Under the pieces are notes generated by a model. It saw only the letters and a program-made list of their open reading frames with translations, searched no databases and was not told the origin of the DNA. Below are positions 1 through 64,000 of a stretch of 64,000 bases of DNA, in pieces. The first letter of the stretch is position 1, and each line of letters opens with the position of its first letter. The translations under genes and the position numbers were made by a program. Source of the stretch: Lysobacter enzymogenes (GTDB lineage: Bacteria > Pseudomonadota > Gammaproteobacteria > Xanthomonadales > Xanthomonadaceae); NCBI RefSeq assembly GCF_900106525.1, contig NZ_FNOG01000008.1, positions 124,001 to 188,000 of the forward strand, written 5' to 3'.

Positions 1-2
1 AG

Positions 3-347
3 AATCCGGACCTGAAGTGGAACCAGCGCCAGGGCGACAACTACACCCTGTGCTACATCGAACTGCCCGGCAGCGTCAGCACCGGTTTCGGCGTCTACGT
101 CGGCCACCGCACGTTCAAGCCGGACAAGAAGGCCAAGGCCGAGAAGGGCACGGTCGGCACCCAGCAGGTGCAGTGGTACACCAAGGCCACCCCCGGCAAC
201 GCGCGTCCCTACTCGCGCGAGGCGATGATCGTGATCCCCGGCGACAAGCCCAAGAGCAAGCTCAAGGTCTACGCCTGGATCGACGCGGCCACCGCCGAGC
301 AGCTCAACCAGGCCTATGCCATCGCCAAGCAGGTGGCGCTGAACTGA
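3..347 (+). CDS. Unrecognised protein, C-terminal part (gene starts before the window)
   Basis: An open frame enters from the left edge and ends at TGA 345-347, giving the last 114 residues. The visible part is rich in Lys, Tyr and Trp, with a stretch reading YTLCYIELPGS and a C-terminal helix-like segment ending AYAIAKQVALN. Codon use matches the downstream genes, so it looks like a real coding end and not a chance frame. I do not recognise the family. It lies about 100 bp upstream of a nucleotide-sugar epimerase on the same strand, so a link to cell-surface polysaccharide work is possible but unsupported. Its start, any signal peptide and its full length are outside the window. Confidence 0.6.
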   Translation, partial: NPDLKWNQRQGDNYTLCYIELPGSVSTGFGVYVGHRTFKPDKKAKAEKGTVGTQQVQWYTKATPGNARPYSREAMIVIPGDKPKSKLKVYAWIDAATAEQLNQAYAIAKQVALN

Positions 348-446
348 GCCGCGGCCGGTCCGCCCGGCGACCGCGGCGCGCGCGCAATGCGCGCGTCGCG
401 GGCAGGCGGCGATAATGGGCGTCCGTTCCGACCGTCGGCCCTTCGC

Positions 447-1412
447 ATGACCATCCTCGTCACCGGCGCCGCCGGCTTCATCGGCGCCAACGTCTGCCGC
501 GCGCTGCGCGCCCAGGGCCGCGCCGTCGTCGGCCTGGACAACTACAACGACTACTACGACCCGCAGATCAAGCGCGACCGCGTCGCCGCGCTGTGCCCGG
601 ACGTGGACCTGCGAGCGCTCGACCTGAGCGACCGCGACGGCCTGGCCGCGCTGTTCGACGAGTTCGCCTTCGACCGCGTCGTCCACCTGGCCGCGCAGGC
701 CGGCGTGCGCTATTCGCTGAGCAATCCGCACGCCTACGTCGACAGCAACCTGGTCGGCTTCGTCAATCTGCTGGAACTGTGCCGCCACCGCGGCGTGCAG
801 CACCTGGCCTATGCCTCGTCCTCGTCGGTGTACGGCGATTCGGCGACGCCGCCGTTTTCCGAAGACCAGCGCATCGACAAGCCGCGCTCGCTGTACGCGG
901 CGACCAAGGCCGCCAACGAGCTGATGGCCTACACCTACGCCCAACTGTACGGCCTGCGCGCCACCGGCCTGCGCTTTTTCACCGTCTACGGCCCCTGGGG
1001 CCGGCCGGACATGGCGCCGCTGCTGTTCTCGCGCGCGGTCCTGGCCGGGCGGCCGATCGAGGTGTTCAACCACGGCAAGATGCGCCGCGACTTCACCTAC
1101 ATCGACGACATCGTCGCCGGGGTGATCGGCGCGCTCGACCACCCGCCGCAGGACACCCCGCCGCACCGGGTGTTCAACCTCGGCAACCACACCCCGGTCG
1201 AGCTGGAGCGCTTCATCCAGGTCCTCGAGGACGCCGCCGGCCGCCCGGCGCAGAAGGTCTATAAGCCGATGCAGCCCGGCGACATGGTCGAGACCATGGC
1301 CGATACCAGCCGCGCCCATGCCGCGTTCGGCTTCGAGCCGGCGACCTCGATCGAGACCGGCCTGCCCGGCGTGGTCGCGTGGTGCCGCGACTATTTCGGC
1401 GACAATGCCTGA
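447..1412 (+). CDS. NAD-dependent epimerase, UDP-glucuronate 4-epimerase-like
   Basis: Extended short-chain dehydrogenase/epimerase of 321 residues. The N-terminus carries the Rossmann NAD motif TGAAGFIGANV. The segment LDNYNDYYDPQIKRDR is typical of the UDP-glucuronate 4-epimerase group, which interconverts UDP-glucuronate and UDP-galacturonate for lipopolysaccharide or capsule. The catalytic Tyr and Lys are in SLYAATKAANE, preceded by a serine-rich ASSSSVYG stretch. I chose the ATG at 447 because the Rossmann motif begins directly after it; an in-frame ATG 60 bp upstream would only add a low-quality extension. It is followed by a family 2 glycosyltransferase and a LAB_N protein, fitting surface glycan modification. 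The exact substrate is inferred from sequence likeness only. Confidence 0.88.
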   Translation: MTILVTGAAGFIGANVCRALRAQGRAVVGLDNYNDYYDPQIKRDRVAALCPDVDLRALDLSDRDGLAALFDEFAFDRVVHLAAQAGVRYSLSNPHAYVDSNLVGFVNLLELCRHRGVQHLAYASSSSVYGDSATPPFSEDQRIDKPRSLYAATKAANELMAYTYAQLYGLRATGLRFFTVYGPWGRPDMAPLLFSRAVLAGRPIEVFNHGKMRRDFTYIDDIVAGVIGALDHPPQDTPPHRVFNLGNHTPVELERFIQVLEDAAGRPAQKVYKPMQPGDMVETMADTSRAHAAFGFEPATSIETGLPGVVAWCRDYFGDNA

Positions 1413-1659
1413 CATTCGCCCGCGTTCGGCGCTTTTGTTGAATAGTTGACCGAAGTAACGCAGCCCGCGACGGTTCCGACCGAATCTGAACATTCGCGCG
1501 GGTAAGCTCCGCGGTTTGCGCCGGCGGCCGGGCCGCGGACAATGAATCGTTAAAACCGGCGCGGCATCTTTGCTGCATCCCAGGCAGGTGGAAGGCGCAT
1601 CCCGACCACACGCCGGACTTGCTCCCGCCGGACATCCCCCGACTCCTCGAGCTCCATCC

Positions 1660-2385
1660 ATGACCCAAACCCCACAGCTGTCGGTCGTCGTCCCGGTGTT
1701 CAACGAACAGGACAACGTCGCGCCCCTGGTCCAGGAGATCACCGCCGCGCTGCGCGGGGTGACCGACTTCGAAATCGTCTATGTCGACGATCATTCGCGC
1801 GACGGCACCCTGGCCGCGCTGGAAGCGCTCAAGGCCGGCGTGCCCGAGCTGCGCGTGCTGCAGCACGTGACCCAGAGCGGGCAGAGCACCGCGGTGCGCA
1901 ACGGGGTCAAGGCCGCGCGCGGCGCCTGGATCGCCACCCTCGACGGCGACGGCCAGAACGACCCGGCCGACATCCCCAAGCTGCTGGCCAAGCGCGCCGA
2001 ATCCGGCGCCCAGTTCAAGCTGTTCGCCGGCTGGCGGGTCAACCGCCAGGACTCGGGCAGCAAGCGCTGGGCCTCGAAGTGGGCCAACGCGATCCGCAGC
2101 CGCATGCTGCGCGACGACACCCCCGACACCGGCTGCGGGATCAAGCTGTTCGAGCGCGCCGCGTTCCTGGAGCTGCCGTACTTCGACCACATGCACCGCT
2201 ACCTGCCGGCGCTGATGCAGCGCGCCGGCTACCAGACCGTGAGCGTGCCGGTGAACCACCGCGCGCGCGGCGCCGGCGTGTCCAAGTACAACAATCTCAA
2301 CCGCGCCCTGGTCGGCATCAGCGACCTGCGCGGCGTCGCCTGGCTGATCCGCCGCGGCAAGCTGACCCAGATCGTCGAACGCTGA
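1660..2385 (+). CDS. Family 2 glycosyltransferase (polyprenyl-phosphate sugar transferase type)
   Basis: A 241-residue GT-A glycosyltransferase. It opens with the classic LSVVVPVFNEQDNV strand, has the VYVDDHSRDGT nucleotide-sugar segment and a DGDGQNDP metal-binding DxD region. It lacks long C-terminal membrane helices, so it resembles soluble dolichol/undecaprenyl-phosphate mannosyl- or glucosyltransferases that load a sugar onto the lipid carrier at the inner face of the membrane. The ATG at 1660 sits immediately before the first beta strand; an upstream in-frame start at 1570 adds an unlikely basic leader. The stop is 13 bp before the next gene, a LAB_N membrane protein, so the two probably work together. 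Donor and acceptor are not determined. Confidence 0.9.
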   Translation: MTQTPQLSVVVPVFNEQDNVAPLVQEITAALRGVTDFEIVYVDDHSRDGTLAALEALKAGVPELRVLQHVTQSGQSTAVRNGVKAARGAWIATLDGDGQNDPADIPKLLAKRAESGAQFKLFAGWRVNRQDSGSKRWASKWANAIRSRMLRDDTPDTGCGIKLFERAAFLELPYFDHMHRYLPALMQRAGYQTVSVPVNHRARGAGVSKYNNLNRALVGISDLRGVAWLIRRGKLTQIVER

Positions 2386-2398
2386 AGGACCGCGCTGC

Positions 2399-2734
2399 AT
2401 GGACTTCATGAATTCCCCGATCGAATGGCTGACCTGGACCGGCCTGCACATGTCGCCGTGGAAGCTGATCGGCCTGATCGGCGCGCTGATGTTCGGCGGC
2501 CGCTGGCTGGTCCAGTTCGTCGCCAGCAAACGCCAGGGCAAGCCGGTGATCCCGCGGCTGTTCTGGTACATGAGCCTGGTCGGCAGCGCCATGACCCTGA
2601 GCTACTTCGTGTTCTCGCAGAAGCAGGACTCGGTGGGCGTGATCCAGAACCTGTTCCCGGCGTTCACCGCGGCCTACAGCCTGTATCTGGACATCAAGCA
2701 CCGGGGTTGGCATCGGGATAAGGCCAGTCACTGA
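2399..2734 (+). CDS. LAB_N (lipid A biosynthesis N-terminal) domain membrane protein
   Basis: A 111-residue integral membrane protein with about three hydrophobic segments. It has the LAB_N signature: GGRWLVQF, then a Pro-containing RLFWYMSLVGSA and a later SYFVF segment. LAB_N proteins are small, related to EmrE-like carriers, and typically sit beside GT2 enzymes; they are thought to help move or modify lipid-linked sugars. Here it starts 13 bp after the GT2 stop, with AAGGA in the spacer as ribosome binding site, so the pair is almost certainly co-transcribed. The region after its stop is a tandem repeat with no gene. Confidence 0.85.
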   Translation: MDFMNSPIEWLTWTGLHMSPWKLIGLIGALMFGGRWLVQFVASKRQGKPVIPRLFWYMSLVGSAMTLSYFVFSQKQDSVGVIQNLFPAFTAAYSLYLDIKHRGWHRDKASH

Positions 2735-2792
2735 GGGCTAGATGCGTCGCGGTGGAGCCCTGGATATTCGGCTCCGCCGAAGTGAAGCGGAG

Positions 2793-3115
2793 CCCGCGTT
2801 CGCGGGAATGACGGTAGGTAGGTTCCGCGACGCCAGTCTCGGGCCGTCATCCCCGCGGAGGCGGGGATCCAGAGACTTCAGCGTCATGCCTGGATAAAGC
2901 CCTGGATTCCCGCGTTCGCGGGAATGACGTCAGGTGGGTTTCGCGGCGCCCCTCCCACGCCGCCATCCCCGCGAAGGCGGGGATCAATAGACTTCAGCGT
3001 CATGCCTGGATAAGGCCCTGGATTCCCGCCTTCGCGGGAATGACGGTAGGTGGGTTTCGCGGCGCCCCTCTCACGCCGTCATCCCCGCGAAGGCGGGGAT
3101 CCAGAGCCTTCAGCG
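2793..3115. repeat. 116-bp tandem repeat array built on the CCCGCG-TTCGCGGGAATGACG hairpin family
   Basis: Three consecutive copies begin at 2793, 2909 and 3025, exactly 116 bp apart, the third one incomplete. Each unit holds two inverted hairpin elements, one of the type cccgcNttcgcggg-aatgacg and one gtcatccccgcgaaNgcgggg, joined by the spacer agacttcagcgtcatgcctgga. The copies differ at a few bases only. The array fills the space between the LAB_N gene and the rpmB promoter. It is a family-specific repetitive element, not coding; frames across it are shadows. Confidence 0.85.
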
Positions 3116-3198
3116 CCCTGCCTCGGCGACCCTTGAACCCGGTGGTCTCACCAGCCTCGGCGAATCTTCGGACCACCTTCCCGGTCACCCACCCGCGC

Positions 3199-3227
3199 TT
3201 GCCAGGGCTGTGGATAACCCGCATAAT
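3199..3227 (+). promoter_or_regulatory. Sigma-70 promoter of rpmB-rpmG
   Basis: TTGCCA at 3199-3204 and CATAAT at 3222-3227 are separated by exactly 17 bp, matching five of six and five of six consensus bases. It points at rpmB, whose ATG lies about 170 bp downstream. The leader between them can form several GC-rich hairpins (for example CCGTTC-TCAG-GAACGG near 3250), so leader control is possible but not shown. Confidence 0.7.
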
Positions 3228-3399
3228 GCGCGGCTCGCTGTGTCCGGCCCGTTCTCAGGAACGGTCCGGGCGGTCCCGGAAGCGCGATTCCGGCCGCCAA
3301 GGTGCAGCGGGGGTTTCCACCTGTATCGCGCGGTGCCTCACGGCATCGGGGCCGCCGCCTCCCTGGCCAAGGGAAGCATCCAACCTTTTGAGGTGCGCA

Positions 3400-3636
3400 A
3401 TGTCCCGCGTATGCCAAGTAACGGGCAAGCGAACGACGACCGGCAACAACGTCTCGCATGCCATGAACAAGACCCGCCGCCGTTTCCTCCCCAACCTGCA
3501 CGAGCGCCGCTTCTGGGTCGCCAGTGAGAACCGTTGGGTGAAGCTGCGCGTTTCCGCCCACGCCCTGCGCACCATCGACAAGAACGGTATCGATTCCGTC
3601 CTCGCCGAACTGCGCGCCCGCGGCGAAAAGATCTAA
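3400..3636 (+). CDS. rpmB: 50S ribosomal protein L28
   Basis: The 78-residue product begins [23 protein letters not shown], the standard L28 N-terminus, and continues with [16 protein letters not shown] and a C-terminal [16 protein letters not shown]. Length and composition match bacterial L28, a basic protein of the large ribosomal subunit. The ATG at 3400 is fixed by the conserved start; the frame is open far upstream but that part is repeat sequence. The stop is followed within 12 bp by rpmG, with the strong ribosome binding site AAGGAGGA between them, so the two form the usual rpmB-rpmG operon. Confidence 0.97.
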
Positions 3637-3648
3637 GGAGGATCGACC

Positions 3649-3813
3649 ATGGCTTCCAAGCGCGACAAGATCCGCCTGATCTCGACGGCGAACACCGGTC
3701 ACTTCTACACGACCGACAAGAACAAGAAGAACACCCCGGGCAAGATGGAGATCAAGAAGTTCGATCCCGTCGTCCGCAAGCACGTGATTTATAAGGAAGG
3801 CAAGATCAAGTGA
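3649..3813 (+). CDS. rpmG: 50S ribosomal protein L33
   Basis: A 54-residue protein beginning [20 protein letters not shown] and ending in the basic tail [10 protein letters not shown]. This is the cysteine-free L33 form, which lacks the zinc-binding CxxC pairs. It is a small component of the large subunit near the tRNA exit site. It follows rpmB by 12 bp with a near-perfect Shine-Dalgarno. The TGA stop is the first base of a long hairpin (3811-3861) and a second, terminator-like hairpin follows at 3899. Confidence 0.97.
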
Positions 3814-3861
3814 CGCAATGGCGCGTTCGCGCCTAGCGCGAACGCCTTGGCCATTGCGTCA
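3811..3861. repeat. Long nested hairpin at the rpmG stop
   Basis: The outer arms TGACGCAATGG and CCATTGCGTCA (3811-3821 and 3851-3861) pair perfectly. Inside them GCGTTCGCGC and GCGCGAACGC form a second perfect stem around CTA. The left arm starts with the rpmG stop codon. There is no T run, so it may stabilise the message 3' end or act with the terminator that follows. Confidence 0.65.
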
Positions 3862-3898
3862 TCCCCGCGAAAGCGGGGATCCAGAGCCTTCAGAAGAG

Positions 3899-3926
3899 AA
3901 CCCGCCTACACGGCGGGTTTTCTTTT
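3899..3926 (+). terminator. Rho-independent terminator of the rpmB-rpmG operon
   Basis: AACCCGCC-TACAC-GGCGGGTT followed by TTCTTTT makes a short GC-rich stem with a T tail. It lies about 85 bp after the rpmG stop, just past a single copy of the CCCGCGAAAGCGGGG repeat. Confidence 0.8.
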
Positions 3927-3982
3927 GCCCGCGATTCGCGCGGACGGTCCACACCAGCGACCAGCGCCGCGACCTGCCGCCC

Positions 3983-4075
3983 CGCAGTCGCGGCTCGCGC
4001 CGCTCCTACAGGGAGCACCCGATTTCCGCGCGAGTCCGATCGCTACCTGTAGGAGCGGCGCAAGCCGCGACCGCG
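3983..4075. repeat. Inverted pair of the GTAGGAGCGGCGC repeat family
   Basis: A right-facing copy (4046-4075, tgtaggagcggcgcaagccg) and a left-facing copy (3983-4013) face each other, separated by about 30 bp. The same inverted pair occurs at 40342, 44210 and 56091. Here it lies between rpmG and the convergent protease gene. The rest of 3927-4223 shows no gene. Confidence 0.75.
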
Positions 4076-4223
4076 CCACCGCACCGACGACGCAAGCAAA
4101 CCCGCAAGAGGGACTCCAACCCCCGCCCGCCCCATCGCCACGCCCCCACGGCGCCGCGATCCGAGCCGACAGCATCAGGACTGAAGCCCCTCCCACCTAC
4201 CGCTCAGCCTGCGCTCGCACGCA

Positions 4224-5462
4224 TCACGGAATCACGCCGCCGAAGTAGGTCGACACCTGCGGCCAGATCAGCGAAATCTTCGCGCCCGAATTGAAGCAGC
4301 CGCCGAAGTGGTGCAGCGCCAGCACCTTGCCGCTGGAGCGCGCGATCACCGGCGAACCCGAGCTGCCGCCTTCGGTGTCGCAGTAATAGCCCACGTCGCT
4401 GTTGGCGGCGTTGCCGGTGACGCTGGGCGCGTCGACGCGGCACTTGCCGGTGCTGTTCTGGGTGTCGGCGACGCTGAGCTCCTTCATCCGCCCGCCCGGA
4501 TGGCCGGCGATGAAGATGCCTTCGTTGGCGGTCGCCGCACGCGGATCCAGGCCGAGGAAGCCGAAGCTGGAGATATTGGCGAAGTTCTTCACCGTGAACA
4601 GCGTGTAGTCGAGCGTGACGTCGGTCTTGAGCAACTGGTCGCCGGTCACCTTGGTCACCGTCGCCTGCGCGCCGGTGCAGGTGCTGCGCTGGTAGTTGAA
4701 CCACAGCTCGGTGCTGGCCACCGCGGCGGCGGTGCTGAAGCAGTGGTTGTTGGTGAACATGCGGTTGCTCGAGCTCACCCGCCACGCGGTGCACAGGCTG
4801 CCGCTGCTCATCAGCGCGCGCGCCACCGGCTTGGAACCGTTGAAGGCCTGGGTGTCGCTGCTGGAATAGCAGGCCGCGGCCTGCTTGTTGTCGGTGCCGC
4901 AGATCGACTTGCCGCCGACGTCGGTGTTCAGCAGGCCGGCCTTGCCCAGTTCCGGCAGCATGTCTTCCGGATAGCCTTCCAGATAACGCGAGACCTTGAC
5001 GCCGTGATCCTTGCGCCACGGCTCGCGCGCCTGGCCGACCAGGCGCAGCACCGCGACCGGCCCGGAGATCGACATCGCCGAGAAGCGGCTCTTGCCGTCT
5101 TCGCCGAGGTCGGCGGCGACGGTGAAGCCGTCGCGATGCTCGGCGCTGTAGCGATAGACCTCGCGGCCGTCGGCGCTGGCCACTTCCAGGGTCACGCCGG
5201 CCGGCAGCGAGAACTGTTCGAAGTGGACCTTGATGAAGGAGGCGTCGGGCGTGCGGATTTCCACCGCCTTGGCGCCGGCATCGACGCCGGCGCGGCCGAC
5301 GCGGCCGGGCTGCGCGCCCAGTTGCAGATCGGCGGCGCGCACGTCGGCGACCTTGATCGGCGCCGGTGCGCCGGGCGCGGTTTGCGCCGCGACGGGCAGC
5401 GACAGGCACAGCGCGCTGGCAAGCAGCGCGGGCACGAGCAGTTTCGGCATTGCGTGGTTCAT
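4224..5462 (-). CDS. Secreted trypsin-like serine protease (lysyl endopeptidase-like)
   Basis: A 412-residue secreted protease. The N-terminus is a Sec signal peptide (residues 1-27, ending PVAAQ), followed by a propeptide-like domain to about residue 185 and a chymotrypsin-fold domain. The triad is visible as His240 in MFTNNHCF, Asp285 in LDYTLF and Ser368 in EGGSSGSPV. Several Cys residues (188, 198, 224, 241, 262, 341, 361) suggest disulphides as in Achromobacter/Lysobacter lysyl endopeptidase. The ATG at 5462 has a good ribosome binding site (GGAGGGA, 8 bp upstream). Lysobacter exports many such proteases for nutrient acquisition and lysis of other microbes; cleavage specificity here is inferred. 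Confidence 0.88.
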   Translation of the reverse strand: MNHAMPKLLVPALLASALCLSLPVAAQTAPGAPAPIKVADVRAADLQLGAQPGRVGRAGVDAGAKAVEIRTPDASFIKVHFEQFSLPAGVTLEVASADGREVYRYSAEHRDGFTVAADLGEDGKSRFSAMSISGPVAVLRLVGQAREPWRKDHGVKVSRYLEGYPEDMLPELGKAGLLNTDVGGKSICGTDNKQAAACYSSSDTQAFNGSKPVARALMSSGSLCTAWRVSSSNRMFTNNHCFSTAAAVASTELWFNYQRSTCTGAQATVTKVTGDQLLKTDVTLDYTLFTVKNFANISSFGFLGLDPRAATANEGIFIAGHPGGRMKELSVADTQNSTGKCRVDAPSVTGNAANSDVGYYCDTEGGSSGSPVIARSSGKVLALHHFGGCFNSGAKISLIWPQVSTYFGGVIP

Positions 5463-6181
5463 ACGCTGGTCCCTCCTGGGATAAAGCGGCGCGAACGCGA
5501 CACGAAGCGATGCGGCGTACAGGCGCGCGCCGACGCGCCGCGCGAGCGGCGGACGGGCGTGGCGAGTGCTGCGCCGGAGACGGTTGAGGTGGCGCACGGC
5601 GAGGCCCGGCCGTGCGCGGGCGACCTTGGCAAATGCCATCGGGGCAAACCGTGATCGCGGTGGAGTCCGCGGCGCGCGCGGACCGGTGCGTGGCGGAACC
5701 TTGATAGGCCGCTCAGCGCGACTGTGGCGCGGGTGGAGCGCGTTCAGTGCGTTGCGGATGAAGGGGTGCGCGTTGCGGCAGGACAGCAATGCGCGGGGCG
5801 GTGGGATTGGGGTTTGGGATTCGCGTGCGACGTGTGGAGGGCCATCGATAACGGTCAGGCAACCACCGCGCCCGCTCTGTGCCGTCATCCCCGCGAAGGC
5901 GGGGATCCAGGGCTTTACCGAGGCAGGGCTCTGAAGTCTCTGGATCCCCGCCTTCGCGGGGATGACGTACTGGCAAGAACGGCGGCTCCTGTGGGAGGGC
6001 CTTCAGGCTCGACGCTTTTCGCTCGGCCGCCGAAATTCCACCCCATACCCGTAGCCCCCGATCGTCGCGTCCCGCCACACCGCAGCTGAGCACCCCGCCC
6101 AAAGTCGCACCCCACCCGCAACCCGCCCCCGCCACCGACCCCGTACACTCGACCGACCCCAACCACCCCGTACCCGCGCCC
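5463..6181. other. Gene-free region between protease and sensor kinase
   Basis: About 720 bp with no convincing gene. It contains the protease ribosome binding site at 5470-5476, an inverted repeat pair (5884-5967) and one copy of the GGGAGGGCCTTCAGG element (5991-6019). The last 130 bp are an unusual run of CCCC/ACCCC tracts leading into the TTG start of the next gene. No clear promoter boxes were found. Confidence 0.6.
5884..5967. repeat. Inverted pair of the GTCATCCCCGCGAAGGCGGGG repeat family
   Basis: Two head-to-head copies, each itself a hairpin (CCCCGC-GAAG-GCGGGG), separated by an A/G-rich spacer containing ggctttaccgaggcagg. It is the same family as the 116-bp array at 2793. Confidence 0.75.
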
Positions 6182-9100
6182 TTGATCCCCGGCTGGATCC
6201 TGCTGCTGGTCTCGGCCGGCTACGTCGGCCTGCTGTTCGCGGTCGCCTACTACGGCGACCAGCGCGAGCGTTCGCCGCGCGCGCGCTGGCTGCGCACGGC
6301 CGTGTATTCGCTGGCGCTGGCGGTGTACTGCTCGTCGTGGACCTTCTACGGCGCGGTCGGCACCGCCGCGCGCACCGGGCTGGGCTTCCTGCCGATCTAT
6401 CTAGGCCCGCTGCTGATGCTGGCCTTCGGCTGGCGCATTCTCGAGCGCCTGGTGCTGATCTCCGGCGAGCACCGCATCGTCTCCATCGCCGACTTCCTGT
6501 CCTCGCGCTACGGCCGCGCGCCGGGGCTGGCCGCGCTGGTCGCGGCGGTCGCGCTGACCGCCGCGGTGCCCTACGTCGCGCTGCAGTTCAAGGCGGTGGC
6601 GATGAGCGTGGAAGTGCTGGCCGGCGTGCCCGCCGACGCCGGTCTGCTCGCCGACCCGGCGTTCTACGTGGCGATGATGCTGGCGGTGTTCGCTATCCTG
6701 TTCGGCACCCGCCGCGTCGACGCCACCGAGCACCACCACGGCATGGTCCTGGCGGTGGCGCTGGAATCGCTGGTCAAGCTGATCGCCTTCGTCGCCATCG
6801 GCGTGTTCGCGCTGATCCACCTGCCGGGCCTGGGCAGTTACGGCGAACGCATGGAACAGGCCGCGCGCGTGGTGCTGCGGCCCGGCCTGCCCGACGGCTT
6901 CATCACCCAGACCCTGCTGGCGTTCACCGCCATCGTCTGCCTGCCGCGCCAGTTCCACGTCGCCGTGGTCGAATGCCAGGACCCCAACGACCTGCGTTCG
7001 GCGCGCTGGCTGTTCGGCGGCTATCTGGCGCTGATCAGCCTGCTGGTGGTGCCGATCACCCTCACCGGCCAGGCCGTGCTCGGCGGCACCGGCGTGTCGC
7101 CGGACACCTACGTGCTGGCGCTGCCGCTGCAACTGGATCGGCAGGCGCTGGCGCTGATGGTCTACATCGGCGGTTTCTCCGCCGCCACCGGCATGGTCAT
7201 CGTGTCGTCGGTGGCGCTGTCGACCATGGTCAGCAACGACCTGGTGATGCCGCTGCTGCTGCGCAGCGGCGTGCTGCACGAAGGCGCGCCGCACCAGAGC
7301 CCCGGCATCGACCGGCAGGTGCTGTGGGTGCGCCGGGTCACCATCGTGATGCTGGCGCTGATGGCCTACGGTTACCACCGCGCCTCGCTCGGCGCCAACG
7401 GGCTGGCCCAGCACGGCCTGCTCGCGTTCGCGGCGGTCGCGCAGTTCGCACCGGCGCTGATCGGCGGCCTGTACTGGCGCGGCGCCAGCCGCGCCGGCGC
7501 GCTCGCGGGCCTGTTCGCCGGCACCGTGGTGTGGAGCTACACCCTGCTGCTGCCGGCGCTGAGCCGGATCGGCTGGATCGACCAGCGCTGGCTCGCCACC
7601 GGCCCGCTCGACATCGCCTGGCTGCGCCCGGAGCAGTTGTTCGGCCTGGTCGGCTGGGACCCGCTGACCCACGGCACGTTCTGGTCGCTGCTGTTCAACG
7701 TCGGCGCGTTCTTGTTCGTGTCCGCGCGCCAGCGCCCGCGCCTGCAGGAGCAGTTGCTGGCCGCGCCGTTCCTCGACCCCTACGTGCGCCGCCCGGCGCT
7801 CGGCCCCGGCGGCTGGGCCGGCAGCGTGCGCGGCGGCGAGCTGCTGGCGCTGGCCGAACGCATCGTCGGCGAACGCCACGCGCGCCGCGCGTTCGAGGAG
7901 TACGCACGCCAGCAAGGCCGCGACTGGCAGCCCGAACTGCCCGCCGACCGCGCCCTGGCCCAGTTCACCGAACGCCTGCTGGCCGCGGCGATCGGCGCGG
8001 CCTCGGCGCGCCTGACTCTGACCAGCGCGCTGCGCGGCTCGGGCATGGAACTGGGCGAAGTGGTCGCGCTGCTCGACGAGGCCAACCAGGAGCTGCGCTT
8101 CAACCGGCAGGTGCTGTCGACCACGATGGAAAACATCAGCCAGGGCGTCAGCGTGGTCGATCCGCAGATGCGGCTGGTGGCGTGGAACCGTCGCTATCAG
8201 GAACTGTTCGACTACCCCGACGGCATGCTCTACGTCGGCCGCCCGGTCGCCGACCTGCTGCGCTGGAACGCCGAGCGCGGCGAGATGGGCCCGGGCCGGC
8301 TCGACGAGGCCAGCATCGACGAACTGGTGCGCCGGCGCCTGGCGCATCTGCGCGCCGGCGCGCCGCACGTGTTCGAACGCGTGCGCCCGAACGGACAGGT
8401 GATCGAAATGGTCGGCCGGCCGCTGATCGGCGGCGGCTACGTCACCAGCTACAGCGACGTCACCGACTACAAGCGGGTCGAACAGGCGCTGCGCGAGGCC
8501 AACGAAAACCTCGAACAGCGCGTCGAGCAGCGCACCCAGGAAGCCGAATCGGCGCAGCAGTCCAAGACCCGCTTCCTGGCCGCGGTGAGCCACGACGTGC
8601 TGCAGCCGCTCAACGCCGCGCGCCTGTTCACCGCGGCCTTGCGCGAGAGCGACAGCCCCGACGAACAACGGCGCCTGGCCGAGCGCGTCGACGCCTCGCT
8701 GCGCGCGGCCGAGGATCTGCTCGACGGCCTGCTCGACATCTCGCGCCTGGACGCCGGCGCGCTGCGGCCGGAGCCCAGCGATTTCGACGCCGGCGAACTG
8801 CTGCGCGAACTGGCCGCGCAGTACGCGCCCAGCGCCGCCGGCCGTGGCCTGTCGCTGCGCGTGCGCGCGCCGCTGGGCGCGATGCCGGTGCGCAGCGACC
8901 GCCGCCTGCTGCGCCGCGCGTTGCAGAACTTCCTCGCCAACGCGCTGCGCTACACCCGCGAAGGCGGCGTGCTGATGGCCGCGCGCCTGCGTCCCGGGCT
9001 CGGCCCGACGCAGCCGGACCGGGTCGAGCTGCAGGTGTGGGACACCGGCCCCGGCATTCCCGAGCATCATCTCGAACAGATCTTCGACGAGTTCCGCCGC

Positions 9101-9673
9101 TTCGACCAACCCGGCAGCGGCGGCGAACGCGGCCTCGGCCTGGGCCTGTCGATCTGCCAGCGCATCGCCCGCACCCTCGACCACCCGCTGCGGGTGCGCT
9201 CGCACATCGGCCGCGGCAGCGTGTTCTCGATCAGCGTGCCGTGCGGGCGGGTGCCGCGCGAAGCGGCGGCGGCCGAGACCGTGCAACCCGGGCTGGCCGA
9301 CTCGCTGGCCGGCTTGCGCGTGCTGTGCATCGACAACGACCGCGAAATCCTCGACGGCATGCGCGCCCTGCTCGACCGCTGGGGCGCCAATGCGCTGCTG
9401 GCGGCCACCGTCGACGACGCGCTGGCGCTGCTCGGCGAAGCGCCCGACGTGGCCCTGGTCGACTACCACCTGCACGACCGCCTCGACGGCCTGGCCACCA
9501 TCGACGCGGTGCGCGAACGCCTCGGCCGCGAACTGCCGGCGGCGCTGCTGACCGGCGACGGCAGCGACGCGCTCAAGCACGCCGCGCGCGACCGCGGCTG
9601 CCGGGTGCTGACCAAGCCGATCAAGCCCGCGTCGCTGCGCGCGTTCCTGGCGGCGCAGCGGCCGGCGGCCTGA
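6182..9673 (+). CDS. Transporter-like hybrid sensor histidine kinase (CbrA/CrbS type)
   Basis: A 1163-residue hybrid kinase. Residues 1 to about 480 form a sodium/solute symporter (SSS/PutP-like) module with many membrane helices. It is followed by a linker (STAC-like region by analogy), a PAS domain from about 640, a coiled coil, the HisKA box with the phospho-acceptor His in LAAVSHDVLQPLNAAR (about 805), an ATPase domain (N box near 912, DTGPGIP near 955, GLGLGLSI) and a C-terminal receiver from about 1044 with an Asp in VALVDYHLHD. In Vibrio and Pseudomonas the CrbS/CbrA family senses carbon status (acetate, histidine) and controls carbon-use genes. The TTG start directly precedes the first membrane helix. 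A LuxR-type regulator 1 kb downstream is the likely partner. Confidence 0.9.
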   Translation: MIPGWILLLVSAGYVGLLFAVAYYGDQRERSPRARWLRTAVYSLALAVYCSSWTFYGAVGTAARTGLGFLPIYLGPLLMLAFGWRILERLVLISGEHRIVSIADFLSSRYGRAPGLAALVAAVALTAAVPYVALQFKAVAMSVEVLAGVPADAGLLADPAFYVAMMLAVFAILFGTRRVDATEHHHGMVLAVALESLVKLIAFVAIGVFALIHLPGLGSYGERMEQAARVVLRPGLPDGFITQTLLAFTAIVCLPRQFHVAVVECQDPNDLRSARWLFGGYLALISLLVVPITLTGQAVLGGTGVSPDTYVLALPLQLDRQALALMVYIGGFSAATGMVIVSSVALSTMVSNDLVMPLLLRSGVLHEGAPHQSPGIDRQVLWVRRVTIVMLALMAYGYHRASLGANGLAQHGLLAFAAVAQFAPALIGGLYWRGASRAGALAGLFAGTVVWSYTLLLPALSRIGWIDQRWLATGPLDIAWLRPEQLFGLVGWDPLTHGTFWSLLFNVGAFLFVSARQRPRLQEQLLAAPFLDPYVRRPALGPGGWAGSVRGGELLALAERIVGERHARRAFEEYARQQGRDWQPELPADRALAQFTERLLAAAIGAASARLTLTSALRGSGMELGEVVALLDEANQELRFNRQVLSTTMENISQGVSVVDPQMRLVAWNRRYQELFDYPDGMLYVGRPVADLLRWNAERGEMGPGRLDEASIDELVRRRLAHLRAGAPHVFERVRPNGQVIEMVGRPLIGGGYVTSYSDVTDYKRVEQALREANENLEQRVEQRTQEAESAQQSKTRFLAAVSHDVLQPLNAARLFTAALRESDSPDEQRRLAERVDASLRAAEDLLDGLLDISRLDAGALRPEPSDFDAGELLRELAAQYAPSAAGRGLSLRVRAPLGAMPVRSDRRLLRRALQNFLANALRYTREGGVLMAARLRPGLGPTQPDRVELQVWDTGPGIPEHHLEQIFDEFRRFDQPGSGGERGLGLGLSICQRIARTLDHPLRVRSHIGRGSVFSISVPCGRVPREAAAAETVQPGLADSLAGLRVLCIDNDREILDGMRALLDRWGANALLAATVDDALALLGEAPDVALVDYHLHDRLDGLATIDAVRERLGRELPAALLTGDGSDALKHAARDRGCRVLTKPIKPASLRAFLAAQRPAA

Positions 9674-9777
9674 GCCGTCCCGCGCCGTTGTCCGGCCTGA
9701 GCCGCGCGCACTATCCTGATCCGACGCGGCAAGCGACGCCGATCCGGCGCCGAGGCCGCGCCGCACAGGGGAAACCG

Positions 9778-10257
9778 ATGCACGCGCACCGACGCTTCGT
9801 CCTTCCGATCGCTCTCGCGCTGGCGTCCGCGCTGGCAGGCGCCGCCGGGCTCGCCGCCGCCGCACCCGCGAGCGCGCCGGCCAAACTGCGTTTCGACGGC
9901 ATCTACCAGGCCGACTCGGGGCGCGGCCACTTCTTCTATCTGCGCTTCTACGCCGACGGCGTCGTGGTCTCGGTGTCTTCGCCCGAGCCGGCGCAGTCGG
10001 TCAACGATTGGTTCAACCGCAACTGCGCGGTGCTGCCGCGCGGCGCGTACAGCGGACGCGACGGCCGCGTCGCGTTCACCACCCAGGCGCGGGTGGGCTC
10101 GGTCGAATACGCCGCGACGGTCGGGCCCGACCGGCTCGACGCGCATATCCGTTCGCTGATCAACGGCCACGAATCGGACCAGGCCTTCCGCTTCGTGCCG
10201 ATCGCACGGCTTAGCGAGCAACCGTCGGCGGATGCGCCGGCCGCCTGTCGCGGCTAG
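9778..10257 (+). CDS. Small secreted protein of unknown function
   Basis: A 159-residue protein with a clear Sec signal peptide (residues 1-30, a long Ala/Leu stretch ending AAAAPASA). The mature part is aromatic and beta-rich, for example FDGIYQADSGRGHFFYLRFYADG and later AFTTQARVGSVEYAATV; two Cys residues (in NRNCAVLP and near the C-terminus, AACRG) may form a disulphide. The ATG at 9778 follows GGGGAAACCG as ribosome binding site. It lies 104 bp after the hybrid kinase on the same strand. I do not recognise the family; the beginning resembles small periplasmic lipocalin-like or META-like folds, which is only an impression. Confidence 0.75.
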   Translation: MHAHRRFVLPIALALASALAGAAGLAAAAPASAPAKLRFDGIYQADSGRGHFFYLRFYADGVVVSVSSPEPAQSVNDWFNRNCAVLPRGAYSGRDGRVAFTTQARVGSVEYAATVGPDRLDAHIRSLINGHESDQAFRFVPIARLSEQPSADAPAACRG

Positions 10258-10739
10258 GCGCTTGCGGGCAGCGGCGGCGCAAGCCGTCGGCGCGCGAAGC
10301 CCGGTGTTGCGGTGCGCCACTTGGTCGTCGCGATCCTGCAAGGCGACGGGCCGCTGCGGCGAATCGAAGCTCGCAAAAACATGAACGAGGCCGCCGCCTG
10401 CGCAGCCTCGCCGCCGCGCGCGCGCCGCTCAAACGCCGGTTCCCGCTCGCGAGCCTGAATCGTTAACTTTTTCCGCTGAACGAGGCGCGATCCGATGCGT
10501 TTTGCGGCTTGAGATCGGCCGCCATCGCCGACACCATAACGCTCGGATGCCTGGCCACTTCGCGTTGCGACGGATCGCGACGAATCGACCGCAGGGACCT
10601 CAAGCGCCGGCGTCCACTCCCCCCGCTGCGACAGTCGCGCAGCCCATCGCACGGCCAGCGCTCGCCGGTGCGATCTACGCCGATCAGGCGTGGATCGGCC
10701 GGCGGCCTCGCGGCGTCTTCCGATCCGTTGCCGCCGCGC
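10258..10739. other. Gene-free region between convergent genes
   Basis: About 480 bp between the small secreted protein (right-reading) and the response regulator (left-reading). I see no repeat family member, promoter or convincing gene. Frames across it have arginine-rich translations typical of shadows. Confidence 0.5.
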
Positions 10740-11408
10740 TCAGTCGGCCTCTTCCGGCGGCGGCACGATCGCCCCCGGATCCAGCGCCAACCGCCCGGCG
10801 ATCAGCACCGCCTGGGTGCGGTTGTTGGCGCCGAGCTTGCGCAGGATCGCGGTCACGTGCGCTTTGACCGTCGCTTCCGACACGCCCAGCTCATAACCGA
10901 TCTGTTTGTTGAGCAGGCCCGCGCCGAGCATCTGCAACACCCGGAACTGTTGCGGGGTGAGATCGCGCAGGCGCTGCGCGGCCTCGTGCTCGTCGGCGTT
11001 GGCCGCGGGCGCGGCGATCGCGGCCGGCGGCGCCCAGCGGTCGCCATCGAGCACGGTGGTGATGGCCTCGCCCAGGGTCGCGGCGTCGGCGGATTTGGGA
11101 ATGAAGCCGACCGCGCCGTGGTCGAGCGCGCGGCGCATGGTCGATGGCTCTTCGCGCGCGGACACCACCACGATCGGCAGCTGCGGATGCAGCGCGCGCA
11201 GGTGCACCAGCGCGCTGAAACCCTGCGCGCCGGGCATGTTGAGATCCAGCAGCAGCAAGTCGGCGTCGGATTCGGCCTCGACCAGGGCGTACAGCGCGTC
11301 GACGCTGTCGGCCTCGCGCAGGGCCGCCTCGGGCAGCACCCGCGCGACCGCGCCGCGCAGGGCTTCGCGGAACAGCGGATGGTCGTCGGCGATCAGCAAG
11401 GTGGGCAT
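10740..11408 (-). CDS. LuxR-family response regulator, candidate partner of the hybrid kinase (CrbR-like)
   Basis: A 222-residue two-domain regulator. The receiver (residues 1-120) has the acidic pair ADDHPLF, the phospho-acceptor Asp55 in LLLLDLNMPG and the conserved Lys in GFIPKS. A linker of about 25 residues leads to a LuxR/GerE helix-turn-helix at about 150-210 (LTPQQFRVLQML, NKQIGYELGVSEATVKAHV). In the CrbS/CrbR system a LuxR-type regulator of this build activates acetyl-CoA synthetase; the pairing here is inferred from proximity and type. It reads toward the kinase gene, with its 3' end 1.07 kb from the kinase stop. Confidence 0.88.
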   Translation of the reverse strand: MPTLLIADDHPLFREALRGAVARVLPEAALREADSVDALYALVEAESDADLLLLDLNMPGAQGFSALVHLRALHPQLPIVVVSAREEPSTMRRALDHGAVGFIPKSADAATLGEAITTVLDGDRWAPPAAIAAPAANADEHEAAQRLRDLTPQQFRVLQMLGAGLLNKQIGYELGVSEATVKAHVTAILRKLGANNRTQAVLIAGRLALDPGAIVPPPEEAD

Positions 11409-11591
11409 GGGGGCGGCCTGTAGGCAGTGCAGAGCGGGGCGCCGCGGACGACGGGACGAGGACGAGCTGGGAACGATCTTACGTCCGCACCCCGCATCGC
11501 CGGCTATTGGACGATGGGTGAAGGTGAGTGAAGCGCGGGTGGGCGGCGGCATGAACCGCGTCGCAGAAATCGCCGCCGGCGCCGCTGCGGA

Positions 11592-11626
11592 CAAGAAAAG
11601 GCCCGTCCCGCGGGGCGGGACAGGCC
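11592..11626 (-). terminator. Rho-independent terminator of the TonB receptor gene
   Basis: On the minus strand GGCCTGTCCCGCC is followed by a short loop and GGGACGGGCC, then CTTTTCTT. It lies about 100 bp after the receptor stop. The remaining bases between the two left-reading genes (11409-11724) show no gene. Confidence 0.75.
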
Positions 11627-11724
11627 GGAAACAGCCCTGAGGCTGGAGAGCGGCTTACTGGAGGGTGGGCCGGATAGGGACGACGCGGTCCCGGCCGGGC
11701 CGGGACCGCGCGGCGGAGATCGCC

Positions 11725-14508
11725 TTACTGGAAGTCGTACTTGACCCCCACGGTGAAGTAGCGGCCGATCGCGCCGCTGGAATGCATCGGGTTGTAGTTG
11801 ATCGCGCCGTAGGTCAGCGGATCGAGCGGAGCGATCTTGTCGGTGACGTTCTGGATCGAGCCGAACACCTCGATGCCGTCGACCGCGCGCCAGCGACCGG
11901 ACAGGTCGAAGGTGGTGAACGACGGAATCCGGCAACCGCCGCCCGGCGCCGGCGAACCGTCGGCGTAGCGGCTGGCGCAGGGATTGCCTTCGGCGGTGAC
12001 GTTCTTGAAGCGCGAGATGTAGTTCACCACGCCGCTGAGCGAGAGGTTGCCGTATTCCCAGGTCGCGCCGAGGTTGATCTTGTCCTTGGGCGTGCCGATG
12101 CAGTTGGTGACGTCGCAATTGCCGTGGGTGCCGGCGTATTCGAAGACGGTGCCATCCTCTTCCTCGCGCTCGAACTTGCTGAGGTGGCTCCACTGCAGGT
12201 CGAGGTTGAGCCTGCCGGCGCTGCCCAGGTCGAAGCGCTGGCGCGCGTCCAGGTCGATGCCGCGCACCGTGGTCGAGGCCGAATTGACGTAAGCGGCCTG
12301 CGCGGCCAGCAGAGTGCCGGAGTTGGCCACGCCCGGCAGGTTGTTGTCGCTGCGGATGGTGCGCCCGGCGGCGACCGCGGCGGAGGTGGACTCCACGTTG
12401 ATCTCGTTGGTGCGCTTGATCTCCCAGCCGTCGAGGGTGACCGTGGTGTTGGCGGTCGGCTCGAACACCAGGCCCAGGGTGTAGCTCTTGGATTCCTCGG
12501 GCTTGAGGTCGGGGTTGGGGCTGGTGATCACCGCGATCTGGATGTCGCAGTCGCGCACGCTCGCACCCGGCGCCGGATTGCCGCCGGGGCAGCGCACCGG
12601 ATCGGCAGCGGCGGTGAACGCGGCCAGCCCGCCCTTGCCCGACTCGGCCGGGTTCGGCGCGCGGAAGCCTTCGGCGTAGGTCGCGCGCAACGCCAGCTGC
12701 TCGATCGGCTTCCACTTGATGCCGACCTTCGGCGTGGTCGCGTCGTCGCCGCCCTTGTACTTGTCGTAGCGCACCGCGCCGGACAGCTCCAGGCTTTCCA
12801 GCACCGGCGCCACCAGTTCGGCGTAGGCCGCGGCCACTTCCTGGGTGCCGCTGTAGGCCGAATAGCCCAGACCGATGATGTCGCCGACGTCGGTGTAGGT
12901 CTGCGGATCCAGCTCAGCCTTCTGCCGGCGCCACTCCGCGCCGAAGGCGATGCCGAGCGAACCGCCCTTGAGATCGGCCAGCGAGCGCGAGGCCTTGGCG
13001 TCGAACAGATCCAGCGTGGTCTTGCCGTCGGCGTGGATGGTCGGCGAGATGTAGTCGTACAGCGCCTTGGAATTGAGGTTGGCGTTCTGGCCGATGCGCC
13101 AGTAACCGCCGGGGCCGGTGCCGTTGGTCAGCGCGTCGCGCACCGCGCTGTAGCGCAGGAAGTTGTCGCGGGTGTTGGTCAGGTCGTTCTGCGAATGCAG
13201 ATAGGCCGCGTCCACGTCCCAGCCGCCGAGGTTGCCTTTGACGCCGGCGAGGATGCGGCTGAATTCGCTGTCGGTGCGGATGGTGCGCGGGCCGACGTCG
13301 AACGCGGCGTAGCGCAGGTTCACCGACTGGCCCGGGAACGGATTGTCGGGATGGTTCGGGCCCAGCACCACCGCGCTGTCGCCGGAATCGCCGTTGATCG
13401 GCCCGCCCGGATAGCCCCAGGCGCCGGACACGCCCGAGGGCGTGTTGTGGAAGGTGCTCTTCTTGCGCGAATAGCCGGCCTCGACATAGGCCTCGAAGTT
13501 GTCCGACAGCGCGAAGGTGCCGCGGCCGAACAGGTTCACGTACTTCTCTTCCGGCGCCAGGCTGTTGAACTGGCCGGACTGCCACAGGCAGCCGCCGTTC
13601 GGGTCCTGCGGCGTCAGCGGCGACAGCTGCGCGCAACCGGGCAGCGACATGTACTGGCCGGTGGTCGGGTTCTTGACGTTGCCGGCCGGCGAACTGGTCG
13701 CGTCGGTGCCGAGGATGTAGCCGGACATGAAGCGCTTGGTCTGGCTGTAGCCCCACGGGCGCGCGTCGCCGGTGCCGATCCACTTGCGGTCGCGGCGATC
13801 GGCGACGCGGATCTCGTCGGTCTGTCCGCCTTCGAGGTTGAAGTAGACGTTGTAGCGATCCTGCTGGATGTCGCCGAAGCCGAAGGTCACCGAGGCCTTG
13901 CCCTGCTGGCCGTCGCCATAGCCGGACACGCCGTAGCTGCTGCGCACCGACACGCCCTTGAACTCCTTGCGCAGGATGATGTTGACCACGCCGGCGATGG
14001 CGTCGGAGCCGTAGATCGCCGAGGCGCCGTCTTTCAGCACCTCCACTCGTTCGACCGCGTCCATCGGGATGACGCTGAGGTCGGCGAACACTTTCTGGCC
14101 GTCGTCGGCCAAGCCATAAGGCGCCATGCGCCGGCCGTTGAGCAGCACCAACGTGGAGCCGGCGCCGAGGCCGCGCAGCGACACGCCGGTGCCGCCGGAG
14201 GCGAAGCCGGTGCCGTAGGTGCGCGGCACCGAGCCGGCGCCGTCGACGGTCAAGGTCTGCAGGTATTCGGCCAGCGTGGCCTTGCCGCTGCGGTCGATCT
14301 CCTGGCGCGTCACTACCTGCACCGGGGACGCGGTTTCCATGTCGCCGCGGCTGATGTTCGAGCCGGTGACTTCGATCCGGTCGAGCGTGGTGGTCGGCGC
14401 GGCGGTGCTGTCCTGCGCCTGCGCCTGTGCGGCGACCGGCGCGAGGCCGACGACGGCGGCGGCGAGCAGCGCGCGGCGGATCGCATGGCTGAGAGGGGCG
14501 TGCGGCAT
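11725..14508 (-). CDS. TonB-dependent receptor
   Basis: A 927-residue outer-membrane receptor. A Sec signal peptide (residues 1-29, ending AQAQAQ) is followed by a plug domain with TTLDRIEVTGSNISRGD, a TonB-box-like region, then GVSLRGLGAGSTLVLLNGRR, VERVEVLKDGASAIYGSDAIAGVVNIILRK, all typical plug motifs, and a 22-strand barrel ending in VGVKYDFQ with the terminal aromatic-rich strand expected for BAM insertion. The ATG at 14508 has AGGAG about 10 bp upstream and begins the signal peptide; a longer frame upstream is unlikely. Such receptors import siderophores, glycans or peptides; nothing adjacent fixes the ligand. The neighbouring carbon-sensing regulators might control it, which is speculative. 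Confidence 0.92.
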   Translation of the reverse strand: MPHAPLSHAIRRALLAAAVVGLAPVAAQAQAQDSTAAPTTTLDRIEVTGSNISRGDMETASPVQVVTRQEIDRSGKATLAEYLQTLTVDGAGSVPRTYGTGFASGGTGVSLRGLGAGSTLVLLNGRRMAPYGLADDGQKVFADLSVIPMDAVERVEVLKDGASAIYGSDAIAGVVNIILRKEFKGVSVRSSYGVSGYGDGQQGKASVTFGFGDIQQDRYNVYFNLEGGQTDEIRVADRRDRKWIGTGDARPWGYSQTKRFMSGYILGTDATSSPAGNVKNPTTGQYMSLPGCAQLSPLTPQDPNGGCLWQSGQFNSLAPEEKYVNLFGRGTFALSDNFEAYVEAGYSRKKSTFHNTPSGVSGAWGYPGGPINGDSGDSAVVLGPNHPDNPFPGQSVNLRYAAFDVGPRTIRTDSEFSRILAGVKGNLGGWDVDAAYLHSQNDLTNTRDNFLRYSAVRDALTNGTGPGGYWRIGQNANLNSKALYDYISPTIHADGKTTLDLFDAKASRSLADLKGGSLGIAFGAEWRRQKAELDPQTYTDVGDIIGLGYSAYSGTQEVAAAYAELVAPVLESLELSGAVRYDKYKGGDDATTPKVGIKWKPIEQLALRATYAEGFRAPNPAESGKGGLAAFTAAADPVRCPGGNPAPGASVRDCDIQIAVITSPNPDLKPEESKSYTLGLVFEPTANTTVTLDGWEIKRTNEINVESTSAAVAAGRTIRSDNNLPGVANSGTLLAAQAAYVNSASTTVRGIDLDARQRFDLGSAGRLNLDLQWSHLSKFEREEEDGTVFEYAGTHGNCDVTNCIGTPKDKINLGATWEYGNLSLSGVVNYISRFKNVTAEGNPCASRYADGSPAPGGGCRIPSFTTFDLSGRWRAVDGIEVFGSIQNVTDKIAPLDPLTYGAINYNPMHSSGAIGRYFTVGVKYDFQ

Positions 14509-15772
14509 GATCGGCTGGCTCCTGATGACGGTGGATTCCCTGGAATCGCGACGGGGCGACGGCAGTGTCGGCAACCTCAGCGTTCGCGGTTGTGCGCATC
14601 GCGCGCGCACGCTGCGCGCGGACATCGCGATCGATGTCCGGCGCTTGCGCGATCGAGCGATCGCGCAGCGTGGCGCAGCGCGGCGGCGCTGACTGCGGCG
14701 GTGAGCCCCCTGATGCTTGGCTGCATTGCCGTCGTCGCGTGGTGCGGCGGCGACAGCGCGCGTTCGCGATACGGCGAACGCGCATGAATCGACGTTAACG
14801 CGGCGTGTGCGCGCGGTACTTCGACGCAGTTCCGTTTAACGCGCGCGGAACTTTGCGGAGTGTGTCGAATGCGTTGAACCTTCGCGCGCGGGGCCGTGCG
14901 AGGTGGCGACGGTCGTAAACAACGGTCGTTGGTTGGCGCGACGTCGATGGCCGCGGGTGCGTGCGTTGCGATTGTGCGGGTGCGTCATCGGGCGTTACCG
15001 AATCGGCAAAGCGGTGGTGTGCGCGGGTGCGCGAGTCGGTCGTGCGGACGAAGAGTTCGTGCAGACAGGCGATGCGTCGCGCTGAAGTCTCTGGATCCCC
15101 GCTTTCGCGGGGATGACGGTTTGGGGAGGCGCGGTGGAATTCTCGATCCGTCGTTCCCGCGAAGGCGGGAACCCAGGGCTTCATCGAGGTATGGCTGCGA
15201 AGTCTGCGTATCGCTCTTCATCGATCACGAATCAGACGCGACGCCACAGCGACGCAACGATCGCCACGTTCGCGATCCCATGCGTTCTCCCACATGACGC
15301 TGAAGTCTCTGGATCCCCGCTTTCGCGGGGATGACGATCTGGGGGAAGCGTGGCGAAACCATCAAACCGTCGTTCCCGCGAAAGCGGGAACCCAGGGCTT
15401 TATCGAAGTGCGGCTGCGAAGTCCGCGCATCGCTCTTTATCGGCATGCACCGAATGCGCGGCCACGGCGACCCGCGCGGCTAAACCACCACGCCCTCATC
15501 CTCGCCGCGCAGCGGCGGCGGCATCGGCGGCGCGACCGATTCGCCGGTGCGCGCCGGCGGCGACAAGGCGACGGTGGTGCGGATCGCGCCGGCCAGTGGG
15601 CTGGGCAGGCAACAGCACGGCGGGCGCGGCGCAGCCGAAGCCGCTACGGCAGCAGATGCCGGCGCCGAGCTGGAGGCCGACGCAGCCGGCCTGCGGCGAC
15701 GCGTGGAGCGGCCGGCGTCAGCCATGCGCGCGCTCCGCGCGCGTCGCGGCTGGGGGCCGGATCGCAGCGATG
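14509..15772. other. 1.26-kb gene-free region rich in repeats
   Basis: This holds the upstream region of the TonB receptor, a small inverted repeat (AGTTCCG-N10-CGGAACT, 14829-14852) and two long repeat units starting at 15082 and 15300. From 15480 to 15725 there is an 81-codon left-reading frame with a PPCCCLPSPLAG stretch and no ribosome binding site; I do not accept it as a gene. Nothing else is supported. Confidence 0.55.
15082..15435. repeat. Direct duplication of a 130-bp double-hairpin repeat
   Basis: Units at 15082 and 15300 (218 bp apart) share ctgaagtctctggatccccg, a hairpin of the CCCCGC-TTTC-GCGGGG type, then a second hairpin CGTTCCCGCGAA-GCGGGAACCCAGGGCTT and a tail gaagtcNgcgNatcgctctt. 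They belong to the same family as 2793 and 50743 but with a GTT/AAC variant arm. Confidence 0.8.
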
Positions 15773-16129
15773 TCAGTCGGGGGTGTCGTCATGCGCGGCC
15801 TCGGGGGCGGCCTGCAGTTGGGTCAGGTAATCGTCCAGGCGCTGCAGGCGTTCGTCCCACAGCTGGCGGTATTCGTCGAGCCAGCCGGACACCTCGCGCA
15901 GGCGCGCGGTCTCCAGCCGGCACGGCCGCCATTGCGCGGCGCGGCCGCGCGCGACCAGGCCGGCGCGCTCGAGCACCTTGATGTGCTTGGAGATCGCCGG
16001 AAGGCTCATCTGGAACGGCTCGGCCAGTTCGGTCACGCCGGCTTCGCCGCTGGCCAGGCGGGCGAGGATCGCGCGCCGGGTGGGATCGGCGAGGGCGGCG
16101 AAGGTGGTGCTGAGCGAATCGGCGGGCAT
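15773..16129 (-). CDS. ArsR-family transcriptional regulator
   Basis: A 118-residue winged-helix repressor. It shows the ArsR pattern from the N-terminus: TTFAALADPTRRAILARLASGEAGVTELAEPFQMSLPAISKHIKVLERAGLV. There is no metal-binding ELCVC box, so it is of the metal-free group that usually sits in front of an SRPBCC (AHSA1-like) gene. The C-terminal helix has a WLDEYRQLWDERLQRLDDYL segment typical of that group. Downstream no SRPBCC gene follows; the next 290 bp have no gene. A palindromic site (AACC-AGAA-GGTT) 9 bp before the start fits autoregulation. Confidence 0.9.
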   Translation of the reverse strand: MPADSLSTTFAALADPTRRAILARLASGEAGVTELAEPFQMSLPAISKHIKVLERAGLVARGRAAQWRPCRLETARLREVSGWLDEYRQLWDERLQRLDDYLTQLQAAPEAAHDDTPD

Positions 16130-16135
16130 AGCAAC

Positions 16136-16154
16136 TGAACCAGAAGGTTAAATA
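16136..16154 (-). promoter_or_regulatory. Probable autoregulatory operator of the ArsR-type regulator
   Basis: AACC-AGAA-GGTT (16138-16149) followed by AAATAA lies directly before the ArsR start codon. Metal-independent ArsR genes often have an AACC-N4-GGTT palindrome at this place. The function is inferred from position and symmetry. Confidence 0.5.
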
Positions 16155-16188
16155 ACGCGGATAGTGGGCGCCCGGCGCGCGCAGGGTG

Positions 16189-16284
16189 TCAAGCCGGCCG
16201 TGACGGCCCCGTCGCCGGCGGCCGCTTGCGGCGCCCGATTTCGTTCAGGTCGTTCATGAATAGCTGCGCCTGGCGCTCGCTCAC
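16189..16284 (-). CDS. Possible 31-residue small protein
   Basis: A short frame starting at GTG 16284 encodes a peptide beginning MSERQAQLFMNDLNEIGRRK, helical and charged, then a Pro-rich basic tail. TGAGG stands 5 bp before the start codon, and upstream are TATTAT (about 35 bp) and the inverted repeat GTCACA-N7-TGTGAC. It reads left, toward the ArsR gene. I do not recognise a family. It may be a real microprotein or a remnant of a longer gene. Confidence 0.35.
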   Translation of the reverse strand: MSERQAQLFMNDLNEIGRRKRPPATGPSRPA

Positions 16285-16297
16285 GGAACCTCACTTG

Positions 16298-16316
16298 GTC
16301 ACATAATATTTGTGAC
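16298..16316. promoter_or_regulatory. Perfect inverted repeat GTCACA-N7-TGTGAC with A/T-rich centre
   Basis: The centre TAATATT is the most A/T-rich spot nearby and contains, on the minus strand, TATTAT as a candidate -10. It could serve the small left-reading frame at 16189-16284 or, on the other strand, the glycosyltransferase at 16474. The half-sites face outward, so this is not a CRP site. Confidence 0.45.
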
Positions 16317-16473
16317 GCTGTTCGCACTAATGGAGAGGCGCTGACTCGGCAGCAGGTTCTCGTTAGTCATCCGGCCAGGACCCCGCGCCACCGATGAAGC
16401 CTCTCCACTCCAACGCGATCTTCGCAGCCGCGCGGCCCCCGCGCGCGGCCGCCCGTGCGCCGGCGGACGCCGC

Positions 16474-17610
16474 ATGCGCATAGGCCTGGACTACCGCGCC
16501 GCGACCGCGGCGCCCGGCAGCGGCCCGGCGCGGCAGGTGCTGGCGCTGGAGCGCGCCCTGAGCCGCCGGCCCGACACCGAAACGGTGTTGTTCACCGAAG
16601 CCCCGCTCGACCACCCGCACCGCGCCATCGCGGTCGCCTCCGACCTGCCCGCCGGCGGCGCACCTGTTTCCCCGCAGGCCAGTCGCGATTTGCGCCGGCG
16701 CTGGCGCTTCGAGGCCGGGTTCCTGCCCTCGGCGCTGCGCGCGCAGAACATCGACGTCTACATCGCCACCGCCGAAGGCGGCCTGCCGGTGTGGCGCAAG
16801 CCGGCGGCGGTGCGTCAGGTGTTGCTGCTGCACGACCTGTTCCGGCTGACCCTGCGCCGTCCGCGTTCCTCGCCGTGGCGCGCGCTGGCCTCGCGCTTGG
16901 TCGACGAGGCCGCGATCGGCCATTCCATCGCCAGCGCCGATGCGATCTGGACGCCGTCGCGCTACACCACCGCCGAGTGCGGCCGGCTCTACCCGGCGCA
17001 CGCGCACAAGCTCTACGTGTTGCCCGATGCGGTCGCGCCGGCGCCGGCGCCGGCCGAACGCAGCCGCCTGAGCCGGCCGCTGCCGCCGCGCTACTGGCTG
17101 CTGGTGGGCACGCGCGAGCCGCGCAAGAACGCCGACCTGTTCCTGCGCGCCTGGCTCGACGCACGCCGCCAGCACTACGACACCCCCGACCTGGTCGTGG
17201 TCGGCGCGCCGGCCGACGTGCCGGCCGAGCTGCAGCGGCTCAACGGCGTGCATTGGTTCGAGCATCCCGCCGAAGACGAACTGGCGCGGCTGTACCTGGA
17301 CGCCGAGCGCCTGTGGCAGCCGTCCTACGCCGAAGGCTTCGGCCTGCCGGTGCTGGAAGCGCTGGCCGCCGGCACGCCGGTGGCGGTGGCCGAGGGCGGC
17401 GCGCTGGAGGAAGTGGCGCCGGGCGACATGCCGCGCTTCGACCCGCACGACCGCCCGCAACTGGCCGAGCTGATGATCCGGCTCAGCCGCGAATCGGTGG
17501 TCGGCAACGCCGAGCAGCGCCGCGCCTTCGCCCAGCGTTTCGCGCCCAACGCCTATGCCGCGCGCGTCGGCGCCCTGCTCGACGAACTGCTCAAGCCGAA
17601 GAAGAAGTGA
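16474..17610 (+). CDS. Group 1 (GT4-type) glycosyltransferase
   Basis: A 378-residue GT-B fold glycosyltransferase. The N-terminal half has a MRIGLDYRAA start with a GSGPARQVLALERAL helix. The C-terminal half has YWLLVGTREPRKNADLFLRAW, the strand typical of GT4, and the nucleotide-sugar motif PSYAEGFGLPVLEALAAGTPVAVAEGGALEEV with the E-x7-E pair. It ends in a lysine tail. No signal peptide or membrane helix is seen, so it acts at the inner face of the membrane on a lipid or polysaccharide acceptor. It is alone on its strand, and neighbours give no pathway. Confidence 0.9.
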   Translation: MRIGLDYRAATAAPGSGPARQVLALERALSRRPDTETVLFTEAPLDHPHRAIAVASDLPAGGAPVSPQASRDLRRRWRFEAGFLPSALRAQNIDVYIATAEGGLPVWRKPAAVRQVLLLHDLFRLTLRRPRSSPWRALASRLVDEAAIGHSIASADAIWTPSRYTTAECGRLYPAHAHKLYVLPDAVAPAPAPAERSRLSRPLPPRYWLLVGTREPRKNADLFLRAWLDARRQHYDTPDLVVVGAPADVPAELQRLNGVHWFEHPAEDELARLYLDAERLWQPSYAEGFGLPVLEALAAGTPVAVAEGGALEEVAPGDMPRFDPHDRPQLAELMIRLSRESVVGNAEQRRAFAQRFAPNAYAARVGALLDELLKPKKK

Positions 17611-17641
17611 CCCATCCGCCGCGCTGGCGGCGCGCGCACGG

Positions 17642-17866
17642 CTATTCGTAAGGCGCGTGCTGCAGGCCCTGGGCTGCGATGATGCGGTTGATGTGCGCGA
17701 CCACATGGCAGCGCTCGGTGCGCGGCGTGACGGTGAGCAGGCGCTCGATCAGGCTGTCCACGCGCGGCCAGAACACTTCGTCGTCGCGCCAATGGCGGCG
17801 CCACAGCGGCAAGGCCGCGCTGAGCTGGCACAGATCGCCGTCGAGTTCGGCGCGGGTTCGGTGCAT
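17642..17866 (-). CDS. Small conserved-looking hypothetical protein
   Basis: A 74-residue protein beginning MHRTRAELDGDLCQLSAALP and containing LWRRHWRDDEVFWPRVDSLIERLL and HVVAHINRIIAAQGL. It is soluble, helical and rich in Trp and His. The ATG at 17866 is chosen over longer upstream frames because AGGGGAG lies 10 bp before it. I do not recognise the family. It is convergent with the glycosyltransferase (31 bp apart). Upstream lies an A/T-rich region with a GTGA-N6-TCAC site. Confidence 0.65.
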   Translation of the reverse strand: MHRTRAELDGDLCQLSAALPLWRRHWRDDEVFWPRVDSLIERLLTVTPRTERCHVVAHINRIIAAQGLQHAPYE

Positions 17867-18040
17867 CGGTTGACTCCCCTGACAACGGCGGGACCGGCCC
17901 GCCCTCGTTGAACGCCTGCGCGGCCGTAGCCGCCGTGCTGGATTCACCGTCGCCACCGGGGGATGCGGGACGGCCTCTTAGATACGAACGCAGGGTGGGA
18001 CCCCAGCCCCACCTTAGATCACCAAAAATATATTCAAAAA

Positions 18041-18054
18041 GTGACTTAGGTCAC
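18041..18054. promoter_or_regulatory. CRP/Clp-like binding site (GTGA-N6-TCAC)
   Basis: GTGACTTAGGTCAC is a perfect palindrome of the CRP core spacing. It lies just after an A/T-rich stretch (accaaaaatatattcaaaaa), unusual in this GC-rich window. It is 175 bp upstream of the small left-reading gene and 275 bp before the MFS gene. In Xanthomonadaceae the CRP homologue Clp uses this consensus. Outer bases (A and G) do not match TGTGA/TCACA fully. The rest of 17867-18328 has no gene. Confidence 0.5.
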
Positions 18055-18328
18055 GTTGCATGTGCAGCAACGGGGCGCTTCCGGGGTGGGCGGCGGCAGC
18101 GCGGCGGCGTTGGACAGGCGCGCCTGCGCGGTTCCGGCCGGTGCTTGGCTGCGGCGGTTGCTCGGCCCCGGCTACGGCATGGCGGCTGCAACTGCACGCC
18201 GCAGGCCGGCACCGCCGCGTCTAGCCCATCCCATACGCAGCGTTCCACCCGCTCCGCATTGACCTCAAGCATGCCTGAGGTCGCAAGGTGGCGACCATCG
18301 CCCGACCCGGTGCACTGCTGTGAAGCCC

Positions 18329-19573
18329 ATGTCCCTGTCCTCCCCCACCGCCCTGCCCCAGGCCGAACGCACCGACTGGCAGGCCGTGGCCGCCGTGTTC
18401 GGCGCGGGCCTGATCGCCGCCCTGCAGGTCGGCAAGACCGCCATCGCCCTGCCCGCGCTGCGCGCCGACCTGGGCCTGGACCTGCGCGCCGGCGGCTGGC
18501 TGATGGCGGTGTTCGGCCTGCTCGGCCTGTTCGCCAGCGTGCCGGCCGGCGCGCTGGTGGCGCGCCTGGGCGACCGCCGCCTGCAAGTGGCCGGGCTGGC
18601 GGCGATGGCGCTGGGCAGCGCGCTCGGCAGCCAGACCCACAGCCTGGCCGCGCTGATGGCCACGCGAGTGCTCGAAGGCGCCGGCTTCCTGTTGTTCGCG
18701 GTGGCCGGCGCCAGCGTGCTGCAGCGCCTGTCGCTGGCGCGCGACCGCGCCGTGGTATTCGCGATCTGGAGTTGCTACATGCCCGCCGGCATGGCCCTGG
18801 CGCTGGCCACCGGCGCCGCGCTCGACGGCACCGCCCTGGCCGGCTGGCGCGGCTACTGGGAACTCAATGCGCTGCTGTGCGCGGTCGCGGCGCTGGCGCT
18901 GTGGCTGGCCGTGCGCGCACCGTCGGCGCAGGCCGCGCGCGCCGCCGCGCAGCGGCCGTGGCGACACATCGCCGCCGAGGCCTGGGCGGTGGCCAGCGCG
19001 CGCGGCCCGTTGCTGCTGGCGCTGGCGTTCGCGCTGTATGCGCTGCAGTTCTATGCGCTGCTGAGTTTCCTGCCGACCTTGCTGATGCAGCGCCTGCAGG
19101 TCGATGCGGCCAGCGCCGGCGCGCTCAGCGGCCTGGCGATCGGCGCCAACGTGATCGGCAACCTCGCCGCCGGCGCGCTGCTGCGCCGCGGCGCGCCGCG
19201 CTGGCGGCTGATCGCCATTGCCAGCGCAGTGATGGGCGCGGCCGCCGCGGGCGCGTTCGCGTTGCCGCTGCCGGCGCTGGCGACGTATGCCTTGTGCGTG
19301 CTGTTCGCCCTGGCCGGCGGCCTGCTGCCGGCCTCGGCCATCGGCGGCGCCGCCGAGCTGGAGCGCGACCCGGGGCGGATCGCGATCGCGGTCGGCCTGC
19401 TGATGCAGGGCAGCTACCTGGGCCAAGTGCTCGGCCCGCCGTTGTTCGGCAGCGTGGTCCAGGCCGCCGGCTGGCCGGCCGCGGCGTGGCCGGTGGCGCT
19501 GGCCGGGCTAGGCTCGGTGATCGCGGCAGTGGCGCTGCGGCGCAGCTTCGCCGGCGAGCAAGCGCGCGGCTGA
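18329..19573 (+). CDS. MFS transporter
   Basis: A 414-residue major facilitator protein with about 12 membrane helices. The first helix contains AVFGAGLIAALQVGKTAIALPALRADLGL; the loop between helices 2 and 3 has GALVARLGDRRLQVAG, the MFS motif A pattern. A central basic loop (QAARAAAQRPWRH) divides the halves. A GTG codon 9 bp upstream (18320) is an equally possible start; neither has a strong ribosome binding site. The gene ends 3 bp before the convergent acyltransferase. Substrate cannot be told; the build resembles CynX/NimT-like or sugar exporters. Confidence 0.88.
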   Translation: MSLSSPTALPQAERTDWQAVAAVFGAGLIAALQVGKTAIALPALRADLGLDLRAGGWLMAVFGLLGLFASVPAGALVARLGDRRLQVAGLAAMALGSALGSQTHSLAALMATRVLEGAGFLLFAVAGASVLQRLSLARDRAVVFAIWSCYMPAGMALALATGAALDGTALAGWRGYWELNALLCAVAALALWLAVRAPSAQAARAAAQRPWRHIAAEAWAVASARGPLLLALAFALYALQFYALLSFLPTLLMQRLQVDAASAGALSGLAIGANVIGNLAAGALLRRGAPRWRLIAIASAVMGAAAAGAFALPLPALATYALCVLFALAGGLLPASAIGGAAELERDPGRIAIAVGLLMQGSYLGQVLGPPLFGSVVQAAGWPAAAWPVALAGLGSVIAAVALRRSFAGEQARG

Positions 19574-19576
19574 GGC

Positions 19577-20686
19577 TCAGGCGGCCGCAGCGTCGGCGCC
19601 CGCGGGCGCCGGCGCGCGCCGCTGGATCAGACGCTCGCGCCAGCGCAGGAACGGCCGCTCGACCGCGTAATGCAGGATCGCCCCGGCCGCCAGCGCGGCG
19701 CCGGCATAGGCGAAGAACGCCAGCAGCGGCCGCGTTTCCAAAGACTCGCCCCACGCGCCCGCCATCAGCGCGAACGCGCCCTTGTGCGACAGGTACAGAC
19801 TGAAGGACGCCGCCGCCAACCAGCCGGCGCCGGGCACGCGCAGGCGCCCGGTCCAGCGTCGCTCGGACGCGCCGGCGGCGACCAACAACGCCATGCCCAG
19901 CGACACCACCGGAAAACCGAACACCGAGGCGACGAAGCCCAGCCGCTGCTGCGACAGCGCGATCGCCGCGGCCACCGCCAGCACGCCGGCCAACGCCAGC
20001 CAGCCCGAGCGCCGCATCATCGCCTCCCACCACTGCGGCCGGTACGCGCGCACCGCCGCCAGCGTCACCCCGAACAGCAAGCCGTCCAGGCGCATCCAGG
20101 TCGGGTAGTAGATGCGTTCGACCCAATGGTTGGCGTTGTCGTCCAATCCGTTCCAGACCCAGGCGCGCAGAGCGATACCGGCCAACACCAGCGCCGCCAC
20201 CGCGGCCGCGCCTTTCCACAGTGCCGGCCGCCGCGTCAGCGCGATCGCCAGCAACGGGAACAGCAGATAGAAATGTTCTTCCACGCACAGCGACCAGGCG
20301 TGCGAGAACGCCTTGTTGTGTTCGTAGTCGATCAGCAGGTTCAAGGTGAAGGTGAAGAACTGCCAGCCCGACTCCAGCCCCGGCCGTTCGCGGAACGCCG
20401 GCCACAGCAGATACAGCGCCAGCACCGTCCAGAACGCCGGCAACACGCGCAGCGCGCGGCGCAGGTAGAAATCGCGGAAATCCAGGCGCCGGCCCTGGCT
20501 CAGCGGGCGCAACACCTGCCAGCCGATCAGGTAACCGCTCAAGGCGAAGAACAAGTCCACGCCCATCCAGCCGAACTGCGACAACGGCGACCACGGCGCG
20601 CCCAGGCCGGCGCCTTGGGCATGGAAGAACATCACCCAAACGATCGCGATCGCGCGCAGCAGATCGAGGCCGGGCAGTCGGCTCAT
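19577..20686 (-). CDS. Acyltransferase 3 family membrane protein (OafA-like)
   Basis: A 369-residue integral membrane acyltransferase with about ten helices. It begins MSRLPGLDLLRAIAIVWVMFFHA, the family hallmark with the conserved Arg and His, followed by WMGVDLFFALSGYLIG, FYLRRALRVLPAFW and HAWSLCVEEHFYLLFPLL. Such proteins O-acetylate cell-surface polysaccharide, peptidoglycan or lipids using cytosolic acyl donors. The ATG at 20686 starts the conserved motif; upstream in-frame ATGs would add an arginine-rich leader that looks non-coding. It is convergent with the MFS gene and stands alone on its strand. There is no SGNH domain at the C-terminus; the protein ends in an Ala-rich tail. Confidence 0.92.
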   Translation of the reverse strand: MSRLPGLDLLRAIAIVWVMFFHAQGAGLGAPWSPLSQFGWMGVDLFFALSGYLIGWQVLRPLSQGRRLDFRDFYLRRALRVLPAFWTVLALYLLWPAFRERPGLESGWQFFTFTLNLLIDYEHNKAFSHAWSLCVEEHFYLLFPLLAIALTRRPALWKGAAAVAALVLAGIALRAWVWNGLDDNANHWVERIYYPTWMRLDGLLFGVTLAAVRAYRPQWWEAMMRRSGWLALAGVLAVAAAIALSQQRLGFVASVFGFPVVSLGMALLVAAGASERRWTGRLRVPGAGWLAAASFSLYLSHKGAFALMAGAWGESLETRPLLAFFAYAGAALAAGAILHYAVERPFLRWRERLIQRRAPAPAGADAAAA

Positions 20687-21089
20687 CTTGATTCCAGGAG
20701 TTGGGGGCGTTGCGGAAGTCGGTGCCGCGTTCGTCGCCCGACATTGCATCGTGCGTGGCGAACGCAGGCACAGTGTGCGCTCGCGTTGCATGCGCAACAA
20801 GACGATGTGCGCGCGCGACGCGCTCGCCTTGCCACGTTTGCGCAGCGAAGTGCGCGCATGCGTTGCGCGCTGCAAACGCGGCTTTCGTCGCCTGCAAAAA
20901 AATCTTTTGCGAGCGCGTGCGAGGACGGCCGTTCGTGCGCGAACGCGATGCCGCGCTGCGTGCGCGCGACGCCGTCGTGCGTATTCATCGCCCACCTAGG
21001 GCCAGCCCGAGGATGCCGCGCCGCGCCGCGCGCATTACCGTCGAACCCAGCGCCGGCGAACGGCAGGCGATGGGTTGGGCGGTGCGGCC
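20687..21089. other. Gene-free region with alternating CG-rich sequence
   Basis: About 400 bp between two divergent genes. The middle has many GCGCG and TGCGC steps and one A/T-rich spot near 20895 (tgcaaaaaaatcttttgcg, itself an imperfect palindrome). Promoters for both flanking genes probably lie here, but I cannot place boxes with confidence. Confidence 0.45.
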
Positions 21090-22340
21090 ATGTCGGGCAT
21101 CAACTTCAGCAATCCCCTGAGCGGTCTGCTGCCGGGCCTGGGCGGCTCCAAGCCCGGCCTGCCCGGCGGCCCGCTGCCGCCCGGCCTGAACCTGCCCGGC
21201 GGCGTCGACGCGCCGCCCGGCCACGGCGGCCTGCCGCCGGGCCACGACGGCCTGCCCAACCCGGGCGGCAACAACGGCCTGCCCGGCGACGACCCCTACG
21301 CGCCACCCGGCGCCAGCGGCCCCGGCCTGCCCGCCACGCCCGACGCCGTCGCCCAGCCCAACGCGCCCCTGCTCAATCCCGACAACCCGGCCAGCCGCCT
21401 GCTGCAGGGCCAGTCGCCGGGCGCGAACGCCGGCAACAACGCCTACAACAACCCCTTCAACGCCAACGCTCCGACCCAGTACCCGCCGCCGACCCTGTCC
21501 GAACGCGCGCTCGCCAACGCGCCGCAGTTCGCGCTCGCCGACCGGTCGGCGGTGAATTACGGGGTGATGCCGGCGTCCGGCAACGCCCAGGGCGCCGTGG
21601 TGCAAGGCCAGGGCCTGCCGCAGACCGCTTCGGGTGCGTTGCCGGCGAGCGTCGGCAACAGCGCCGCCGCCGCGGCTCCGAACGCCGCCAACGCGGCCGC
21701 GCCGACGCTGAGCCTGGTCGGCGCCGCCACGCCCAATGCGGTGCCGGCCGCGCCGATGGCCGCGGCGATGTCGCAGGACGCGCTGGTCGCGCAACAGAAC
21801 CTGCTCGCGCGCATGGCCGGCCAGCACGCGCCGGCCGGCAACACCGCCGCCAACGCCGCGCCGCCGCCGTCGGAAACTTCGGCCACCTTGCCGGCGGTGG
21901 GCAGCAACGCCGCCAACGCCGATCCGCGCTCGCTGCCGCTGGCCGGCCACGAGCGCGCCGCGCAGCAACGCGGCGACGCGCCGGGCAATCTGGTCTACAC
22001 CGGCGACGGCGCGCCGCGCCGCGCCTTGCGCCGCGGCGGCAAGGTCGACAACGCCACCCTGACCCACTGGCTGTGGCGCTTCGGCCGCGGCGGCATCCAC
22101 CGCCCCAGCCGCGAGGCCGAGCCGGAACTCGAAGCGCTGCGCGCGCTGCAGTGGCTGTTCTGGGTGCTGACCGTGGTCGCCTACGCCTGCCTGGCGATGG
22201 CGATCGTGCTGATGCTGCCCAGCGGCAGCCTGATCAGCGAACGCGCCAGCCCGGGCGGCAGCGGCGTGGCGCTGTTCCTGGCCGTGGTGGTCGCGGCGGG
22301 GGCGTGGTGGCTGGGGCGCAGGATCGGGCGTTCGCGCTGA
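21090..22340 (+). CDS. Gly/Pro-rich protein with two C-terminal membrane helices, next to the T3SS locus
   Basis: A 416-residue protein with no recognised domain. Residues 1-85 repeat GLPGG, LPPGL and PPGHGGLP-type motifs, a collagen- or elastin-like low-complexity tract. A long Ala/Asn/Pro-rich middle follows, then a basic patch (RRALRRGGK). The C-terminal 75 residues hold two hydrophobic segments, LQWLFWVLTVVAYACLAMAIVLML and GVALFLAVVVAAGAWWLG. There is no Sec signal. It borders the type III locus and ends at a strong bidirectional terminator. It could be a secreted translocator-like or effector protein, or unrelated; the sequence alone does not decide. The start is the second ATG; an in-frame ATG at 21075 is also possible. 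Confidence 0.65.
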   Translation: MSGINFSNPLSGLLPGLGGSKPGLPGGPLPPGLNLPGGVDAPPGHGGLPPGHDGLPNPGGNNGLPGDDPYAPPGASGPGLPATPDAVAQPNAPLLNPDNPASRLLQGQSPGANAGNNAYNNPFNANAPTQYPPPTLSERALANAPQFALADRSAVNYGVMPASGNAQGAVVQGQGLPQTASGALPASVGNSAAAAAPNAANAAAPTLSLVGAATPNAVPAAPMAAAMSQDALVAQQNLLARMAGQHAPAGNTAANAAPPPSETSATLPAVGSNAANADPRSLPLAGHERAAQQRGDAPGNLVYTGDGAPRRALRRGGKVDNATLTHWLWRFGRGGIHRPSREAEPELEALRALQWLFWVLTVVAYACLAMAIVLMLPSGSLISERASPGGSGVALFLAVVVAAGAWWLGRRIGRSR

Positions 22341-22368
22341 AGGGTCTGTCGCGTCGGAGCCGAAGGCA

Positions 22369-22426
22369 TCGGGCCTGAAGGCCCTCCCGAGTTGTTGTGG
22401 GAGGGCCTTCAGGCCCGACGCTTTTG
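22369..22426. terminator. Bidirectional hairpin terminator (GGGAGGGCCTTCAGG repeat family)
   Basis: Two 20-bp arms (22369-22388 and 22399-22418) pair perfectly around gagttgttgt and are followed by CGCTTTTGTTT. It lies between convergent genes ending at 22340 and 22446, so it probably ends both. A single arm with the same tail (ggccttcaggctcgacgctt) occurs at 5996-6019, so this is a mobile or dispersed repeat used as terminator. Confidence 0.75.
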
Positions 22427-22445
22427 TTTCAGCTCGCCGCGCGCT

Positions 22446-23240
22446 TCAACGCGTCAAACCGCCCGCGCTGAAGCGGAAATCCCGCAAATCCAGCCCCAAG
22501 GTCCGCCGGATGTCCTCGCGCGCCGCACGCGCGAACGCGGCCTGGGTCTGCGGATCCGGCGCGCGCGCGAACTGCGCCAGCTTCTCGTCCAGGTTCAACG
22601 AGCGGAACAGGAAATCGTCGGCCACCCATTGCCGCTGCGCCGGCGCCAGTTGCGCCAGCACGCCGTTGTCGGCGAAGGAGCCGCGCATCTGCTCGCGCAG
22701 CGCGCGCAACGCCGGCGCCGACGGCAGCGGCGCCTGATGCACCAGCGCCCAGTTGACCGCGACGTGATAAGCGGCGACGTCGGCGAGGTTGTCGTTGGAC
22801 AAGCCGCGCGCCGGCAGCGTGGCGGCGAAGCGGCGGCGGTAATCGGCGCCGCCGGAGCGGCGGGCGAAATCGTCGGCGACGCCGCGGCTCTGCTTGGCCA
22901 TCGCCGCGATCAAGGCCGCGCGCACGCGCTCGGTGGTGGCTGCGTCGCGCCGGAACGACAGGTCCGCCGCAGCCGGTTTCGTTGCCGGCTTGGAGGCCGG
23001 CCTGGACGTCGTCGCCGCGTCGCGGCCGCGCTGGCTCAGCGAGCGGTTGATCGCCGCGTTGACCGCGGCGGTGCCGGCGGTGTTCTGCATCGAGGTCATG
23101 CTCGAATTGAACGAATCCATGTACGGCTGGTAGTCCTGCGCCCAGGCCGGCGCGCACGCGCCGAGCAGCGCCACGGCCGCGATGCGGCGCGCGTGCGCCG
23201 TTGCGGCAGCCGAAAGGATCGTCACCGGACGCGTCGCCAC
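22446..23240 (-). CDS. Exported protein of unknown function at the T3SS locus edge
   Basis: About 264 residues. The N-terminus is a Sec signal peptide (RRIAAVALLGACAPAWAQ), then DYQPYMDSFNSSMTSMQNTAG, a Ser/Pro/Ala linker and a helical domain with ERVRAALIAAMAKQSRG, NLADVAAYHVAVNWALVH and RTLGLDLRDF. The last part resembles a DUF6683-like domain from memory, unconfirmed. The start is uncertain: GTG at 23240 or 23225 both give a good signal peptide; an ATG at 23363 overlaps the previous stop but would run through a terminator hairpin (23305-23330). A Sec signal makes it an unlikely type III substrate; a periplasmic accessory role is possible. Confidence 0.65.
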   Translation of the reverse strand: MATRPVTILSAAATAHARRIAAVALLGACAPAWAQDYQPYMDSFNSSMTSMQNTAGTAAVNAAINRSLSQRGRDAATTSRPASKPATKPAAADLSFRRDAATTERVRAALIAAMAKQSRGVADDFARRSGGADYRRRFAATLPARGLSNDNLADVAAYHVAVNWALVHQAPLPSAPALRALREQMRGSFADNGVLAQLAPAQRQWVADDFLFRSLNLDEKLAQFARAPDPQTQAAFARAAREDIRRTLGLDLRDFRFSAGGLTR

Positions 23241-23294
23241 GCAAAGCGTCGTGGAAGTCGTAGCAGAAATCGCCGTGCGAATCGCCAACCGCAG

Positions 23295-23330
23295 AAACGC
23301 GAAAGGAGCGAAGCCTCGCGGCTTCGCTCC
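23295..23330 (-). terminator. Terminator of the leftward sct operon
   Basis: GGAGCGAAGCC-TCGC-GGCTTCGCTCC (23305-23330) forms an 11-bp perfect stem; on the minus strand it is followed by TTTCGCGTTTC. It lies 33 bp after the last gene of the sctV-to-needle operon and before the separate exported-protein gene. Confidence 0.7.
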
Positions 23331-23362
23331 CTCTCGCTCGCGCCGCGGGCGCGAAGCCGCCA

Positions 23363-23671
23363 TCAACCCTTGCGGGCGGTGTTGGCGTTGGTGTCGCCGA
23401 TGGTCTTCACCACGTTGGTGAAGGTGTTCATCATCAGCTGGAATTCCGACACCAGGGCCTGGGTCTTGAGCATGTCGCTGGGCTTGGCGTCGGCCGGCAG
23501 GTCGTTGATCGCCTTGGTCATCTGGTCGGCCTTCTGGTCGGCGAGCTTGCCGCACAGGGTGGCGATCGCGTGCAACCAGCCCTTGCCGGCCACCTTGGCT
23601 TCTTCGGTCTTGTTCTGCACTTCCTGATTGGCCAGGGAGTTGACGAACAGGGCATTCACGTCGTTGCTCAT
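23363..23671 (-). CDS. Small helical protein, candidate T3SS needle subunit (SctF-like)
   Basis: A 102-residue, all-helical soluble protein with no signal peptide, beginning MSNDVNALFVNSLANQEVQN. Its C-terminal half has the order DML-x2-Q-x2-V-x7-N-x5-VVKTIGD, which parallels the C-terminus of needle proteins (in EscF, ML-x2-Q, an N and KTIKD are spaced alike). Size is near the upper end for SctF (usually 70-90). It is the last gene of the left-reading sct operon, with GGAG before the ATG and a terminator after the stop. The assignment is inference from pattern; a structure prediction would be needed to tell it from an EspA- or rod-like protein. Confidence 0.5.
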   Translation of the reverse strand: MSNDVNALFVNSLANQEVQNKTEEAKVAGKGWLHAIATLCGKLADQKADQMTKAINDLPADAKPSDMLKTQALVSEFQLMMNTFTNVVKTIGDTNANTARKG

Positions 23672-23886
23672 GATCTTCTCCAATGCGATGCGTTGTGCGA
23701 GATAGAGCGGTTCAGCCTGGTCGTCGAGACCCGCCCCTGTTTGGTTGATGCCATCTTCCGCAGCGCCGCGGGAGCCAACAAGCTATGGCGTACCCTAGGG
23801 GGAGTCGGGAAGAACCCCGGCGCAGCGGCGAAGAGTGAGAACCGCGCCGCGCTTTCGCGCGCTGTCCCCGCTCGCCTGCGCCCGAT

Positions 23887-24357
23887 TCAGCCGCCCCACG
23901 GATTGCGCGGCGTGGCCTTGCGCGCAGCCGGCTGCGCCGGTGCGGTCGCGGCGGCGGCGGCCTGCGCGGTCTTGCGCGCGGCGTTGCGCTCGTTCAGCCA
24001 TTGCGCCGCGGCTTCTTCGCCCTGCTCGCGGCGGCGGCGCGAATACTCGTAGGCGTCCTGGATGGTGTCGCGGCGCAACGGCTCCAGGGTGTCGTCGAAA
24101 CGGCGCAGGTGTGATTCGCGCTCGCTGGCGCTGGCGTCGGGCACCAGCGCGTCGACCGCGGCGGCCCAGTCGCGGCGCAGCCCTTCGGGGTCGAAGTCGG
24201 CCGGCGCCGAGAGATCCTGCTGCTGCAACGCTTCGTCGAAATGCTGCAGTAGCAGGCCGCGGTCGTCGGCGCTGAGCTCGGCCTGTTCCTGCAACAGGTT
24301 CTCGAACGAGGCCCGCAGCTGGCGGCGCTGGTCGTCGGCGGCGTTCTGGGTGGTCAT
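23887..24357 (-). CDS. Hypothetical helical protein within the sct operon
   Basis: A 156-residue, highly charged protein with Gln-rich helices (LLQEQAELSADDRGLLLQHFDEALQQQ), no signal peptide and no membrane segment; the tail is Ala/Pro-rich and ends RNPWGG. It lies between sctP and the needle-like gene in the same direction, with 66 bp to sctP. Its place suggests a T3SS accessory, such as a chaperone or substrate, yet I recognise no family. The acidic N-terminal 110 residues are compatible with a chaperone-like helical bundle, which is only a guess. Confidence 0.6.
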   Translation of the reverse strand: MTTQNAADDQRRQLRASFENLLQEQAELSADDRGLLLQHFDEALQQQDLSAPADFDPEGLRRDWAAAVDALVPDASASERESHLRRFDDTLEPLRRDTIQDAYEYSRRRREQGEEAAAQWLNERNAARKTAQAAAAATAPAQPAARKATPRNPWGG

Positions 24358-24423
24358 CGGTGGCGTTCCATCGGTTGGGTGTGAGGAGCCCGCGCCGCGT
24401 CCGGCGCGGCGGGCCGGCGGCGG

Positions 24424-25209
24424 TCAGTCGTGGAAATGCGGATCGATGCTAAGCGGGCCGAGGTTGCGCGCGGCGAAGCGGCGCATCAGCTCGGGGCCGG
24501 CTTCGCGGATCGCGTCGTAGCTGGAGCGCGAGCGCGAATCGGCGCGCAGCTGCCAGCCTTCGGCGGTCTTGCTCAGCAGCAGGTCGGTGCCGGGCAGGGT
24601 CTGGTCGGACAGGCGCAGCAGCACCTGGCCCTGCTCGCCGTCGGCGCCGCCGCTGCTGACCGCGAGCTGGCGCACGTGGCGCTCGATCAGGTCGGCGAAG
24701 GCGGCCGCGTTGGAGGTCGGCGGCGGCGGCTGCATCGGCGCGGCCTGCTCCGAGCGCATCGCTTGCTGCGCCAGCCACAGGCCCGATTGCTCGGACGAAG
24801 GCTCGCCGCCGCCGCGCTCGAAGCCGACCGTGTAGCGCTGCTCGTCGCGCGACTTGCTCTCGATCGACTGCTGCCGCGCCTGGCCTTGGGCGGCGTGATT
24901 CTGCGCGCTCTGGTCCTGGGCGTACTGGTTGCGGCCGCGTTCGAGCGCGTTTTGCTGGCGGCTGCGCAGCGCCTGCGCGGCGGTGTCGGCGGCGGCGTAC
25001 TGGCCGTCCTCGGGCTGCTGCGCGCCGGGCGGTTGCTCGCCCTTGTGGCCGAGCGCCTGGCGTTGCTGCATCAGGTTGCGGAACTGGTCGACCGATTCGG
25101 CCGGCGCCGGTTCGTGCGCGGCCAAGCGGCGTTCGGACACCTGCGCTTCCTGCGCGGCCTGCTGGGCGCGCTTGGCGTCTTCGTTGGCGGAGTTGCGGAT
25201 CGTACTCAT
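24424..25209 (-). CDS. sctP: T3SS needle-length regulator candidate (SctP/HpaP-like)
   Basis: A 261-residue protein with a long hydrophilic, Gln/Ala-rich, apparently disordered first 150 residues and a compact C-terminal domain. The C-terminal part, LLRLSDQTLPGTDLLLSKTAEGWQLRADSRS, is like the conserved end of the HrpP/HpaP/SctP family, which switches substrate specificity through SctU. Its place directly after sctO and sctN is the usual one for sctP. Compared with YscP it is short and lacks clear ruler repeats. The start ATG at 25209 lies 7 bp after the sctO stop. Identification rests on place and the C-terminal pattern. Confidence 0.68.
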   Translation of the reverse strand: MSTIRNSANEDAKRAQQAAQEAQVSERRLAAHEPAPAESVDQFRNLMQQRQALGHKGEQPPGAQQPEDGQYAAADTAAQALRSRQQNALERGRNQYAQDQSAQNHAAQGQARQQSIESKSRDEQRYTVGFERGGGEPSSEQSGLWLAQQAMRSEQAAPMQPPPPTSNAAAFADLIERHVRQLAVSSGGADGEQGQVLLRLSDQTLPGTDLLLSKTAEGWQLRADSRSRSSYDAIREAGPELMRRFAARNLGPLSIDPHFHD

Positions 25210-25216
25210 GGCGACC

Positions 25217-25720
25217 TCAGAAGGGACTGTTGTCGTGAGCGGAGCGCTGGCGCGCGGCCAGCAACAGATCGGCGGAATGCGCTTCCTCGCGGCGTTGGGC
25301 GATCGCGTTTTGTTCCTTGCGCCACACGTCGCGGCGTTTCTCCAGCGCCTCCAGCCGCGCCTTGGCGCGAAAGAAGGCCTTGCGCGCTTCGTCCAACGCG
25401 GCCTCGGCCTCGCGCAGCTTGCCCTGCGCGTCGGCCAGGCGCTGGCGCGCGGCGGTGGCCAGTTCGGCCAGATGCTCGATATGCGCTTCGCGCTGCGACA
25501 TCGCCATCGGCCAGGGCACGCCCGCCGGCGGCGGGTCGAGCAGGCGCAGGCGCTGGCCGGCGCGCTCGTTCTGCAGCGACTGGATCTCGCCCTCGATCGC
25601 CACGCAGGCCTCGCGCCGCGCCTGCACCTGGCGCTGGCGCTCCATCACCGCCGCGCGCGCGGTCTCCACGCGGTGCTCGCGCAGCTGCAGCAAGGTGGCC
25701 AGGGGAAAGCGCTGCTTCAT
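25217..25720 (-). CDS. sctO: T3SS stalk protein SctO (YscO/HrpB7-like)
   Basis: A 167-residue protein that is nearly all alpha-helical coiled coil, with heptad-like stretches (ARAAVMERQRQVQARREACVAIEGEIQSLQ and EAEAALDEARKAFFRAKARLEALEKRRDVWRKEQ). This two-helix hairpin is the fold of SctO, which enters the SctN hexamer like the gamma subunit of F1-ATPase. It starts inside the last codons of sctN (4-bp ATGA overlap), the normal coupled order sctN-sctO. Family members share little sequence, so the name rests on length, coiled-coil content and place. Confidence 0.8.
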   Translation of the reverse strand: MKQRFPLATLLQLREHRVETARAAVMERQRQVQARREACVAIEGEIQSLQNERAGQRLRLLDPPPAGVPWPMAMSQREAHIEHLAELATAARQRLADAQGKLREAEAALDEARKAFFRAKARLEALEKRRDVWRKEQNAIAQRREEAHSADLLLAARQRSAHDNSPF

Positions 25721-27069
25721 CCGAACAACCTGCGCAGCGCGTCGAGCGATTGTTTGTAGTCGGCCAGATCGTTGGCCGACTGCTTGAGCAGCTTGCGGAT
25801 CGGTTCGATCTTCTCGATCGCGACATCGGCGTCGGCGTCGCTGCCGCGCTTGTATTCGCCCAGCTGCAGCAGCAGCTCGATGTCCTGGTGCTTGGCCAGG
25901 TATTTGCGCAGCTGCCCGGCGGCGCGCTGGTGCGCCTCGTCGGTCACCCGCGGCATGGTCCGGCTCAGGCTCACCAGCACGTCGATGGCCGGATAGTGAT
26001 AGGCGGCGGCGAGCTTGCGCGACAGCACGATGTGGCCGTCGAGGATCGAGCGCACTTCCTCGGCGACCGGGTCGTCGCCGTCCTCGCCTTCCATCAGCAC
26101 GGTGTAGAACGCGGTGATCGAACCCTTGTCGTTGTTGCCGGCGCGCTCGAACAAGCGCGGCATCTGGCTGAACACCGACGGCGGAAAACCGCGCCGCGCC
26201 GGCGGCTCGCCGATGGCCAGGCCGACGTCGCGCAGGGCGCGGGCGAAACGGGTGACCGAATCGACCAGCAGCATCACCCGCTGGCCGCGGTCGCGGAAAT
26301 ACTCGGCGATCGCGGTGGCGACCCAGGCCGCGCGGCTGCGCTCCAGCGCCGGCCGGTCGGAAGTGGCGACCACGATGATCGACTTCTTCAACCCGGCTTC
26401 GCCGAGGTTGTCGTGGATGAATTCGTTGACCTCGCGGCCGCGCTCGCCGACCAGGGCGATCACGTTGACGTCGGCGTCGCCGCCGCGCGCGAGCATGCCG
26501 AGCAAGGTGCTCTTGCCGCCGCCGGCGACGGCGAAGATGCCCAGGCGCTGGCCGACGCCGGCGGTGATGACGGTATCGATGGCGCGCACGCCGGTGGCGA
26601 AGGGCGTGTCGATCAACTGCCGCGCCAGCGGATTGGGCGAGGCGGCGTAGATCGGCACCTGCACGGTCGGGCCGAAGCCGCCGCGGCCGTCGATGGCCTC
26701 GCCGTTGGCGTCGAGGATGCGGCCGAGCAGGCCGTCGCCGCAGCGCACCGAGGCCTGGCGGCCGGTGGCGATCACTTCGGTGTCGTGGGCGACGCCGTCG
26801 AGCGGGCCCAGCGGCGTCAGCAAGGTGTACTGGCGCGAGACGCCGACCACTTCGGCGGCGAGGCGGAACTTGCGGTCGCGCGGGCTGCGCAGTTCGCACA
26901 GCTCGCCGATCATCGCCTTCAGGCCGGTGGCGCGGATCATGGTGCCGTAGGCCTCGGCGACCTTGCCCACGCGCACCACGTTGGGCACGCGCGCGAGCGC
27001 GGCGATCAGCGGATCGATCTGCACCGGCGCGGGCGCCGGCTGCAGCACGGTGCGCGGCAGGCTGCTCAT
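25717..27069 (-). CDS. sctN: T3SS ATPase SctN
   Basis: A 450-residue hexameric ATPase that unfolds and unloads substrates at the export gate. The Walker A motif is AVAGGGKSTLL (about 180-190), the Walker B strand is VMLLVDSVTRFARALRDVGLA (about 255), followed by GEPPARRGFPPSVFSQMPRLFERAG, the strongly conserved T3SS/flagellar/F1 segment, and DGHIVLSRKLAAAYHYPAIDVL. A beta-barrel N-terminal domain and the C-terminal helical domain complete the family length. It overlaps sctO by 4 bp and follows sctL by 40 bp. The EGEDGDDPVAEEVRS loop and TPLGPLDG segment support the injectisome, not flagellar, type. Confidence 0.96.
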   Translation of the reverse strand: MSSLPRTVLQPAPAPVQIDPLIAALARVPNVVRVGKVAEAYGTMIRATGLKAMIGELCELRSPRDRKFRLAAEVVGVSRQYTLLTPLGPLDGVAHDTEVIATGRQASVRCGDGLLGRILDANGEAIDGRGGFGPTVQVPIYAASPNPLARQLIDTPFATGVRAIDTVITAGVGQRLGIFAVAGGGKSTLLGMLARGGDADVNVIALVGERGREVNEFIHDNLGEAGLKKSIIVVATSDRPALERSRAAWVATAIAEYFRDRGQRVMLLVDSVTRFARALRDVGLAIGEPPARRGFPPSVFSQMPRLFERAGNNDKGSITAFYTVLMEGEDGDDPVAEEVRSILDGHIVLSRKLAAAYHYPAIDVLVSLSRTMPRVTDEAHQRAAGQLRKYLAKHQDIELLLQLGEYKRGSDADADVAIEKIEPIRKLLKQSANDLADYKQSLDALRRLFG

Positions 27070-27109
27070 CGCGCGACTCCGCGCGCAGCGGTCGGCGACG
27101 CGAACACGC

Positions 27110-27847
27110 TCATCCGTCCTGCTCCGCGCTGTGTTCGGCGCCGTATTCCGCGCCCGACAGCGCGATCCGGATCGCCTCGATCTGCTGGGCCACGCCGGCG
27201 CGCACTTCGCCGACCTCCGACACCACCACGCAGCTGAGCCGGTCCAGGCTTTCGTCGTCGACCAGTTCGATCACGCCCACCACCGGATGCGCCTGGCGCA
27301 CCAGGCCCAGGCCCTTGGCGACTTCCTCGCGCACGCTGGGGTGCACGCGGATCAGCAGGAACTGCTCGGCCTGCGCGGCTTCCACCGCGTGCATGACCAG
27401 CGGCGGCACCACTGCGCGCGCGTCGAAATCCGGCGAGATCCGCGCCACGATCGCGCAGGCCAGCTCGGTCACGCGGCTGCCGGCGTCGGCCAGCACGCGC
27501 GCGCGGCGCTCGTTGAGGTCGGCCAGCTGCTGCGCCATCTGCTGCTGCGCGCGCGCCAGGCCTTCGGCGAAACCGGCGGCGTAGCCGGCTTCGCGCGCTT
27601 GCTTGATTTCCTCGCCGGCCAGCTCGTACAGGGTGTTGACCCGGGCCAGCAGCTGGTCGATCTCGGCGACCTGGTTCCACTGCTGCGCCGGCACGATCGT
27701 GCCGGCCAGCGCGCGTTCGAACTGCTTGCGCTCGAATACCGCCACCGCACCGCCGCCGCGGCCGGGGTCGCGCCGCGCCGAGAGGTCGGCGACGTTGCTC
27801 GCACCGGCGGCGGACGGGACATCGTGGCGGAGCGGGTCGGCGGGCAT
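27110..27847 (-). CDS. sctL: T3SS stator protein SctL (YscL/HrpB5-like)
   Basis: A 245-residue peripheral protein of the cytosolic sorting platform that regulates SctN. A disordered first 35 residues is followed by a coiled-coil region (EIDQLLARVNTLYELAGEEIKQAREAGYAAGFAEGLARAQQQMAQQLADLNERRA) and a C-terminal globular domain (AEQFLLIRVHPSVREEVAKGLG). The GYAAGFAEGLARA segment is the typical FliH/YscL glycine pattern. It sits between sctK and sctN, the canonical order. The start ATG at 27847 lies 37 bp after the sctK stop. Confidence 0.88.
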   Translation of the reverse strand: MPADPLRHDVPSAAGASNVADLSARRDPGRGGGAVAVFERKQFERALAGTIVPAQQWNQVAEIDQLLARVNTLYELAGEEIKQAREAGYAAGFAEGLARAQQQMAQQLADLNERRARVLADAGSRVTELACAIVARISPDFDARAVVPPLVMHAVEAAQAEQFLLIRVHPSVREEVAKGLGLVRQAHPVVGVIELVDDESLDRLSCVVVSEVGEVRAGVAQQIEAIRIALSGAEYGAEHSAEQDG

Positions 27848-27884
27848 GGCGGTTCCGTGGCTGCAGCGAAGAAAGGGCGCGCGC

Positions 27885-28529
27885 TCAGGCGCTCAGCGGG
27901 CGCGCGCCGTGATGGGTGTGCAGGCGCTCGACCACGTCCGGCGGCAAATGCGCGACCAGCGCCGGCGCTTCGTCGTGCAGCTCGCGCGGCAGCAGCAGGC
28001 GCACCCAGTCGGCCAGGCCGGGGTCGCGGCGCTCGGCCCACAGCCGCAGTTCGGCGCGGCCGCGCAGGTCGAGCAGGAAATACAGCGGCGCGTCCTCGTC
28101 CATGCGCAGCGCGCGGTCGAGGTTGTCGGCCAGTTGCAGGGCGAGTTGGTTCTGCACCTTGCCGTCCCATACCTGGCTGTCGAGCGCGAGCAGATACGCG
28201 TTGTCGAGCGCCTGCTTGAGCCGGCGCACCGGTTCGCGCCGCACTTCGGCGCGGATCGCCGGGGCGTAGGCGAGCGCGCCGAGATCGCGCACCAGCCGTT
28301 CCACCCGCGCGCGCGGCCAGCGCAGCGCGGCGGCGGCGAAACCCGCGCCCGGCTGCGGCGCCAGCAGCGCCGGCGCGGCTTCGGCGGCGAGCCAGCCGCC
28401 GAGCAGGCGGCGGCCGATCGCGCTGTCGCGCGCGGCCACCAGCAATTCCGGGGCGATGCGCTCGTCGCCGCGGCCGTGCCAGCTGGCATCGGTCTCGGTC
28501 AGCACTGCGCGCAGCGCCGCGGCGCTCAT
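27885..28529 (-). CDS. sctK: T3SS sorting-platform protein SctK (YscK-like)
   Basis: A 214-residue soluble protein linking SctD to the cytosolic SctQ/SctL platform. It has ARVERLVRDLGALAYAPAIRAEVRREPVRRLKQALDNAYLLAL and a C-terminal segment LADWVRLLLPRELHDEAPAL as seen in YscK-type proteins. The gene lies between sctJ and sctL, which is decisive, since the family diverges strongly. The ATG at 28529 overlaps the sctJ stop by 3 bp (ATGA). A much longer in-frame extension upstream runs antisense-like through sctJ and is not coding. Confidence 0.8.
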   Translation of the reverse strand: MSAAALRAVLTETDASWHGRGDERIAPELLVAARDSAIGRRLLGGWLAAEAAPALLAPQPGAGFAAAALRWPRARVERLVRDLGALAYAPAIRAEVRREPVRRLKQALDNAYLLALDSQVWDGKVQNQLALQLADNLDRALRMDEDAPLYFLLDLRGRAELRLWAERRDPGLADWVRLLLPRELHDEAPALVAHLPPDVVERLHTHHGARPLSA

Positions 28530-29326
28530 CCGTTCCACACTCCGCCGCGGGCGTTGCTCGGCGGCGGCGGCGCGGCCGGCGGGAACAGGCGCGAGCGCAG
28601 GCGGCCGAAGAAGAACGCCACGATCGCCAGCAGCACCAGCACGCCGGCGCCGATGATGACCGCGCTCAGGTCGATCGAGCCCAGCACCGCGTTGAGCGGG
28701 CCGCCGGTCTGGCTGACCTTGGGCGGCGACTGCACGGTGAAGAACTTCACCGTGACCTTGTTGACGTCGTCCAGGCCTTCGACGCTGTCCTTGACGAACA
28801 CTTTGATGTCGGTCTCGCGGTCGCGCAGGCTCTGGCCCGGGCGTTCGAAGATCAGCACCGAGGCCGAGGAATCCTGGACGTTGCCGCCGAGCGGGTCGCG
28901 GTCGGGCAGGGCGATGTGCACGCGCGCCTCGACCACGCCGTCGATGCGGGTCAGCGTGCGCGAGAGTTCCTGCGACAGGCCGTAGAGGTAGCGCGCCTTC
29001 TCTTCCAGCGCCGAGGAGGCGAAGCCTTCCTTCTTGAACACGTCGCCGAGCGAACGGTACTGCGCGCGCGGCAGGCCGCGCGAGGTCAACACCTGCATCG
29101 CGTAGGGGATGTCGCCGCGGTTGACCATGACCTCCCAGCCGGTCTTGCTCGGCGAGGGGTCTTTCTCGGCGGGGATGCCCGCGTCGAGCAACGCCGCCAT
29201 CAGTTCGTTGGCCTGCTGCTCGTCGAGTTGGCTGTACAGCGGCGTGCGCGTACACCCCACGATCAGCAAGCAGGCCAGCAGGGCCGCCAGAATCCTTAAA
29301 GCTTTGAAGCCCGACGCCCTACCCAT
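28526..29326 (-). CDS. sctJ: T3SS inner-membrane ring lipoprotein SctJ (YscJ/HrcJ)
   Basis: A 266-residue lipoprotein. The signal ends in the lipobox LLIVGC (Cys25), then TPLYSQLDEQQANELMAALLDAGI, the conserved start of the first ring-building domain. The second domain includes TRIDGVVEARVHIALPDRDPL and SSASVLIF. A C-terminal transmembrane helix (VIIGAGVLVLLAIVAFFFG) and a basic/proline tail follow. SctJ forms the inner ring of the injectisome basal body with SctD. It lies between sctI and sctK with short spacing. The length is family-typical. Confidence 0.95.
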   Translation of the reverse strand: MGRASGFKALRILAALLACLLIVGCTRTPLYSQLDEQQANELMAALLDAGIPAEKDPSPSKTGWEVMVNRGDIPYAMQVLTSRGLPRAQYRSLGDVFKKEGFASSALEEKARYLYGLSQELSRTLTRIDGVVEARVHIALPDRDPLGGNVQDSSASVLIFERPGQSLRDRETDIKVFVKDSVEGLDDVNKVTVKFFTVQSPPKVSQTGGPLNAVLGSIDLSAVIIGAGVLVLLAIVAFFFGRLRSRLFPPAAPPPPSNARGGVWNG

Positions 29327-29356
29327 GCATCCCCCGTGTGGTGTGTGCCTTGCGCG

Positions 29357-29782
29357 TTACGACTGCTGGCGGAACAGCTGCTGGATGCCGTCGGACGTGC
29401 GGTTGGCGACGTTCGAGGTCAGCTGCGAGGTGAACATGAACTGGTGGCACTTCATGGTCATCTGGATCATCTCGCCCGGGGTCAGTTCGGCCGCGTTGGC
29501 CGACATGTTCTGGCTGACCTGGCCGATGCTCTCGGCGCCGCCGTTGAGGTTGTCCAGCGCCGCCAGCACCGCGCGGGTGCCCTGCGAGGGCTCGGCGGCG
29601 CCGGCGTGGGCGACCTGTTCGGCGCCGCCGGCCTGGACCCCGCCCGCACCGCCCGGCGCGGCGCCGCGGTCGAACGCGGCCGCGAACTCGCGGATGTCGT
29701 AGGCCGAGGCCTGCGGCGACTGCGCCGGCGAGGCGGCGGCCGGTTGCGCGGCTTCGGCCGCGGCTTGGATGGCTTCGATCAT
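29357..29782 (-). CDS. sctI: T3SS inner-rod protein SctI
   Basis: A 141-residue secreted component. The first 100 residues are Ala/Gln-rich and low in order; the last 45 (LTPGEMIQMTMKCHQFMFTSQL followed by TSNVANRTSDGIQQLFRQQS) form the helix pair that is conserved in SctI (YscI, PrgJ, HrpB2). SctI joins the export gate to the needle. The gene stands directly upstream of sctJ, 30 bp apart, as in Yersinia and Pseudomonas. A similar C-terminal pattern is found in the next gene upstream (29959-30345), suggesting a duplicated rod/needle pair. Confidence 0.82.
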   Translation of the reverse strand: MIEAIQAAAEAAQPAAASPAQSPQASAYDIREFAAAFDRGAAPGGAGGVQAGGAEQVAHAGAAEPSQGTRAVLAALDNLNGGAESIGQVSQNMSANAAELTPGEMIQMTMKCHQFMFTSQLTSNVANRTSDGIQQLFRQQS

Positions 29783-29958
29783 GAACCTGTCTCCTGCAAC
29801 GGTAGGTTCGACAACGGGTGGTCCGAACGAAGGTTACGACGCAGCGGCGAGGCGCAGACCGAACGCTTCGCCGCGCAGCCCCGCCGCGACGGCCGCGGGC
29901 GCCCGGACGCGTGGGTCCGGACGCCGCGACGGCAGGCGGCAGACGTCGGGCCGCGCCG

Positions 29959-30345
29959 TTACTGCTTCGACGCCAGCTTCTCGATGCCCTGGGCGATCGA
30001 GTTGATCGAGGTCGAGGCGCTGTTGGAGATGAACTGCATGCGCAGGCTCTGCGAGGTCAGCGCGATCATCGACGAGGGCTGGTCGTCGCCGCCGCCGATC
30101 GTGCCCGACAGCTCGGTGATGCGCGACGCCTGCGCGTCCATGGTCTGGCCCCAGGCGCGCGCCATCGACTCGTACCAGCTCGCGCTGCTGCCGCCGCCGC
30201 CGCCGGCCGAGACGCCGCCGCCGCTGCTGTTGCCGGCGCCGCGCGAACCCTTGCCGTTGCCGACGGCGTCGTTCTTGTTGACGTCGGCGATGAAGGTGTT
30301 GACCAGGCCGGCGGTACCGCCGGCGCCGTTGACTGCATTACTCAT
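29959..30345 (-). CDS. T3SS rod/needle-like protein with glycine-rich insertion
   Basis: A 128-residue protein starting MSNAVNGAGGTAGLVNTFIA. A glycine/serine-rich stretch (about residues 31-55, GSRGAGNSSGGGVSAGGGGGSS) is unusual for this class. The C-terminal 40 residues (MIALTSQSLRMQFISNSAST, then SINSIAQGIEKLASKQ) mirror the order in SctI: MI-x-(L/M)T, F-x-S, then GI-x2-L-x3-Q. GGAGAG stands before the ATG. It sits between sctD and sctI, the place of sctF in Ysc systems, so it may be the needle or a second rod protein. Which of this and 23363-23671 is the true needle is open. Confidence 0.55.
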   Translation of the reverse strand: MSNAVNGAGGTAGLVNTFIADVNKNDAVGNGKGSRGAGNSSGGGVSAGGGGGSSASWYESMARAWGQTMDAQASRITELSGTIGGGDDQPSSMIALTSQSLRMQFISNSASTSINSIAQGIEKLASKQ

Positions 30346-30529
30346 GACGTCTCTCCTGCTCGTTGCGGCAAGGCCGCGCAATGGCGTGGAACAACGAATG
30401 GCACCGAAAGCTTGACGCGTTTTGCGATTCTGGACGCTTCCGCGGACGACGGGTGCATGGTGCCGAGGTTGGATTAGATCGGCGCCGCGCGGGTGAAACC
30501 AGCTAGTGCTGACCCTGGGTCGTCCCTGT

Positions 30530-31990
30530 TCATTGTCGGTTTCCGGGCCGCGCGGGCGCTTCGGCCACGGCCGGGCGCGCGTTGGCGGCGGCGGACGCGG
30601 GCGGGGTCGTCGGTGCGGGCGCCGTCGTCGCCGGTTTCGCGGCGGCGGCCGGCGTCTTGGCGGCGCTGGCCGCAGCGGCGTCGGCGGCGGGCGGACTGGC
30701 CGCGGTCGCCGCATCGGCGGCCGGCGCGGCGCCGCTGGCGATCGCCAGTTCCTGCGCGGTCAGCGGCTGCACCTTGATCTCTTCCATCATGCCGTTGAGC
30801 TTGTTGAACGCCCATACCTTCTTGGAGCCGATTCCGGTAACGGTGCGGCCATCGGGCAGGGCATCGCCGTCCAGATACTCGTTGCCGTCGACGTCGACCA
30901 GCCGCGGTTTTTCGTCGCGCAAGATCTTGACGATCCGGGTCGGCTCGGTCGGCAGCGCCTTCTTCGGTTCCTCCGGCGCGGCCACGGCGGGGCCGGCGGC
31001 GACCGGGCTCGCGTCGAGGTCGCGCTTGATCACCCGACGCACCCCGGCGACGTCCTGCATCGCGCGCGAGGCGATCGCGCGCGAGAACAGCGACGGGTCG
31101 GCGAAGTGGCCGCTGACTTCGACATCGCCGTCGCCCAGGTAACGCGTCTGCGTGGCCAGGCCCTGGCTGCGCAGCACTTCGCGCACGTCGCCGGCGATGT
31201 CGTCGCCGGTGCGCAGTTCCAGCCGCGCCTCGACCTCATCGGTGATCAGGCGCTTGCGGATCATCTCGCGCGTGGCCGCGTCCTTGACCGTGCCCGACAG
31301 CACCAGGCCGCCGTCCTCGTTCTCGACCAGGCGTCCGCCGGCGATCGAGAACTCCTTGATCAGCGGCTGCACCAGTTGGGTCGGCGTGGGTTTTTTCTCG
31401 AAGCCCGGCATCACCGCCGCGGCGATCGCCACCGACACCAGCGACAGCGCCGCCAGGCCCGCGATCAGCGGCAGGTGGCGCATCGGCGCCTTGGCCGGAC
31501 GCGCGGCGTCGGCGAGGTTGGGCAGCATCGTCGCCCAGCCCGGATCCTCGGCCGCGCCGACCGCGAACGAGGCGCCGCCGATGTCGACGCGCTGCATCGC
31601 CGCGAGCTCGGCCGGATCGCCCGGGCTCAAGGTCTGGCCGTCGATGAACAAGGGCGCGTCGAGCGCGCGCAGCGACACGGTGCCGCCCATACGGGTCAGG
31701 AACGCGTGGCGCGGGGCGACGTTGGGATCGGACAGGACGATGTCGCAATCGCCGCTGCTGCCGATCAGCACGGTTTCCTGCGCCGACAGCGGCCGGCTGC
31801 CGCCGGTGTGCAGGCCCGAGACGATGCGCAGCACGCTGATCGCCGGCGAGGCGACGCGGATTTCAGCGTTGCGTTGTTCGGCCGCGGCCGGCGCCGATTC
31901 GACAGCGCGCGGCTCGGCGGCGTCGGCCGCCTGCGCAGGCGCATCGCCGGTCGGGCCGTCGGGCGTAGCGTGTGGGTCGGGGGACATCAT
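30530..31990 (-). CDS. sctD: T3SS inner-membrane ring protein SctD with FHA domain
   Basis: A 486-residue protein. After a disordered acidic leader, residues about 45-130 form the cytosolic FHA-like domain (LRIVSGLHTGGSRPLSAQETVLIG and VAPRHAFLTR). One transmembrane helix (LIAGLAALSLVSVAIAAAVMP, about 175-195) leads to periplasmic ring-building domains (IKEFSIAGGRLVENEDGGLVL). The C-terminus has an Ala/Pro-rich tail of about 80 residues longer than usual. SctD links the sorting platform to the outer ring. The ATG pair at 31990 follows AGGAG. It stands after sctV and a possible 33-codon gene. Confidence 0.9.
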   Translation of the reverse strand: MMSPDPHATPDGPTGDAPAQAADAAEPRAVESAPAAAEQRNAEIRVASPAISVLRIVSGLHTGGSRPLSAQETVLIGSSGDCDIVLSDPNVAPRHAFLTRMGGTVSLRALDAPLFIDGQTLSPGDPAELAAMQRVDIGGASFAVGAAEDPGWATMLPNLADAARPAKAPMRHLPLIAGLAALSLVSVAIAAAVMPGFEKKPTPTQLVQPLIKEFSIAGGRLVENEDGGLVLSGTVKDAATREMIRKRLITDEVEARLELRTGDDIAGDVREVLRSQGLATQTRYLGDGDVEVSGHFADPSLFSRAIASRAMQDVAGVRRVIKRDLDASPVAAGPAVAAPEEPKKALPTEPTRIVKILRDEKPRLVDVDGNEYLDGDALPDGRTVTGIGSKKVWAFNKLNGMMEEIKVQPLTAQELAIASGAAPAADAATAASPPAADAAAASAAKTPAAAAKPATTAPAPTTPPASAAANARPAVAEAPARPGNRQ

Positions 31991-32005
31991 CGCGGTAACT
32001 CCTGT

Positions 32006-32107
32006 TCAGGCGCCGCCGCCGAAGGCGGGGCGCGCGGCCGGGACGCGCGATACGCGCGGGCCGTTCGGCCGATGAATGGGGAAATAAGCGCTCGCAGCGA
32101 GGGTCAT
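32006..32107 (-). CDS. Possible 33-residue small protein between sctV and sctD
   Basis: An ATG at 32107 with the strong ribosome binding site AGGAGA (9-bp spacing) opens a frame of 33 codons beginning MTLAASAYFPIHRPNGPR and ending in PAFGGGA, stopping at TGA 32006. It fits exactly between sctV (14 bp) and sctD (15 bp), as if part of the operon. No family is recognised, and no membrane helix. It may be a microprotein of the secretion apparatus or a translational coupling leader. Confidence 0.45.
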   Translation of the reverse strand: MTLAASAYFPIHRPNGPRVSRVPAARPAFGGGA

Positions 32108-32121
32108 GGCGAATGGTCTCC

Positions 32122-34185
32122 TCAGGCGTTCACCTGACCGGCCTGCACGATGCGCAGGTCGGGCGCGAGTTCCTGGTAGGACAGCACCGGCAACTCGAAG
32201 AAGTCGATCTCCAGCAGCTTGCGCAGATGACGGCGAACATCCAGTGAACACAGCAACACCGGTTTTATGCCTTCGCCCTGTCGCGAAAGATGCGAACGCA
32301 CCTCCGCGCCCAGGCGTCCGGCCAGCTCCGGCGAGATCGCCAGCTGGGTCGCGCCGCCGGCCACGCGCACCGACTGGCGCAGGCGGTCTTCCAGTTCCGG
32401 ATGGATCAGCAGCACCTGCATGGTGCGTTCGCCGTCGGCGTAGCGGTCGGCGATTTCGCGCTTGAGCGCCACCCGCACGTATTCGGTCAGCAGCACCACG
32501 TCTTTTTCGCGGCCGCCGACGTCGGTGATGGCTTCGAAGGCGTCGCGCAGATTGCGGATCGGCACGCCTTCCTCGACCAGCCGGCGCAGCACGTCGGCCA
32601 CGCGCTGCGGCGCGACCACGCGCAGCATTTCCTTGACCAGGTCCGGATAGTCGCGCTGCATGCGCCCGAACAGGTTGGAGGCTTCCTGGATGCCGATGAA
32701 GCTGCCCAGGCGCCGCTCCAGCGCATGGCGGCAATGCTCCATCACCGTGTCCAGCGCGTCGCGGATGCCGTGGCCGGCCTGCCCGGTCCATTCGCCCGCC
32801 AGCGGCGGGAAGAAGCCCGGCAGCTTGGGCGCGTTGGCGTCGCCGGCGCGCGCGGCGCGGAACTGCGCGTTCGGCGACAGCCGGCCGAACGCCAGGCGCG
32901 CGCCGAACGCGGTCAGGCGGTAGCCGCCGAGGCCGTCGTCGCCTTCCAGGTCGGCGGCGATCTTCACCACCGGCACCGGCAGCGGCACGCCGTATTCGTC
33001 GCGCAGGCGGCGCGCGACCTCGACCATGCGCGTACGCGCGGCCTGCTCGCCGAACGCGGCCGCCAGCGACGGCGCGATCTCCAGCTGCAACGGCGCGGGC
33101 GGCGCGACTTCGTCCTCGTTGAGCGGCCTGTCCTCGGCCGCGCGCTCGCCCTCGGGCACGCTGAAAGCGCGGCGCAGCAACGGATGGTGGTGGCGATAGC
33201 GCCAGGCGGCGATGCCCAGCAGCACCATCGACAGCGCGAAGAACACCGGCTTGGGGAAGCCCGGCACGAAGACCATCAGGAACGCCAGGCAGCCGGTGAT
33301 CAGCACCACGCGCGGCTGGCCGGAGACCTGGCGGGTGATCGACTCGCCCAGGTGGCGGTCGTCCTCGTCGCCGGCGGTGCGGGTCACCACCAGGCCGGCG
33401 GCGATGGTCGCCAGAATGGCCGGGATCTGCGAGACCAGGCCGTCGCCGATGGTCAGGATCGAATAGGTGTGGGTGGCGTCGCTGAGCGGCATGCCCTTCT
33501 GCAGCACGCCGATGGCCAGGCCGCCGAGCAGGTTGATGATGATGATGACGATGCCGGCGATGGCGTCGCCCTTCACGAACTTCATCGCGCCGTCGAGGCT
33601 GCCGTGCAGCTGGCTTTCCACCTCCAGCAGGCGGCGCTTGCGCTTGGCCTCGTCCTTGTCGATCAGGCCGGCGCGCAGGTCCGAGTCGATCGACAGCTGC
33701 TTGCCCGGCATCGCGTCCAGGGTGAAGCGCGCGGCCACTTCGGCCACGCGCTCGGCGCCCTTGGCGATGACGATGAACTGGACCACGGTGATGATCAGGA
33801 ACACCACGAAGCCGACCACCAGGTTGCCGCCGGCGACCAGACTGCCGAATGTTTCGACGATATGACCGCCGTTGGCCTCGAGCAGGATCGAGCGGGTGAT
33901 CGCGATCGACAGCGACAGCCGGAACAGCGTGGTCAGCAGCAGCACGCTGGGGAAACTGGAGAACGCCACGGGCGTGGGGATGTACAGCGCGATCAGCAGC
34001 AGGCCGAAGCCGATCGCGATGTTGATCGCGACCAGCGTGTCGATGATCGCCAGCGGCAGCGGCAGGATCATCACGCCGATGATGGTCACCGCCGCGAACG
34101 CCAGGACCACGTCGCTGTAGCCCGCGCGCCGACGGCCCTGCGCGCCGGACGCGGTAGCGATCCAGGAAGTCAGCAGTCCACGCAT
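32122..34185 (-). CDS. sctV: T3SS export gate protein SctV (HrcV/FlhA family)
   Basis: A 687-residue protein with about eight N-terminal membrane helices and a large cytosolic domain. The FHIPEP-type signature is visible from LYIPTPVAFSSFPSVLLLTT to FRLSLSIAITRSILL. The loop RFTLDAMPGKQLSIDSDLRAGLIDKDEAKRKR is nearly invariant in the family, and TIGDGLVSQIPAILATIAAGLVVTR follows. The cytosolic domain (from about 350) forms the nonameric ring that receives chaperone-substrate complexes. It is the first gene of the left-reading sct operon, behind a 400-bp intergenic region that probably contains the operon promoter. Confidence 0.96.
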   Translation of the reverse strand: MRGLLTSWIATASGAQGRRRAGYSDVVLAFAAVTIIGVMILPLPLAIIDTLVAINIAIGFGLLLIALYIPTPVAFSSFPSVLLLTTLFRLSLSIAITRSILLEANGGHIVETFGSLVAGGNLVVGFVVFLIITVVQFIVIAKGAERVAEVAARFTLDAMPGKQLSIDSDLRAGLIDKDEAKRKRRLLEVESQLHGSLDGAMKFVKGDAIAGIVIIIINLLGGLAIGVLQKGMPLSDATHTYSILTIGDGLVSQIPAILATIAAGLVVTRTAGDEDDRHLGESITRQVSGQPRVVLITGCLAFLMVFVPGFPKPVFFALSMVLLGIAAWRYRHHHPLLRRAFSVPEGERAAEDRPLNEDEVAPPAPLQLEIAPSLAAAFGEQAARTRMVEVARRLRDEYGVPLPVPVVKIAADLEGDDGLGGYRLTAFGARLAFGRLSPNAQFRAARAGDANAPKLPGFFPPLAGEWTGQAGHGIRDALDTVMEHCRHALERRLGSFIGIQEASNLFGRMQRDYPDLVKEMLRVVAPQRVADVLRRLVEEGVPIRNLRDAFEAITDVGGREKDVVLLTEYVRVALKREIADRYADGERTMQVLLIHPELEDRLRQSVRVAGGATQLAISPELAGRLGAEVRSHLSRQGEGIKPVLLCSLDVRRHLRKLLEIDFFELPVLSYQELAPDLRIVQAGQVNA

Positions 34186-34585
34186 TCGTTAGTCCCGAAA
34201 ATCCTTAGGAAATCCCGCTCCCCGCGGGGGCTGCCGGCAACGCGCCGCGCGTTGGCGCCGCGGCGACCGCCTCGCCCCGCGCAACGGATCCGCGGGCCGC
34301 GATCGTGTGATGAGTCGCACAGTCTGAAACGTTGCGGGCGATCACGACGCTGCCACGTACCCCTGAGCCATCACGCATGGCTGTCCTCGACACGATGCCG
34401 GTCCGGACGGCCGATACTAAGTGCAATTTGTCACCCGTTGTGTGAACGAGCCGGGTTCGCGCAATGCATGCACAAACTCACGGGCTCTTCATTGCGTGCG
34501 GCTAAATTCAAGCGCATTCGTCGCTGTTTTTGTGAACTCGTGCGCAATTGATTCGTCGCATTCGTCTAACGTACGCGCGAAACGC
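34186..34585. promoter_or_regulatory. Upstream region of the sctV operon
   Basis: About 400 bp, distinctly less GC-rich from 34420 to 34570 than anything else in the locus. It has repeated words (ATTCGTCG at 34516 and 34551, gcgcaat, TGCATGCA) and the inverted pair GTCAC-N7-GTGAAC at 34431. I looked for plant-inducible-promoter boxes (TTCGB-N15-TTCGB) and found none with correct spacing. No gene is seen. Confidence 0.45.
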
Positions 34586-35074
34586 TCACGATTCGCGCTC
34601 CGCGGTGGGGGCGGCAGCGACGGACGCGGAAACGGTTGCCGATGCAACCGTTGCCGGCGCGATGTCGTCGGGGTCGAGCTCGGCGATGAGCGACAACGAT
34701 TGTCCACCGACGCCGACCGCGAGCGCGCGGCCGCTGCGGGTGCGCAGCACCACGATCCGCTCGCGCGGGCCGATCGGCAGGATCTGCAGCACCGACAGCG
34801 GCGCGTCGCGCGCGGTCAGACCGTGGCGCTTGCGCAGCACGTACAACACCGCGACCAGGCCGCCGAGCACCACCGCCACCGGCAGCACGATCGCGGCGAA
34901 TTCGAACAACAGCGACGGCGGCTGCGCAGCGGCGGCCTGCGCGGCGGGAGCGGCGGAGACAGGGGCCGCCGGCGCCGCGGCGAACGCGGCCCACGGCGCG
35001 CAGCACGCGAAGGCGAGGCAGGCGCGGGCGAGGCCGGAACGGACGGCGGAACGCAGCAAGGGCAGTGTCGGCAT
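34586..35074 (-). CDS. FliO-like export-gate assembly protein in the injectisome locus
   Basis: A 162-residue protein with a signal-like N-terminus, one membrane helix (LLFEFAAIVLPVAVVLGGLVAVLYVL, about 55-80) and a cytosolic domain reading LSVLQILPIGPRERIVVLRTRSGRALAVGVGGQSLSLIAEL. This is the FliO pattern (LGPRERVVLVEVGxxxLLLGVT in flagellar proteins). FliO assists assembly of the FliP/FliQ/FliR gate and is generally absent from injectisomes. Here it stands upstream of sctV and about 3 kb from sctR-S-T. It may have kept or regained that task for SctR, whose structure is altered. The acidic C-terminus is low in order. Confidence 0.72.
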   Translation of the reverse strand: MPTLPLLRSAVRSGLARACLAFACCAPWAAFAAAPAAPVSAAPAAQAAAAQPPSLLFEFAAIVLPVAVVLGGLVAVLYVLRKRHGLTARDAPLSVLQILPIGPRERIVVLRTRSGRALAVGVGGQSLSLIAELDPDDIAPATVASATVSASVAAAPTAERES

Positions 35075-35222
35075 GGCGATTGAGTGCGCAACCAGAGTCG
35101 GGAACGGAAGGAGCGCGGACGGCGAGAACGGCGGCCGGCGCGCGGCGACATACCGTAGCAGCCCGTCGCGGCTTCACGCCGCAGGCCGCGTGGCCGCGCC
35201 GGCGCGCGCGGGGGATTGAGGC

Positions 35223-36305
35223 ATGGCCCGCACCCGCTCCGCCAATGCCGGCACCAGCGCGCAGGCCGCGCGCGACGACGCCGGCCTGCTCGCCGCGGTG
35301 CCGTTCGCCTGCGCGGTGTTCGCCGGCGACGGCGCGCTGCGCGCGGCCAACGCGCGCTACCGCGACGAATTCGGCGAACTGCCCGAACACGCCCGGCGCG
35401 AGGCCCTGCTTGAACGACTGCAGGCGCCGGCCGGCGAAGGCGCGCGCCCGCGCGAGGTGCGCGCCCCGCACAGCGGCCGCTGGTACGCGCTGCACTGGGG
35501 CCGGGCCGAGCACGCCGGCGAGGCCGCCGACGTGCTCACCGCGGTCGACATCAGCGAGCGCATCGAAACCCTGGCCTCGCACAAGAGCCGGCAGGAAAAA
35601 CTGCTGTTCACCTCGCGCATGATGTCGGTCGGCGAAATGGCCGCGACCCTGGCGCACGAGCTCAACCAGCCGCTCGCGGCGATCATGAATTACGTAAACG
35701 GCAGCCTGCGCCTGGTCGAACAGGCCGGCGGCCCGGTCCAGGTCGAACGCGCGCTGCAGGCCGCGCGGACCCAGGCCGAGCACGCCAGCGCGGTGATTTC
35801 GCGGGTGCGCGAGTTCGTCCGCGCGCGCGAGCCGCGGCGCGAGCCGCATGCGCTGGCGCGCATCGCCGAAACCGTGCTGGAGCTGCTGCGGCTGGAGGCC
35901 GAGCGGCTGGACCTGCGCATCGACCTGGCCCTGCCCGAGCCGCTGCCGCCGGTGTTCGCCGACCGGGTGATGGTCGAGCAGGTGCTGCTGAACCTGGTCA
36001 AGAACGCGATCGAAGCGATGCGCGAGATCGCCCCGGAGCGGCGCGAGCTGCGCATCGACGCGCGCCTGAACCTGGACGAGCAAGTCGAGGTGCGGGTGTC
36101 CGACCGCGGCGCCGGCCTCAGCCCGGCCGAGCAAGACCAACTGTTCTCGCCGTTCTTCACCACCAAGACCGACGGCCTGGGGATCGGCCTGGCGATCTGC
36201 CGCTCGATCATCGAATACCACGAGGGCCGGCTGTTCTTCGAACCGCGCGCCGGCGGCGGCAGCGTGTTCGGCTTCACCCTGCCGCGCTACGAGGCGCGCG
36301 CTTGA
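35223..36305 (+). CDS. Sensor histidine kinase of the T3SS locus
   Basis: A 360-residue soluble kinase. Residues about 20-115 form a PAS-like domain ending in TAVDISERIETL. The HisKA box is GEMAATLAHELNQPLAAIMNYVNG (His145), followed by VKNAIEAM (N box), SDRGAGLSPAEQDQLFSPFFTTK (G1/F) and GLGIGLAICRSIIEYHEGRL (G2). It lacks membrane helices, so it would sense a cytosolic signal, as FixL-type or NtrB-like kinases do; no haem-binding pattern is evident. It lies divergent from the FliO-like gene and 151 bp before a FixJ-type regulator, making a cognate pair in the middle of the sct genes. Confidence 0.92.
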   Translation: MARTRSANAGTSAQAARDDAGLLAAVPFACAVFAGDGALRAANARYRDEFGELPEHARREALLERLQAPAGEGARPREVRAPHSGRWYALHWGRAEHAGEAADVLTAVDISERIETLASHKSRQEKLLFTSRMMSVGEMAATLAHELNQPLAAIMNYVNGSLRLVEQAGGPVQVERALQAARTQAEHASAVISRVREFVRAREPRREPHALARIAETVLELLRLEAERLDLRIDLALPEPLPPVFADRVMVEQVLLNLVKNAIEAMREIAPERRELRIDARLNLDEQVEVRVSDRGAGLSPAEQDQLFSPFFTTKTDGLGIGLAICRSIIEYHEGRLFFEPRAGGGSVFGFTLPRYEARA

Positions 36306-36456
36306 GCGGCGCACAGGTGACAAACATCAGCATCGCCGCCCCGCCGCTCCGGGTTATACCGTCGCGCTGGCGCGCAGCCGGGCCGGGCCGCGCCGCACCG
36401 ATGCGCCGGCCGGCCCCGCGCGGCGCCGGCGCGCGAACCGATGGAGGGACATCCGC

Positions 36457-37092
36457 ATGAGCGAAGGCCGCAGCCAGGATGTGCGCACGGGCGAAGTACG
36501 CATCTATCTGGTCGACGACAACGACGGTTTCCGCGACTCCACCGCGTGGCTGCTGGAGACCGCCGGCTTCCAGGTCCAGGCCTACGCCTCGGCGCCGGCG
36601 TTCCTGGAGGCCTACGCCCAGGAACGCCACGGCGGCGGCGCCCAGTGCCTGGTCTCGGACATCCGCATGCCGCTGATGAGCGGCCTGCAATTGCAGGAAG
36701 AACTGCGCCGGCGCGGGATCGGCCTGCCGCTGGTGTTCGTCACCGCCCACGGCGACGTGCCGCTGGCGGTCGAGGCCATGCGCAAGGGCGCGGCCAACTT
36801 CCTGGAAAAACCGTTCAGCGACGAAGGCCTGATCGAAGCGATCCGCGCCGCCGTCGCCAACGCGCGCAACCACGCCGGCAGCGGCGAAGCCGGCGACGAC
36901 CGCCTGGCCAAGCTCAGCCCGCGCGAACGCCAGGTCATGGACCTGGTGGTGGCGAGCAAGCCCAACAAGATCATCGCCGACGTGCTCGGCATCAGCGTCA
37001 AGACCGTGGAACTGCATCGATCGAACATGATGAACAAACTCGGGGTACGCTCGCTGCCCGAACTGATGAAGGTGGCGCTGGGCCATGGTTGA
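36457..37092 (+). CDS. FixJ/NarL-type response regulator of the T3SS locus
   Basis: A 211-residue regulator. The receiver has YLVDDNDGF, the acceptor Asp68 in CLVSDIRMPLMSG, Thr in FVTAHGDVPLAVEAMRKGAANFLEKPF with the conserved Lys. The C-terminal LuxR-type domain is LSPRERQVMDLVVASKPNKIIADVLGISVKTVELHRSNMMNKLG. This is the FixJ build. It follows its probable kinase and overlaps the first codons of sctQ by 8 bp (ATGGTTGA), so it is translated with the sctQRST genes. It probably controls the secretion locus, forming a feedback loop; targets are unknown. GGAGGG lies before its ATG. Confidence 0.93.
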   Translation: MSEGRSQDVRTGEVRIYLVDDNDGFRDSTAWLLETAGFQVQAYASAPAFLEAYAQERHGGGAQCLVSDIRMPLMSGLQLQEELRRRGIGLPLVFVTAHGDVPLAVEAMRKGAANFLEKPFSDEGLIEAIRAAVANARNHAGSGEAGDDRLAKLSPRERQVMDLVVASKPNKIIADVLGISVKTVELHRSNMMNKLGVRSLPELMKVALGHG

Positions 37093-38179
37093 CGCCGATC
37101 CGATCGACGCGGCGCCCGCAGCGTCCGCCGCCGACCGCGCGCAACCCTTGCGCGGGCGCGTGCCGGCGCTGCCGCTGTGGCAGGCGCAGGCGCTGTGCGG
37201 CGTGTTCGGCGCGGCCCAGCGCTGGCCGCTGCGCGAAGGCGGCGGCTGGCTGGAGTTCTTCGCCGCCGGCCCGGTCGACGGCGAAGTGGTGACGCTGGAA
37301 GGCGACGGCGCGCGGGTGCGGCTGCAGCTCGACAGCGGCCTGACGCTGGACACCGACACCGGCCTGCACTGGAGCGGCTACCGCGGCCGCTCGCGCGTGC
37401 TGGCCTGGAGCCTGGCGCACGAATCGCAGCTGATGAAGCTGAGCCAGGCGCTCGACGTGGCGCTGATTCCGGTGGTCGACGACGGCGCCGCCTCGCTGCA
37501 GAGCCTGCAGACGCGTAGCGGCGACGACGACGGCCTGTGGCTGGGCTTTCGCATTCTCGACGCCGCCGCGCAGCCGCGCGCGCGCGGCCATCTGCGCATT
37601 CCGCCGGGCTGGGTCGAGCGCCTGCTGCAACGCTCGGAGTTGTTCGAACGCGCGCCGCGCGGCGACGACGACGGCGCGCAGTACCGCGACTGGTCGCAGC
37701 TGCCGGTGCCGCTGGCGCTGAGCTGGGACGGCCCGAGCCTGCGCTACGCGCAATGGCGCCAGCTGCGCGTCGGCGACGTGCTGGTGATCGGCAATTTCCA
37801 GCGCCTGCCGCAGATGCGCGCGCGCGCCCCGGGCTGCGCCTGGCCGCTGGCGCCCAGCGCCGAGGGCTGGCGCATCGACGGCCCGCCGCAGTTCCTATCC
37901 ACGCACCAGGAGACATCTTCGATGAGCGATCCCGAATCCGACGCGCAAGCGCCCGAAGCGACCGGGCCGGACGTTCCCGTCCGCCTGGAATTCGACCTGG
38001 GGCGGCTGGAATGCCGTTACGAGGATCTCAAGGGATTCCAGCCCGGCTACGTGTTCGCCCTGCCCTCGCGGCTGGAAGGCGCCAACGTGGTGATCCGCGC
38101 CAACGGGCGCGATGCGGGCCGCGGCGAGATCGTCGCGGTCGGCGATACCTTGGGCGTGCGCCTGCTCTCCTGGAGCTGA
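37085..38179 (+). CDS. sctQ: T3SS sorting-platform protein SctQ
   Basis: A 364-residue protein with a divergent N-terminal half and a C-terminal SPOA domain (residues about 290-364: VRLEFDLGRLECRYEDLKGFQPGYVFALPS, ending VAVGDTLGVRLLSWS). A middle SPOA-like part is seen at about 220-260. SctQ forms the pods of the cytosolic sorting platform with SctK and SctL. The gene overlaps the regulator by 8 bp and stops 3 bp before sctR. A perfectly placed internal start for the last 85 residues (37922) suggests it makes both full-length and short forms, as YscQ does. Confidence 0.9.
   Translation: MVDADPIDAAPAASAADRAQPLRGRVPALPLWQAQALCGVFGAAQRWPLREGGGWLEFFAAGPVDGEVVTLEGDGARVRLQLDSGLTLDTDTGLHWSGYRGRSRVLAWSLAHESQLMKLSQALDVALIPVVDDGAASLQSLQTRSGDDDGLWLGFRILDAAAQPRARGHLRIPPGWVERLLQRSELFERAPRGDDDGAQYRDWSQLPVPLALSWDGPSLRYAQWRQLRVGDVLVIGNFQRLPQMRARAPGCAWPLAPSAEGWRIDGPPQFLSTHQETSSMSDPESDAQAPEATGPDVPVRLEFDLGRLECRYEDLKGFQPGYVFALPSRLEGANVVIRANGRDAGRGEIVAVGDTLGVRLLSWS
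37908..37924 (+). promoter_or_regulatory. Internal ribosome binding site and ATG for a short SctQ form
   Basis: AGGAGA at 37908-37913 precedes ATG 37922 by 8 bp inside sctQ and in frame. The product (37922-38179, 85 residues) would hold exactly the C-terminal SPOA domain. In Yersinia and other systems the short SctQ-C is made from such a start and is needed for function. Confidence 0.75.
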
Positions 38180-38182
38180 GTC

Positions 38183-39118
38183 ATGGATTTCAGTTCGTTC
38201 TCGCCGGCGCTGGTGCTGCTGACCGTGGTCAGCCTGGCGCTGGCGCCGTTCGTGGCGGTGATGGTGACCTCCTTCACCAAGATCGTCGTGGTGCTGAGCC
38301 TGTTGCGCAACGCGCTGGGCCTGCAGCAGGTGCCGCCGAACGTGGTCATCAACGGCCTGGCGATCGTGCTGTCGATCTATGTGATGTACCCGGTGATCCT
38401 GGAGACCCACGACGCGGTCAACGCCAGCGCCGGCGGCGGCGCCGCGGTGGCGGCGACGCAGGGGCAGCCGCCGGGGACCGGTCCGGCGGCGGCGAATACT
38501 GCGGCGAACGCGACGACTGCGCCGGCGGGCACTGCGCCGGCGGCGGCCGGTGTGGCCGCTGCGCCGGTTGCGGCGACGGCCGCAGCGGCCGCGCCGGCTC
38601 CCGCTGCTGCTGCGGCTGCCGCGCCCGCCGCGGCCAACGCTGCGACGCCTGCGCCGGCCGCGACGACGCCCGCCGCCAAACGCCCGACGCCGACGCCCTC
38701 GGCCGTGCTCGGCGGCAAGATGGACGCCGCGCGCCTGCTGCAACTGATGGACGCCGGCAAGGAGCCGCTGCGCAAGTTCCTGATCAAGCACTCCAGCGAC
38801 GCCGAGCGCGCCTTCTTCCTGCGCAGCGCCCAGCGCCTGCTGCCGCCGAACGCGCGCGCCGACATCAGCGTCAACGACTTCATCGTGGTGATCCCGGCCT
38901 TCACCGTCAGCGAACTCACCGCCGCGTTCCAGATCGGCTTTTTGATCTTCCTGCCGTTCCTGATCATCGACCTGGTGGTGTCGAACATCCTGCTCTCGCT
39001 GGGCATGATGATGCTCTCGCCCACCACCGTGTCGCTGCCGTTCAAGCTGCTGCTGTTCGTGCTGATCGGCGGCTGGGCCAAGCTGGTGCACGGCCTGGTG
39101 CTGACGTATGGCGGATGA
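38183..39118 (+). CDS. sctR: T3SS export gate protein SctR with long Ala/Pro insertion
   Basis: A 311-residue protein of the SctR/FliP family, normally about 215. Residues 1-80 hold the first two membrane helices with the conserved TSFTKIVVVLSLLRNALGLQQVPPN. Residues about 81-176 are an inserted low-complexity run of Ala, Pro, Thr and Gly. The normal sequence resumes with DAGKEPLRKFLIKHSSDAERAFFL, then PAFTVSELTAAFQIGFLIFLPFLIIDLVVSNILLSLGM. The insertion falls in the periplasmic loop between helices 2 and 3. SctR builds the core of the export gate with SctS and SctT. It starts 3 bp after sctQ. Confidence 0.94.
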   Translation: MDFSSFSPALVLLTVVSLALAPFVAVMVTSFTKIVVVLSLLRNALGLQQVPPNVVINGLAIVLSIYVMYPVILETHDAVNASAGGGAAVAATQGQPPGTGPAAANTAANATTAPAGTAPAAAGVAAAPVAATAAAAAPAPAAAAAAAPAAANAATPAPAATTPAAKRPTPTPSAVLGGKMDAARLLQLMDAGKEPLRKFLIKHSSDAERAFFLRSAQRLLPPNARADISVNDFIVVIPAFTVSELTAAFQIGFLIFLPFLIIDLVVSNILLSLGMMMLSPTTVSLPFKLLLFVLIGGWAKLVHGLVLTYGG

Positions 39119-39244
39119 CACGGGGCCATGAAGGCCGCGCGCAAGGTCGACGACCTCGCGTCCCGATCGCCGATGCGGCCCGCGTTGCCCTGATTCCCCT
39201 CATTCCCCAGCCCGCAGACCTCCCCGCCGCAACGGATCCGACCC

Positions 39245-39511
39245 ATGGGCGACATGCTCGAGATGACCAAACAGGCCCTGTGGCTGACCCTGCTGCTGTC
39301 GGGTCCGCCGGTGGTGGCCGCGGCCGTGGTCGGGCTGGTGGTGGCCTTCATCCAGGCCGCCACCCAGTTGCAGGAGCAGACCTTCGCCTACGCGATCAAG
39401 TTCACCGTGATCGTGGTGACCTTGTTCGTCACCGCGTCGATGATCGGCGGCACCTTGTACACCTTCGCCGACCGCATCTTCCTCGACTTCCCCGGCATGA
39501 TCCGGCACTGA
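39245..39511 (+). CDS. sctS: T3SS export gate protein SctS
   Basis: An 88-residue protein with two hydrophobic hairpin helices, ALWLTLLLSGPPVVAAAVVGLVVAFIQAATQLQEQTFAY and VTLFVTASMIGGTLYTFADRIF. This is the length and order of SctS/FliQ, four copies of which join the SctR-SctT helix. The LSGPP and QAATQLQEQT motifs are conserved. It follows sctR after 126 bp, a longer gap than the other junctions, with no gene in it, and precedes sctT by 19 bp. Confidence 0.96.
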   Translation: MGDMLEMTKQALWLTLLLSGPPVVAAAVVGLVVAFIQAATQLQEQTFAYAIKFTVIVVTLFVTASMIGGTLYTFADRIFLDFPGMIRH

Positions 39512-39530
39512 TGCGCGCGGCGACGACGCG

Positions 39531-40325
39531 ATGATCCTGGACGTCGAAAACGGCGGCAATCTGCTGCTCGCGCTGGGGCTGGTGCTGCCGCGCGTGCTCG
39601 GCGCGTTCATGATGCTGCCGCTGCTGACCGCCGAAAACATGCCGCCGCTGGTGCGCAACAGCTTCATGGTCTCGCTGGCGATCATCGCCATCCCGGTGGC
39701 GATGAACGGCGTGCCGCTGAGCCAGCTCAACGCGCTGCAGTTCGCGCCGATCATCCTCAAGGAGCTGTTCATCGGCGTGTCGATCGGCTTCGTGTTCGGC
39801 ATGGTGTTCTGGGCGATCAGCGCCGCCGGCAACGTCATCGACACCCAGGTCGGCATGACCCTGGCGCAGGTGTTCGACCCGATCCAGGGCCACCAGGCCT
39901 CGCTGCACGGCAGTTTCCTGTCGCAGTTCGCGACCTGGCTGTTCATGGCCAGCGGCGCGTTCCTGGTGTTCCTCGACCTGCTGATGGCCAGCTACGCGAT
40001 GTGGCCGGTGGTGTCGTTCTTCCCGACCTTGCACGCGGCCGGCATGGAGCTGTTCGTCGGCCAGTTCAGTTACCTGATGAGCGCGCTGCTGGTACTGGCG
40101 GCGCCGGCGATGGTGGTGCTGCTGCTGATCGATCTGTCGTTCGGCCTGGTCAACCGCTTCGCCCCGCAGCTCAACGTGTTCACCATCACCATGCCGATCA
40201 AGGCCTGGCTGGCCACCTGGATCGTGCTGTTGATGCTGGGGGTGTATGTGGAGATCGTGCTGGAGCGCATCTCCGGCAATCGCGGTTTGATCGAGGCCTT
40301 GAACAAGGCTTTCGGCGGGGCGTAA
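39531..40325 (+). CDS. sctT: T3SS export gate protein SctT
   Basis: A 264-residue protein with about seven to eight hydrophobic segments of the SctT/FliR family. Recognisable parts are LVLPRVLGAFMMLPLL, LKELFIGVSIGFVFGMVFWAISAAGNVIDTQVGMT, FDPIQGHQASLHGSFLSQFATWLF and FAPQLNVFTITMPIKAWLATWIVLLML. One copy per gate completes the SctR5-T1-S4 complex. The gene is followed by a GTAGGAGCGGCGC inverted repeat and then convergent sctU. Confidence 0.96.
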   Translation: MILDVENGGNLLLALGLVLPRVLGAFMMLPLLTAENMPPLVRNSFMVSLAIIAIPVAMNGVPLSQLNALQFAPIILKELFIGVSIGFVFGMVFWAISAAGNVIDTQVGMTLAQVFDPIQGHQASLHGSFLSQFATWLFMASGAFLVFLDLLMASYAMWPVVSFFPTLHAAGMELFVGQFSYLMSALLVLAAPAMVVLLLIDLSFGLVNRFAPQLNVFTITMPIKAWLATWIVLLMLGVYVEIVLERISGNRGLIEALNKAFGGA

Positions 40326-40341
40326 TCGCGTTCGCGCTTTT

Positions 40342-40438
40342 TGCAGGAGCGGCGCGAGCCGCGACTGCGACAACGCAACTACGCCGAAAGGTTCGCAGCA
40401 GGTGCGTTGTCGCGGTCGCGGCTCGCGCCGCTCCTACA
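40342..40438. repeat. Inverted pair of the GTAGGAGCGGCGC repeat between sctT and sctU
   Basis: A right-facing copy (40342-40377) and a left-facing copy (40403-40438) share about 35 bases in inverted order including gcgccgctcctaca and tgcgttgtcgc. It lies 16 bp after the sctT stop and 50 bp before the sctU stop, so it may serve as terminator for both. Confidence 0.8.
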
Positions 40439-40487
40439 GGGGGATACGTGCGGGATCGGGGACGCGCGGAAAGCTGCGCAACTCGCG

Positions 40488-41597
40488 TCAGCGCGGGTCG
40501 TCCAGCCGCGGCGGCAGTTCCGGCGCGCTGTCGTCGCCGTCGCGCAGGCGGCGCATGGTCTCGGCCCAGTGCAGCACTTCGGCCACGGCCTCGAAGAATT
40601 CGTTGCCGATGTACTCGTCCAGCTCGGCCCGCTCGTGCAGGCCGCGCGCGAGTTCGATGTTCTGCAGGATCGGCACGCCGGCCTCGACCGCGGCGCGCTT
40701 GATCGCCTCGGCCATGTAGCCCTCGCCCTTGGCCACCACCACCGGCAGGTCGGTGATGCCGTGCTCGTACTGCAGGGCGATGGCGATGTGGGTGGGGTTG
40801 GTCACGACGACGTTGGATTGGCGGACGGCGTTGAGCATGTTCTGCTGCGACCATTCCTGATGCAACTGCCGGCGCCGGCTCTTCACGTGCGGGTCGCCCT
40901 CGTTCTCCTTGACCTCCTGCTGGATGTCGCGCCGGCTCATGCGCAACTGCTTGAGGTAGGAGAACTTCTGGTACCACACGTCGATGGCGGAGACGAAGAA
41001 GAACACGAAGATCGTCCACACCACGATCCGCACCAGGCCGTACCAGATGCCCGAGCCCATCGCCTCCGGCGGCGCGTAAGGCAGCAGCATCAGCTGGCCC
41101 AGCATCTTGTAGATCACGAACACGCCGATGCCGATCAGCGCCGCGCTCTTGATCACCGACTTGACCAGCTCGACCACATTGTCGAGCGAGAACATCTTCT
41201 TGACGCCCTCGGCCGGGTTCATCTTGTCCATCGCCGGCTTGAGCTTGCCCAGCGCCAGGATCGGGCCGACCTGCAGGAATTCGACGATCGCGCCGAGGAA
41301 CACCGCCATCGCCAGCAGCGGCAGGGTCAGCCACAGCAGGGTTTCGAAGGCCGAACCGCCGACCTCGCGCAAGGCGTCGCCGAAGGGCTGGTTGACCGCC
41401 TTGAGGCTGGTTTCGAACAGGCGGATCAGCTTGAGCCGCATGAAGTCCATCATCAGCCAGCCGCACACCACCCAGCCCAGCACCAGCACGGTACTGGTGA
41501 GCTCCTTGCTCTTGGCGACATTGCCTTCCTTGCGCGCGTCGCGGATCTTTTTCTGGGTCGGCGGCTCGGTCTTGTCGGCGCCCTGGTCCTTCGCCAT
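40488..41597 (-). CDS. sctU: T3SS export switch protein SctU (HrcU/FlhB family)
   Basis: A 369-residue protein. It begins with the conserved KTEPPTQKKIRDARKEGNVAKSKEL, has four membrane helices to about residue 205, then a cytosolic domain. The autocleavage motif NPTH is at residues 267-270 in VVVTNPTHIAIALQYEHG, needed for substrate switching with SctP. The tail is longer and more acidic than usual (SAPELPPRLDDPR). It is convergent with sctT, not in the QRST operon. The start ATG at 41597 begins the conserved N-terminus. Confidence 0.96.
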   Translation of the reverse strand: MAKDQGADKTEPPTQKKIRDARKEGNVAKSKELTSTVLVLGWVVCGWLMMDFMRLKLIRLFETSLKAVNQPFGDALREVGGSAFETLLWLTLPLLAMAVFLGAIVEFLQVGPILALGKLKPAMDKMNPAEGVKKMFSLDNVVELVKSVIKSAALIGIGVFVIYKMLGQLMLLPYAPPEAMGSGIWYGLVRIVVWTIFVFFFVSAIDVWYQKFSYLKQLRMSRRDIQQEVKENEGDPHVKSRRRQLHQEWSQQNMLNAVRQSNVVVTNPTHIAIALQYEHGITDLPVVVAKGEGYMAEAIKRAAVEAGVPILQNIELARGLHERAELDEYIGNEFFEAVAEVLHWAETMRRLRDGDDSAPELPPRLDDPR

Positions 41598-41823
41598 GCG
41601 CGGCCCTGCTGCGGGAAGGGCATCGAGGCTAGCACGCAGGCCACAGTGCGAAAGTGGCGGGTGTCAGCAATCGCCGCCGGGCCTGCGACAGGCAGCGGCG
41701 AGCGGCGCCTGAACGCGCGATGGGCACGCCCACCGCACCTAGGGTCGCCCCGAGTTGGCCGTTTCCGCGCCTCGGGGCTACATTGCGTCCATCCCCCAAA
41801 CCGCGACCGCTCCCACTGCCCGC

Positions 41824-42132
41824 ATGAGCACCATCGGCCCCGATTCGCGCATCGACCGCACTGGCCTGGACAGCCAGACGCTGGAAGCGTTGCGCGTTCG
41901 CGAGCCGGCGGCGCAGGCGCCGGGCGCGCTCGCCGAGGCCGTCCCCGCCTATGCCCCGCCCGCGGTCGACCCCGGCGAGGAGACCCTCAACGCCGACGCC
42001 TGGCACGGCGTGCCCGCCGGCGAGCGCCAGCTGCCCGGCGACACCCGCCTGGAGCACGAGCTGGGCCAGCTCGACCTGTCCGCCGCCGCCGACCGCGGCG
42101 CCGAGGCGGTGCTGGATTCGCTGACCGCCTGA
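41824..42132 (+). CDS. Hypothetical acidic protein near the T3SS locus
   Basis: A 102-residue acidic protein beginning MSTIGPDSRIDRTGLDSQTL and ending AADRGAEAVLDSLTA, with many Ala, Pro and Glu residues, no signal peptide and no membrane segment. The ATG at 41824 is chosen over an in-frame GTG at 41755 that would add a Cys-free basic leader. It reads away from sctU with 226 bp between, and could be a small type III substrate or chaperone by place, though nothing in the sequence shows this. Confidence 0.55.
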   Translation: MSTIGPDSRIDRTGLDSQTLEALRVREPAAQAPGALAEAVPAYAPPAVDPGEETLNADAWHGVPAGERQLPGDTRLEHELGQLDLSAAADRGAEAVLDSLTA

Positions 42133-42235
42133 GCCGCGGCCGCCTCGGCTCCGAATCGATCCGCAGACGGCCCGGCCCCGCATCGCCGGCCCGCTCGGCT
42201 AGGCTACTAGCGCCCTTCGCCCTGCAGCGCCCGCC

Positions 42236-42916
42236 GTGACCGACTCCGCCCCCTCGCCCGAAGCCCTGCGCGCCGCCGCCGACCGGCTGGTGTCCGCGCT
42301 GGCCGCGCACAGCGACCCGGAATACCGGCTCAGCGTGCTCAAGCGCGTGGTCCGGCGCCTGGGCGAGGAACGCTATCCCTTGTTCATCCGCCTGCTCGGG
42401 GTGGTCGCCGAGAGCGACGACGCGCGCGCCCAGCACCTGCTCGCCGACACCTTCGGCACCGCGCTGCGGCGCATGGACCTGCCCGGCGGCGCGCTCAGCT
42501 CCTGGGGCGCGACCCGGCTGCCGGATTCGACCGGGCCGGTCGCGGTCAGCGCGTTGTCCAGCCATTTCTTCGGCGCCACGCCGCGGCGCCTGCTGGGGCC
42601 GGTGGAATATCTGACGGTGTGGCATCTGCAGCGCACCCAGCGCACCGCGCTGGGCGCGCAGACCTTCCGCACCGCGCTGGCGCGGCTGATCGCCCTGCTC
42701 AACCGCAGCGAGGACGCGCGCACGCTGTATCCGCAGAAGCTCGCCGCGGACGCGCAGAACGAGATGGAAGGCGCTTACACCCGCGCCACTCGCGAGCGTC
42801 TGCGTGCGTTGGCCGATGCATGGCGCGCGGGGCGTTCGCCGGAGGAGGTCGCACAAGCGGTGCTGGATGTGGCGGAGGCGCCGTTGCCTAGCGGGTGGGT
42901 GGTTCGCGATCTTTGA
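42236..42916 (+). CDS. Hypothetical helical protein
   Basis: A 226-residue soluble, mostly helical protein starting at GTG 42236. Visible parts are DPEYRLSVLKRVVRRLGEERYPLFIRLLGVVAES, HFFGATPRRLLGPVEYLTVWHLQRTQRTAL and LNRSEDARTLYPQKLAADAQNEMEGAYTRATRERL. There is no signal peptide or membrane helix. I do not recognise the family. It follows the acidic hypothetical protein by 103 bp on the same strand. The stop is directly followed by a long inverted repeat (42919-43043). Confidence 0.7.
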   Translation: MTDSAPSPEALRAAADRLVSALAAHSDPEYRLSVLKRVVRRLGEERYPLFIRLLGVVAESDDARAQHLLADTFGTALRRMDLPGGALSSWGATRLPDSTGPVAVSALSSHFFGATPRRLLGPVEYLTVWHLQRTQRTALGAQTFRTALARLIALLNRSEDARTLYPQKLAADAQNEMEGAYTRATRERLRALADAWRAGRSPEEVAQAVLDVAEAPLPSGWVVRDL

Positions 42917-42918
42917 TC

Positions 42919-43043
42919 GGCCCTCACCCCAACCCCACCCCGGCCCGACCGCAGAGCGTTCGGGCGTTCGGTGCTGCGCGAGCCGATGGCTCGCAAGCGC
43001 AGCCCCTCACCCCGCCCGCGGGAGAGGGGTTGGGGTGAGGGCC
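42919..43043. repeat. 125-bp inverted repeat GGCCCTCACCCCAACCCC ... GGGGTTGGGGTGAGGGCC
   Basis: Perfect 18-bp outer arms lie 3 bp after the hypothetical gene stop. The inside is rich in CCCGGCCCGACC and CCCGCGGGAG and has further short palindromes (gcgcgagccgatggctcgc). It looks like a non-autonomous repeat element or a strong transcript-end hairpin. Confidence 0.75.
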
Positions 43044-43133
43044 CACGCAAAAACGCCGCTGCGACACTGAGCCACATCCTTGCGCGCAGCGCCGATGCTG
43101 CAATGCAGGCTTCCCCGCACCGAAGCCGCCCGC

Positions 43134-43742
43134 ATGCGCGACCTGTCCGCTCCGCCTTCGCCCACGCGCCGCCGCCTGCTCGCCGCGGCCGGCGCCGCCG
43201 CGCTGCTGAGCGCCTGCGGCCGCGCCGAACCCAAGCTGCAACTGCACGGCATCGACCTGAGCCTGCGCCCCGGTTTCGGCGGCGACTTCCGCCTGCTCGA
43301 CCCGCAAGGCCGCGAACGCACGCTCGCCGATTTCTACGGCAAGCCGGTGCTGCTGTTCTTCGGCTTCACCCTGTGCCCCGACGTGTGCCCGACCGCGCTG
43401 ACCCGCGCAGTGCAGATCCGCAAGCTGCTCGGCGCCGACGGCGCGCGCTTGCAGGTGCTGTTCGTCACCCTCGACCCCGCGCGCGACACGCCGCCGGTGC
43501 TGCAGGCCTACACCCAGGCGTTCGACCCCAGCTTCATCGGCCTGAGCGGCAGCGAGCAGCGCATCGCCGAAACCGCCAAGGCCTTCCGCGTGGTCTACGC
43601 GAAAGTGCCGACCGGCGCGACCTACACCATCGACCACTCCGCGCTCAGCTACGTCTACGACGCCCACGGCCGCCTGCGCATGGCGTTGCGCCACGAGCAG
43701 AGCGCGGCCGAGTGCGTCGACGACATCCGCCAGATCCTGTGA
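43134..43742 (+). CDS. SCO1/SenC-family copper chaperone
   Basis: A 202-residue membrane-anchored thioredoxin-fold protein. The twin-Arg-like leader TRRRLLAAAGAAALLSAC ends in a lipobox Cys28. The copper-binding CxxxC is in GFTLCPDVCPT (Cys81, Cys85) and the conserved His is in YTIDHSALSYV. SCO proteins deliver copper to the CuA site of cytochrome c oxidase. The ATG at 43134 begins just before the leader; a longer frame from 43080 is less likely. It is followed after 8 bp by a PCu(A)C chaperone that hands copper to SCO, so the two form an oxidase-assembly operon. Confidence 0.93.
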   Translation: MRDLSAPPSPTRRRLLAAAGAAALLSACGRAEPKLQLHGIDLSLRPGFGGDFRLLDPQGRERTLADFYGKPVLLFFGFTLCPDVCPTALTRAVQIRKLLGADGARLQVLFVTLDPARDTPPVLQAYTQAFDPSFIGLSGSEQRIAETAKAFRVVYAKVPTGATYTIDHSALSYVYDAHGRLRMALRHEQSAAECVDDIRQIL

Positions 43743-43750
43743 GGCTCAAC

Positions 43751-44203
43751 ATGCGTAGCGATCGTTTGGGTTGCCTGCTGTTCGCCGCCGCGCTGTCGTG
43801 CGCGGCGCCCGCCGCCTGGGCGCAAGTGGCCGTGGACGCGCCGTGGGTGCGCGCGACGGTCGCGCAACAACCGGCCACCGGCGCCTTCATGCGCCTGACC
43901 GCGCAGCGCGACCTGCGTTTGATCGGCGCGCGCTCGGCCATCGCCGAACACACGGAAGTGCACGAAATGGCGATGCAGGGCCAGACCATGCGCATGCGCC
44001 AGATCGCCGCGCTGGAGCTGCCGAAAGGCCGCGCGGTCGCGCTGGCGCCCGGCGGCTATCACCTGATGCTGATCGGCCTGAAGCAGCCGCTGCGCGCGGG
44101 CCAGAAGGTCGCGCTGACCCTGATCTTCGAAGACCCCGCCGGCAAGCGCAGCGAACAAGAGGTGCAAGCCGAAGTCCGCCCGCTGACGGCGCCGGCTTCG
44201 TGA
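43751..44203 (+). CDS. PCu(A)C periplasmic copper chaperone
   Basis: A 150-residue periplasmic protein with a Sec signal peptide (residues 1-25, ending AAWAQ). The core shows VDAPWVRATVAQQPATGAFMRLTA and the Cu(I) ligands H-x4-M spaced as in the family: EVHEMAMQGQTMRM and later GGYHLMLIGL (the H(M)-x10-M-x21-HxM pattern). It works with SCO1 to metallate CuA. It follows the SCO gene by 8 bp. The stop is followed by a GTAGGAGCGGCGC inverted repeat. Confidence 0.93.
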   Translation: MRSDRLGCLLFAAALSCAAPAAWAQVAVDAPWVRATVAQQPATGAFMRLTAQRDLRLIGARSAIAEHTEVHEMAMQGQTMRMRQIAALELPKGRAVALAPGGYHLMLIGLKQPLRAGQKVALTLIFEDPAGKRSEQEVQAEVRPLTAPAS

Positions 44204-44209
44204 TCTACC

Positions 44210-44306
44210 TGTAGGAGCGGCGCAAGCCGCGACCGCGACAACGCGACAATCGCGAAAGTTTCGGCGCAGTTGGATTGTCGCAGTCGCGGCTCGCGCCGCT
44301 CCTACA
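44210..44306. repeat. Inverted pair of the GTAGGAGCGGCGC repeat
   Basis: Copies at 44210-44240 and 44277-44306 face each other between the convergent PCu(A)C and response-regulator genes, 6 bp and 12 bp from their stops. The arms share about 30 bases (cgcgaccgcgaca / tgtcgcagtcgcg and the gtaggag ends). Confidence 0.8.
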
Positions 44307-44317
44307 ACGGTCTTGCG

Positions 44318-44914
44318 CTACAACCCGACGACGCTGCGCTCCGGCCCCGGCCGCTTGCCGAGCTTGCGCTGCAGCGAGCGGCGATGCATGCCGAGCAAGC
44401 GTGCGGTCGCCGAGATGTTGCCGCCGGTGTCGTTGAGCGCCTGCTGGATGTGCTCCCACTCCAGCCGCCGCAGCGGCATCATCGTGTCCGGCGCTGGCGC
44501 CAGCGGCACTGCGGCGTCGGGCACGTCGATGCCGAGCGCGGCCAAGATCGCGCCGACGCTGGCCGGCTTGGGCAGGTAGTCGTCGGCGCCGCGCTTGATC
44601 GCGTCCACCGCGGTGGCGACGCTGGCGTAGCCGGTGACCAAGACGATGCGCATATCCGTGCGCAGCTCGCGCAACGGCCGGATCAGTTGCAGGCCCGATT
44701 CGGCGCCGAGCTTGAGATCGACCAGGGCGAACGCCGGCGGTTGTTGCAGCGCCAGGTCCAGCGCCTGGCGCACGCTGCCGGCGGTGCGCGCCTCGATGCC
44801 GCGACGGGCGAGGCTGCGTTGCAGGGTGGCGGCGTAGGTGTCGTCGTCGTCGACGATCAGGCCCGCGCCGAGGGGGCCGTTCACAACGGCACGAGGGGGC
44901 GTGGTTGCGTTCAT
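44318..44914 (-). CDS. RegA/PrrA/ActR-like response regulator
   Basis: A 198-residue regulator. The receiver has LIVDDDDTYAATL, the acceptor Asp66 in FALVDLKLGAESG and Lys in DDYLPKP. A short linker leads to a Fis-type helix-turn-helix: LEWEHIQQALNDTGGNISATARLLGMHRRSLQRKLGKRP, the RegA/PrrA form. In alphaproteobacteria this family responds to redox state through the RegB kinase and sits with senC. Here a SenC-like gene is 600 bp away, convergent, but no RegB-like kinase is present. The ATG at 44914 follows a long open frame with no family features. It probably links respiratory redox state to oxidase genes. Confidence 0.9.
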   Translation of the reverse strand: MNATTPPRAVVNGPLGAGLIVDDDDTYAATLQRSLARRGIEARTAGSVRQALDLALQQPPAFALVDLKLGAESGLQLIRPLRELRTDMRIVLVTGYASVATAVDAIKRGADDYLPKPASVGAILAALGIDVPDAAVPLAPAPDTMMPLRRLEWEHIQQALNDTGGNISATARLLGMHRRSLQRKLGKRPGPERSVVGL

Positions 44915-45217
44915 GCGCGGCATCCTACGCCCGGGCCTGCGCGGCGGGAGTGCGGCAAACTGCCACAGGACAAAGTGTCCAAGGGTGTGGTTGGGGTTCG
45001 GATTGCGGGGGAAAATCGGAATTCGCGGAGGCGATGGGCCGCTACGCCACCCACCTAACGTCATCCCCGCGTAGGCGGGGATCCAGAGACTTCAGAGTCA
45101 TGCCTCGATAAAGCCCTGGATGCCCGCCTTCGCGGGCATGACGAAAGGTAAGTTTCGCGGTATGACGTCGATGGGTTTCGCCTCTTCCAGATCGTCATCC
45201 CCCCGAACGCCCAACCC
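44915..45217. other. Gene-free region with one inverted repeat pair
   Basis: About 300 bp containing the response-regulator upstream region and, at 45060-45143, an inverted pair of the GTCATCCCCGCG repeat family (one arm cccgccttcgcgggcatgacg). A further half-copy (gtcatccccccg) is at 45193. No gene is seen. Confidence 0.55.
45060..45143. repeat. Inverted pair of the GTCATCCCCGCG repeat family
   Basis: Left copy gtcatccccgcgtaggcggg and right copy cccgccttcgcgggcatgac, joined by agacttcagagtcatgcctc. The joining sequence is the same as in the 116-bp array at 2793. Confidence 0.75.
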
Positions 45218-47809
<2,592 letters not shown>

Positions 47810-47943
47810 GGGTGGCTCCTGAAAGCGAGGAAAAGGACGGCGCCGGATCGGCCGGATCGGCCGAAACGCCGCGAAAACAGATGAGTTCCGCCCGTGCGAT
47901 CTGGCAGAATGCGGCCTACACGCGACAAGGAAACAGACCGGTC

Positions 47944-48969
47944 ATGCGGGTGCGCATCGAAGATGTGGCGGAGGTCGCGGGCGTGTCGATGAAGACCGTC
48001 TCGCGCGTGCTCAACCAGGAACCCAACGTCAGCGAGGAAACCCGCAAGCGCGTGGAAGCCGCCGCGCGCAAGCTGCAATACCGGCCGAACCCGTCGGCGC
48101 GCAGCCTGGCCGGGCAGCGTTCGTTCCTGGTGGCGCTGCTGTACGACAACCCGTCCAGCAATTATCTGATGGAAGTGCAGGCCGGCATGCTCGACGCCTG
48201 CAACAGCCAGCACTACAACCTGATGCTGGCGCCGGTGACCTACACCGACAAGAAGCTGGTGGCGCACGTGGACGAGATCGTGCAGCGCTCGCGCGCCGAC
48301 GGCCTGGTGCTGACGCCGCCGCTGACCGACCACCCGGGCCTGATGAAGCGGCTCGGCCAGCTGCGCATTCCCTACGCCAACATCTCGCCCAAGCTGCGCG
48401 GCGAGCGCATCGGCGTGGTGCTCGACGAGGAACGCGCGGTGCGCGAGCTGATGGCGCACCTGGTCTCGCTCGGCCATCGCCGCATCGCCCACATCAAGGG
48501 CCATCCCGAGCACGGCGCCAGCCAGTGGCGCTTGAACGGCTATCGCGACGGCCTGGCCGCGGCCGGCATCGAGTTCGATCCGCAGCTGGTGGCCGAAGGC
48601 GATTTCCACTACGACACCGGCGCGATCTGCGCCCAGCGCCTGCTGCTGATGGACGATCCGCCGACCGCGATCTTCGCCGCCAACGACGACATGGCCGCCG
48701 GCACCATCCGCACCGCCAGCGAAATGGGCTTGTCGATTCCCGGCGACGTGTCGGTGTGCGGCTTCGACGACACGCCGCTGTCGCGGCAGATCTATCCGCC
48801 GCTGACCACGGTGCGCCAGCCCACCCGCGAGATGGGCCGCCTGGCCACCCACGAGCTGTTCAAGCGGATCAAGGCGCCCGACGCCGGCCAGCTGATCCTG
48901 GCGCCGTACGAACTGCAGTTGCGCAAGTCGACCGGCGCGGTCGGCAAGCCGCGCGCGCGCAAGCGCTGA
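47944..48969 (+). CDS. LacI-family transcriptional regulator
   Basis: A 341-residue repressor. The N-terminal helix-turn-helix and hinge are VRIEDVAEVAGVSMKTVSRVLNQEPNVSEETRKRVEAAARKLQYRPNPSARSLAG, fully typical. The sugar-binding domain includes FLVALLYDNPSSNYLMEVQAGMLDA and PTAIFAANDDMAAGTIRTASEMG and SVCGFDDTPLSRQIYPPLTTVRQP. It lies divergent from the GH3 gene and convergent with a sugar symporter; the outer TonB receptor gene has a LacI-type palindrome in its promoter (53833-53846). It probably represses this beta-glucan/cellobiose locus. The ATG at 47944 begins the DNA-binding domain; the upstream in-frame part is intergenic. Confidence 0.94.
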   Translation: MRVRIEDVAEVAGVSMKTVSRVLNQEPNVSEETRKRVEAAARKLQYRPNPSARSLAGQRSFLVALLYDNPSSNYLMEVQAGMLDACNSQHYNLMLAPVTYTDKKLVAHVDEIVQRSRADGLVLTPPLTDHPGLMKRLGQLRIPYANISPKLRGERIGVVLDEERAVRELMAHLVSLGHRRIAHIKGHPEHGASQWRLNGYRDGLAAAGIEFDPQLVAEGDFHYDTGAICAQRLLLMDDPPTAIFAANDDMAAGTIRTASEMGLSIPGDVSVCGFDDTPLSRQIYPPLTTVRQPTREMGRLATHELFKRIKAPDAGQLILAPYELQLRKSTGAVGKPRARKR

Positions 48970-49016
48970 GCCGCGCGCGGCGGCGCGGGCGGCGCGCTGC
49001 GCTCGCACCGCCGCCG

Positions 49017-50582
49017 TCACCAGAACGCGGCGTACAGCGCGATCAGGATCGCCAGCACCGCCAGCGCCGCCATGTTCCAGGCCGGCGCGGTGGCGTAGCT
49101 GACGCCGTCGTGGCGGATGCGGTCGCGCGCCGCGGGCGGGGCGGTGGCGAGCGAGACCGCCGCCATCAACACCGCCGACAACAGGAACGCCAGGCCAATA
49201 CGGTTCACGAACGACATGTCGGTCAGCACCACGTACTTGAACAACAGCGAGAACCCGATCGATCCACCCGCCGCTGCCAGTGCGCCGGCTTCGTTGGCGC
49301 GCTTCCAGAACAGGCCAAACAGGAAGATCACCACGATGCCCGGGGTGAAGAAGCCGGTGTATTCCTGGATGTACTGGAAGCCTTGGTCGAAACCACCCAG
49401 CAGCGGGCGCGCGGTGGCGATAGCGATGAGGATCGACACCGCCGCAGCGATACGGCCGACCCGCACCAGTTGTCGCTCGCTCGCATCCACGCGCCGCTTG
49501 GCATAAAAGTCCAGGGTGAAGATAGTCGCCACCGAATTGATCTTCGACGCCAGCGAGGCCACGATCGCTGCGACCAACGCCGCAAACACCAGGCCGAGCA
49601 CGCCCGGCGGCAGCAGCGCCATCATCGCCGGATAGGCATCGTCGGAACGCTTCAGATCTGGCGCCAGCATCACCGCGGCGATGCCCGGCAACACCACGAT
49701 CACCGGCAACACGATCTTCAGCGCGGCGGCGAACACGATGCCCTTCTGCGCCTCCTTCAAGTCCTTGGCGGCCAAAGCTCGCTGGATGATGTACTGGTTG
49801 AAGCCCCAGTAGCTCAGGTGCGCCACCCACAGGCCACCCAGCAGCACGCCGATGCCCGGCAGATCCTTGTAGTGCGGATTATCAGGCGAGAGGATCATAT
49901 GGAAGTGATCCGGGTGCGCAGTCACGAGCTTGTTCCAGCCAGCCAGGATGCCCGCGCCGTCGCCGATCTTGCTCAAGGTCAGCCCGGCCACCAGCAGCCC
50001 ACCGAGCACCAGCAAGGTCACCTGCACGATATCGGTCAGCGCCACCGCCTTGAGCCCGCCGTACAGCTGATACGCCAGCGCGAACAGGCCGAGCAAGGTC
50101 AGCGCCAGCATCTGGTCCATGCCGGTGACTTGCGCCACCGCGATCGAACCCAGCCACACGATCGAGGTCAGGTTGACGAACACGTACAGCCCGAGCCAGA
50201 ACACGGCCATCAGGGTGCGGATGCGGTTGCCGTACCGCTCTTCCAGGAACTGCGGCATGGTGTAGATGCCGTTGCGCAGGAACACCGGCAGGAAGAACTT
50301 GCCGACCACCAGCAGCGTCGCCGCCGCCATCCACTCATACGAAGCGATGGCCAGCCCCAACGCGTAGCCGGAGCCGGACATGCCGATGATCTGTTCGGCC
50401 GAGATGTTGGCCGCGATCAGCGAAGCGCCGATCGCCCACCACGGCAGCGCCTTGCTGGCGAGGAAGTAATCTTTGGCGGTCTTCTCGTGGCCGCCCTTTT
50501 CGCGCGAGACCCACTGGGCGAGGACGAACACGCCGGCCAGGTAGGCCAGGACGATGGCGGTGTCGAGCAGGGAGAGTTTCAT
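49017..50582 (-). CDS. Sodium/sugar symporter (SSS family, SGLT-like)
   Basis: A 521-residue transporter with about 14 helices. It shows LAYLAGVFVLAQWVSREKGGHEKTAKDYFLASKALPWWAIGASLIAANISAEQIIGMSGSGYALG, the characteristic N-terminal region of bacterial SGLT proteins (the ANISAEQ and GSGYALG segments line the sugar and sodium sites). Later SYWGFNQYIIQRALAAKDLKEAQKG is also diagnostic. It would import glucose or short oligosaccharides from the periplasm after GH3 cleavage. The gene is 47 bp from the convergent LacI stop. Confidence 0.93.
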   Translation of the reverse strand: MKLSLLDTAIVLAYLAGVFVLAQWVSREKGGHEKTAKDYFLASKALPWWAIGASLIAANISAEQIIGMSGSGYALGLAIASYEWMAAATLLVVGKFFLPVFLRNGIYTMPQFLEERYGNRIRTLMAVFWLGLYVFVNLTSIVWLGSIAVAQVTGMDQMLALTLLGLFALAYQLYGGLKAVALTDIVQVTLLVLGGLLVAGLTLSKIGDGAGILAGWNKLVTAHPDHFHMILSPDNPHYKDLPGIGVLLGGLWVAHLSYWGFNQYIIQRALAAKDLKEAQKGIVFAAALKIVLPVIVVLPGIAAVMLAPDLKRSDDAYPAMMALLPPGVLGLVFAALVAAIVASLASKINSVATIFTLDFYAKRRVDASERQLVRVGRIAAAVSILIAIATARPLLGGFDQGFQYIQEYTGFFTPGIVVIFLFGLFWKRANEAGALAAAGGSIGFSLLFKYVVLTDMSFVNRIGLAFLLSAVLMAAVSLATAPPAARDRIRHDGVSYATAPAWNMAALAVLAILIALYAAFW

Positions 50583-51045
50583 GCGGCTCCGTGGCGGGAT
50601 GGCGCGGGTGCGTCCGTTCTACCCGCCGCCGCCGAAGCTGGCCATGGCTGGGCGGCGGTTTGGGGCAAGAATTCGATTGCAGTGGCGTCGCCGGCGGGGT
50701 GCCGAGGCGGTGGCCGGGTGGTTCGTGGCGCCACCCACCTACCGTCATTCCCGCGAGCGCGGGAATCCAGGGCTTCACCGAAGCATGACGCTGAAGTCTC
50801 TGGATTCCCGCCTTCGCGGGAATGACGGATGTGAGATGACTCTGAAGTCTCTGGATTCCCGCGTTCGCGGGAATGACGAGTGCGGGATGACGCTGAAGTC
50901 TCCGGATTCCCGCCTACGCGGAAATGACGAGCAGGAAACACCGCAGCGACGACACCCCGCCGTTCCGCCCGCACGCCGAGGGGACGCGCGCGGGACGGAG
51001 CGGCGAGGCAGGGACGCCGGGTTGTCGCGGCCTTCGGCTGCGACA
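50583..51045. other. Gene-free region with 51-bp tandem repeats
   Basis: Between two left-reading genes (symporter and TonB receptor). It carries the tandem repeat at 50743-50931. No gene or clear promoter for the symporter was found. Confidence 0.5.
50743..50931. repeat. 51-bp tandem repeat (three units) of the GGATTCCCGC-TTCGCGGGAATGACG family
   Basis: Units begin at 50791, 50842 and 50893, each ctgaagtctctggattcccg followed by a hairpin CCCGC-NTTC-GCGGG and aatgacg. A facing copy (cattcccgcgagcgcgggaatccagg) precedes them at 50743. The third unit has decayed arms (cctacgcggaaatgacg). The period differs from the 116-bp array because only one hairpin per unit is kept. Confidence 0.85.
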
Positions 51046-53712
51046 TCAGAAGTTCCAACGCACGCGCACGCCGTAGCTGCGCGCATCGTTGAGGAATCGC
51101 GTGTTCACGCCCGAACCCACCAGGGCCTTCTGCGAGACGTCCTTGTTGGTCAGATTCGCGCCCCACAGCTCGAAGCGCCAGGCGCCATCGAGCGTGCCGT
51201 AGCCGATGCCGGCGTTGATCTGGGTGAAGCCGCCCTGACGGTCGGGGAAGCCCGCCGTAGCCGCGTCTTCGATGCGGTCCACCGTGCCGGCGGTGTCGCG
51301 CAGGAAGGTCACCGGGCGGTTGTTGTACTGGGTCAGGAAGAACGACGAACGGTACGCGGCCAAAATCTGCCAGTCGAACGTGCCGCCGAGCAGGTCGAAC
51401 GCCTGCTGCAGGCGCGCGTTGAAGGTGAACTTGGACGACAGCGGCAACTCGTTGCCGGCCAGATCGATCTGCGAGGTGATGCCGCCGTTGCCGAAGTCCT
51501 GGCTGCGCACGTCGGCGACCACGCCGCGCTTGATCTTGGTCTGCAGGTAAAGCGCGTTGAGATCGAGGGTGAAGCCGGCACCGAAGCGCAACCGGCCCTC
51601 GGCCTCCACGCCGTACAACTCGGACTTGCCGACGTTGCGGTTGACCAGGGCGAAGCCGCTGGCCTCGCCGTCGGGATTGAACGCAATCACGCTCAGGTCC
51701 TGGAACACCTGATCGGCGTAGTCGTAGTAGAAGCCGCTGATGTTGAAGGTCGAGGTACGGCCGAGGAACTCGAACGAATTCTTCGAGCCGATCTCCAGCG
51801 CGGTCAGCTTCTCCGGCTTGTAGGTCTCCGGAATCACGTTGACGTCGAAGCTGTCGTTGAAGCCGCCGGCCTTGTGGCCGGTGGAGACGGTCGCGTAGAG
51901 CAGGTTGCGCGGGGTCAGGTCGTATTCGAAACCCAGCCGCCAGTCGGTGAACTCGAATGCGCTGGAGCCGTGCTGCGGCGACGGCACGCCCAGCACGATG
52001 AAGCTGTGCTGGCCGTTGGCCGGGCAGTTCACCGTGTTGCCGCCGATGTCGGGACGGTCGATACAGGTGCCGTTCGGGCGGCTGCCGTCGACGATTCCGG
52101 CCAGTTGTTGCTGCATCGTGTCGCGCGCGCCGGCGCGCAGGATGCCCTGCAGCAGGAAGCGGGCGAGGTCGGCGTTGCTGGTGAGGCCGGTGACGTCGAA
52201 GCTGGGCCGATCGAGCAGCGCAGGCATGAAGCCATCGGTGCCCAGGCGGGTCTGGAACACGCCGCCGTCGCCGCCCAGGCCGAGCGTCCAGTTGCCGCCG
52301 ATGCCGTCGCGCGACTTGCGCTCCTCGGTGTAGCGCAAACCGCCCTTGACCCGGAACCGTTCGTTGACGTCGTAGGTGCCGTCGCCGTACACGGCCCACG
52401 AGCGCCCGTCCACGTCGGGCATGGTGAACTCGGTGCCCGAATAGAACGCGCCCTTGTCGGTCAGCGACAGGAAGCCGACCTGCTGCTTCTCGTGGAAATA
52501 GAAGCCGCCGGTGGTCCAGCGGAAACGTGCGTCGTCGTCCGACGACAGCCGCAGCTCGTGGGTCTGCGACTGCGAGCGCGCCTGCAGGTAGTTGGTGCCG
52601 AAGTTGTCGTAGTCCACGCCGCCCCAGCTCGCCGGCTCGCCCGCGGGACGCGCGCGCAGGTCGCGGCCCGGCCAGCTGTTGCCGTCGGAGGCGGAGTTGA
52701 TCTGGAAATAATCGACGTCGCGATAGCTGCCGCTGTACTCCAGATTGACGGCGCCGAAGTCGTAGCGCACCTGGCCCTGGAAGCCCCACAGCTTGTTGTC
52801 GGCCTTGCCCTGCACGCCGCGATAGACCACCGCGCGCATGTCGATGTCGTCGGGCTTGAAGCCGGCCTCCGCGGCGCGGAACACGCCGGCGCCGGGATAA
52901 CCGGTGCCCAGTTCGCGGCCGACATCGAGCATCGCGAACACTTGCAGTTTCTCGTCGGGCTCGTACAGGAACGACAGGCGGCCGGCGCTGTCGTCCTGGA
53001 TGCCGGCGGGTTGGATGTGGTTCCACAAGCCGACGTTCTTGAAGCCGGCTTCCTTCTCGACGTGATAGCCCGACAGGCGCAGCGCGGCGTACGCGCCGAG
53101 CGGAAAGTTCAGTGCGGTTTCGTAACCCTTTTGGTCGCGGTTGCCGACCTCGCCCTGCACGTAGCCGCTGAACTCACCGCCGAGTTCGGGCTTCTTGGTG
53201 ACGATGTTGAGCGTGCCGGCCAGCGCGTTGCGGCCGCGCAGCGTGCCTTGCGGGCCTTTGTTGATCTCCACCCGCTCCAGGTCGAAGAACATCCCGCCCA
53301 GGCCGCGCGGACGCGGGATGTAGGCGCCGTTGATGTGCGGCGCCGCGCCGGGATCGCCGAGCTCGGTGTTGTTGGACGAGCCCACGCCGCGGATGAAGAT
53401 CTCGGTCGCGCCTTCCTGGTTGGCGATGCTCAGCCCGGGCACGGCCACCTGGATCTGGCGCAGCTCGTTGTTGATGCCCAGGCCGCGCAGATCGTCCTGC
53501 GACAGCGCCTGCGCGGTGCCGGCGTACTTCTGCAAACTCTGCGCGCGGCGCTCGACGGTGACGATGACCGAATCCAGATCGGTGGCGCGCTGCTCGGCCT
53601 CGCGCGGCGGCGACGGCGCGGCCGTCGGTGCGTCCTGCGCAGCGGCGTGGCCGGCCAGCAGCGCGGCGACGACGGCCAGGCCCAGACGCGAACAACGATG
53701 GCGCACGATCAT
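51046..53712 (-). CDS. TonB-dependent receptor of the carbohydrate locus
   Basis: An 888-residue outer-membrane receptor. The signal peptide (residues 1-25) ends LLAGHAAAQ. The plug has LDSVIVTVERRAQSLQKYAGTAQALSQDDL (TonB box-like VIVTVERR), GATEIFIRGVGSSNNTELGDPG and LERVEINKGPQGTLRGRNALAGTLNIVTKKPE. The barrel ends YGVRVRWNF with the terminal aromatic. It probably imports a beta-glucan oligosaccharide, given its place beside GH3, symporter and LacI genes. Its promoter carries a perfect TGACAGCGCTGTCA palindrome. Confidence 0.93.
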   Translation of the reverse strand: MIVRHRCSRLGLAVVAALLAGHAAAQDAPTAAPSPPREAEQRATDLDSVIVTVERRAQSLQKYAGTAQALSQDDLRGLGINNELRQIQVAVPGLSIANQEGATEIFIRGVGSSNNTELGDPGAAPHINGAYIPRPRGLGGMFFDLERVEINKGPQGTLRGRNALAGTLNIVTKKPELGGEFSGYVQGEVGNRDQKGYETALNFPLGAYAALRLSGYHVEKEAGFKNVGLWNHIQPAGIQDDSAGRLSFLYEPDEKLQVFAMLDVGRELGTGYPGAGVFRAAEAGFKPDDIDMRAVVYRGVQGKADNKLWGFQGQVRYDFGAVNLEYSGSYRDVDYFQINSASDGNSWPGRDLRARPAGEPASWGGVDYDNFGTNYLQARSQSQTHELRLSSDDDARFRWTTGGFYFHEKQQVGFLSLTDKGAFYSGTEFTMPDVDGRSWAVYGDGTYDVNERFRVKGGLRYTEERKSRDGIGGNWTLGLGGDGGVFQTRLGTDGFMPALLDRPSFDVTGLTSNADLARFLLQGILRAGARDTMQQQLAGIVDGSRPNGTCIDRPDIGGNTVNCPANGQHSFIVLGVPSPQHGSSAFEFTDWRLGFEYDLTPRNLLYATVSTGHKAGGFNDSFDVNVIPETYKPEKLTALEIGSKNSFEFLGRTSTFNISGFYYDYADQVFQDLSVIAFNPDGEASGFALVNRNVGKSELYGVEAEGRLRFGAGFTLDLNALYLQTKIKRGVVADVRSQDFGNGGITSQIDLAGNELPLSSKFTFNARLQQAFDLLGGTFDWQILAAYRSSFFLTQYNNRPVTFLRDTAGTVDRIEDAATAGFPDRQGGFTQINAGIGYGTLDGAWRFELWGANLTNKDVSQKALVGSGVNTRFLNDARSYGVRVRWNF

Positions 53713-53817
53713 CGGAAACCTCCCCTCCCCGGGGCCGGCGGCGAAGCCGGTCGTGGTGTTGTGGCGGGCGCGGCGCGGGCGCCCCCTGAGCGGAGCCGGC
53801 CGAAACGGTGCGGGGAG

Positions 53818-53847
53818 CTTGTAGCCCGCCTATGACAGCGCTGTCAA
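53818..53847 (-). promoter_or_regulatory. Promoter of the TonB receptor overlapped by a LacI-type operator
   Basis: On the minus strand TTGACA (53842-53847) and TACAAG (53818-53823) are 18 bp apart. The perfect palindrome TGACAGCGCTGTCA (53833-53846) covers most of the -35 box and enters the spacer. LacI-family operators in Xanthomonadaceae and Caulobacter have this form with a central CG. A bound repressor would block RNA polymerase. The receptor ATG lies about 105 bp downstream. Confidence 0.75.
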
Positions 53848-54165
53848 CAAAGCGGACACGATGCGGCGATGCAGCATGATTTGCCCGCGATCGGATCGGC
53901 CGCGCGGGACAGGACAGGTGTGCGCCGCTTGCGTGATGCGGATCACGCGAATCGCGCGCGGACGCGGGCGAAAGCGTTTTCATCGCGGCGTGCGCGCCGC
54001 TGTTGCGGGCCGCCGGCAGACGCGCGCGCAGCGCGGCCGCGCACCTGCGCGGCGAACGTATACGGCAATCGATTGCGCAGCGCATCACGCCCGCTGCGCG
54101 GCGTTCGCGACGGTGGCGACGACCTCAGCCGCGACGGCGCGTACGTTCTCCCGCGCCGGGCGCGC

Positions 54166-54201
54166 AAACGAAAGCGGACCCCGGCCGAAGCCGGAGTCCG
54201 C
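54166..54201 (-). terminator. Rho-independent terminator of the S8 protease gene
   Basis: GCGGAC-x-CCGGC, UUCG-like tetraloop, GCCGG-x-GTCCGC (54174-54201) and, on the minus strand, TTTCGTTT. It is 48 bp after the protease stop. The interval 53848-54165 has no gene; frames across it are arginine-rich shadows. Confidence 0.75.
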
Positions 54202-54248
54202 GGGTCACGACTCGCGATCGTGTCTTGCGATGCTGCGCTTGCTGCCGG

Positions 54249-55646
54249 TTACGGCGTGGCGTCGGTGGCCGCGTCGGCGTTGACGATGCCGGTGCCCAGG
54301 CTCGGGCTCTGCGGCGAGGCGAACGGCGAGGCGGTGTTCTTGATCGTCGCCTCCACCTGCGCCGGGGTCAGGTCGGCGCCCGGCTTGGACTGCATCAGCG
54401 CGACCACGCCGGCCACGAACGGCGCCGCCATCGAGGTGCCGTTGTAGTTGACGTAGTTGAACGCGCCCGGCGAGGTGGTGCCGGCGTTGAGCGTGGACAG
54501 GATGGTCTGGCCCGGCGCGGCCACGTCCACCAGCGAACCGTAGTTGGAGAAGCTGGCGCGCACGCCGGCCGAGGTGGTGGCGCCGACGTTGATGACGTTG
54601 GCGCAGCTGGCCGGCTGGAAGCCCGAAGCATCGGCGTTGCTGTTGCCGGCCGCCACCACCACGGTCACGCCGCGCGAAACCGCGCCGGTGATCGCCACCT
54701 GCATCGCCGAGCTGGCCGAGCACGCGCCGCCGCCGCCCAGGCTCATGTTGATCACCGTGGCCTTGTTGGCGCCGACCGCGGGCACGCCCGAGACGGTGCC
54801 GCCCGAGGCCCAGGTGATCGCATCGGCGATGTCGGCCAGGGTGCCGCCGCAGCGGCCGAGCACGCGCGCGCTGAGGATCTTGGCCTGGAACGCAGTGCCG
54901 GCGATGCCGGTGGAGTTGTTGGTCACGCCGGCGGCGATGCCGCTGACGTGGGTGCCGTGCCAGCTCGAGTTGCGCGCCGGCTGGCCCAGGCCGCACTGGC
55001 CGGCGGTGGTCCAGTCGCCCGGATCGTGCGGATCCGAGTCGCGGCCGTTGCCGTCGTTGGCGGTGGTGGCGTTGCTGATGAAGTCGTAGCCCAGCGGCGA
55101 GGTGCGGTTGGCGAGCAGGTCGGGATGGTCGGTGATGCCGGTATCGACCACCGCGATGATCTTGCCCTGGCCTTGATAGCCGTTGTCCCAGGCGGTGTTG
55201 GCGCGGATGCCGTAGGTGCCGCTGAGGCCCCACTGCTGCGAGTACAGCGGGTCGTTCGGGGTCAGCAGCGCCTGGAAGCGCGCGTTGGGCTCGACGAAGC
55301 GCACGCGCGGATCGGCGGCGATGCTCTTCATCAGCGTCGCCGCTTCCACCACGTCCAGCGCGCGGTTGACTTCGATCAGTTCCGCGCCGGTGGAGATGGT
55401 GCGGGTGTGCTGGATCTTCAGATCCTTGCGGCCGAGCGAGCGCAGCGCGATGTCGAGATCGCGCTGGAACGCGGCGGCCTTGGGCGCGTCCCCGGCGTAG
55501 CTGACCAGGAAGCCGTCGACCGGCGCGTCGGCCTTCAGGCCGCTGAGGTCGACGCGCTCGTCGGCGAAGGCCGGCGCAGCGATGAGGCAAAGAACGGCGG
55601 CCGCCAGCGCGTGCCGACGGAGGCGAAGCATGGAAGGCGAAGACAT
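54249..55646 (-). CDS. Secreted subtilisin-like (S8) serine protease
   Basis: A 465-residue extracellular protease. Signal peptide (about 1-28, ending APAFA), an I9-like propeptide to about 130 (VDGFLVSYAGDAPKAAAF), and a catalytic domain with Asp168 in AVVDTGITDHPD, His230 in WHGTHVSGIAAG, the oxyanion Asn in VVVAAGNSN and Ser405 in NGTSMAAPFVAG. Four Cys residues occur in the catalytic part. It ends shortly after the fold with GTGIVNADAATDATP and lacks a C-terminal P or PPC domain, which many Lysobacter homologues have. It is likely an extracellular lytic or nutritional enzyme. Confidence 0.93.
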   Translation of the reverse strand: MSSPSMLRLRRHALAAAVLCLIAAPAFADERVDLSGLKADAPVDGFLVSYAGDAPKAAAFQRDLDIALRSLGRKDLKIQHTRTISTGAELIEVNRALDVVEAATLMKSIAADPRVRFVEPNARFQALLTPNDPLYSQQWGLSGTYGIRANTAWDNGYQGQGKIIAVVDTGITDHPDLLANRTSPLGYDFISNATTANDGNGRDSDPHDPGDWTTAGQCGLGQPARNSSWHGTHVSGIAAGVTNNSTGIAGTAFQAKILSARVLGRCGGTLADIADAITWASGGTVSGVPAVGANKATVINMSLGGGGACSASSAMQVAITGAVSRGVTVVVAAGNSNADASGFQPASCANVINVGATTSAGVRASFSNYGSLVDVAAPGQTILSTLNAGTTSPGAFNYVNYNGTSMAAPFVAGVVALMQSKPGADLTPAQVEATIKNTASPFASPQSPSLGTGIVNADAATDATP

Positions 55647-56228
55647 GAGCGAAACTCCCGTGAGGTTTCGATGAGCCGCGGTATGCGGCGGAACCGTCCT
55701 GGTCCCTCTCGCGTGTCCAGCAGTGGGGGCGTGCGACGTTGCCTTACGCGAGCGCGTCCGGACGTGGTCTGCGGGCAGCGCTATGCCCGCGCAACGCAGC
55801 CTAGGGAGGAATATTTATTCGACAACCGCTAAACCTCTTGCGGTCACATCGTCTTCGACGACGACATCATGGATTGCGCATCGCTATCGCTGGCGCTTGC
55901 ATTACTCGGCATTGCGCTTTCGGCAACGCGATGAACGAGTGCGATGCGCGTTGTGAAAGCGCGAGCGCGCGATGCGATTGCGGAAAGCGATTACCCAACT
56001 GCGAGTGGCGCAGCATGCGGGGACGCGCGAACGTACGTGCGGGAATTCGGATGAAAACAGGCGATGCGGATGTCGTCGCAGTTCTATTGTCGCGGTCGCA
56101 GCTCGCGCAGCTCCTACAGGTAGCCCATGTAGGAGCTGCGCGAGCTGCGACCGCGAACCATCGGATCGCGCCGCAACCACGAGCACGATCCGCGCCTCTC
56201 TCCCGCACGCAGGAGAGAGGCGCCCCGC
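55647..56228. other. Gene-free region upstream of the S8 protease
   Basis: About 580 bp. Near 55808 it is A/T-rich (gaatatttattcgac), a likely place for the protease promoter, although boxes are not clear. It contains a 28-bp perfect inverted repeat at 56091-56155. No gene is supported. Confidence 0.5.
56091..56155. repeat. 28-bp perfect inverted repeat (variant GTAGGAGCTGCGC family)
   Basis: Arms of 28 bases pair without mismatch around ggtagccca. This variant has AGCTGCGCGAGCTGCGACC instead of AGCGGCGCAAGCCGCGACC. It lies 74 bp after the amtB stop and may help end its transcript. Confidence 0.85.
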
Positions 56229-57614
56229 TCAACTCTCGTAAGCCGACTCGCCGTGCGTGGTGATGTCCAGGCCTTCGCGTTCGGCCTCTTCGGCCACGCG
56301 CAAGCCGACCACCGCCTTGACGATGACGAACGCGATCACCGACACCACGCCCGACCACACCACGGTGATCGCCACGCCCAGCGCCTGCACGCCGACCTGC
56401 GCGGCGATGGTGTCGTTGCCCGCGCCCAAACCGAAGCCGCCCAACGCCGGCGCGCTGAACACACCGGTGAGGATCGCGCCGATGATGCCGCCCAGGCCGT
56501 GCACGCCGAACACGTCGAGCGCGTCGTCGGCGCGCAGCAGGCGCTTGAGCCCGTGCACGCCCCACACGCAGGCCGCGCCGGCGATCGCGCCGATGGCGAT
56601 GGCGCCGAACGGGCCGACCGTGCCGCAGGCCGGGGTGATCGCCACCAATCCGGCGACCACGCCCGAAGCGCCGCCGAGCATCGACGACTTGCCCTTGACG
56701 ATCTTCTCCACCAGGCTCCACGCCAGCGCCGCCGCCGCGGTGGCGAGCAAGGTGTTGAGGAAGGCCAGCGCCGCACCGGCGGTGGCTTCCAGGTTGGAGC
56801 CGGCGTTGAAGCCGAACCAGCCCACCCACAGCAGCGACGCGCCGATCATGGTGAAGGTGACGTTGTGCGGCTTGAGCGCCTCGCGTCCGTAGCCCACGCG
56901 CTTGCCGACGAAGTAGGCGCCGACCAAACCGGCGATGCCGGCGTTGATATGCACCACCGTGCCGCCGGCGAAGTCGATCGCGCCCTTGGCGAACAGATAG
57001 CCGTCCGGCCCGTACCAGACCATGTGCGCGATCGGCAGGTAGGCGAAGGTGAACCAGATCGCCGCGAACAGCAGCACCGCAGCGAACTTGATGCGCTCGG
57101 CGAAGGCGCCGACGATCAACGCACCGGTGATGCCGGCGAAGGTCGACTGGAACGCCACGAACACGTACTCGGGCAGCGACACGCCGGCGGTGAAGGTCGC
57201 CGCCAGCGAGTCCTTGTCCACGCCCTTGAGGAACAGCTTGTCGAAGCTGCCGATGAAGGCGTTGCCGCCGGCGAAGGCCAGCGAGTAGCCGTAGGTCACC
57301 CACAACAGCACGATCAGCGAAAACACCGCCAGCACCTGCATCAGCACCGACAGCACGTTCTTGGAGCGCACCAGGCCGCCGTAGAACAAGGCCAGGCCGG
57401 GCACGGTCATCAACAGCACCAGCAGGGTCGAGGTCAGCATCCAGGCCACATCGCCCTTGTCGACCAAGGGTTTGGCGGCTTGCGCCGCGGCCGCCGCGTC
57501 CTGCGCGTGCGCCGGCGCGAACGCCAGCAACAGCGCCGCCGGCAACGCGGTCCACAGCAGGGTCTTGCACATCCGCTCGCGCGAGCGGGCATCGAAAGTC
57601 GTCGCGTACTTCAT
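56229..57614 (-). CDS. amtB: Ammonium transporter
   Basis: A 461-residue Amt protein with a signal-like first helix (ALPAALLLAFAPAHAQ) and eleven membrane helices. Diagnostic segments are DVAWMLTSTLLVLLMTVPGLALFYGGLVRSKN, FAGGTVVHINAGIAGLVGAYFVG (the first pore His), FNAGSNLEA and GVHGLGGIIGAILTGVF (the second pore His). It carries ammonia through a trimeric channel that PII proteins block. It follows the PII gene by 22 bp, the usual glnK-amtB order. Confidence 0.96.
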   Translation of the reverse strand: MKYATTFDARSRERMCKTLLWTALPAALLLAFAPAHAQDAAAAAQAAKPLVDKGDVAWMLTSTLLVLLMTVPGLALFYGGLVRSKNVLSVLMQVLAVFSLIVLLWVTYGYSLAFAGGNAFIGSFDKLFLKGVDKDSLAATFTAGVSLPEYVFVAFQSTFAGITGALIVGAFAERIKFAAVLLFAAIWFTFAYLPIAHMVWYGPDGYLFAKGAIDFAGGTVVHINAGIAGLVGAYFVGKRVGYGREALKPHNVTFTMIGASLLWVGWFGFNAGSNLEATAGAALAFLNTLLATAAAALAWSLVEKIVKGKSSMLGGASGVVAGLVAITPACGTVGPFGAIAIGAIAGAACVWGVHGLKRLLRADDALDVFGVHGLGGIIGAILTGVFSAPALGGFGLGAGNDTIAAQVGVQALGVAITVVWSGVVSVIAFVIVKAVVGLRVAEEAEREGLDITTHGESAYES

Positions 57615-57636
57615 GTCGTCTTCTCGCAGGCGGGAG

Positions 57637-58849
<1,213 letters not shown>

Positions 58850-59004
58850 GACGCAGGCTCCTCATAAGCGGTGGCCCCTCCCCGGTCATCGGTTCGTACT
58901 CGGTTGCTGCGCGGGACGCTTCGTCGTCGCCCCTGCGTTTTTTCGGAAACAAGCCGCCCCGCGGCGGGCCTGGCCCGTCGTGCGCGTCCTCCGTGTTGTG
59001 GGTG

Positions 59005-59041
59005 GAAACGAAAACGGCCCGAAGCGTTCGCTTCGGGCCGT
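59005..59041 (-). terminator. Rho-independent terminator of the GNAT gene
   Basis: ACGGCCCGAAGC-GTTC-GCTTCGGGCCGT (59014-59041) is a 12-bp perfect stem; on the minus strand TTTTCGTTT follows. It begins 6 bp after the acetyltransferase stop and separates it from the porin-glnK-amtB genes. Confidence 0.85.
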
Positions 59042-59046
59042 GGTGC

Positions 59047-59502
59047 TTACAACGCCTTGCTCATGAACACGCTGTTGGGGTCGTCGCGATAATCGGCGAA
59101 GGGCCCGCAGTAGTCGAAGCCGTAACGCGCGTACAACCTGCGCGCCGGCTCGAATCCATCCATCGAGCCGGTTTCCAGGCTCAGCCGCCGGTACTGCCTG
59201 CGCGCGGCTTCTTCCAGTAGATGTTCGAGCATCGTCGCGGCCACGCCGCGGCGGCGGTGCGCCTGCGCGGTGCGCATCGATTTGATTTCGCCGTGGCCGG
59301 CGTCGAGCTGCTTGAGCGCGCCGCAGCCGAGCAGGTCATCGCCGTCCCAGGCGCTCCAGAAGCTGATTTCCGGGCGCTGGAGCCCATCGAGATCGAGCGC
59401 GTGGATGCTTTCCGGCGGCGACAGCTCGGCCATGCCTTGCAGGTGTTCGCGCAGCAGAGCGATCACCTCGGGACGGTCGAGTTGGCCGGCGCGGATCTGC
59501 AT
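59047..59502 (-). CDS. GNAT-family N-acetyltransferase
   Basis: A 151-residue GNAT enzyme. The acetyl-CoA-binding motif A is HGEIKSMRTAQAHRRRGVAATMLEHLLEEAARR (R-x2-G-x-A), followed by YRRLSLETGSMDGFEPARRLYARYGFDYCGPF and PNSVFMSKAL. This is like the YsnE/MarR-linked small GNAT group. The ATG at 59502 has AGGAG about 12 bp upstream. It stands between glnA and the porin gene, all left-reading, but ends at its own terminator. Acceptor substrate unknown. Confidence 0.88.
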   Translation of the reverse strand: MQIRAGQLDRPEVIALLREHLQGMAELSPPESIHALDLDGLQRPEISFWSAWDGDDLLGCGALKQLDAGHGEIKSMRTAQAHRRRGVAATMLEHLLEEAARRQYRRLSLETGSMDGFEPARRLYARYGFDYCGPFADYRDDPNSVFMSKAL

Positions 59503-59648
59503 CGGTCGCTGCGCTCCTGGGTCGAAAAACGCAAAGCAAGGCCCGAAGGCGCCGGCGCGAGGCCGCCGCCCTGGGGATACGATCGTCGTTGGTCGTGCGT
59601 GTCGCATCGCGATGCGGCCGCGAACGGCCGCACCGCGCGCACCGTCGC

Positions 59649-61058
59649 TTAGACGGCGTAGTACATCTGGTATTCCAGCGGATGCGTCGCCGCGCGGAAC
59701 TTGGTCACTTCCTGCATCTTCAGCGCGATGTAGCCGTCGATGAAGTCGTCGGTGAACACGCCGCCGGCCTTGAGGAAGTCGCGGTCCTTGTCCAGCGCTT
59801 CCAGGGCCTGGTCGAGCGAGTGGCACACGGTCGGGATGCCCTTCTCCTCTTCCGGCGGCAGGTCGTACAGATCCTTGTCGCTCGGCGCGCCCGGGTCGAT
59901 CTGGTTCTTGATGCCGTCCAGGCCGGCCATCATCAGCGCGGCGAAGGTCAGGTAGCCCGACTGGATCGGGTCGGGGAAGCGCATCTCGATGCGGCGCGCC
60001 TTCGGGTTGGCCACGTACGGAATGCGGCAGCTCGCCGAACGGTTGCGCGCCGAGTAGGCCAGCATCACCGGCGCTTCGAAGCCCGGCACCAGGCGCTTGT
60101 AGCTGTTGGTGCCCGAGTTGGTGAAGGCGTTGATCGCGCGCGCGTGCTTGAACACGCCGCCGATGTACCACAGCGCCATCTGCGACAGGCCGCCGTAGCC
60201 GTCGCCGGAGAACAGGTTGACGCCGCCCTTGGCGAAGGACTGGTGCACGTGCATGCCGCTGCCGTTGTCGCCGACGATCGGCTTGGGCATGAAGGTCGCG
60301 GTCTTGCCGTTGCGGTGGGCGACGTTCTTGATGATGTACTTCATCGTCAGCAGCTCGTCGGCCTTGGCGACCAGCGAGTTGAACTTGGTGCCGATCTCGC
60401 ACTGGCCGGCGTTGGCCACTTCATGGTGGTGCACTTCCACTTCGATGCCGACCTGCTCCAGCGTCTTGCACATCTCGGCGCGGATATCGTGCAGCGAATC
60501 CAGCGGAGCGACGGGGAAGTAACCGCCCTTCACGCCCGGACGGTAGCCGCTGTTGCCGCCTTCGTATTCCTTGCCCGAGTTCCACGCGGCTTCTTCCGAA
60601 TCGATGTGGAAGAAGGTGTGGCCCATGTCATTGGCGTAGCGCACCGAGTCGAAGATGAAGAACTCGGGCTCCGGGCCGAAGAAGGCCTGGTCGGCGACGC
60701 CGCTGGCCTTGAGGTAGGCCTCGGCGCGCTTGGCCACGCCGCGCGGATCGCGCGAGTAGGCCTGCATGGTGGCCGGGTCGAGGATGTCGCAGGTCAGCAC
60801 CAGGGTCGGATCGGCGGTGAACGGATCCAGGAAGGCGGTGGTCGAATCGGGCAGCAGGATCATGTCCGACTCGTTGATGCCCTTCCAGCCGCTGATCGAG
60901 GAGCCGTCGAACATCTTGCCGTCTTCGAACAACGCCGGCTCGACGATCGACTTGGGGAAGGTCACGTGGTGCTGCACGCCACGCATGTCGGTGAAGCGCA
61001 GATCGACGAATTCGACCTTGTGGTCCTTGATGAGCTTTTCGACGTGTTCGAGAGACAT
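59649..61058 (-). CDS. glnA: Glutamine synthetase, type I
   Basis: A 469-residue dodecameric GS that makes glutamine from glutamate, ammonia and ATP. Recognisable parts are [27 protein letters not shown], the [16 protein letters not shown] metal/ATP segment, [31 protein letters not shown], and the adenylylation Tyr in LYDLPPEE (about residue 398). Length and Tyr site mark the GSI-beta type controlled by GlnE. A sigma-54 promoter (61131-61146) and an NtrC-like palindrome (61206-61226) lie upstream, so it is nitrogen-regulated. Confidence 0.98.
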
Positions 61059-61130
61059 GGCTGGATCCGGGAAGAGGTGGGGAATGGAGAATCGGCAACG
61101 CGGGGGCGTGGTGCGCCTGCCAGGGATTAA

Positions 61131-61146
61131 AGCAAGTCGTGTGCCA
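61131..61146 (-). promoter_or_regulatory. Sigma-54 promoter of glnA
   Basis: On the minus strand TGGCAC-ACGAC-TTGCT gives the invariant -24 GG and -12 GC with correct spacing, nearly identical to the consensus TGGCACG-N4-TTGCA. It lies about 73 bp before the glnA ATG. Confidence 0.88.
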
Positions 61147-61205
61147 AGTTTTATGGTGTTCCAAGCGATTGATTCGAAAGGATGATCGGCTAAGCACTCC
61201 CGGCC

Positions 61206-61226
61206 TTTGCACCAACAACGTGCAAA
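61206..61226. promoter_or_regulatory. NtrC-like enhancer site upstream of glnA
   Basis: TTTGCAC-N7-GTGCAAA is a perfect palindrome containing TGCACC-N5-CGTGCA, one base from the NtrC consensus TGCACC-N5-GGTGCA. It is about 60 bp upstream of the -24 box. A weaker half-site, CGCACCAATTTGGG, follows at 61240. The uppP gene begins 122 bp to the right. Confidence 0.72.
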
Positions 61227-61347
61227 ATGAACCGGCTTCGCACCAATTTGGGAAAAGCCCTTTCCGCTATCCTGACCCGCCGGCCGCGCCTCCCCCGACC
61301 GCGACCCGGCGCTTGTTCCGATTCCCCCTTCCCGATTCCCGGCCCCA

Positions 61348-62154
61348 ATGACCGACCTCTTAGCCGCCCTGCTCCTCGGCATCATCGAAGGCATCACCGA
61401 ATTCCTCCCGATCTCCAGCACCGGCCACCTGCTGATCGCCCAGCACTGGCTCGGCGCGCGCTCGGACCTGTTCAATATCTCGATCCAGGCCGGCGCGATC
61501 CTGGCGGTGGTGGCGATCTACTGGAAGCGCTTGTGGGGCCTGGCCGTCGGCTTCACCCAGCGCGACAACCTCGACTACCTGCTCAAGCTCGGCGTGGCCT
61601 TCGGCATCACCGCGGTGCTGGGCATCATCGTCAAGAAGGCCGGCTTCACCCTGCCCGACCACGTCACCCCGATCGCCTGGGCGCTGGTGCTGGGCGGCGT
61701 GTGGATGGTCGCGGCCGAGCATTTCGCCGCCAAGCGCGCGGCCGCGCTGGGCGAGCGCAGCGACATCACCTGGACGGTGGCGGCGCTGGTCGGCATCGCC
61801 CAGGTCGTGGCCGGCGTGTTCCCGGGCACCTCGCGCTCGGCGGCGACGATCTTCGTCGCCCTGCTGGCCGGCACCACTTCGCGCGCGGCGGCGACCGAGT
61901 TCGCGTTCCTGGTCGGCATCCCGACCATGTTCGCCGCCAGCGGCTACGAGCTGCTCGGCGTGATCGGCACCCCGGCCGCGGCGCAGGAGGACTGGAGCGC
62001 GCTGGGCGTGGCCTTCATCGCCTCGGCGGTGACCGCCTTCATCGCGGTGAAATGGCTGCTGCGCTACATCCAGAGCCACCGCTTCACCGCGTTCGCGATC
62101 TACCGCGTCGTGCTCGGCATCGCGCTGTTGCTGCTGATGCCGGCCGGCAGCTGA
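61348..62154 (+). CDS. uppP: Undecaprenyl-diphosphatase UppP (BacA)
   Basis: A 268-residue membrane phosphatase with about eight helices. Motif 1 is [26 protein letters not shown] (the E-x3-E glutamates and SSTGH), motif 2 is [14 protein letters not shown]. It recycles the C55 lipid carrier for peptidoglycan and other surface polymers and gives bacitracin tolerance. The ATG at 61348 begins the first helix. It stands divergent from glnA and is followed after 10 bp by a DUF2750-like gene. Confidence 0.96.
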
Positions 62155-62164
62155 GGAAACCGCC

Positions 62165-62677
62165 ATGTCCGATCCGCACACCGATCCCGCCCAACTCGAG
62201 CAGGAACTGCTCGACGACCAGGGGCTGTCCGCCGCCGAGCGCTACGCGGCCTTCCTCGCCGCGGTCGCCGACAGCGGCCGCTTCTGGGTGGCCGAGTCGG
62301 GCGAGTACCTGCTGACCTTGTTCGACGGCGAAGAACAGGAACTGCTGCCGGCATGGCCCTCGGCCGCGACCGCGCGCGCCGCGCTGACGCAGGCGCCGAC
62401 GCTGGCCGGCTACGCGCCGGCGCCGCGCGAACTGGCGGTGTGGCGCGAACGCGCCGCCGCGGCGATGGGCGAGGCCGGCGTCGGCGTCGGCGTGTTCCCG
62501 GACACGGCGATGCAATGCGCGGTGGTCGCGCCGGCGCAGTTGCTCGAACATCTCGACGCGCTGATCGCCGATGCCGGCGCGGCGCCGGGCGAATCCGAAG
62601 GCGCCTCCACCGGGCTCGACCTCGCCCAGGCGCAGCGCGCGCTGGCGCAGAAGTTCGCCAAGCCCAAAGAAGGCTGA
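62165..62677 (+). CDS. DUF2750-like protein
   Basis: A 170-residue soluble protein: LSAAERYAAFLAAVADSGRFWVAESGEYLLTLFDGEEQELLPAWPS matches the DUF2750 pattern (F-x2-V-x5-W, then PxWP). The second half includes ELAVWRERAAAAMGEAGVGVGVFPDTAMQCAVVAPAQLLEHLDALI. Its function is unknown. It follows uppP by 10 bp, so the two are likely co-transcribed; GAGGAAACCGCC before the ATG is a good ribosome binding site. Confidence 0.8.
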   Translation: MSDPHTDPAQLEQELLDDQGLSAAERYAAFLAAVADSGRFWVAESGEYLLTLFDGEEQELLPAWPSAATARAALTQAPTLAGYAPAPRELAVWRERAAAAMGEAGVGVGVFPDTAMQCAVVAPAQLLEHLDALIADAGAAPGESEGASTGLDLAQAQRALAQKFAKPKEG

Positions 62678-62817
62678 GCGCCGGATTGCGGCGGCCCGCG
62701 TGCGCGCAAGCGCCGCACGCGGGCTGCGAATTTCGATAGCGTGATCGGCCTCGCACATCGCTGCCGACGCCGCACGCGCGTCTGTTTCACGCTGTGCGCC
62801 CCGATACGCAGATCGCC

Positions 62818-63729
62818 ATGGGTCCGAGCATGAAGTTCCCGCGCATCACCGCGATCGTCGCCGCAGTCGCCGTATGCGCCGGCCTGGCGCTGGCCTACGC
62901 CGCCCGACCGGACGGCTACGGTGCCGATGCGGCCTCCGACCCGACCGTCACCTCGCTGCCGCGGCGCCAGGCCGGCGTCGCCGACCTGACCGAGTACCCG
63001 TGGCAGGTGCAACTGGCCACCCGCGCCGACGGCAACGCCCTAGCCTTGCTGCAGGCCGATGCGATCGGCCAAGTCCGGCTGGACTTCAGCGACCGCAGCA
63101 TGCGCTTCAGCGGCGGCGCCAACACTTTGTCGATGGACTACCGCATCGACGGCGCGCGCATCGTCTCCGCCCACGGCGACGCCGGTTTCGCGATGACGCT
63201 CGCCGGCACCTCGCAGGAGCGCCCGCTCGCGATGGACGACCTGCTGTCGGCGCACCTGCGGCCGCCGTTCGACTACTGGCTGGAAGGCAGCGGCGCCGGC
63301 CAGCGCCTGTACCTGACCGGCGCCGACGGCACCCGCTTCGTCCTGCAGACCCGCGATGCCGCGTACGGCGCCAAGGGCGAGGACGTGAGCCTGGAAGCCG
63401 AAGCCGGGCTGCGCGCGTGCACGACCGGCTGCTCGCCGAACCTGCCGCGGCCCGATTGCCTGTCGGTACGCAAGCTGCGCTGGGTGAAGTACATGCCGCA
63501 ACCGGCGTCGGACTGGTTCCTGCTGCCGCGGCATGCCTTCGACGGCCGCCGTCCCGAGGGACAGCGGCGGCAGCTGTTGTCGACCCGGCACTATCCGAGC
63601 CTGACTGGGAAGTCGTGTTCGCTCGGCATCTACGTGATCGCGACGGCGACCGACTTCGATCAGCTGCCGCGCGTGGAAGCGCAGGGAAACACGATCAGCG
63701 CCACCGCGCCGCAGCCGGCGCAGCGGTAA
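62818..63729 (+). CDS. Exported META/DUF4377-like protein
   Basis: A 303-residue protein with an N-terminal signal anchor (ITAIVAAVAVCAGLALAYA). Residues about 55-180 resemble a META domain (VRLDFSDRSMRFSGGANTLSMDYRIDGARIVSA, RPLAMDDLLSAHL). The second part has RACTTGCSPNLPRPDCLSVRKLRWVKY, like the start of DUF4377, with paired Cys. It is likely periplasmic; META proteins are linked to stress or motility in other bacteria. The ATG at 62818 or 62830 may be the start. A lipoprotein gene of perhaps related kind follows. Confidence 0.72.
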   Translation: MGPSMKFPRITAIVAAVAVCAGLALAYAARPDGYGADAASDPTVTSLPRRQAGVADLTEYPWQVQLATRADGNALALLQADAIGQVRLDFSDRSMRFSGGANTLSMDYRIDGARIVSAHGDAGFAMTLAGTSQERPLAMDDLLSAHLRPPFDYWLEGSGAGQRLYLTGADGTRFVLQTRDAAYGAKGEDVSLEAEAGLRACTTGCSPNLPRPDCLSVRKLRWVKYMPQPASDWFLLPRHAFDGRRPEGQRRQLLSTRHYPSLTGKSCSLGIYVIATATDFDQLPRVEAQGNTISATAPQPAQR

Positions 63730-63760
63730 GCCCGACCCGCGGCTGAACGCGCAAAACCCC

Positions 63761-63791
63761 ACGCGGCGCGGCGCCGCGTTCATCTGTTTTT
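63761..63791 (+). terminator. Possible terminator after the META-like gene
   Basis: ACGCGGCG-CGG-CGCCGCGT is an 8-bp perfect stem; a TTTTT run follows after 7 bp. The spacing to the T run makes it a weak candidate. Confidence 0.4.
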
Positions 63792-63819
63792 CGCGACTCA
63801 CCCCGGATCATTGCGCCCC

Positions 63820-64000
63820 ATGAAAATCCAACGCCACCTCGTTCTCGCCGCCGCGCTGTCCAGCGTCCTGCTCGCCGCCTGCGCCGCGCCTTCCACTTCG
63901 CCCGGCACCGATGCCGCCAAGCCGGCCGGCGACAAGCCCGACGCCGCCCAGCCCGCCGACGGCGCTGCGCCGGCCGCGGTCAAGAGCGATCCGGCGCCGG
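63820..64000 (+). CDS. Lipoprotein, N-terminal part (runs out of the window)
   Basis: The first 60 residues are seen. The signal MKIQRHLVLAAALSSVLLAAC ends in the lipobox LLAAC (Cys21), followed by a Ser/Thr/Pro/Ala/Asp-rich linker typical of outer-membrane lipoproteins. No domain is visible in this part. Following a META-like protein on the same strand, it may be a META/HslJ-type lipoprotein, but this is only inference from place. Confidence 0.75.
   Translation, partial: MKIQRHLVLAAALSSVLLAACAAPSTSPGTDAAKPAGDKPDAAQPADGAAPAAVKSDPAP

What the first reader, a model, noticed from the sequence alone, without database searches (positions are those of the whole stretch)
21090..42132. Injectisome locus without a visible secretin, gatekeeper or translocators
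The locus encodes SctV, D, I, J, K, L, N, O, P, Q, R, S, T, U and needle/rod-like proteins, yet no frame here looks like a secretin (SctC), SctW, a class I or II chaperone, or a translocator. Either these are elsewhere in the genome, or the system works without an outer-membrane secretin, as reported for some myxobacterial T3SS loci. With the FliO-like gene this makes an unusual gene set.
Basis: partly seen in the sequence, partly recalled or inferred. Interest (0 to 1): 0.8.

Follow-up and report, generated by a model that had tools for sequence, protein, structure and literature searches.

The report
Injectisome that lost its outer-membrane ring
A syringe-like protein-export machine in soil Lysobacter bacteria and their relatives appears to have lost, once and long ago, the ring that lets it through the outer membrane, yet the rest of the machine has been kept, so it must either reach the outside some other way or work inside the cell envelope.

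Summary
The window lies in a 6.26-Mb Lysobacter-type genome. Its injectisome has export gate, ATPase, inner rings, rod, ruler, two needle-like genes and a FliO-like gene, but no SctC; the genome's two secretins are PilQ and GspD. All 20 genus genomes drawn have exactly two secretins, with (15) or without (5) the injectisome. Absence of the secretin in Lysobacter is already in print (de Bruijn 2015). The rest I did not find in print. In 16 of 18 outside relatives sctC sits between sctV and sctD; two contigs end too soon. Of 40 family genomes with this injectisome, 39 (six genera) lack sctC and G074 keeps it in place. G074 branches outside the secretin-less loci, three nested placements being rejected (AU p<=0.0026): one old, clean loss, then purifying selection on SctV and SctN. 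Gatekeeper, SseC-translocator and SycD profiles are missing from the group, secretin or not. So this is a secondary loss, not the myxobacterial condition. The exit route is unknown; a borrowed secretin is my first guess.

The parts
21090..22340 (+). orf416: Pro/Gly/Ala-rich protein with a hydrophobic C-terminal hairpin (my reading); candidate secreted effector or translocator-like protein
   Evidence: found at E<=0.001 in 33 of 39 secretin-less genomes, 0 of 5 T3SS-less genus genomes, in G074 away from its locus, and marginally in 1 of 8 other secretin-bearing genomes; no Pfam or NCBIfam match; alignment
22446..23174 (-). DUF6683 protein with an apparent Sec signal peptide (my reading of the sequence)
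   Evidence: PF20388 47.7 bits (longer frame 22446-23555); next to an F gene also in secretin-bearing relatives; AlphaFold pLDDT 84, no PDB match at E<=0.001
23363..23683 (-). F: second needle-like (SctF-type) protein
   Evidence: PF09392 30.8 bits against 29.4; TIGR02105 26.3, below its cut-off of 41.7
23887..24357 (-). hyp156, unknown, one or two copies between sctP and F in family loci
24424..25209 (-). SctP (ruler)
   Evidence: HpaP PF09483 20.6 bits, below cut-off of 23.8, and position
25217..25720 (-). SctO (stalk)
   Evidence: position; weak FliJ TIGR02473 18.8 bits
25717..27069 (-). SctN ATPase
   Evidence: PF00006 280 bits and T3SS_ATPase_C 75 bits
27110..27847 (-). SctL
   Evidence: PF06635 25.4 bits over cut-off of 23.3
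27885..28529 (-). SctK
   Evidence: position and my family profile only; no NCBIfam match
28526..29326 (-). SctJ inner ring lipoprotein
   Evidence: PF01514 96 bits
29357..29782 (-). SctI rod
   Evidence: PF17001 24.2 bits, below cut-off of 32.4, and position
29959..30345 (-). orf128: conserved gene between sctD and sctI, probably the main needle subunit (inference)
   Evidence: 29 of 31 loci called, the other two by profile; alignment; no Pfam, NCBIfam or PDB match; needle assignment from size, position and sequence pattern
30530..31990 (-). SctD: FHA domain, TM, periplasmic part kept
   Evidence: PF16697 53 bits; alignment
31991..32121 (-). site where relatives carry sctC; 131 nt between sctV and sctD, no remnant found
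32122..34185 (-). SctV export gate
   Evidence: PF00771 645 bits
34586..35074 (-). FliO-like membrane protein
   Evidence: PF04347 36.1 bits over cut-off of 22; TIGR03500 37.2, below its cut-off of 55.25
35223..36305 (+). sensor histidine kinase
   Evidence: PF02518, PF00512
36457..37092 (+). LuxR-type response regulator
   Evidence: PF00072, PF00196
37085..38179 (+). SctQ (C ring)
   Evidence: PF01052 46 bits
38183..39118 (+). SctR, with a long Ala/Pro-rich insert
   Evidence: PF00813 221 bits in two stretches
39245..39511 (+). SctS
   Evidence: PF01313 77 bits
39531..40325 (+). SctT
   Evidence: PF01311 189 bits
40488..41597 (-). SctU
   Evidence: PF01312 374 bits
41824..42132 (+). orf102, small conserved unknown
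42236..42916 (+). orf226, conserved helical unknown, also in secretin-bearing relatives
   Evidence: alignment; AlphaFold pLDDT 81; no clear fold match

Best explanation
This is a needle-type type III secretion machine that descended from one with its own secretin and lost the sctC gene, once as far as the sample shows, in the common ancestor of six sampled genera of this family. Shown: the place of the loss, its cleanness, the absence of any SctC elsewhere in 39 genomes, and long conservation of the rest. Inferred: it still exports proteins across the inner membrane through the SctRSTUV gate. Inferred, weaker: its substrates cross the outer membrane through a secretin of another machine, PilQ of the type IV pilus or GspD of the type II system, the only two kinds that every member seems to have. 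The two-component system beside the gate genes probably controls it. My confidence is about 0.9 for the loss with retained function and about 0.4 for the borrowed secretin.
For: Position: sctC lies between sctV and sctD in 16 of 18 outside relatives, the other two contigs ending 0.8 kb after sctV, and in G074 (366 bits to TIGR02516, cut-off 238). It is missing there in 40 of 41 loci read, with sctV stop and start of the sctD profile match 30-318 nt apart against 2197 in G074, and no remnant (best E 0.32). Whole genomes: 39 of 40 lack it, with strong matches in 15 genomes of two other genus codes in the same search (four candidates scored per genome; PF00263 scored all). Tree: G074 outside the secretin-less loci, three nested placements rejected at AU p<=0.0026. 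Selection: dN/dS of SctV 0.03-0.21 and SctN 0.01-0.19 in 12 secretin-less pairs, 0.04-0.33 and 0.04-0.23 in three secretin-bearing pairs. Borrowed secretin: 26 of 39 secretin-less genomes have exactly two secretin genes; needle-like, rod and ruler genes are kept; in L. enzymogenes OH11 a FliI-type ATPase mutant stops PilA release and gate mutants stop twitching (PMC7277350, results section read), though those genes may be its flagellar set.
Against: PilQ and GspD are equally present in genomes without the injectisome, so nothing ties them to it. The periplasmic part of SctD, which in known injectisomes meets the secretin (PMC3459982 passage), has a higher dN than its FHA part in 12 of 12 secretin-less pairs (ratio 1.15-7.6, median 2.0) against a median of 1.15 in five secretin-bearing pairs (0.74-2.65). 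That fits loss of a partner as well as change of partner; the set is small, the part boundaries were set by a script, and one secretin-bearing pair (2.65) lies among the secretin-less values. In the single-gene SctV tree the secretin-less clade has a support of only 0.70.
Confidence: 0.5

Rival explanations
1. The machine works to the periplasm only: it exports needle, rod and effectors across the inner membrane and builds a periplasmic structure or delivers periplasmic proteins, with no outer-membrane step.
For: I recognised no outer-membrane pore among the locus genes. No locus gene that I tested was gained at the loss as a replacement: hyp156, F, DUF6683 and the small gene before them are also in G074. 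Faster change of the SctD periplasmic part fits a lost partner. Abby and Rocha mention that needle subunits still reach the periplasm when the SPI1 secretin is inactivated (PMC3459982, passage).
Against: Ruler SctP and needle-like genes are kept in nearly all loci whose fetched stretch reaches them, which a purely periplasmic exporter should hardly need.
Confidence: 0.25
2. An unrelated outer-membrane protein encoded elsewhere, or the needle or F filament itself, breaches the outer membrane.
For: The C-terminal periplasmic domain of SctD is kept. A lone FlgH-like protein exists in this genome, which has no second FlhA-type gene.
Against: The FlgH-like gene is on another contig, and 7 of 15 secretin-less genomes tried have no FlgH match, the close relative G015 among them. 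No good candidate was found; no search for other outer-membrane proteins was made.
Confidence: 0.22
3. The locus is a decaying relic that happened to lose sctC first.
For: The G001 locus is broken after sctD; sctU was not found near the locus in four loci; the window-L136 pair shows raised dN/dS in SctD (0.53) and orf128 (0.66).
Against: Low dN/dS of SctV and SctN in 12 of 12 pairs, and the same gene order in most of 40 secretin-less loci of six genera, contig ends and the cases just named aside.
Confidence: 0.05

Closest known systems
Lysobacter T3S cluster of de Bruijn et al. 2015 (PMC4657364; section on regulation and secretion read)
   Same: Same genus; the paper states that the T3S secretin is absent in five strains and that only the T2S and type IV pilus secretins exist
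   Different: The section read does not say where the gene was, that relatives keep it there, when it was lost, or how far the loss reaches
Lysobacter antibioticus Hz25 T3SS (PMC13163355; passages read)
   Same: Sct genes with HK and RR in one cluster, no secretin in the cluster
   Different: The authors take a PF00263/K02453 gene in the T2SS cluster as the required T3SS secretin. Hz25 itself was not tested here; in the window's genome the two secretins score as PilQ and GspD, and genus genomes without the injectisome have the same number
Myxococcus T3SS* (PMC3459982, PMC10849154; passages read; Thiery 2022 not held)
   Same: No secretin, no known translocon; has a FliO homolog (PMC12403147, passages read)
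   Different: Needle-less and placed by Abby and Rocha before the gain of secretins; the present system has needle, rod and ruler genes and lost a secretin
T3SS with FliO in Xanthomonadales, Sphingomonadales, Burkholderiales and others (PMC12403147; passages read)
   Same: Names a T3SS-associated FliO in Luteimonas huabeiensis (species of L005 here) and in orders to which the relatives here belong
   Different: Does not treat the secretin of these systems in the passages I read
Conventional injectisomes (the other SctV loci, and the T3SS of genus codes g17 and g7)
   Same: Same core machine
   Different: In the SctV tree the present group is a separate clade (local support 0.998); the five conventional controls have SctW and SseC matches

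Membership tests
[quoted passage not shown]
[quoted passage not shown]
   met in 16 of 18 outside relatives (two not readable) and in G074
[quoted passage not shown]
   F gene over the Pfam cut-off, below the NCBIfam one; orf128 by position only
[quoted passage not shown]
   0 of 24 group genomes (a 25th, Hahella, has matches that lie away from this locus), 5 of 5 controls; TIGR02552 has matches below its cut-off in all 30
Myxobacterial needle-less T3SS* | No secretin | tested here: met
Myxobacterial needle-less T3SS* | No needle | tested here: not met
Myxobacterial needle-less T3SS* | Branches before secretin-bearing systems | tested here: not met
   nested among secretin-bearing relatives; no myxobacterial sequence was in the trees
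Flagellum | Flagellar FlhA besides SctV in this genome | tested here: not met
   one match to the SctV protein in G000, 14 candidates scored
Flagellum | L-ring protein FlgH as common outer-membrane exit | tested here: not met
   partial FlgH-like match in G000 on another contig; no FlgH match in 7 of 15 secretin-less genomes tried
SctW gatekeeper (for orf226) | Gatekeeper fold | tested here: inconclusive

The most novel reading that the evidence does not exclude
A needle-bearing injectisome threw away its own outer-membrane ring once and has run for a long evolutionary time in many species by sharing the secretin of the type IV pilus or the type II system: a sharing of an outer-membrane pore between secretion machines that shows itself through a natural gene loss.
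Probability: 0.35. Interest if true: 0.85.

Novelty: new variant of a known kind. Interest (0 to 1): 0.62.

Why it matters
Secretins are treated as needed for needle-type secretion, and the order in which injectisomes gained them is a standing question. Here evolution has done the deletion: the same locus exists with sctC (G074, Dyella, Hahella, sphingomonads, Burkholderiales) and without it, in bacteria of which some are studied for biocontrol. That makes it possible to ask by ordinary knock-outs which outer-membrane pore, if any, is used. It also cautions against the reading in print that a T2SS-cluster secretin gene is the T3SS secretin, since genus genomes without the injectisome have the same two secretins.

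Tried and rejected
Assembly gap as the cause: rejected; the 39 genomes are listed at 98-100% complete, nine of them in one contig. SctC moved elsewhere: rejected by profile A1 (best match in the 39 at most 136 bits, against 654 in G074 and 443-481 for the best match in each of 15 genomes of genus codes g17 and g7, which scored four candidates per genome) and by PF00263 (all candidates scored). Gene remnant at the site: none found (best E 0.32 at the junctions, 0.67 over whole loci). A locus gene gained at the loss as replacement: rejected for hyp156, F, DUF6683 and c12 (also in G074) and doubtful for orf416 (a match in G074 too, 78.8 bits, on another contig; one search misses G327, where my profile sees one in L116). 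FlgH as common exit. orf226 as gatekeeper by fold: inconclusive. DUF6683 fold: no match at E<=0.001. Profile of orf128 against PDB sequences: nothing at E below 0.6. The first concatenated IQ-TREE run timed out; one search gave FastTree only on 46 of 69 rows, its IQ-TREE part did not finish; one search finished in fast mode on 24 of the 69 rows. dN/dS for SctO failed in 4 of 9 pairs, probably because the profile picked a wrong frame, and the values for hyp156 and F of window-L136 and for DUF6683 of L137-L139 look like non-orthologues; these were not used. The mixed pair L106-L131 was not counted in either group.
Full report
What is there. The window is G000:C3:124001-188000 of a 6.26-Mb genome in 23 contigs; the nearest named loci are Lysobacter (SctV 90 and 95%). 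Pfam finds the injectisome core: SctV, SctD, SctJ, SctL, SctN, SctQ, SctR, SctS, SctT, SctU, a FliO-like protein and one needle protein over their cut-offs, and SctI and SctP below them. My gene calling added SctO at 25217-25720 and a 128-residue gene at 29959-30345 that is conserved between sctD and sctI. A histidine kinase and a LuxR-type regulator lie between FliO and SctQ.

The absence. PF00263 finds two secretins in the genome; NCBIfam names them PilQ (487 bits) and GspD (527 bits), both over their own cut-offs and well under the SctC cut-off (137 and 114 against 238). All 20 genus genomes drawn have exactly two, and 15 of them have the close SctV. For SctW and SseC I searched 30 genomes: 25 of the group (14 secretin-less, 11 secretin-bearing) and 5 conventional controls. 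Both profiles match 5 of 5 controls and, of the group, only Hahella, whose matches lie on another contig or about 80 kb from the present locus and so belong, by my reading, to other T3SS loci; 0 of the other 24. The SycD profile over its cut-off gives the same six of 30, with G074 in place of one secretin-less genome; below its cut-off it matches all 30, as TPR proteins do.

Where the gene was. By tblastn and SctV tree 32 of them are of this group: L003-L019 and 15 of a sister set. Outside the Lysobacter and Luteimonas-type loci (L003-L016) there are 18; 16 have a secretin directly after sctV and before sctD; the other two, L028 and L050, end about 0.8 kb after sctV and cannot be read. The Dyella and Hahella secretins are over the SctC cut-off (341 and 378 bits). 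None of L003-L016 has one.

How far and how often. Of 297 genomes drawn from the family, 40 have SctV at 72-100% identity; the next is at 41%. With a profile of 13 secretins of the group (A1) over the same 297, one of the 40, G074, has a strong match (654 bits) that begins about 100 bases after its SctV match; 12 genomes of code g17 and 3 of g7 also have strong matches (443-481 bits), so the search works; the other 39 have only matches of at most 136 bits, the PilQ/GspD level. I fetched 40 loci (39 of the 40 genomes plus G008; the window stands for G000) and read the junction in all, 41 with the window: 40 have sctV and sctD next to each other without a remnant. By PF00263, 26 of the 39 have exactly two secretin genes and 13 have three or four; only those of this genome were named by NCBIfam, the rest I take as PilQ- and GspD-like from their scores.

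One loss. In a tree of seven joined proteins G074 is outside all secretin-less loci (FastTree, 46 rows, local support 1.0, fast ML on 24 rows, SH-aLRT 100). Placing G074 with three different secretin-less groups is rejected (AU p 0.0008, 0.0024, 0.0026). In a wider SctV tree of 86 rows rooted on flagellar FlhA the whole group is one clade (0.998) apart from the other injectisomes sampled; the deep branching of those is weakly supported (0.21), and in that single-gene tree the secretin-less clade has 0.70. No myxobacterial row was available.

Still under selection. NG86 dN/dS is 0.03-0.21 for SctV and 0.01-0.19 for SctN in 12 secretin-less pairs, 0.04-0.33 and 0.04-0.23 in three secretin-bearing pairs. 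SctD as a whole runs 0.11-0.42 in the 12 and 0.12-0.53 in the three. The periplasmic part of SctD has a higher dN than its FHA part in 12 of 12 secretin-less pairs (ratio median 2.0) and in 3 of 5 secretin-bearing pairs (median 1.15). This is suggestive only.

What else is in the locus. The F gene and its neighbours hyp156, a small Gly-rich gene and DUF6683 occur also at G074; in sphingomonads and Burkholderiales F is longer with a Gly-rich hydrophobic first half. I read this module as the group's own secreted tip or translocator set; that is inference. orf416 occurs in 33 of 39 secretin-less genomes, in G074 away from the locus, marginally (E 8e-4) in 1 of 8 other secretin-bearing genomes, and in 0 of 5 T3SS-less genus genomes. 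orf226 is conserved into the sister set; its model (pLDDT 81) has no clear match.

What is known. De Bruijn et al. 2015 reported the missing secretin and the two remaining ones in five Lysobacter strains (section read). The Hz25 paper of 2026 takes a T2SS-cluster gene as the T3SS secretin (passages). FliO in T3SS of Luteimonas and other orders is in print (passages). In OH11, FliI-, FlhA-, FlhB- and FliR-type genes affect twitching, FliP and FliQ do not, and only FliI affects PilA release (results read); these may be the flagellar genes, which some genus genomes seem to have in addition (second SctV-like match in 8 of 20). T3SS genes respond to signals in L. capsici AZ78 (passages). A 2004 thesis on the T3SS of L. 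enzymogenes C3 is cited in PMC9410377 (passages); I have not seen it. Searches for papers on a lost secretin in this group listed none (only the listed rows seen, of a library of open-licence papers).

Mechanism. Shown: loss, place, singleness within the sample, retention. Inferred: inner-membrane export works. Guessed: exit through PilQ or GspD (0.4), periplasm only (0.25), other pore (0.22), decay (0.05).

Noticed in passing
L156:8382-9041(+) (G000:C15) and L157:9474-10094(-) (G001): A lone protein with the C-terminal half of FlgH (52.6 and 51 bits, over cut-off) in two genomes with a single SctV/FlhA-type match; I recognised nothing flagellar in the neighbouring frames, without a family search.
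   Followed up: partly
L144 (G001:C1:5702734-5722694): The injectisome locus of G001 breaks after sctD and runs into repetitive sequence with N stretches; orf416 of this genome lies 1.6 Mb away. Rearrangement or misassembly.
   Followed up: partly
L013, L015, L129, L130 and L115/L165: sctU is not next to sctT; in G228 it lies about 17 kb further off beside orf102 and orf226 (L165), in G256 and G176 it was not found in about 19 kb more; L013 and L015 were not followed further.
   Followed up: partly
window 38183-39118: SctR carries a long Ala/Pro-rich insert between its conserved halves.
   Followed up: no
L014:18945-20603; also after sctP in L106, L107, L131: A LysM-M23 peptidase with a transglycosylase SLT match (22.5 bits, cut-off 21.3) follows sctP in several loci; a transglycosylase-like gene (my reading of the sequence) precedes sctV in the sister set.
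   Followed up: no
G262:C1:2465409-2470314: A different T3SS (SctV 41%) with a secretin match close by (255 bits) in one genome of code g7, besides a second, stronger SctC-type match (477 bits) elsewhere.
   Followed up: no
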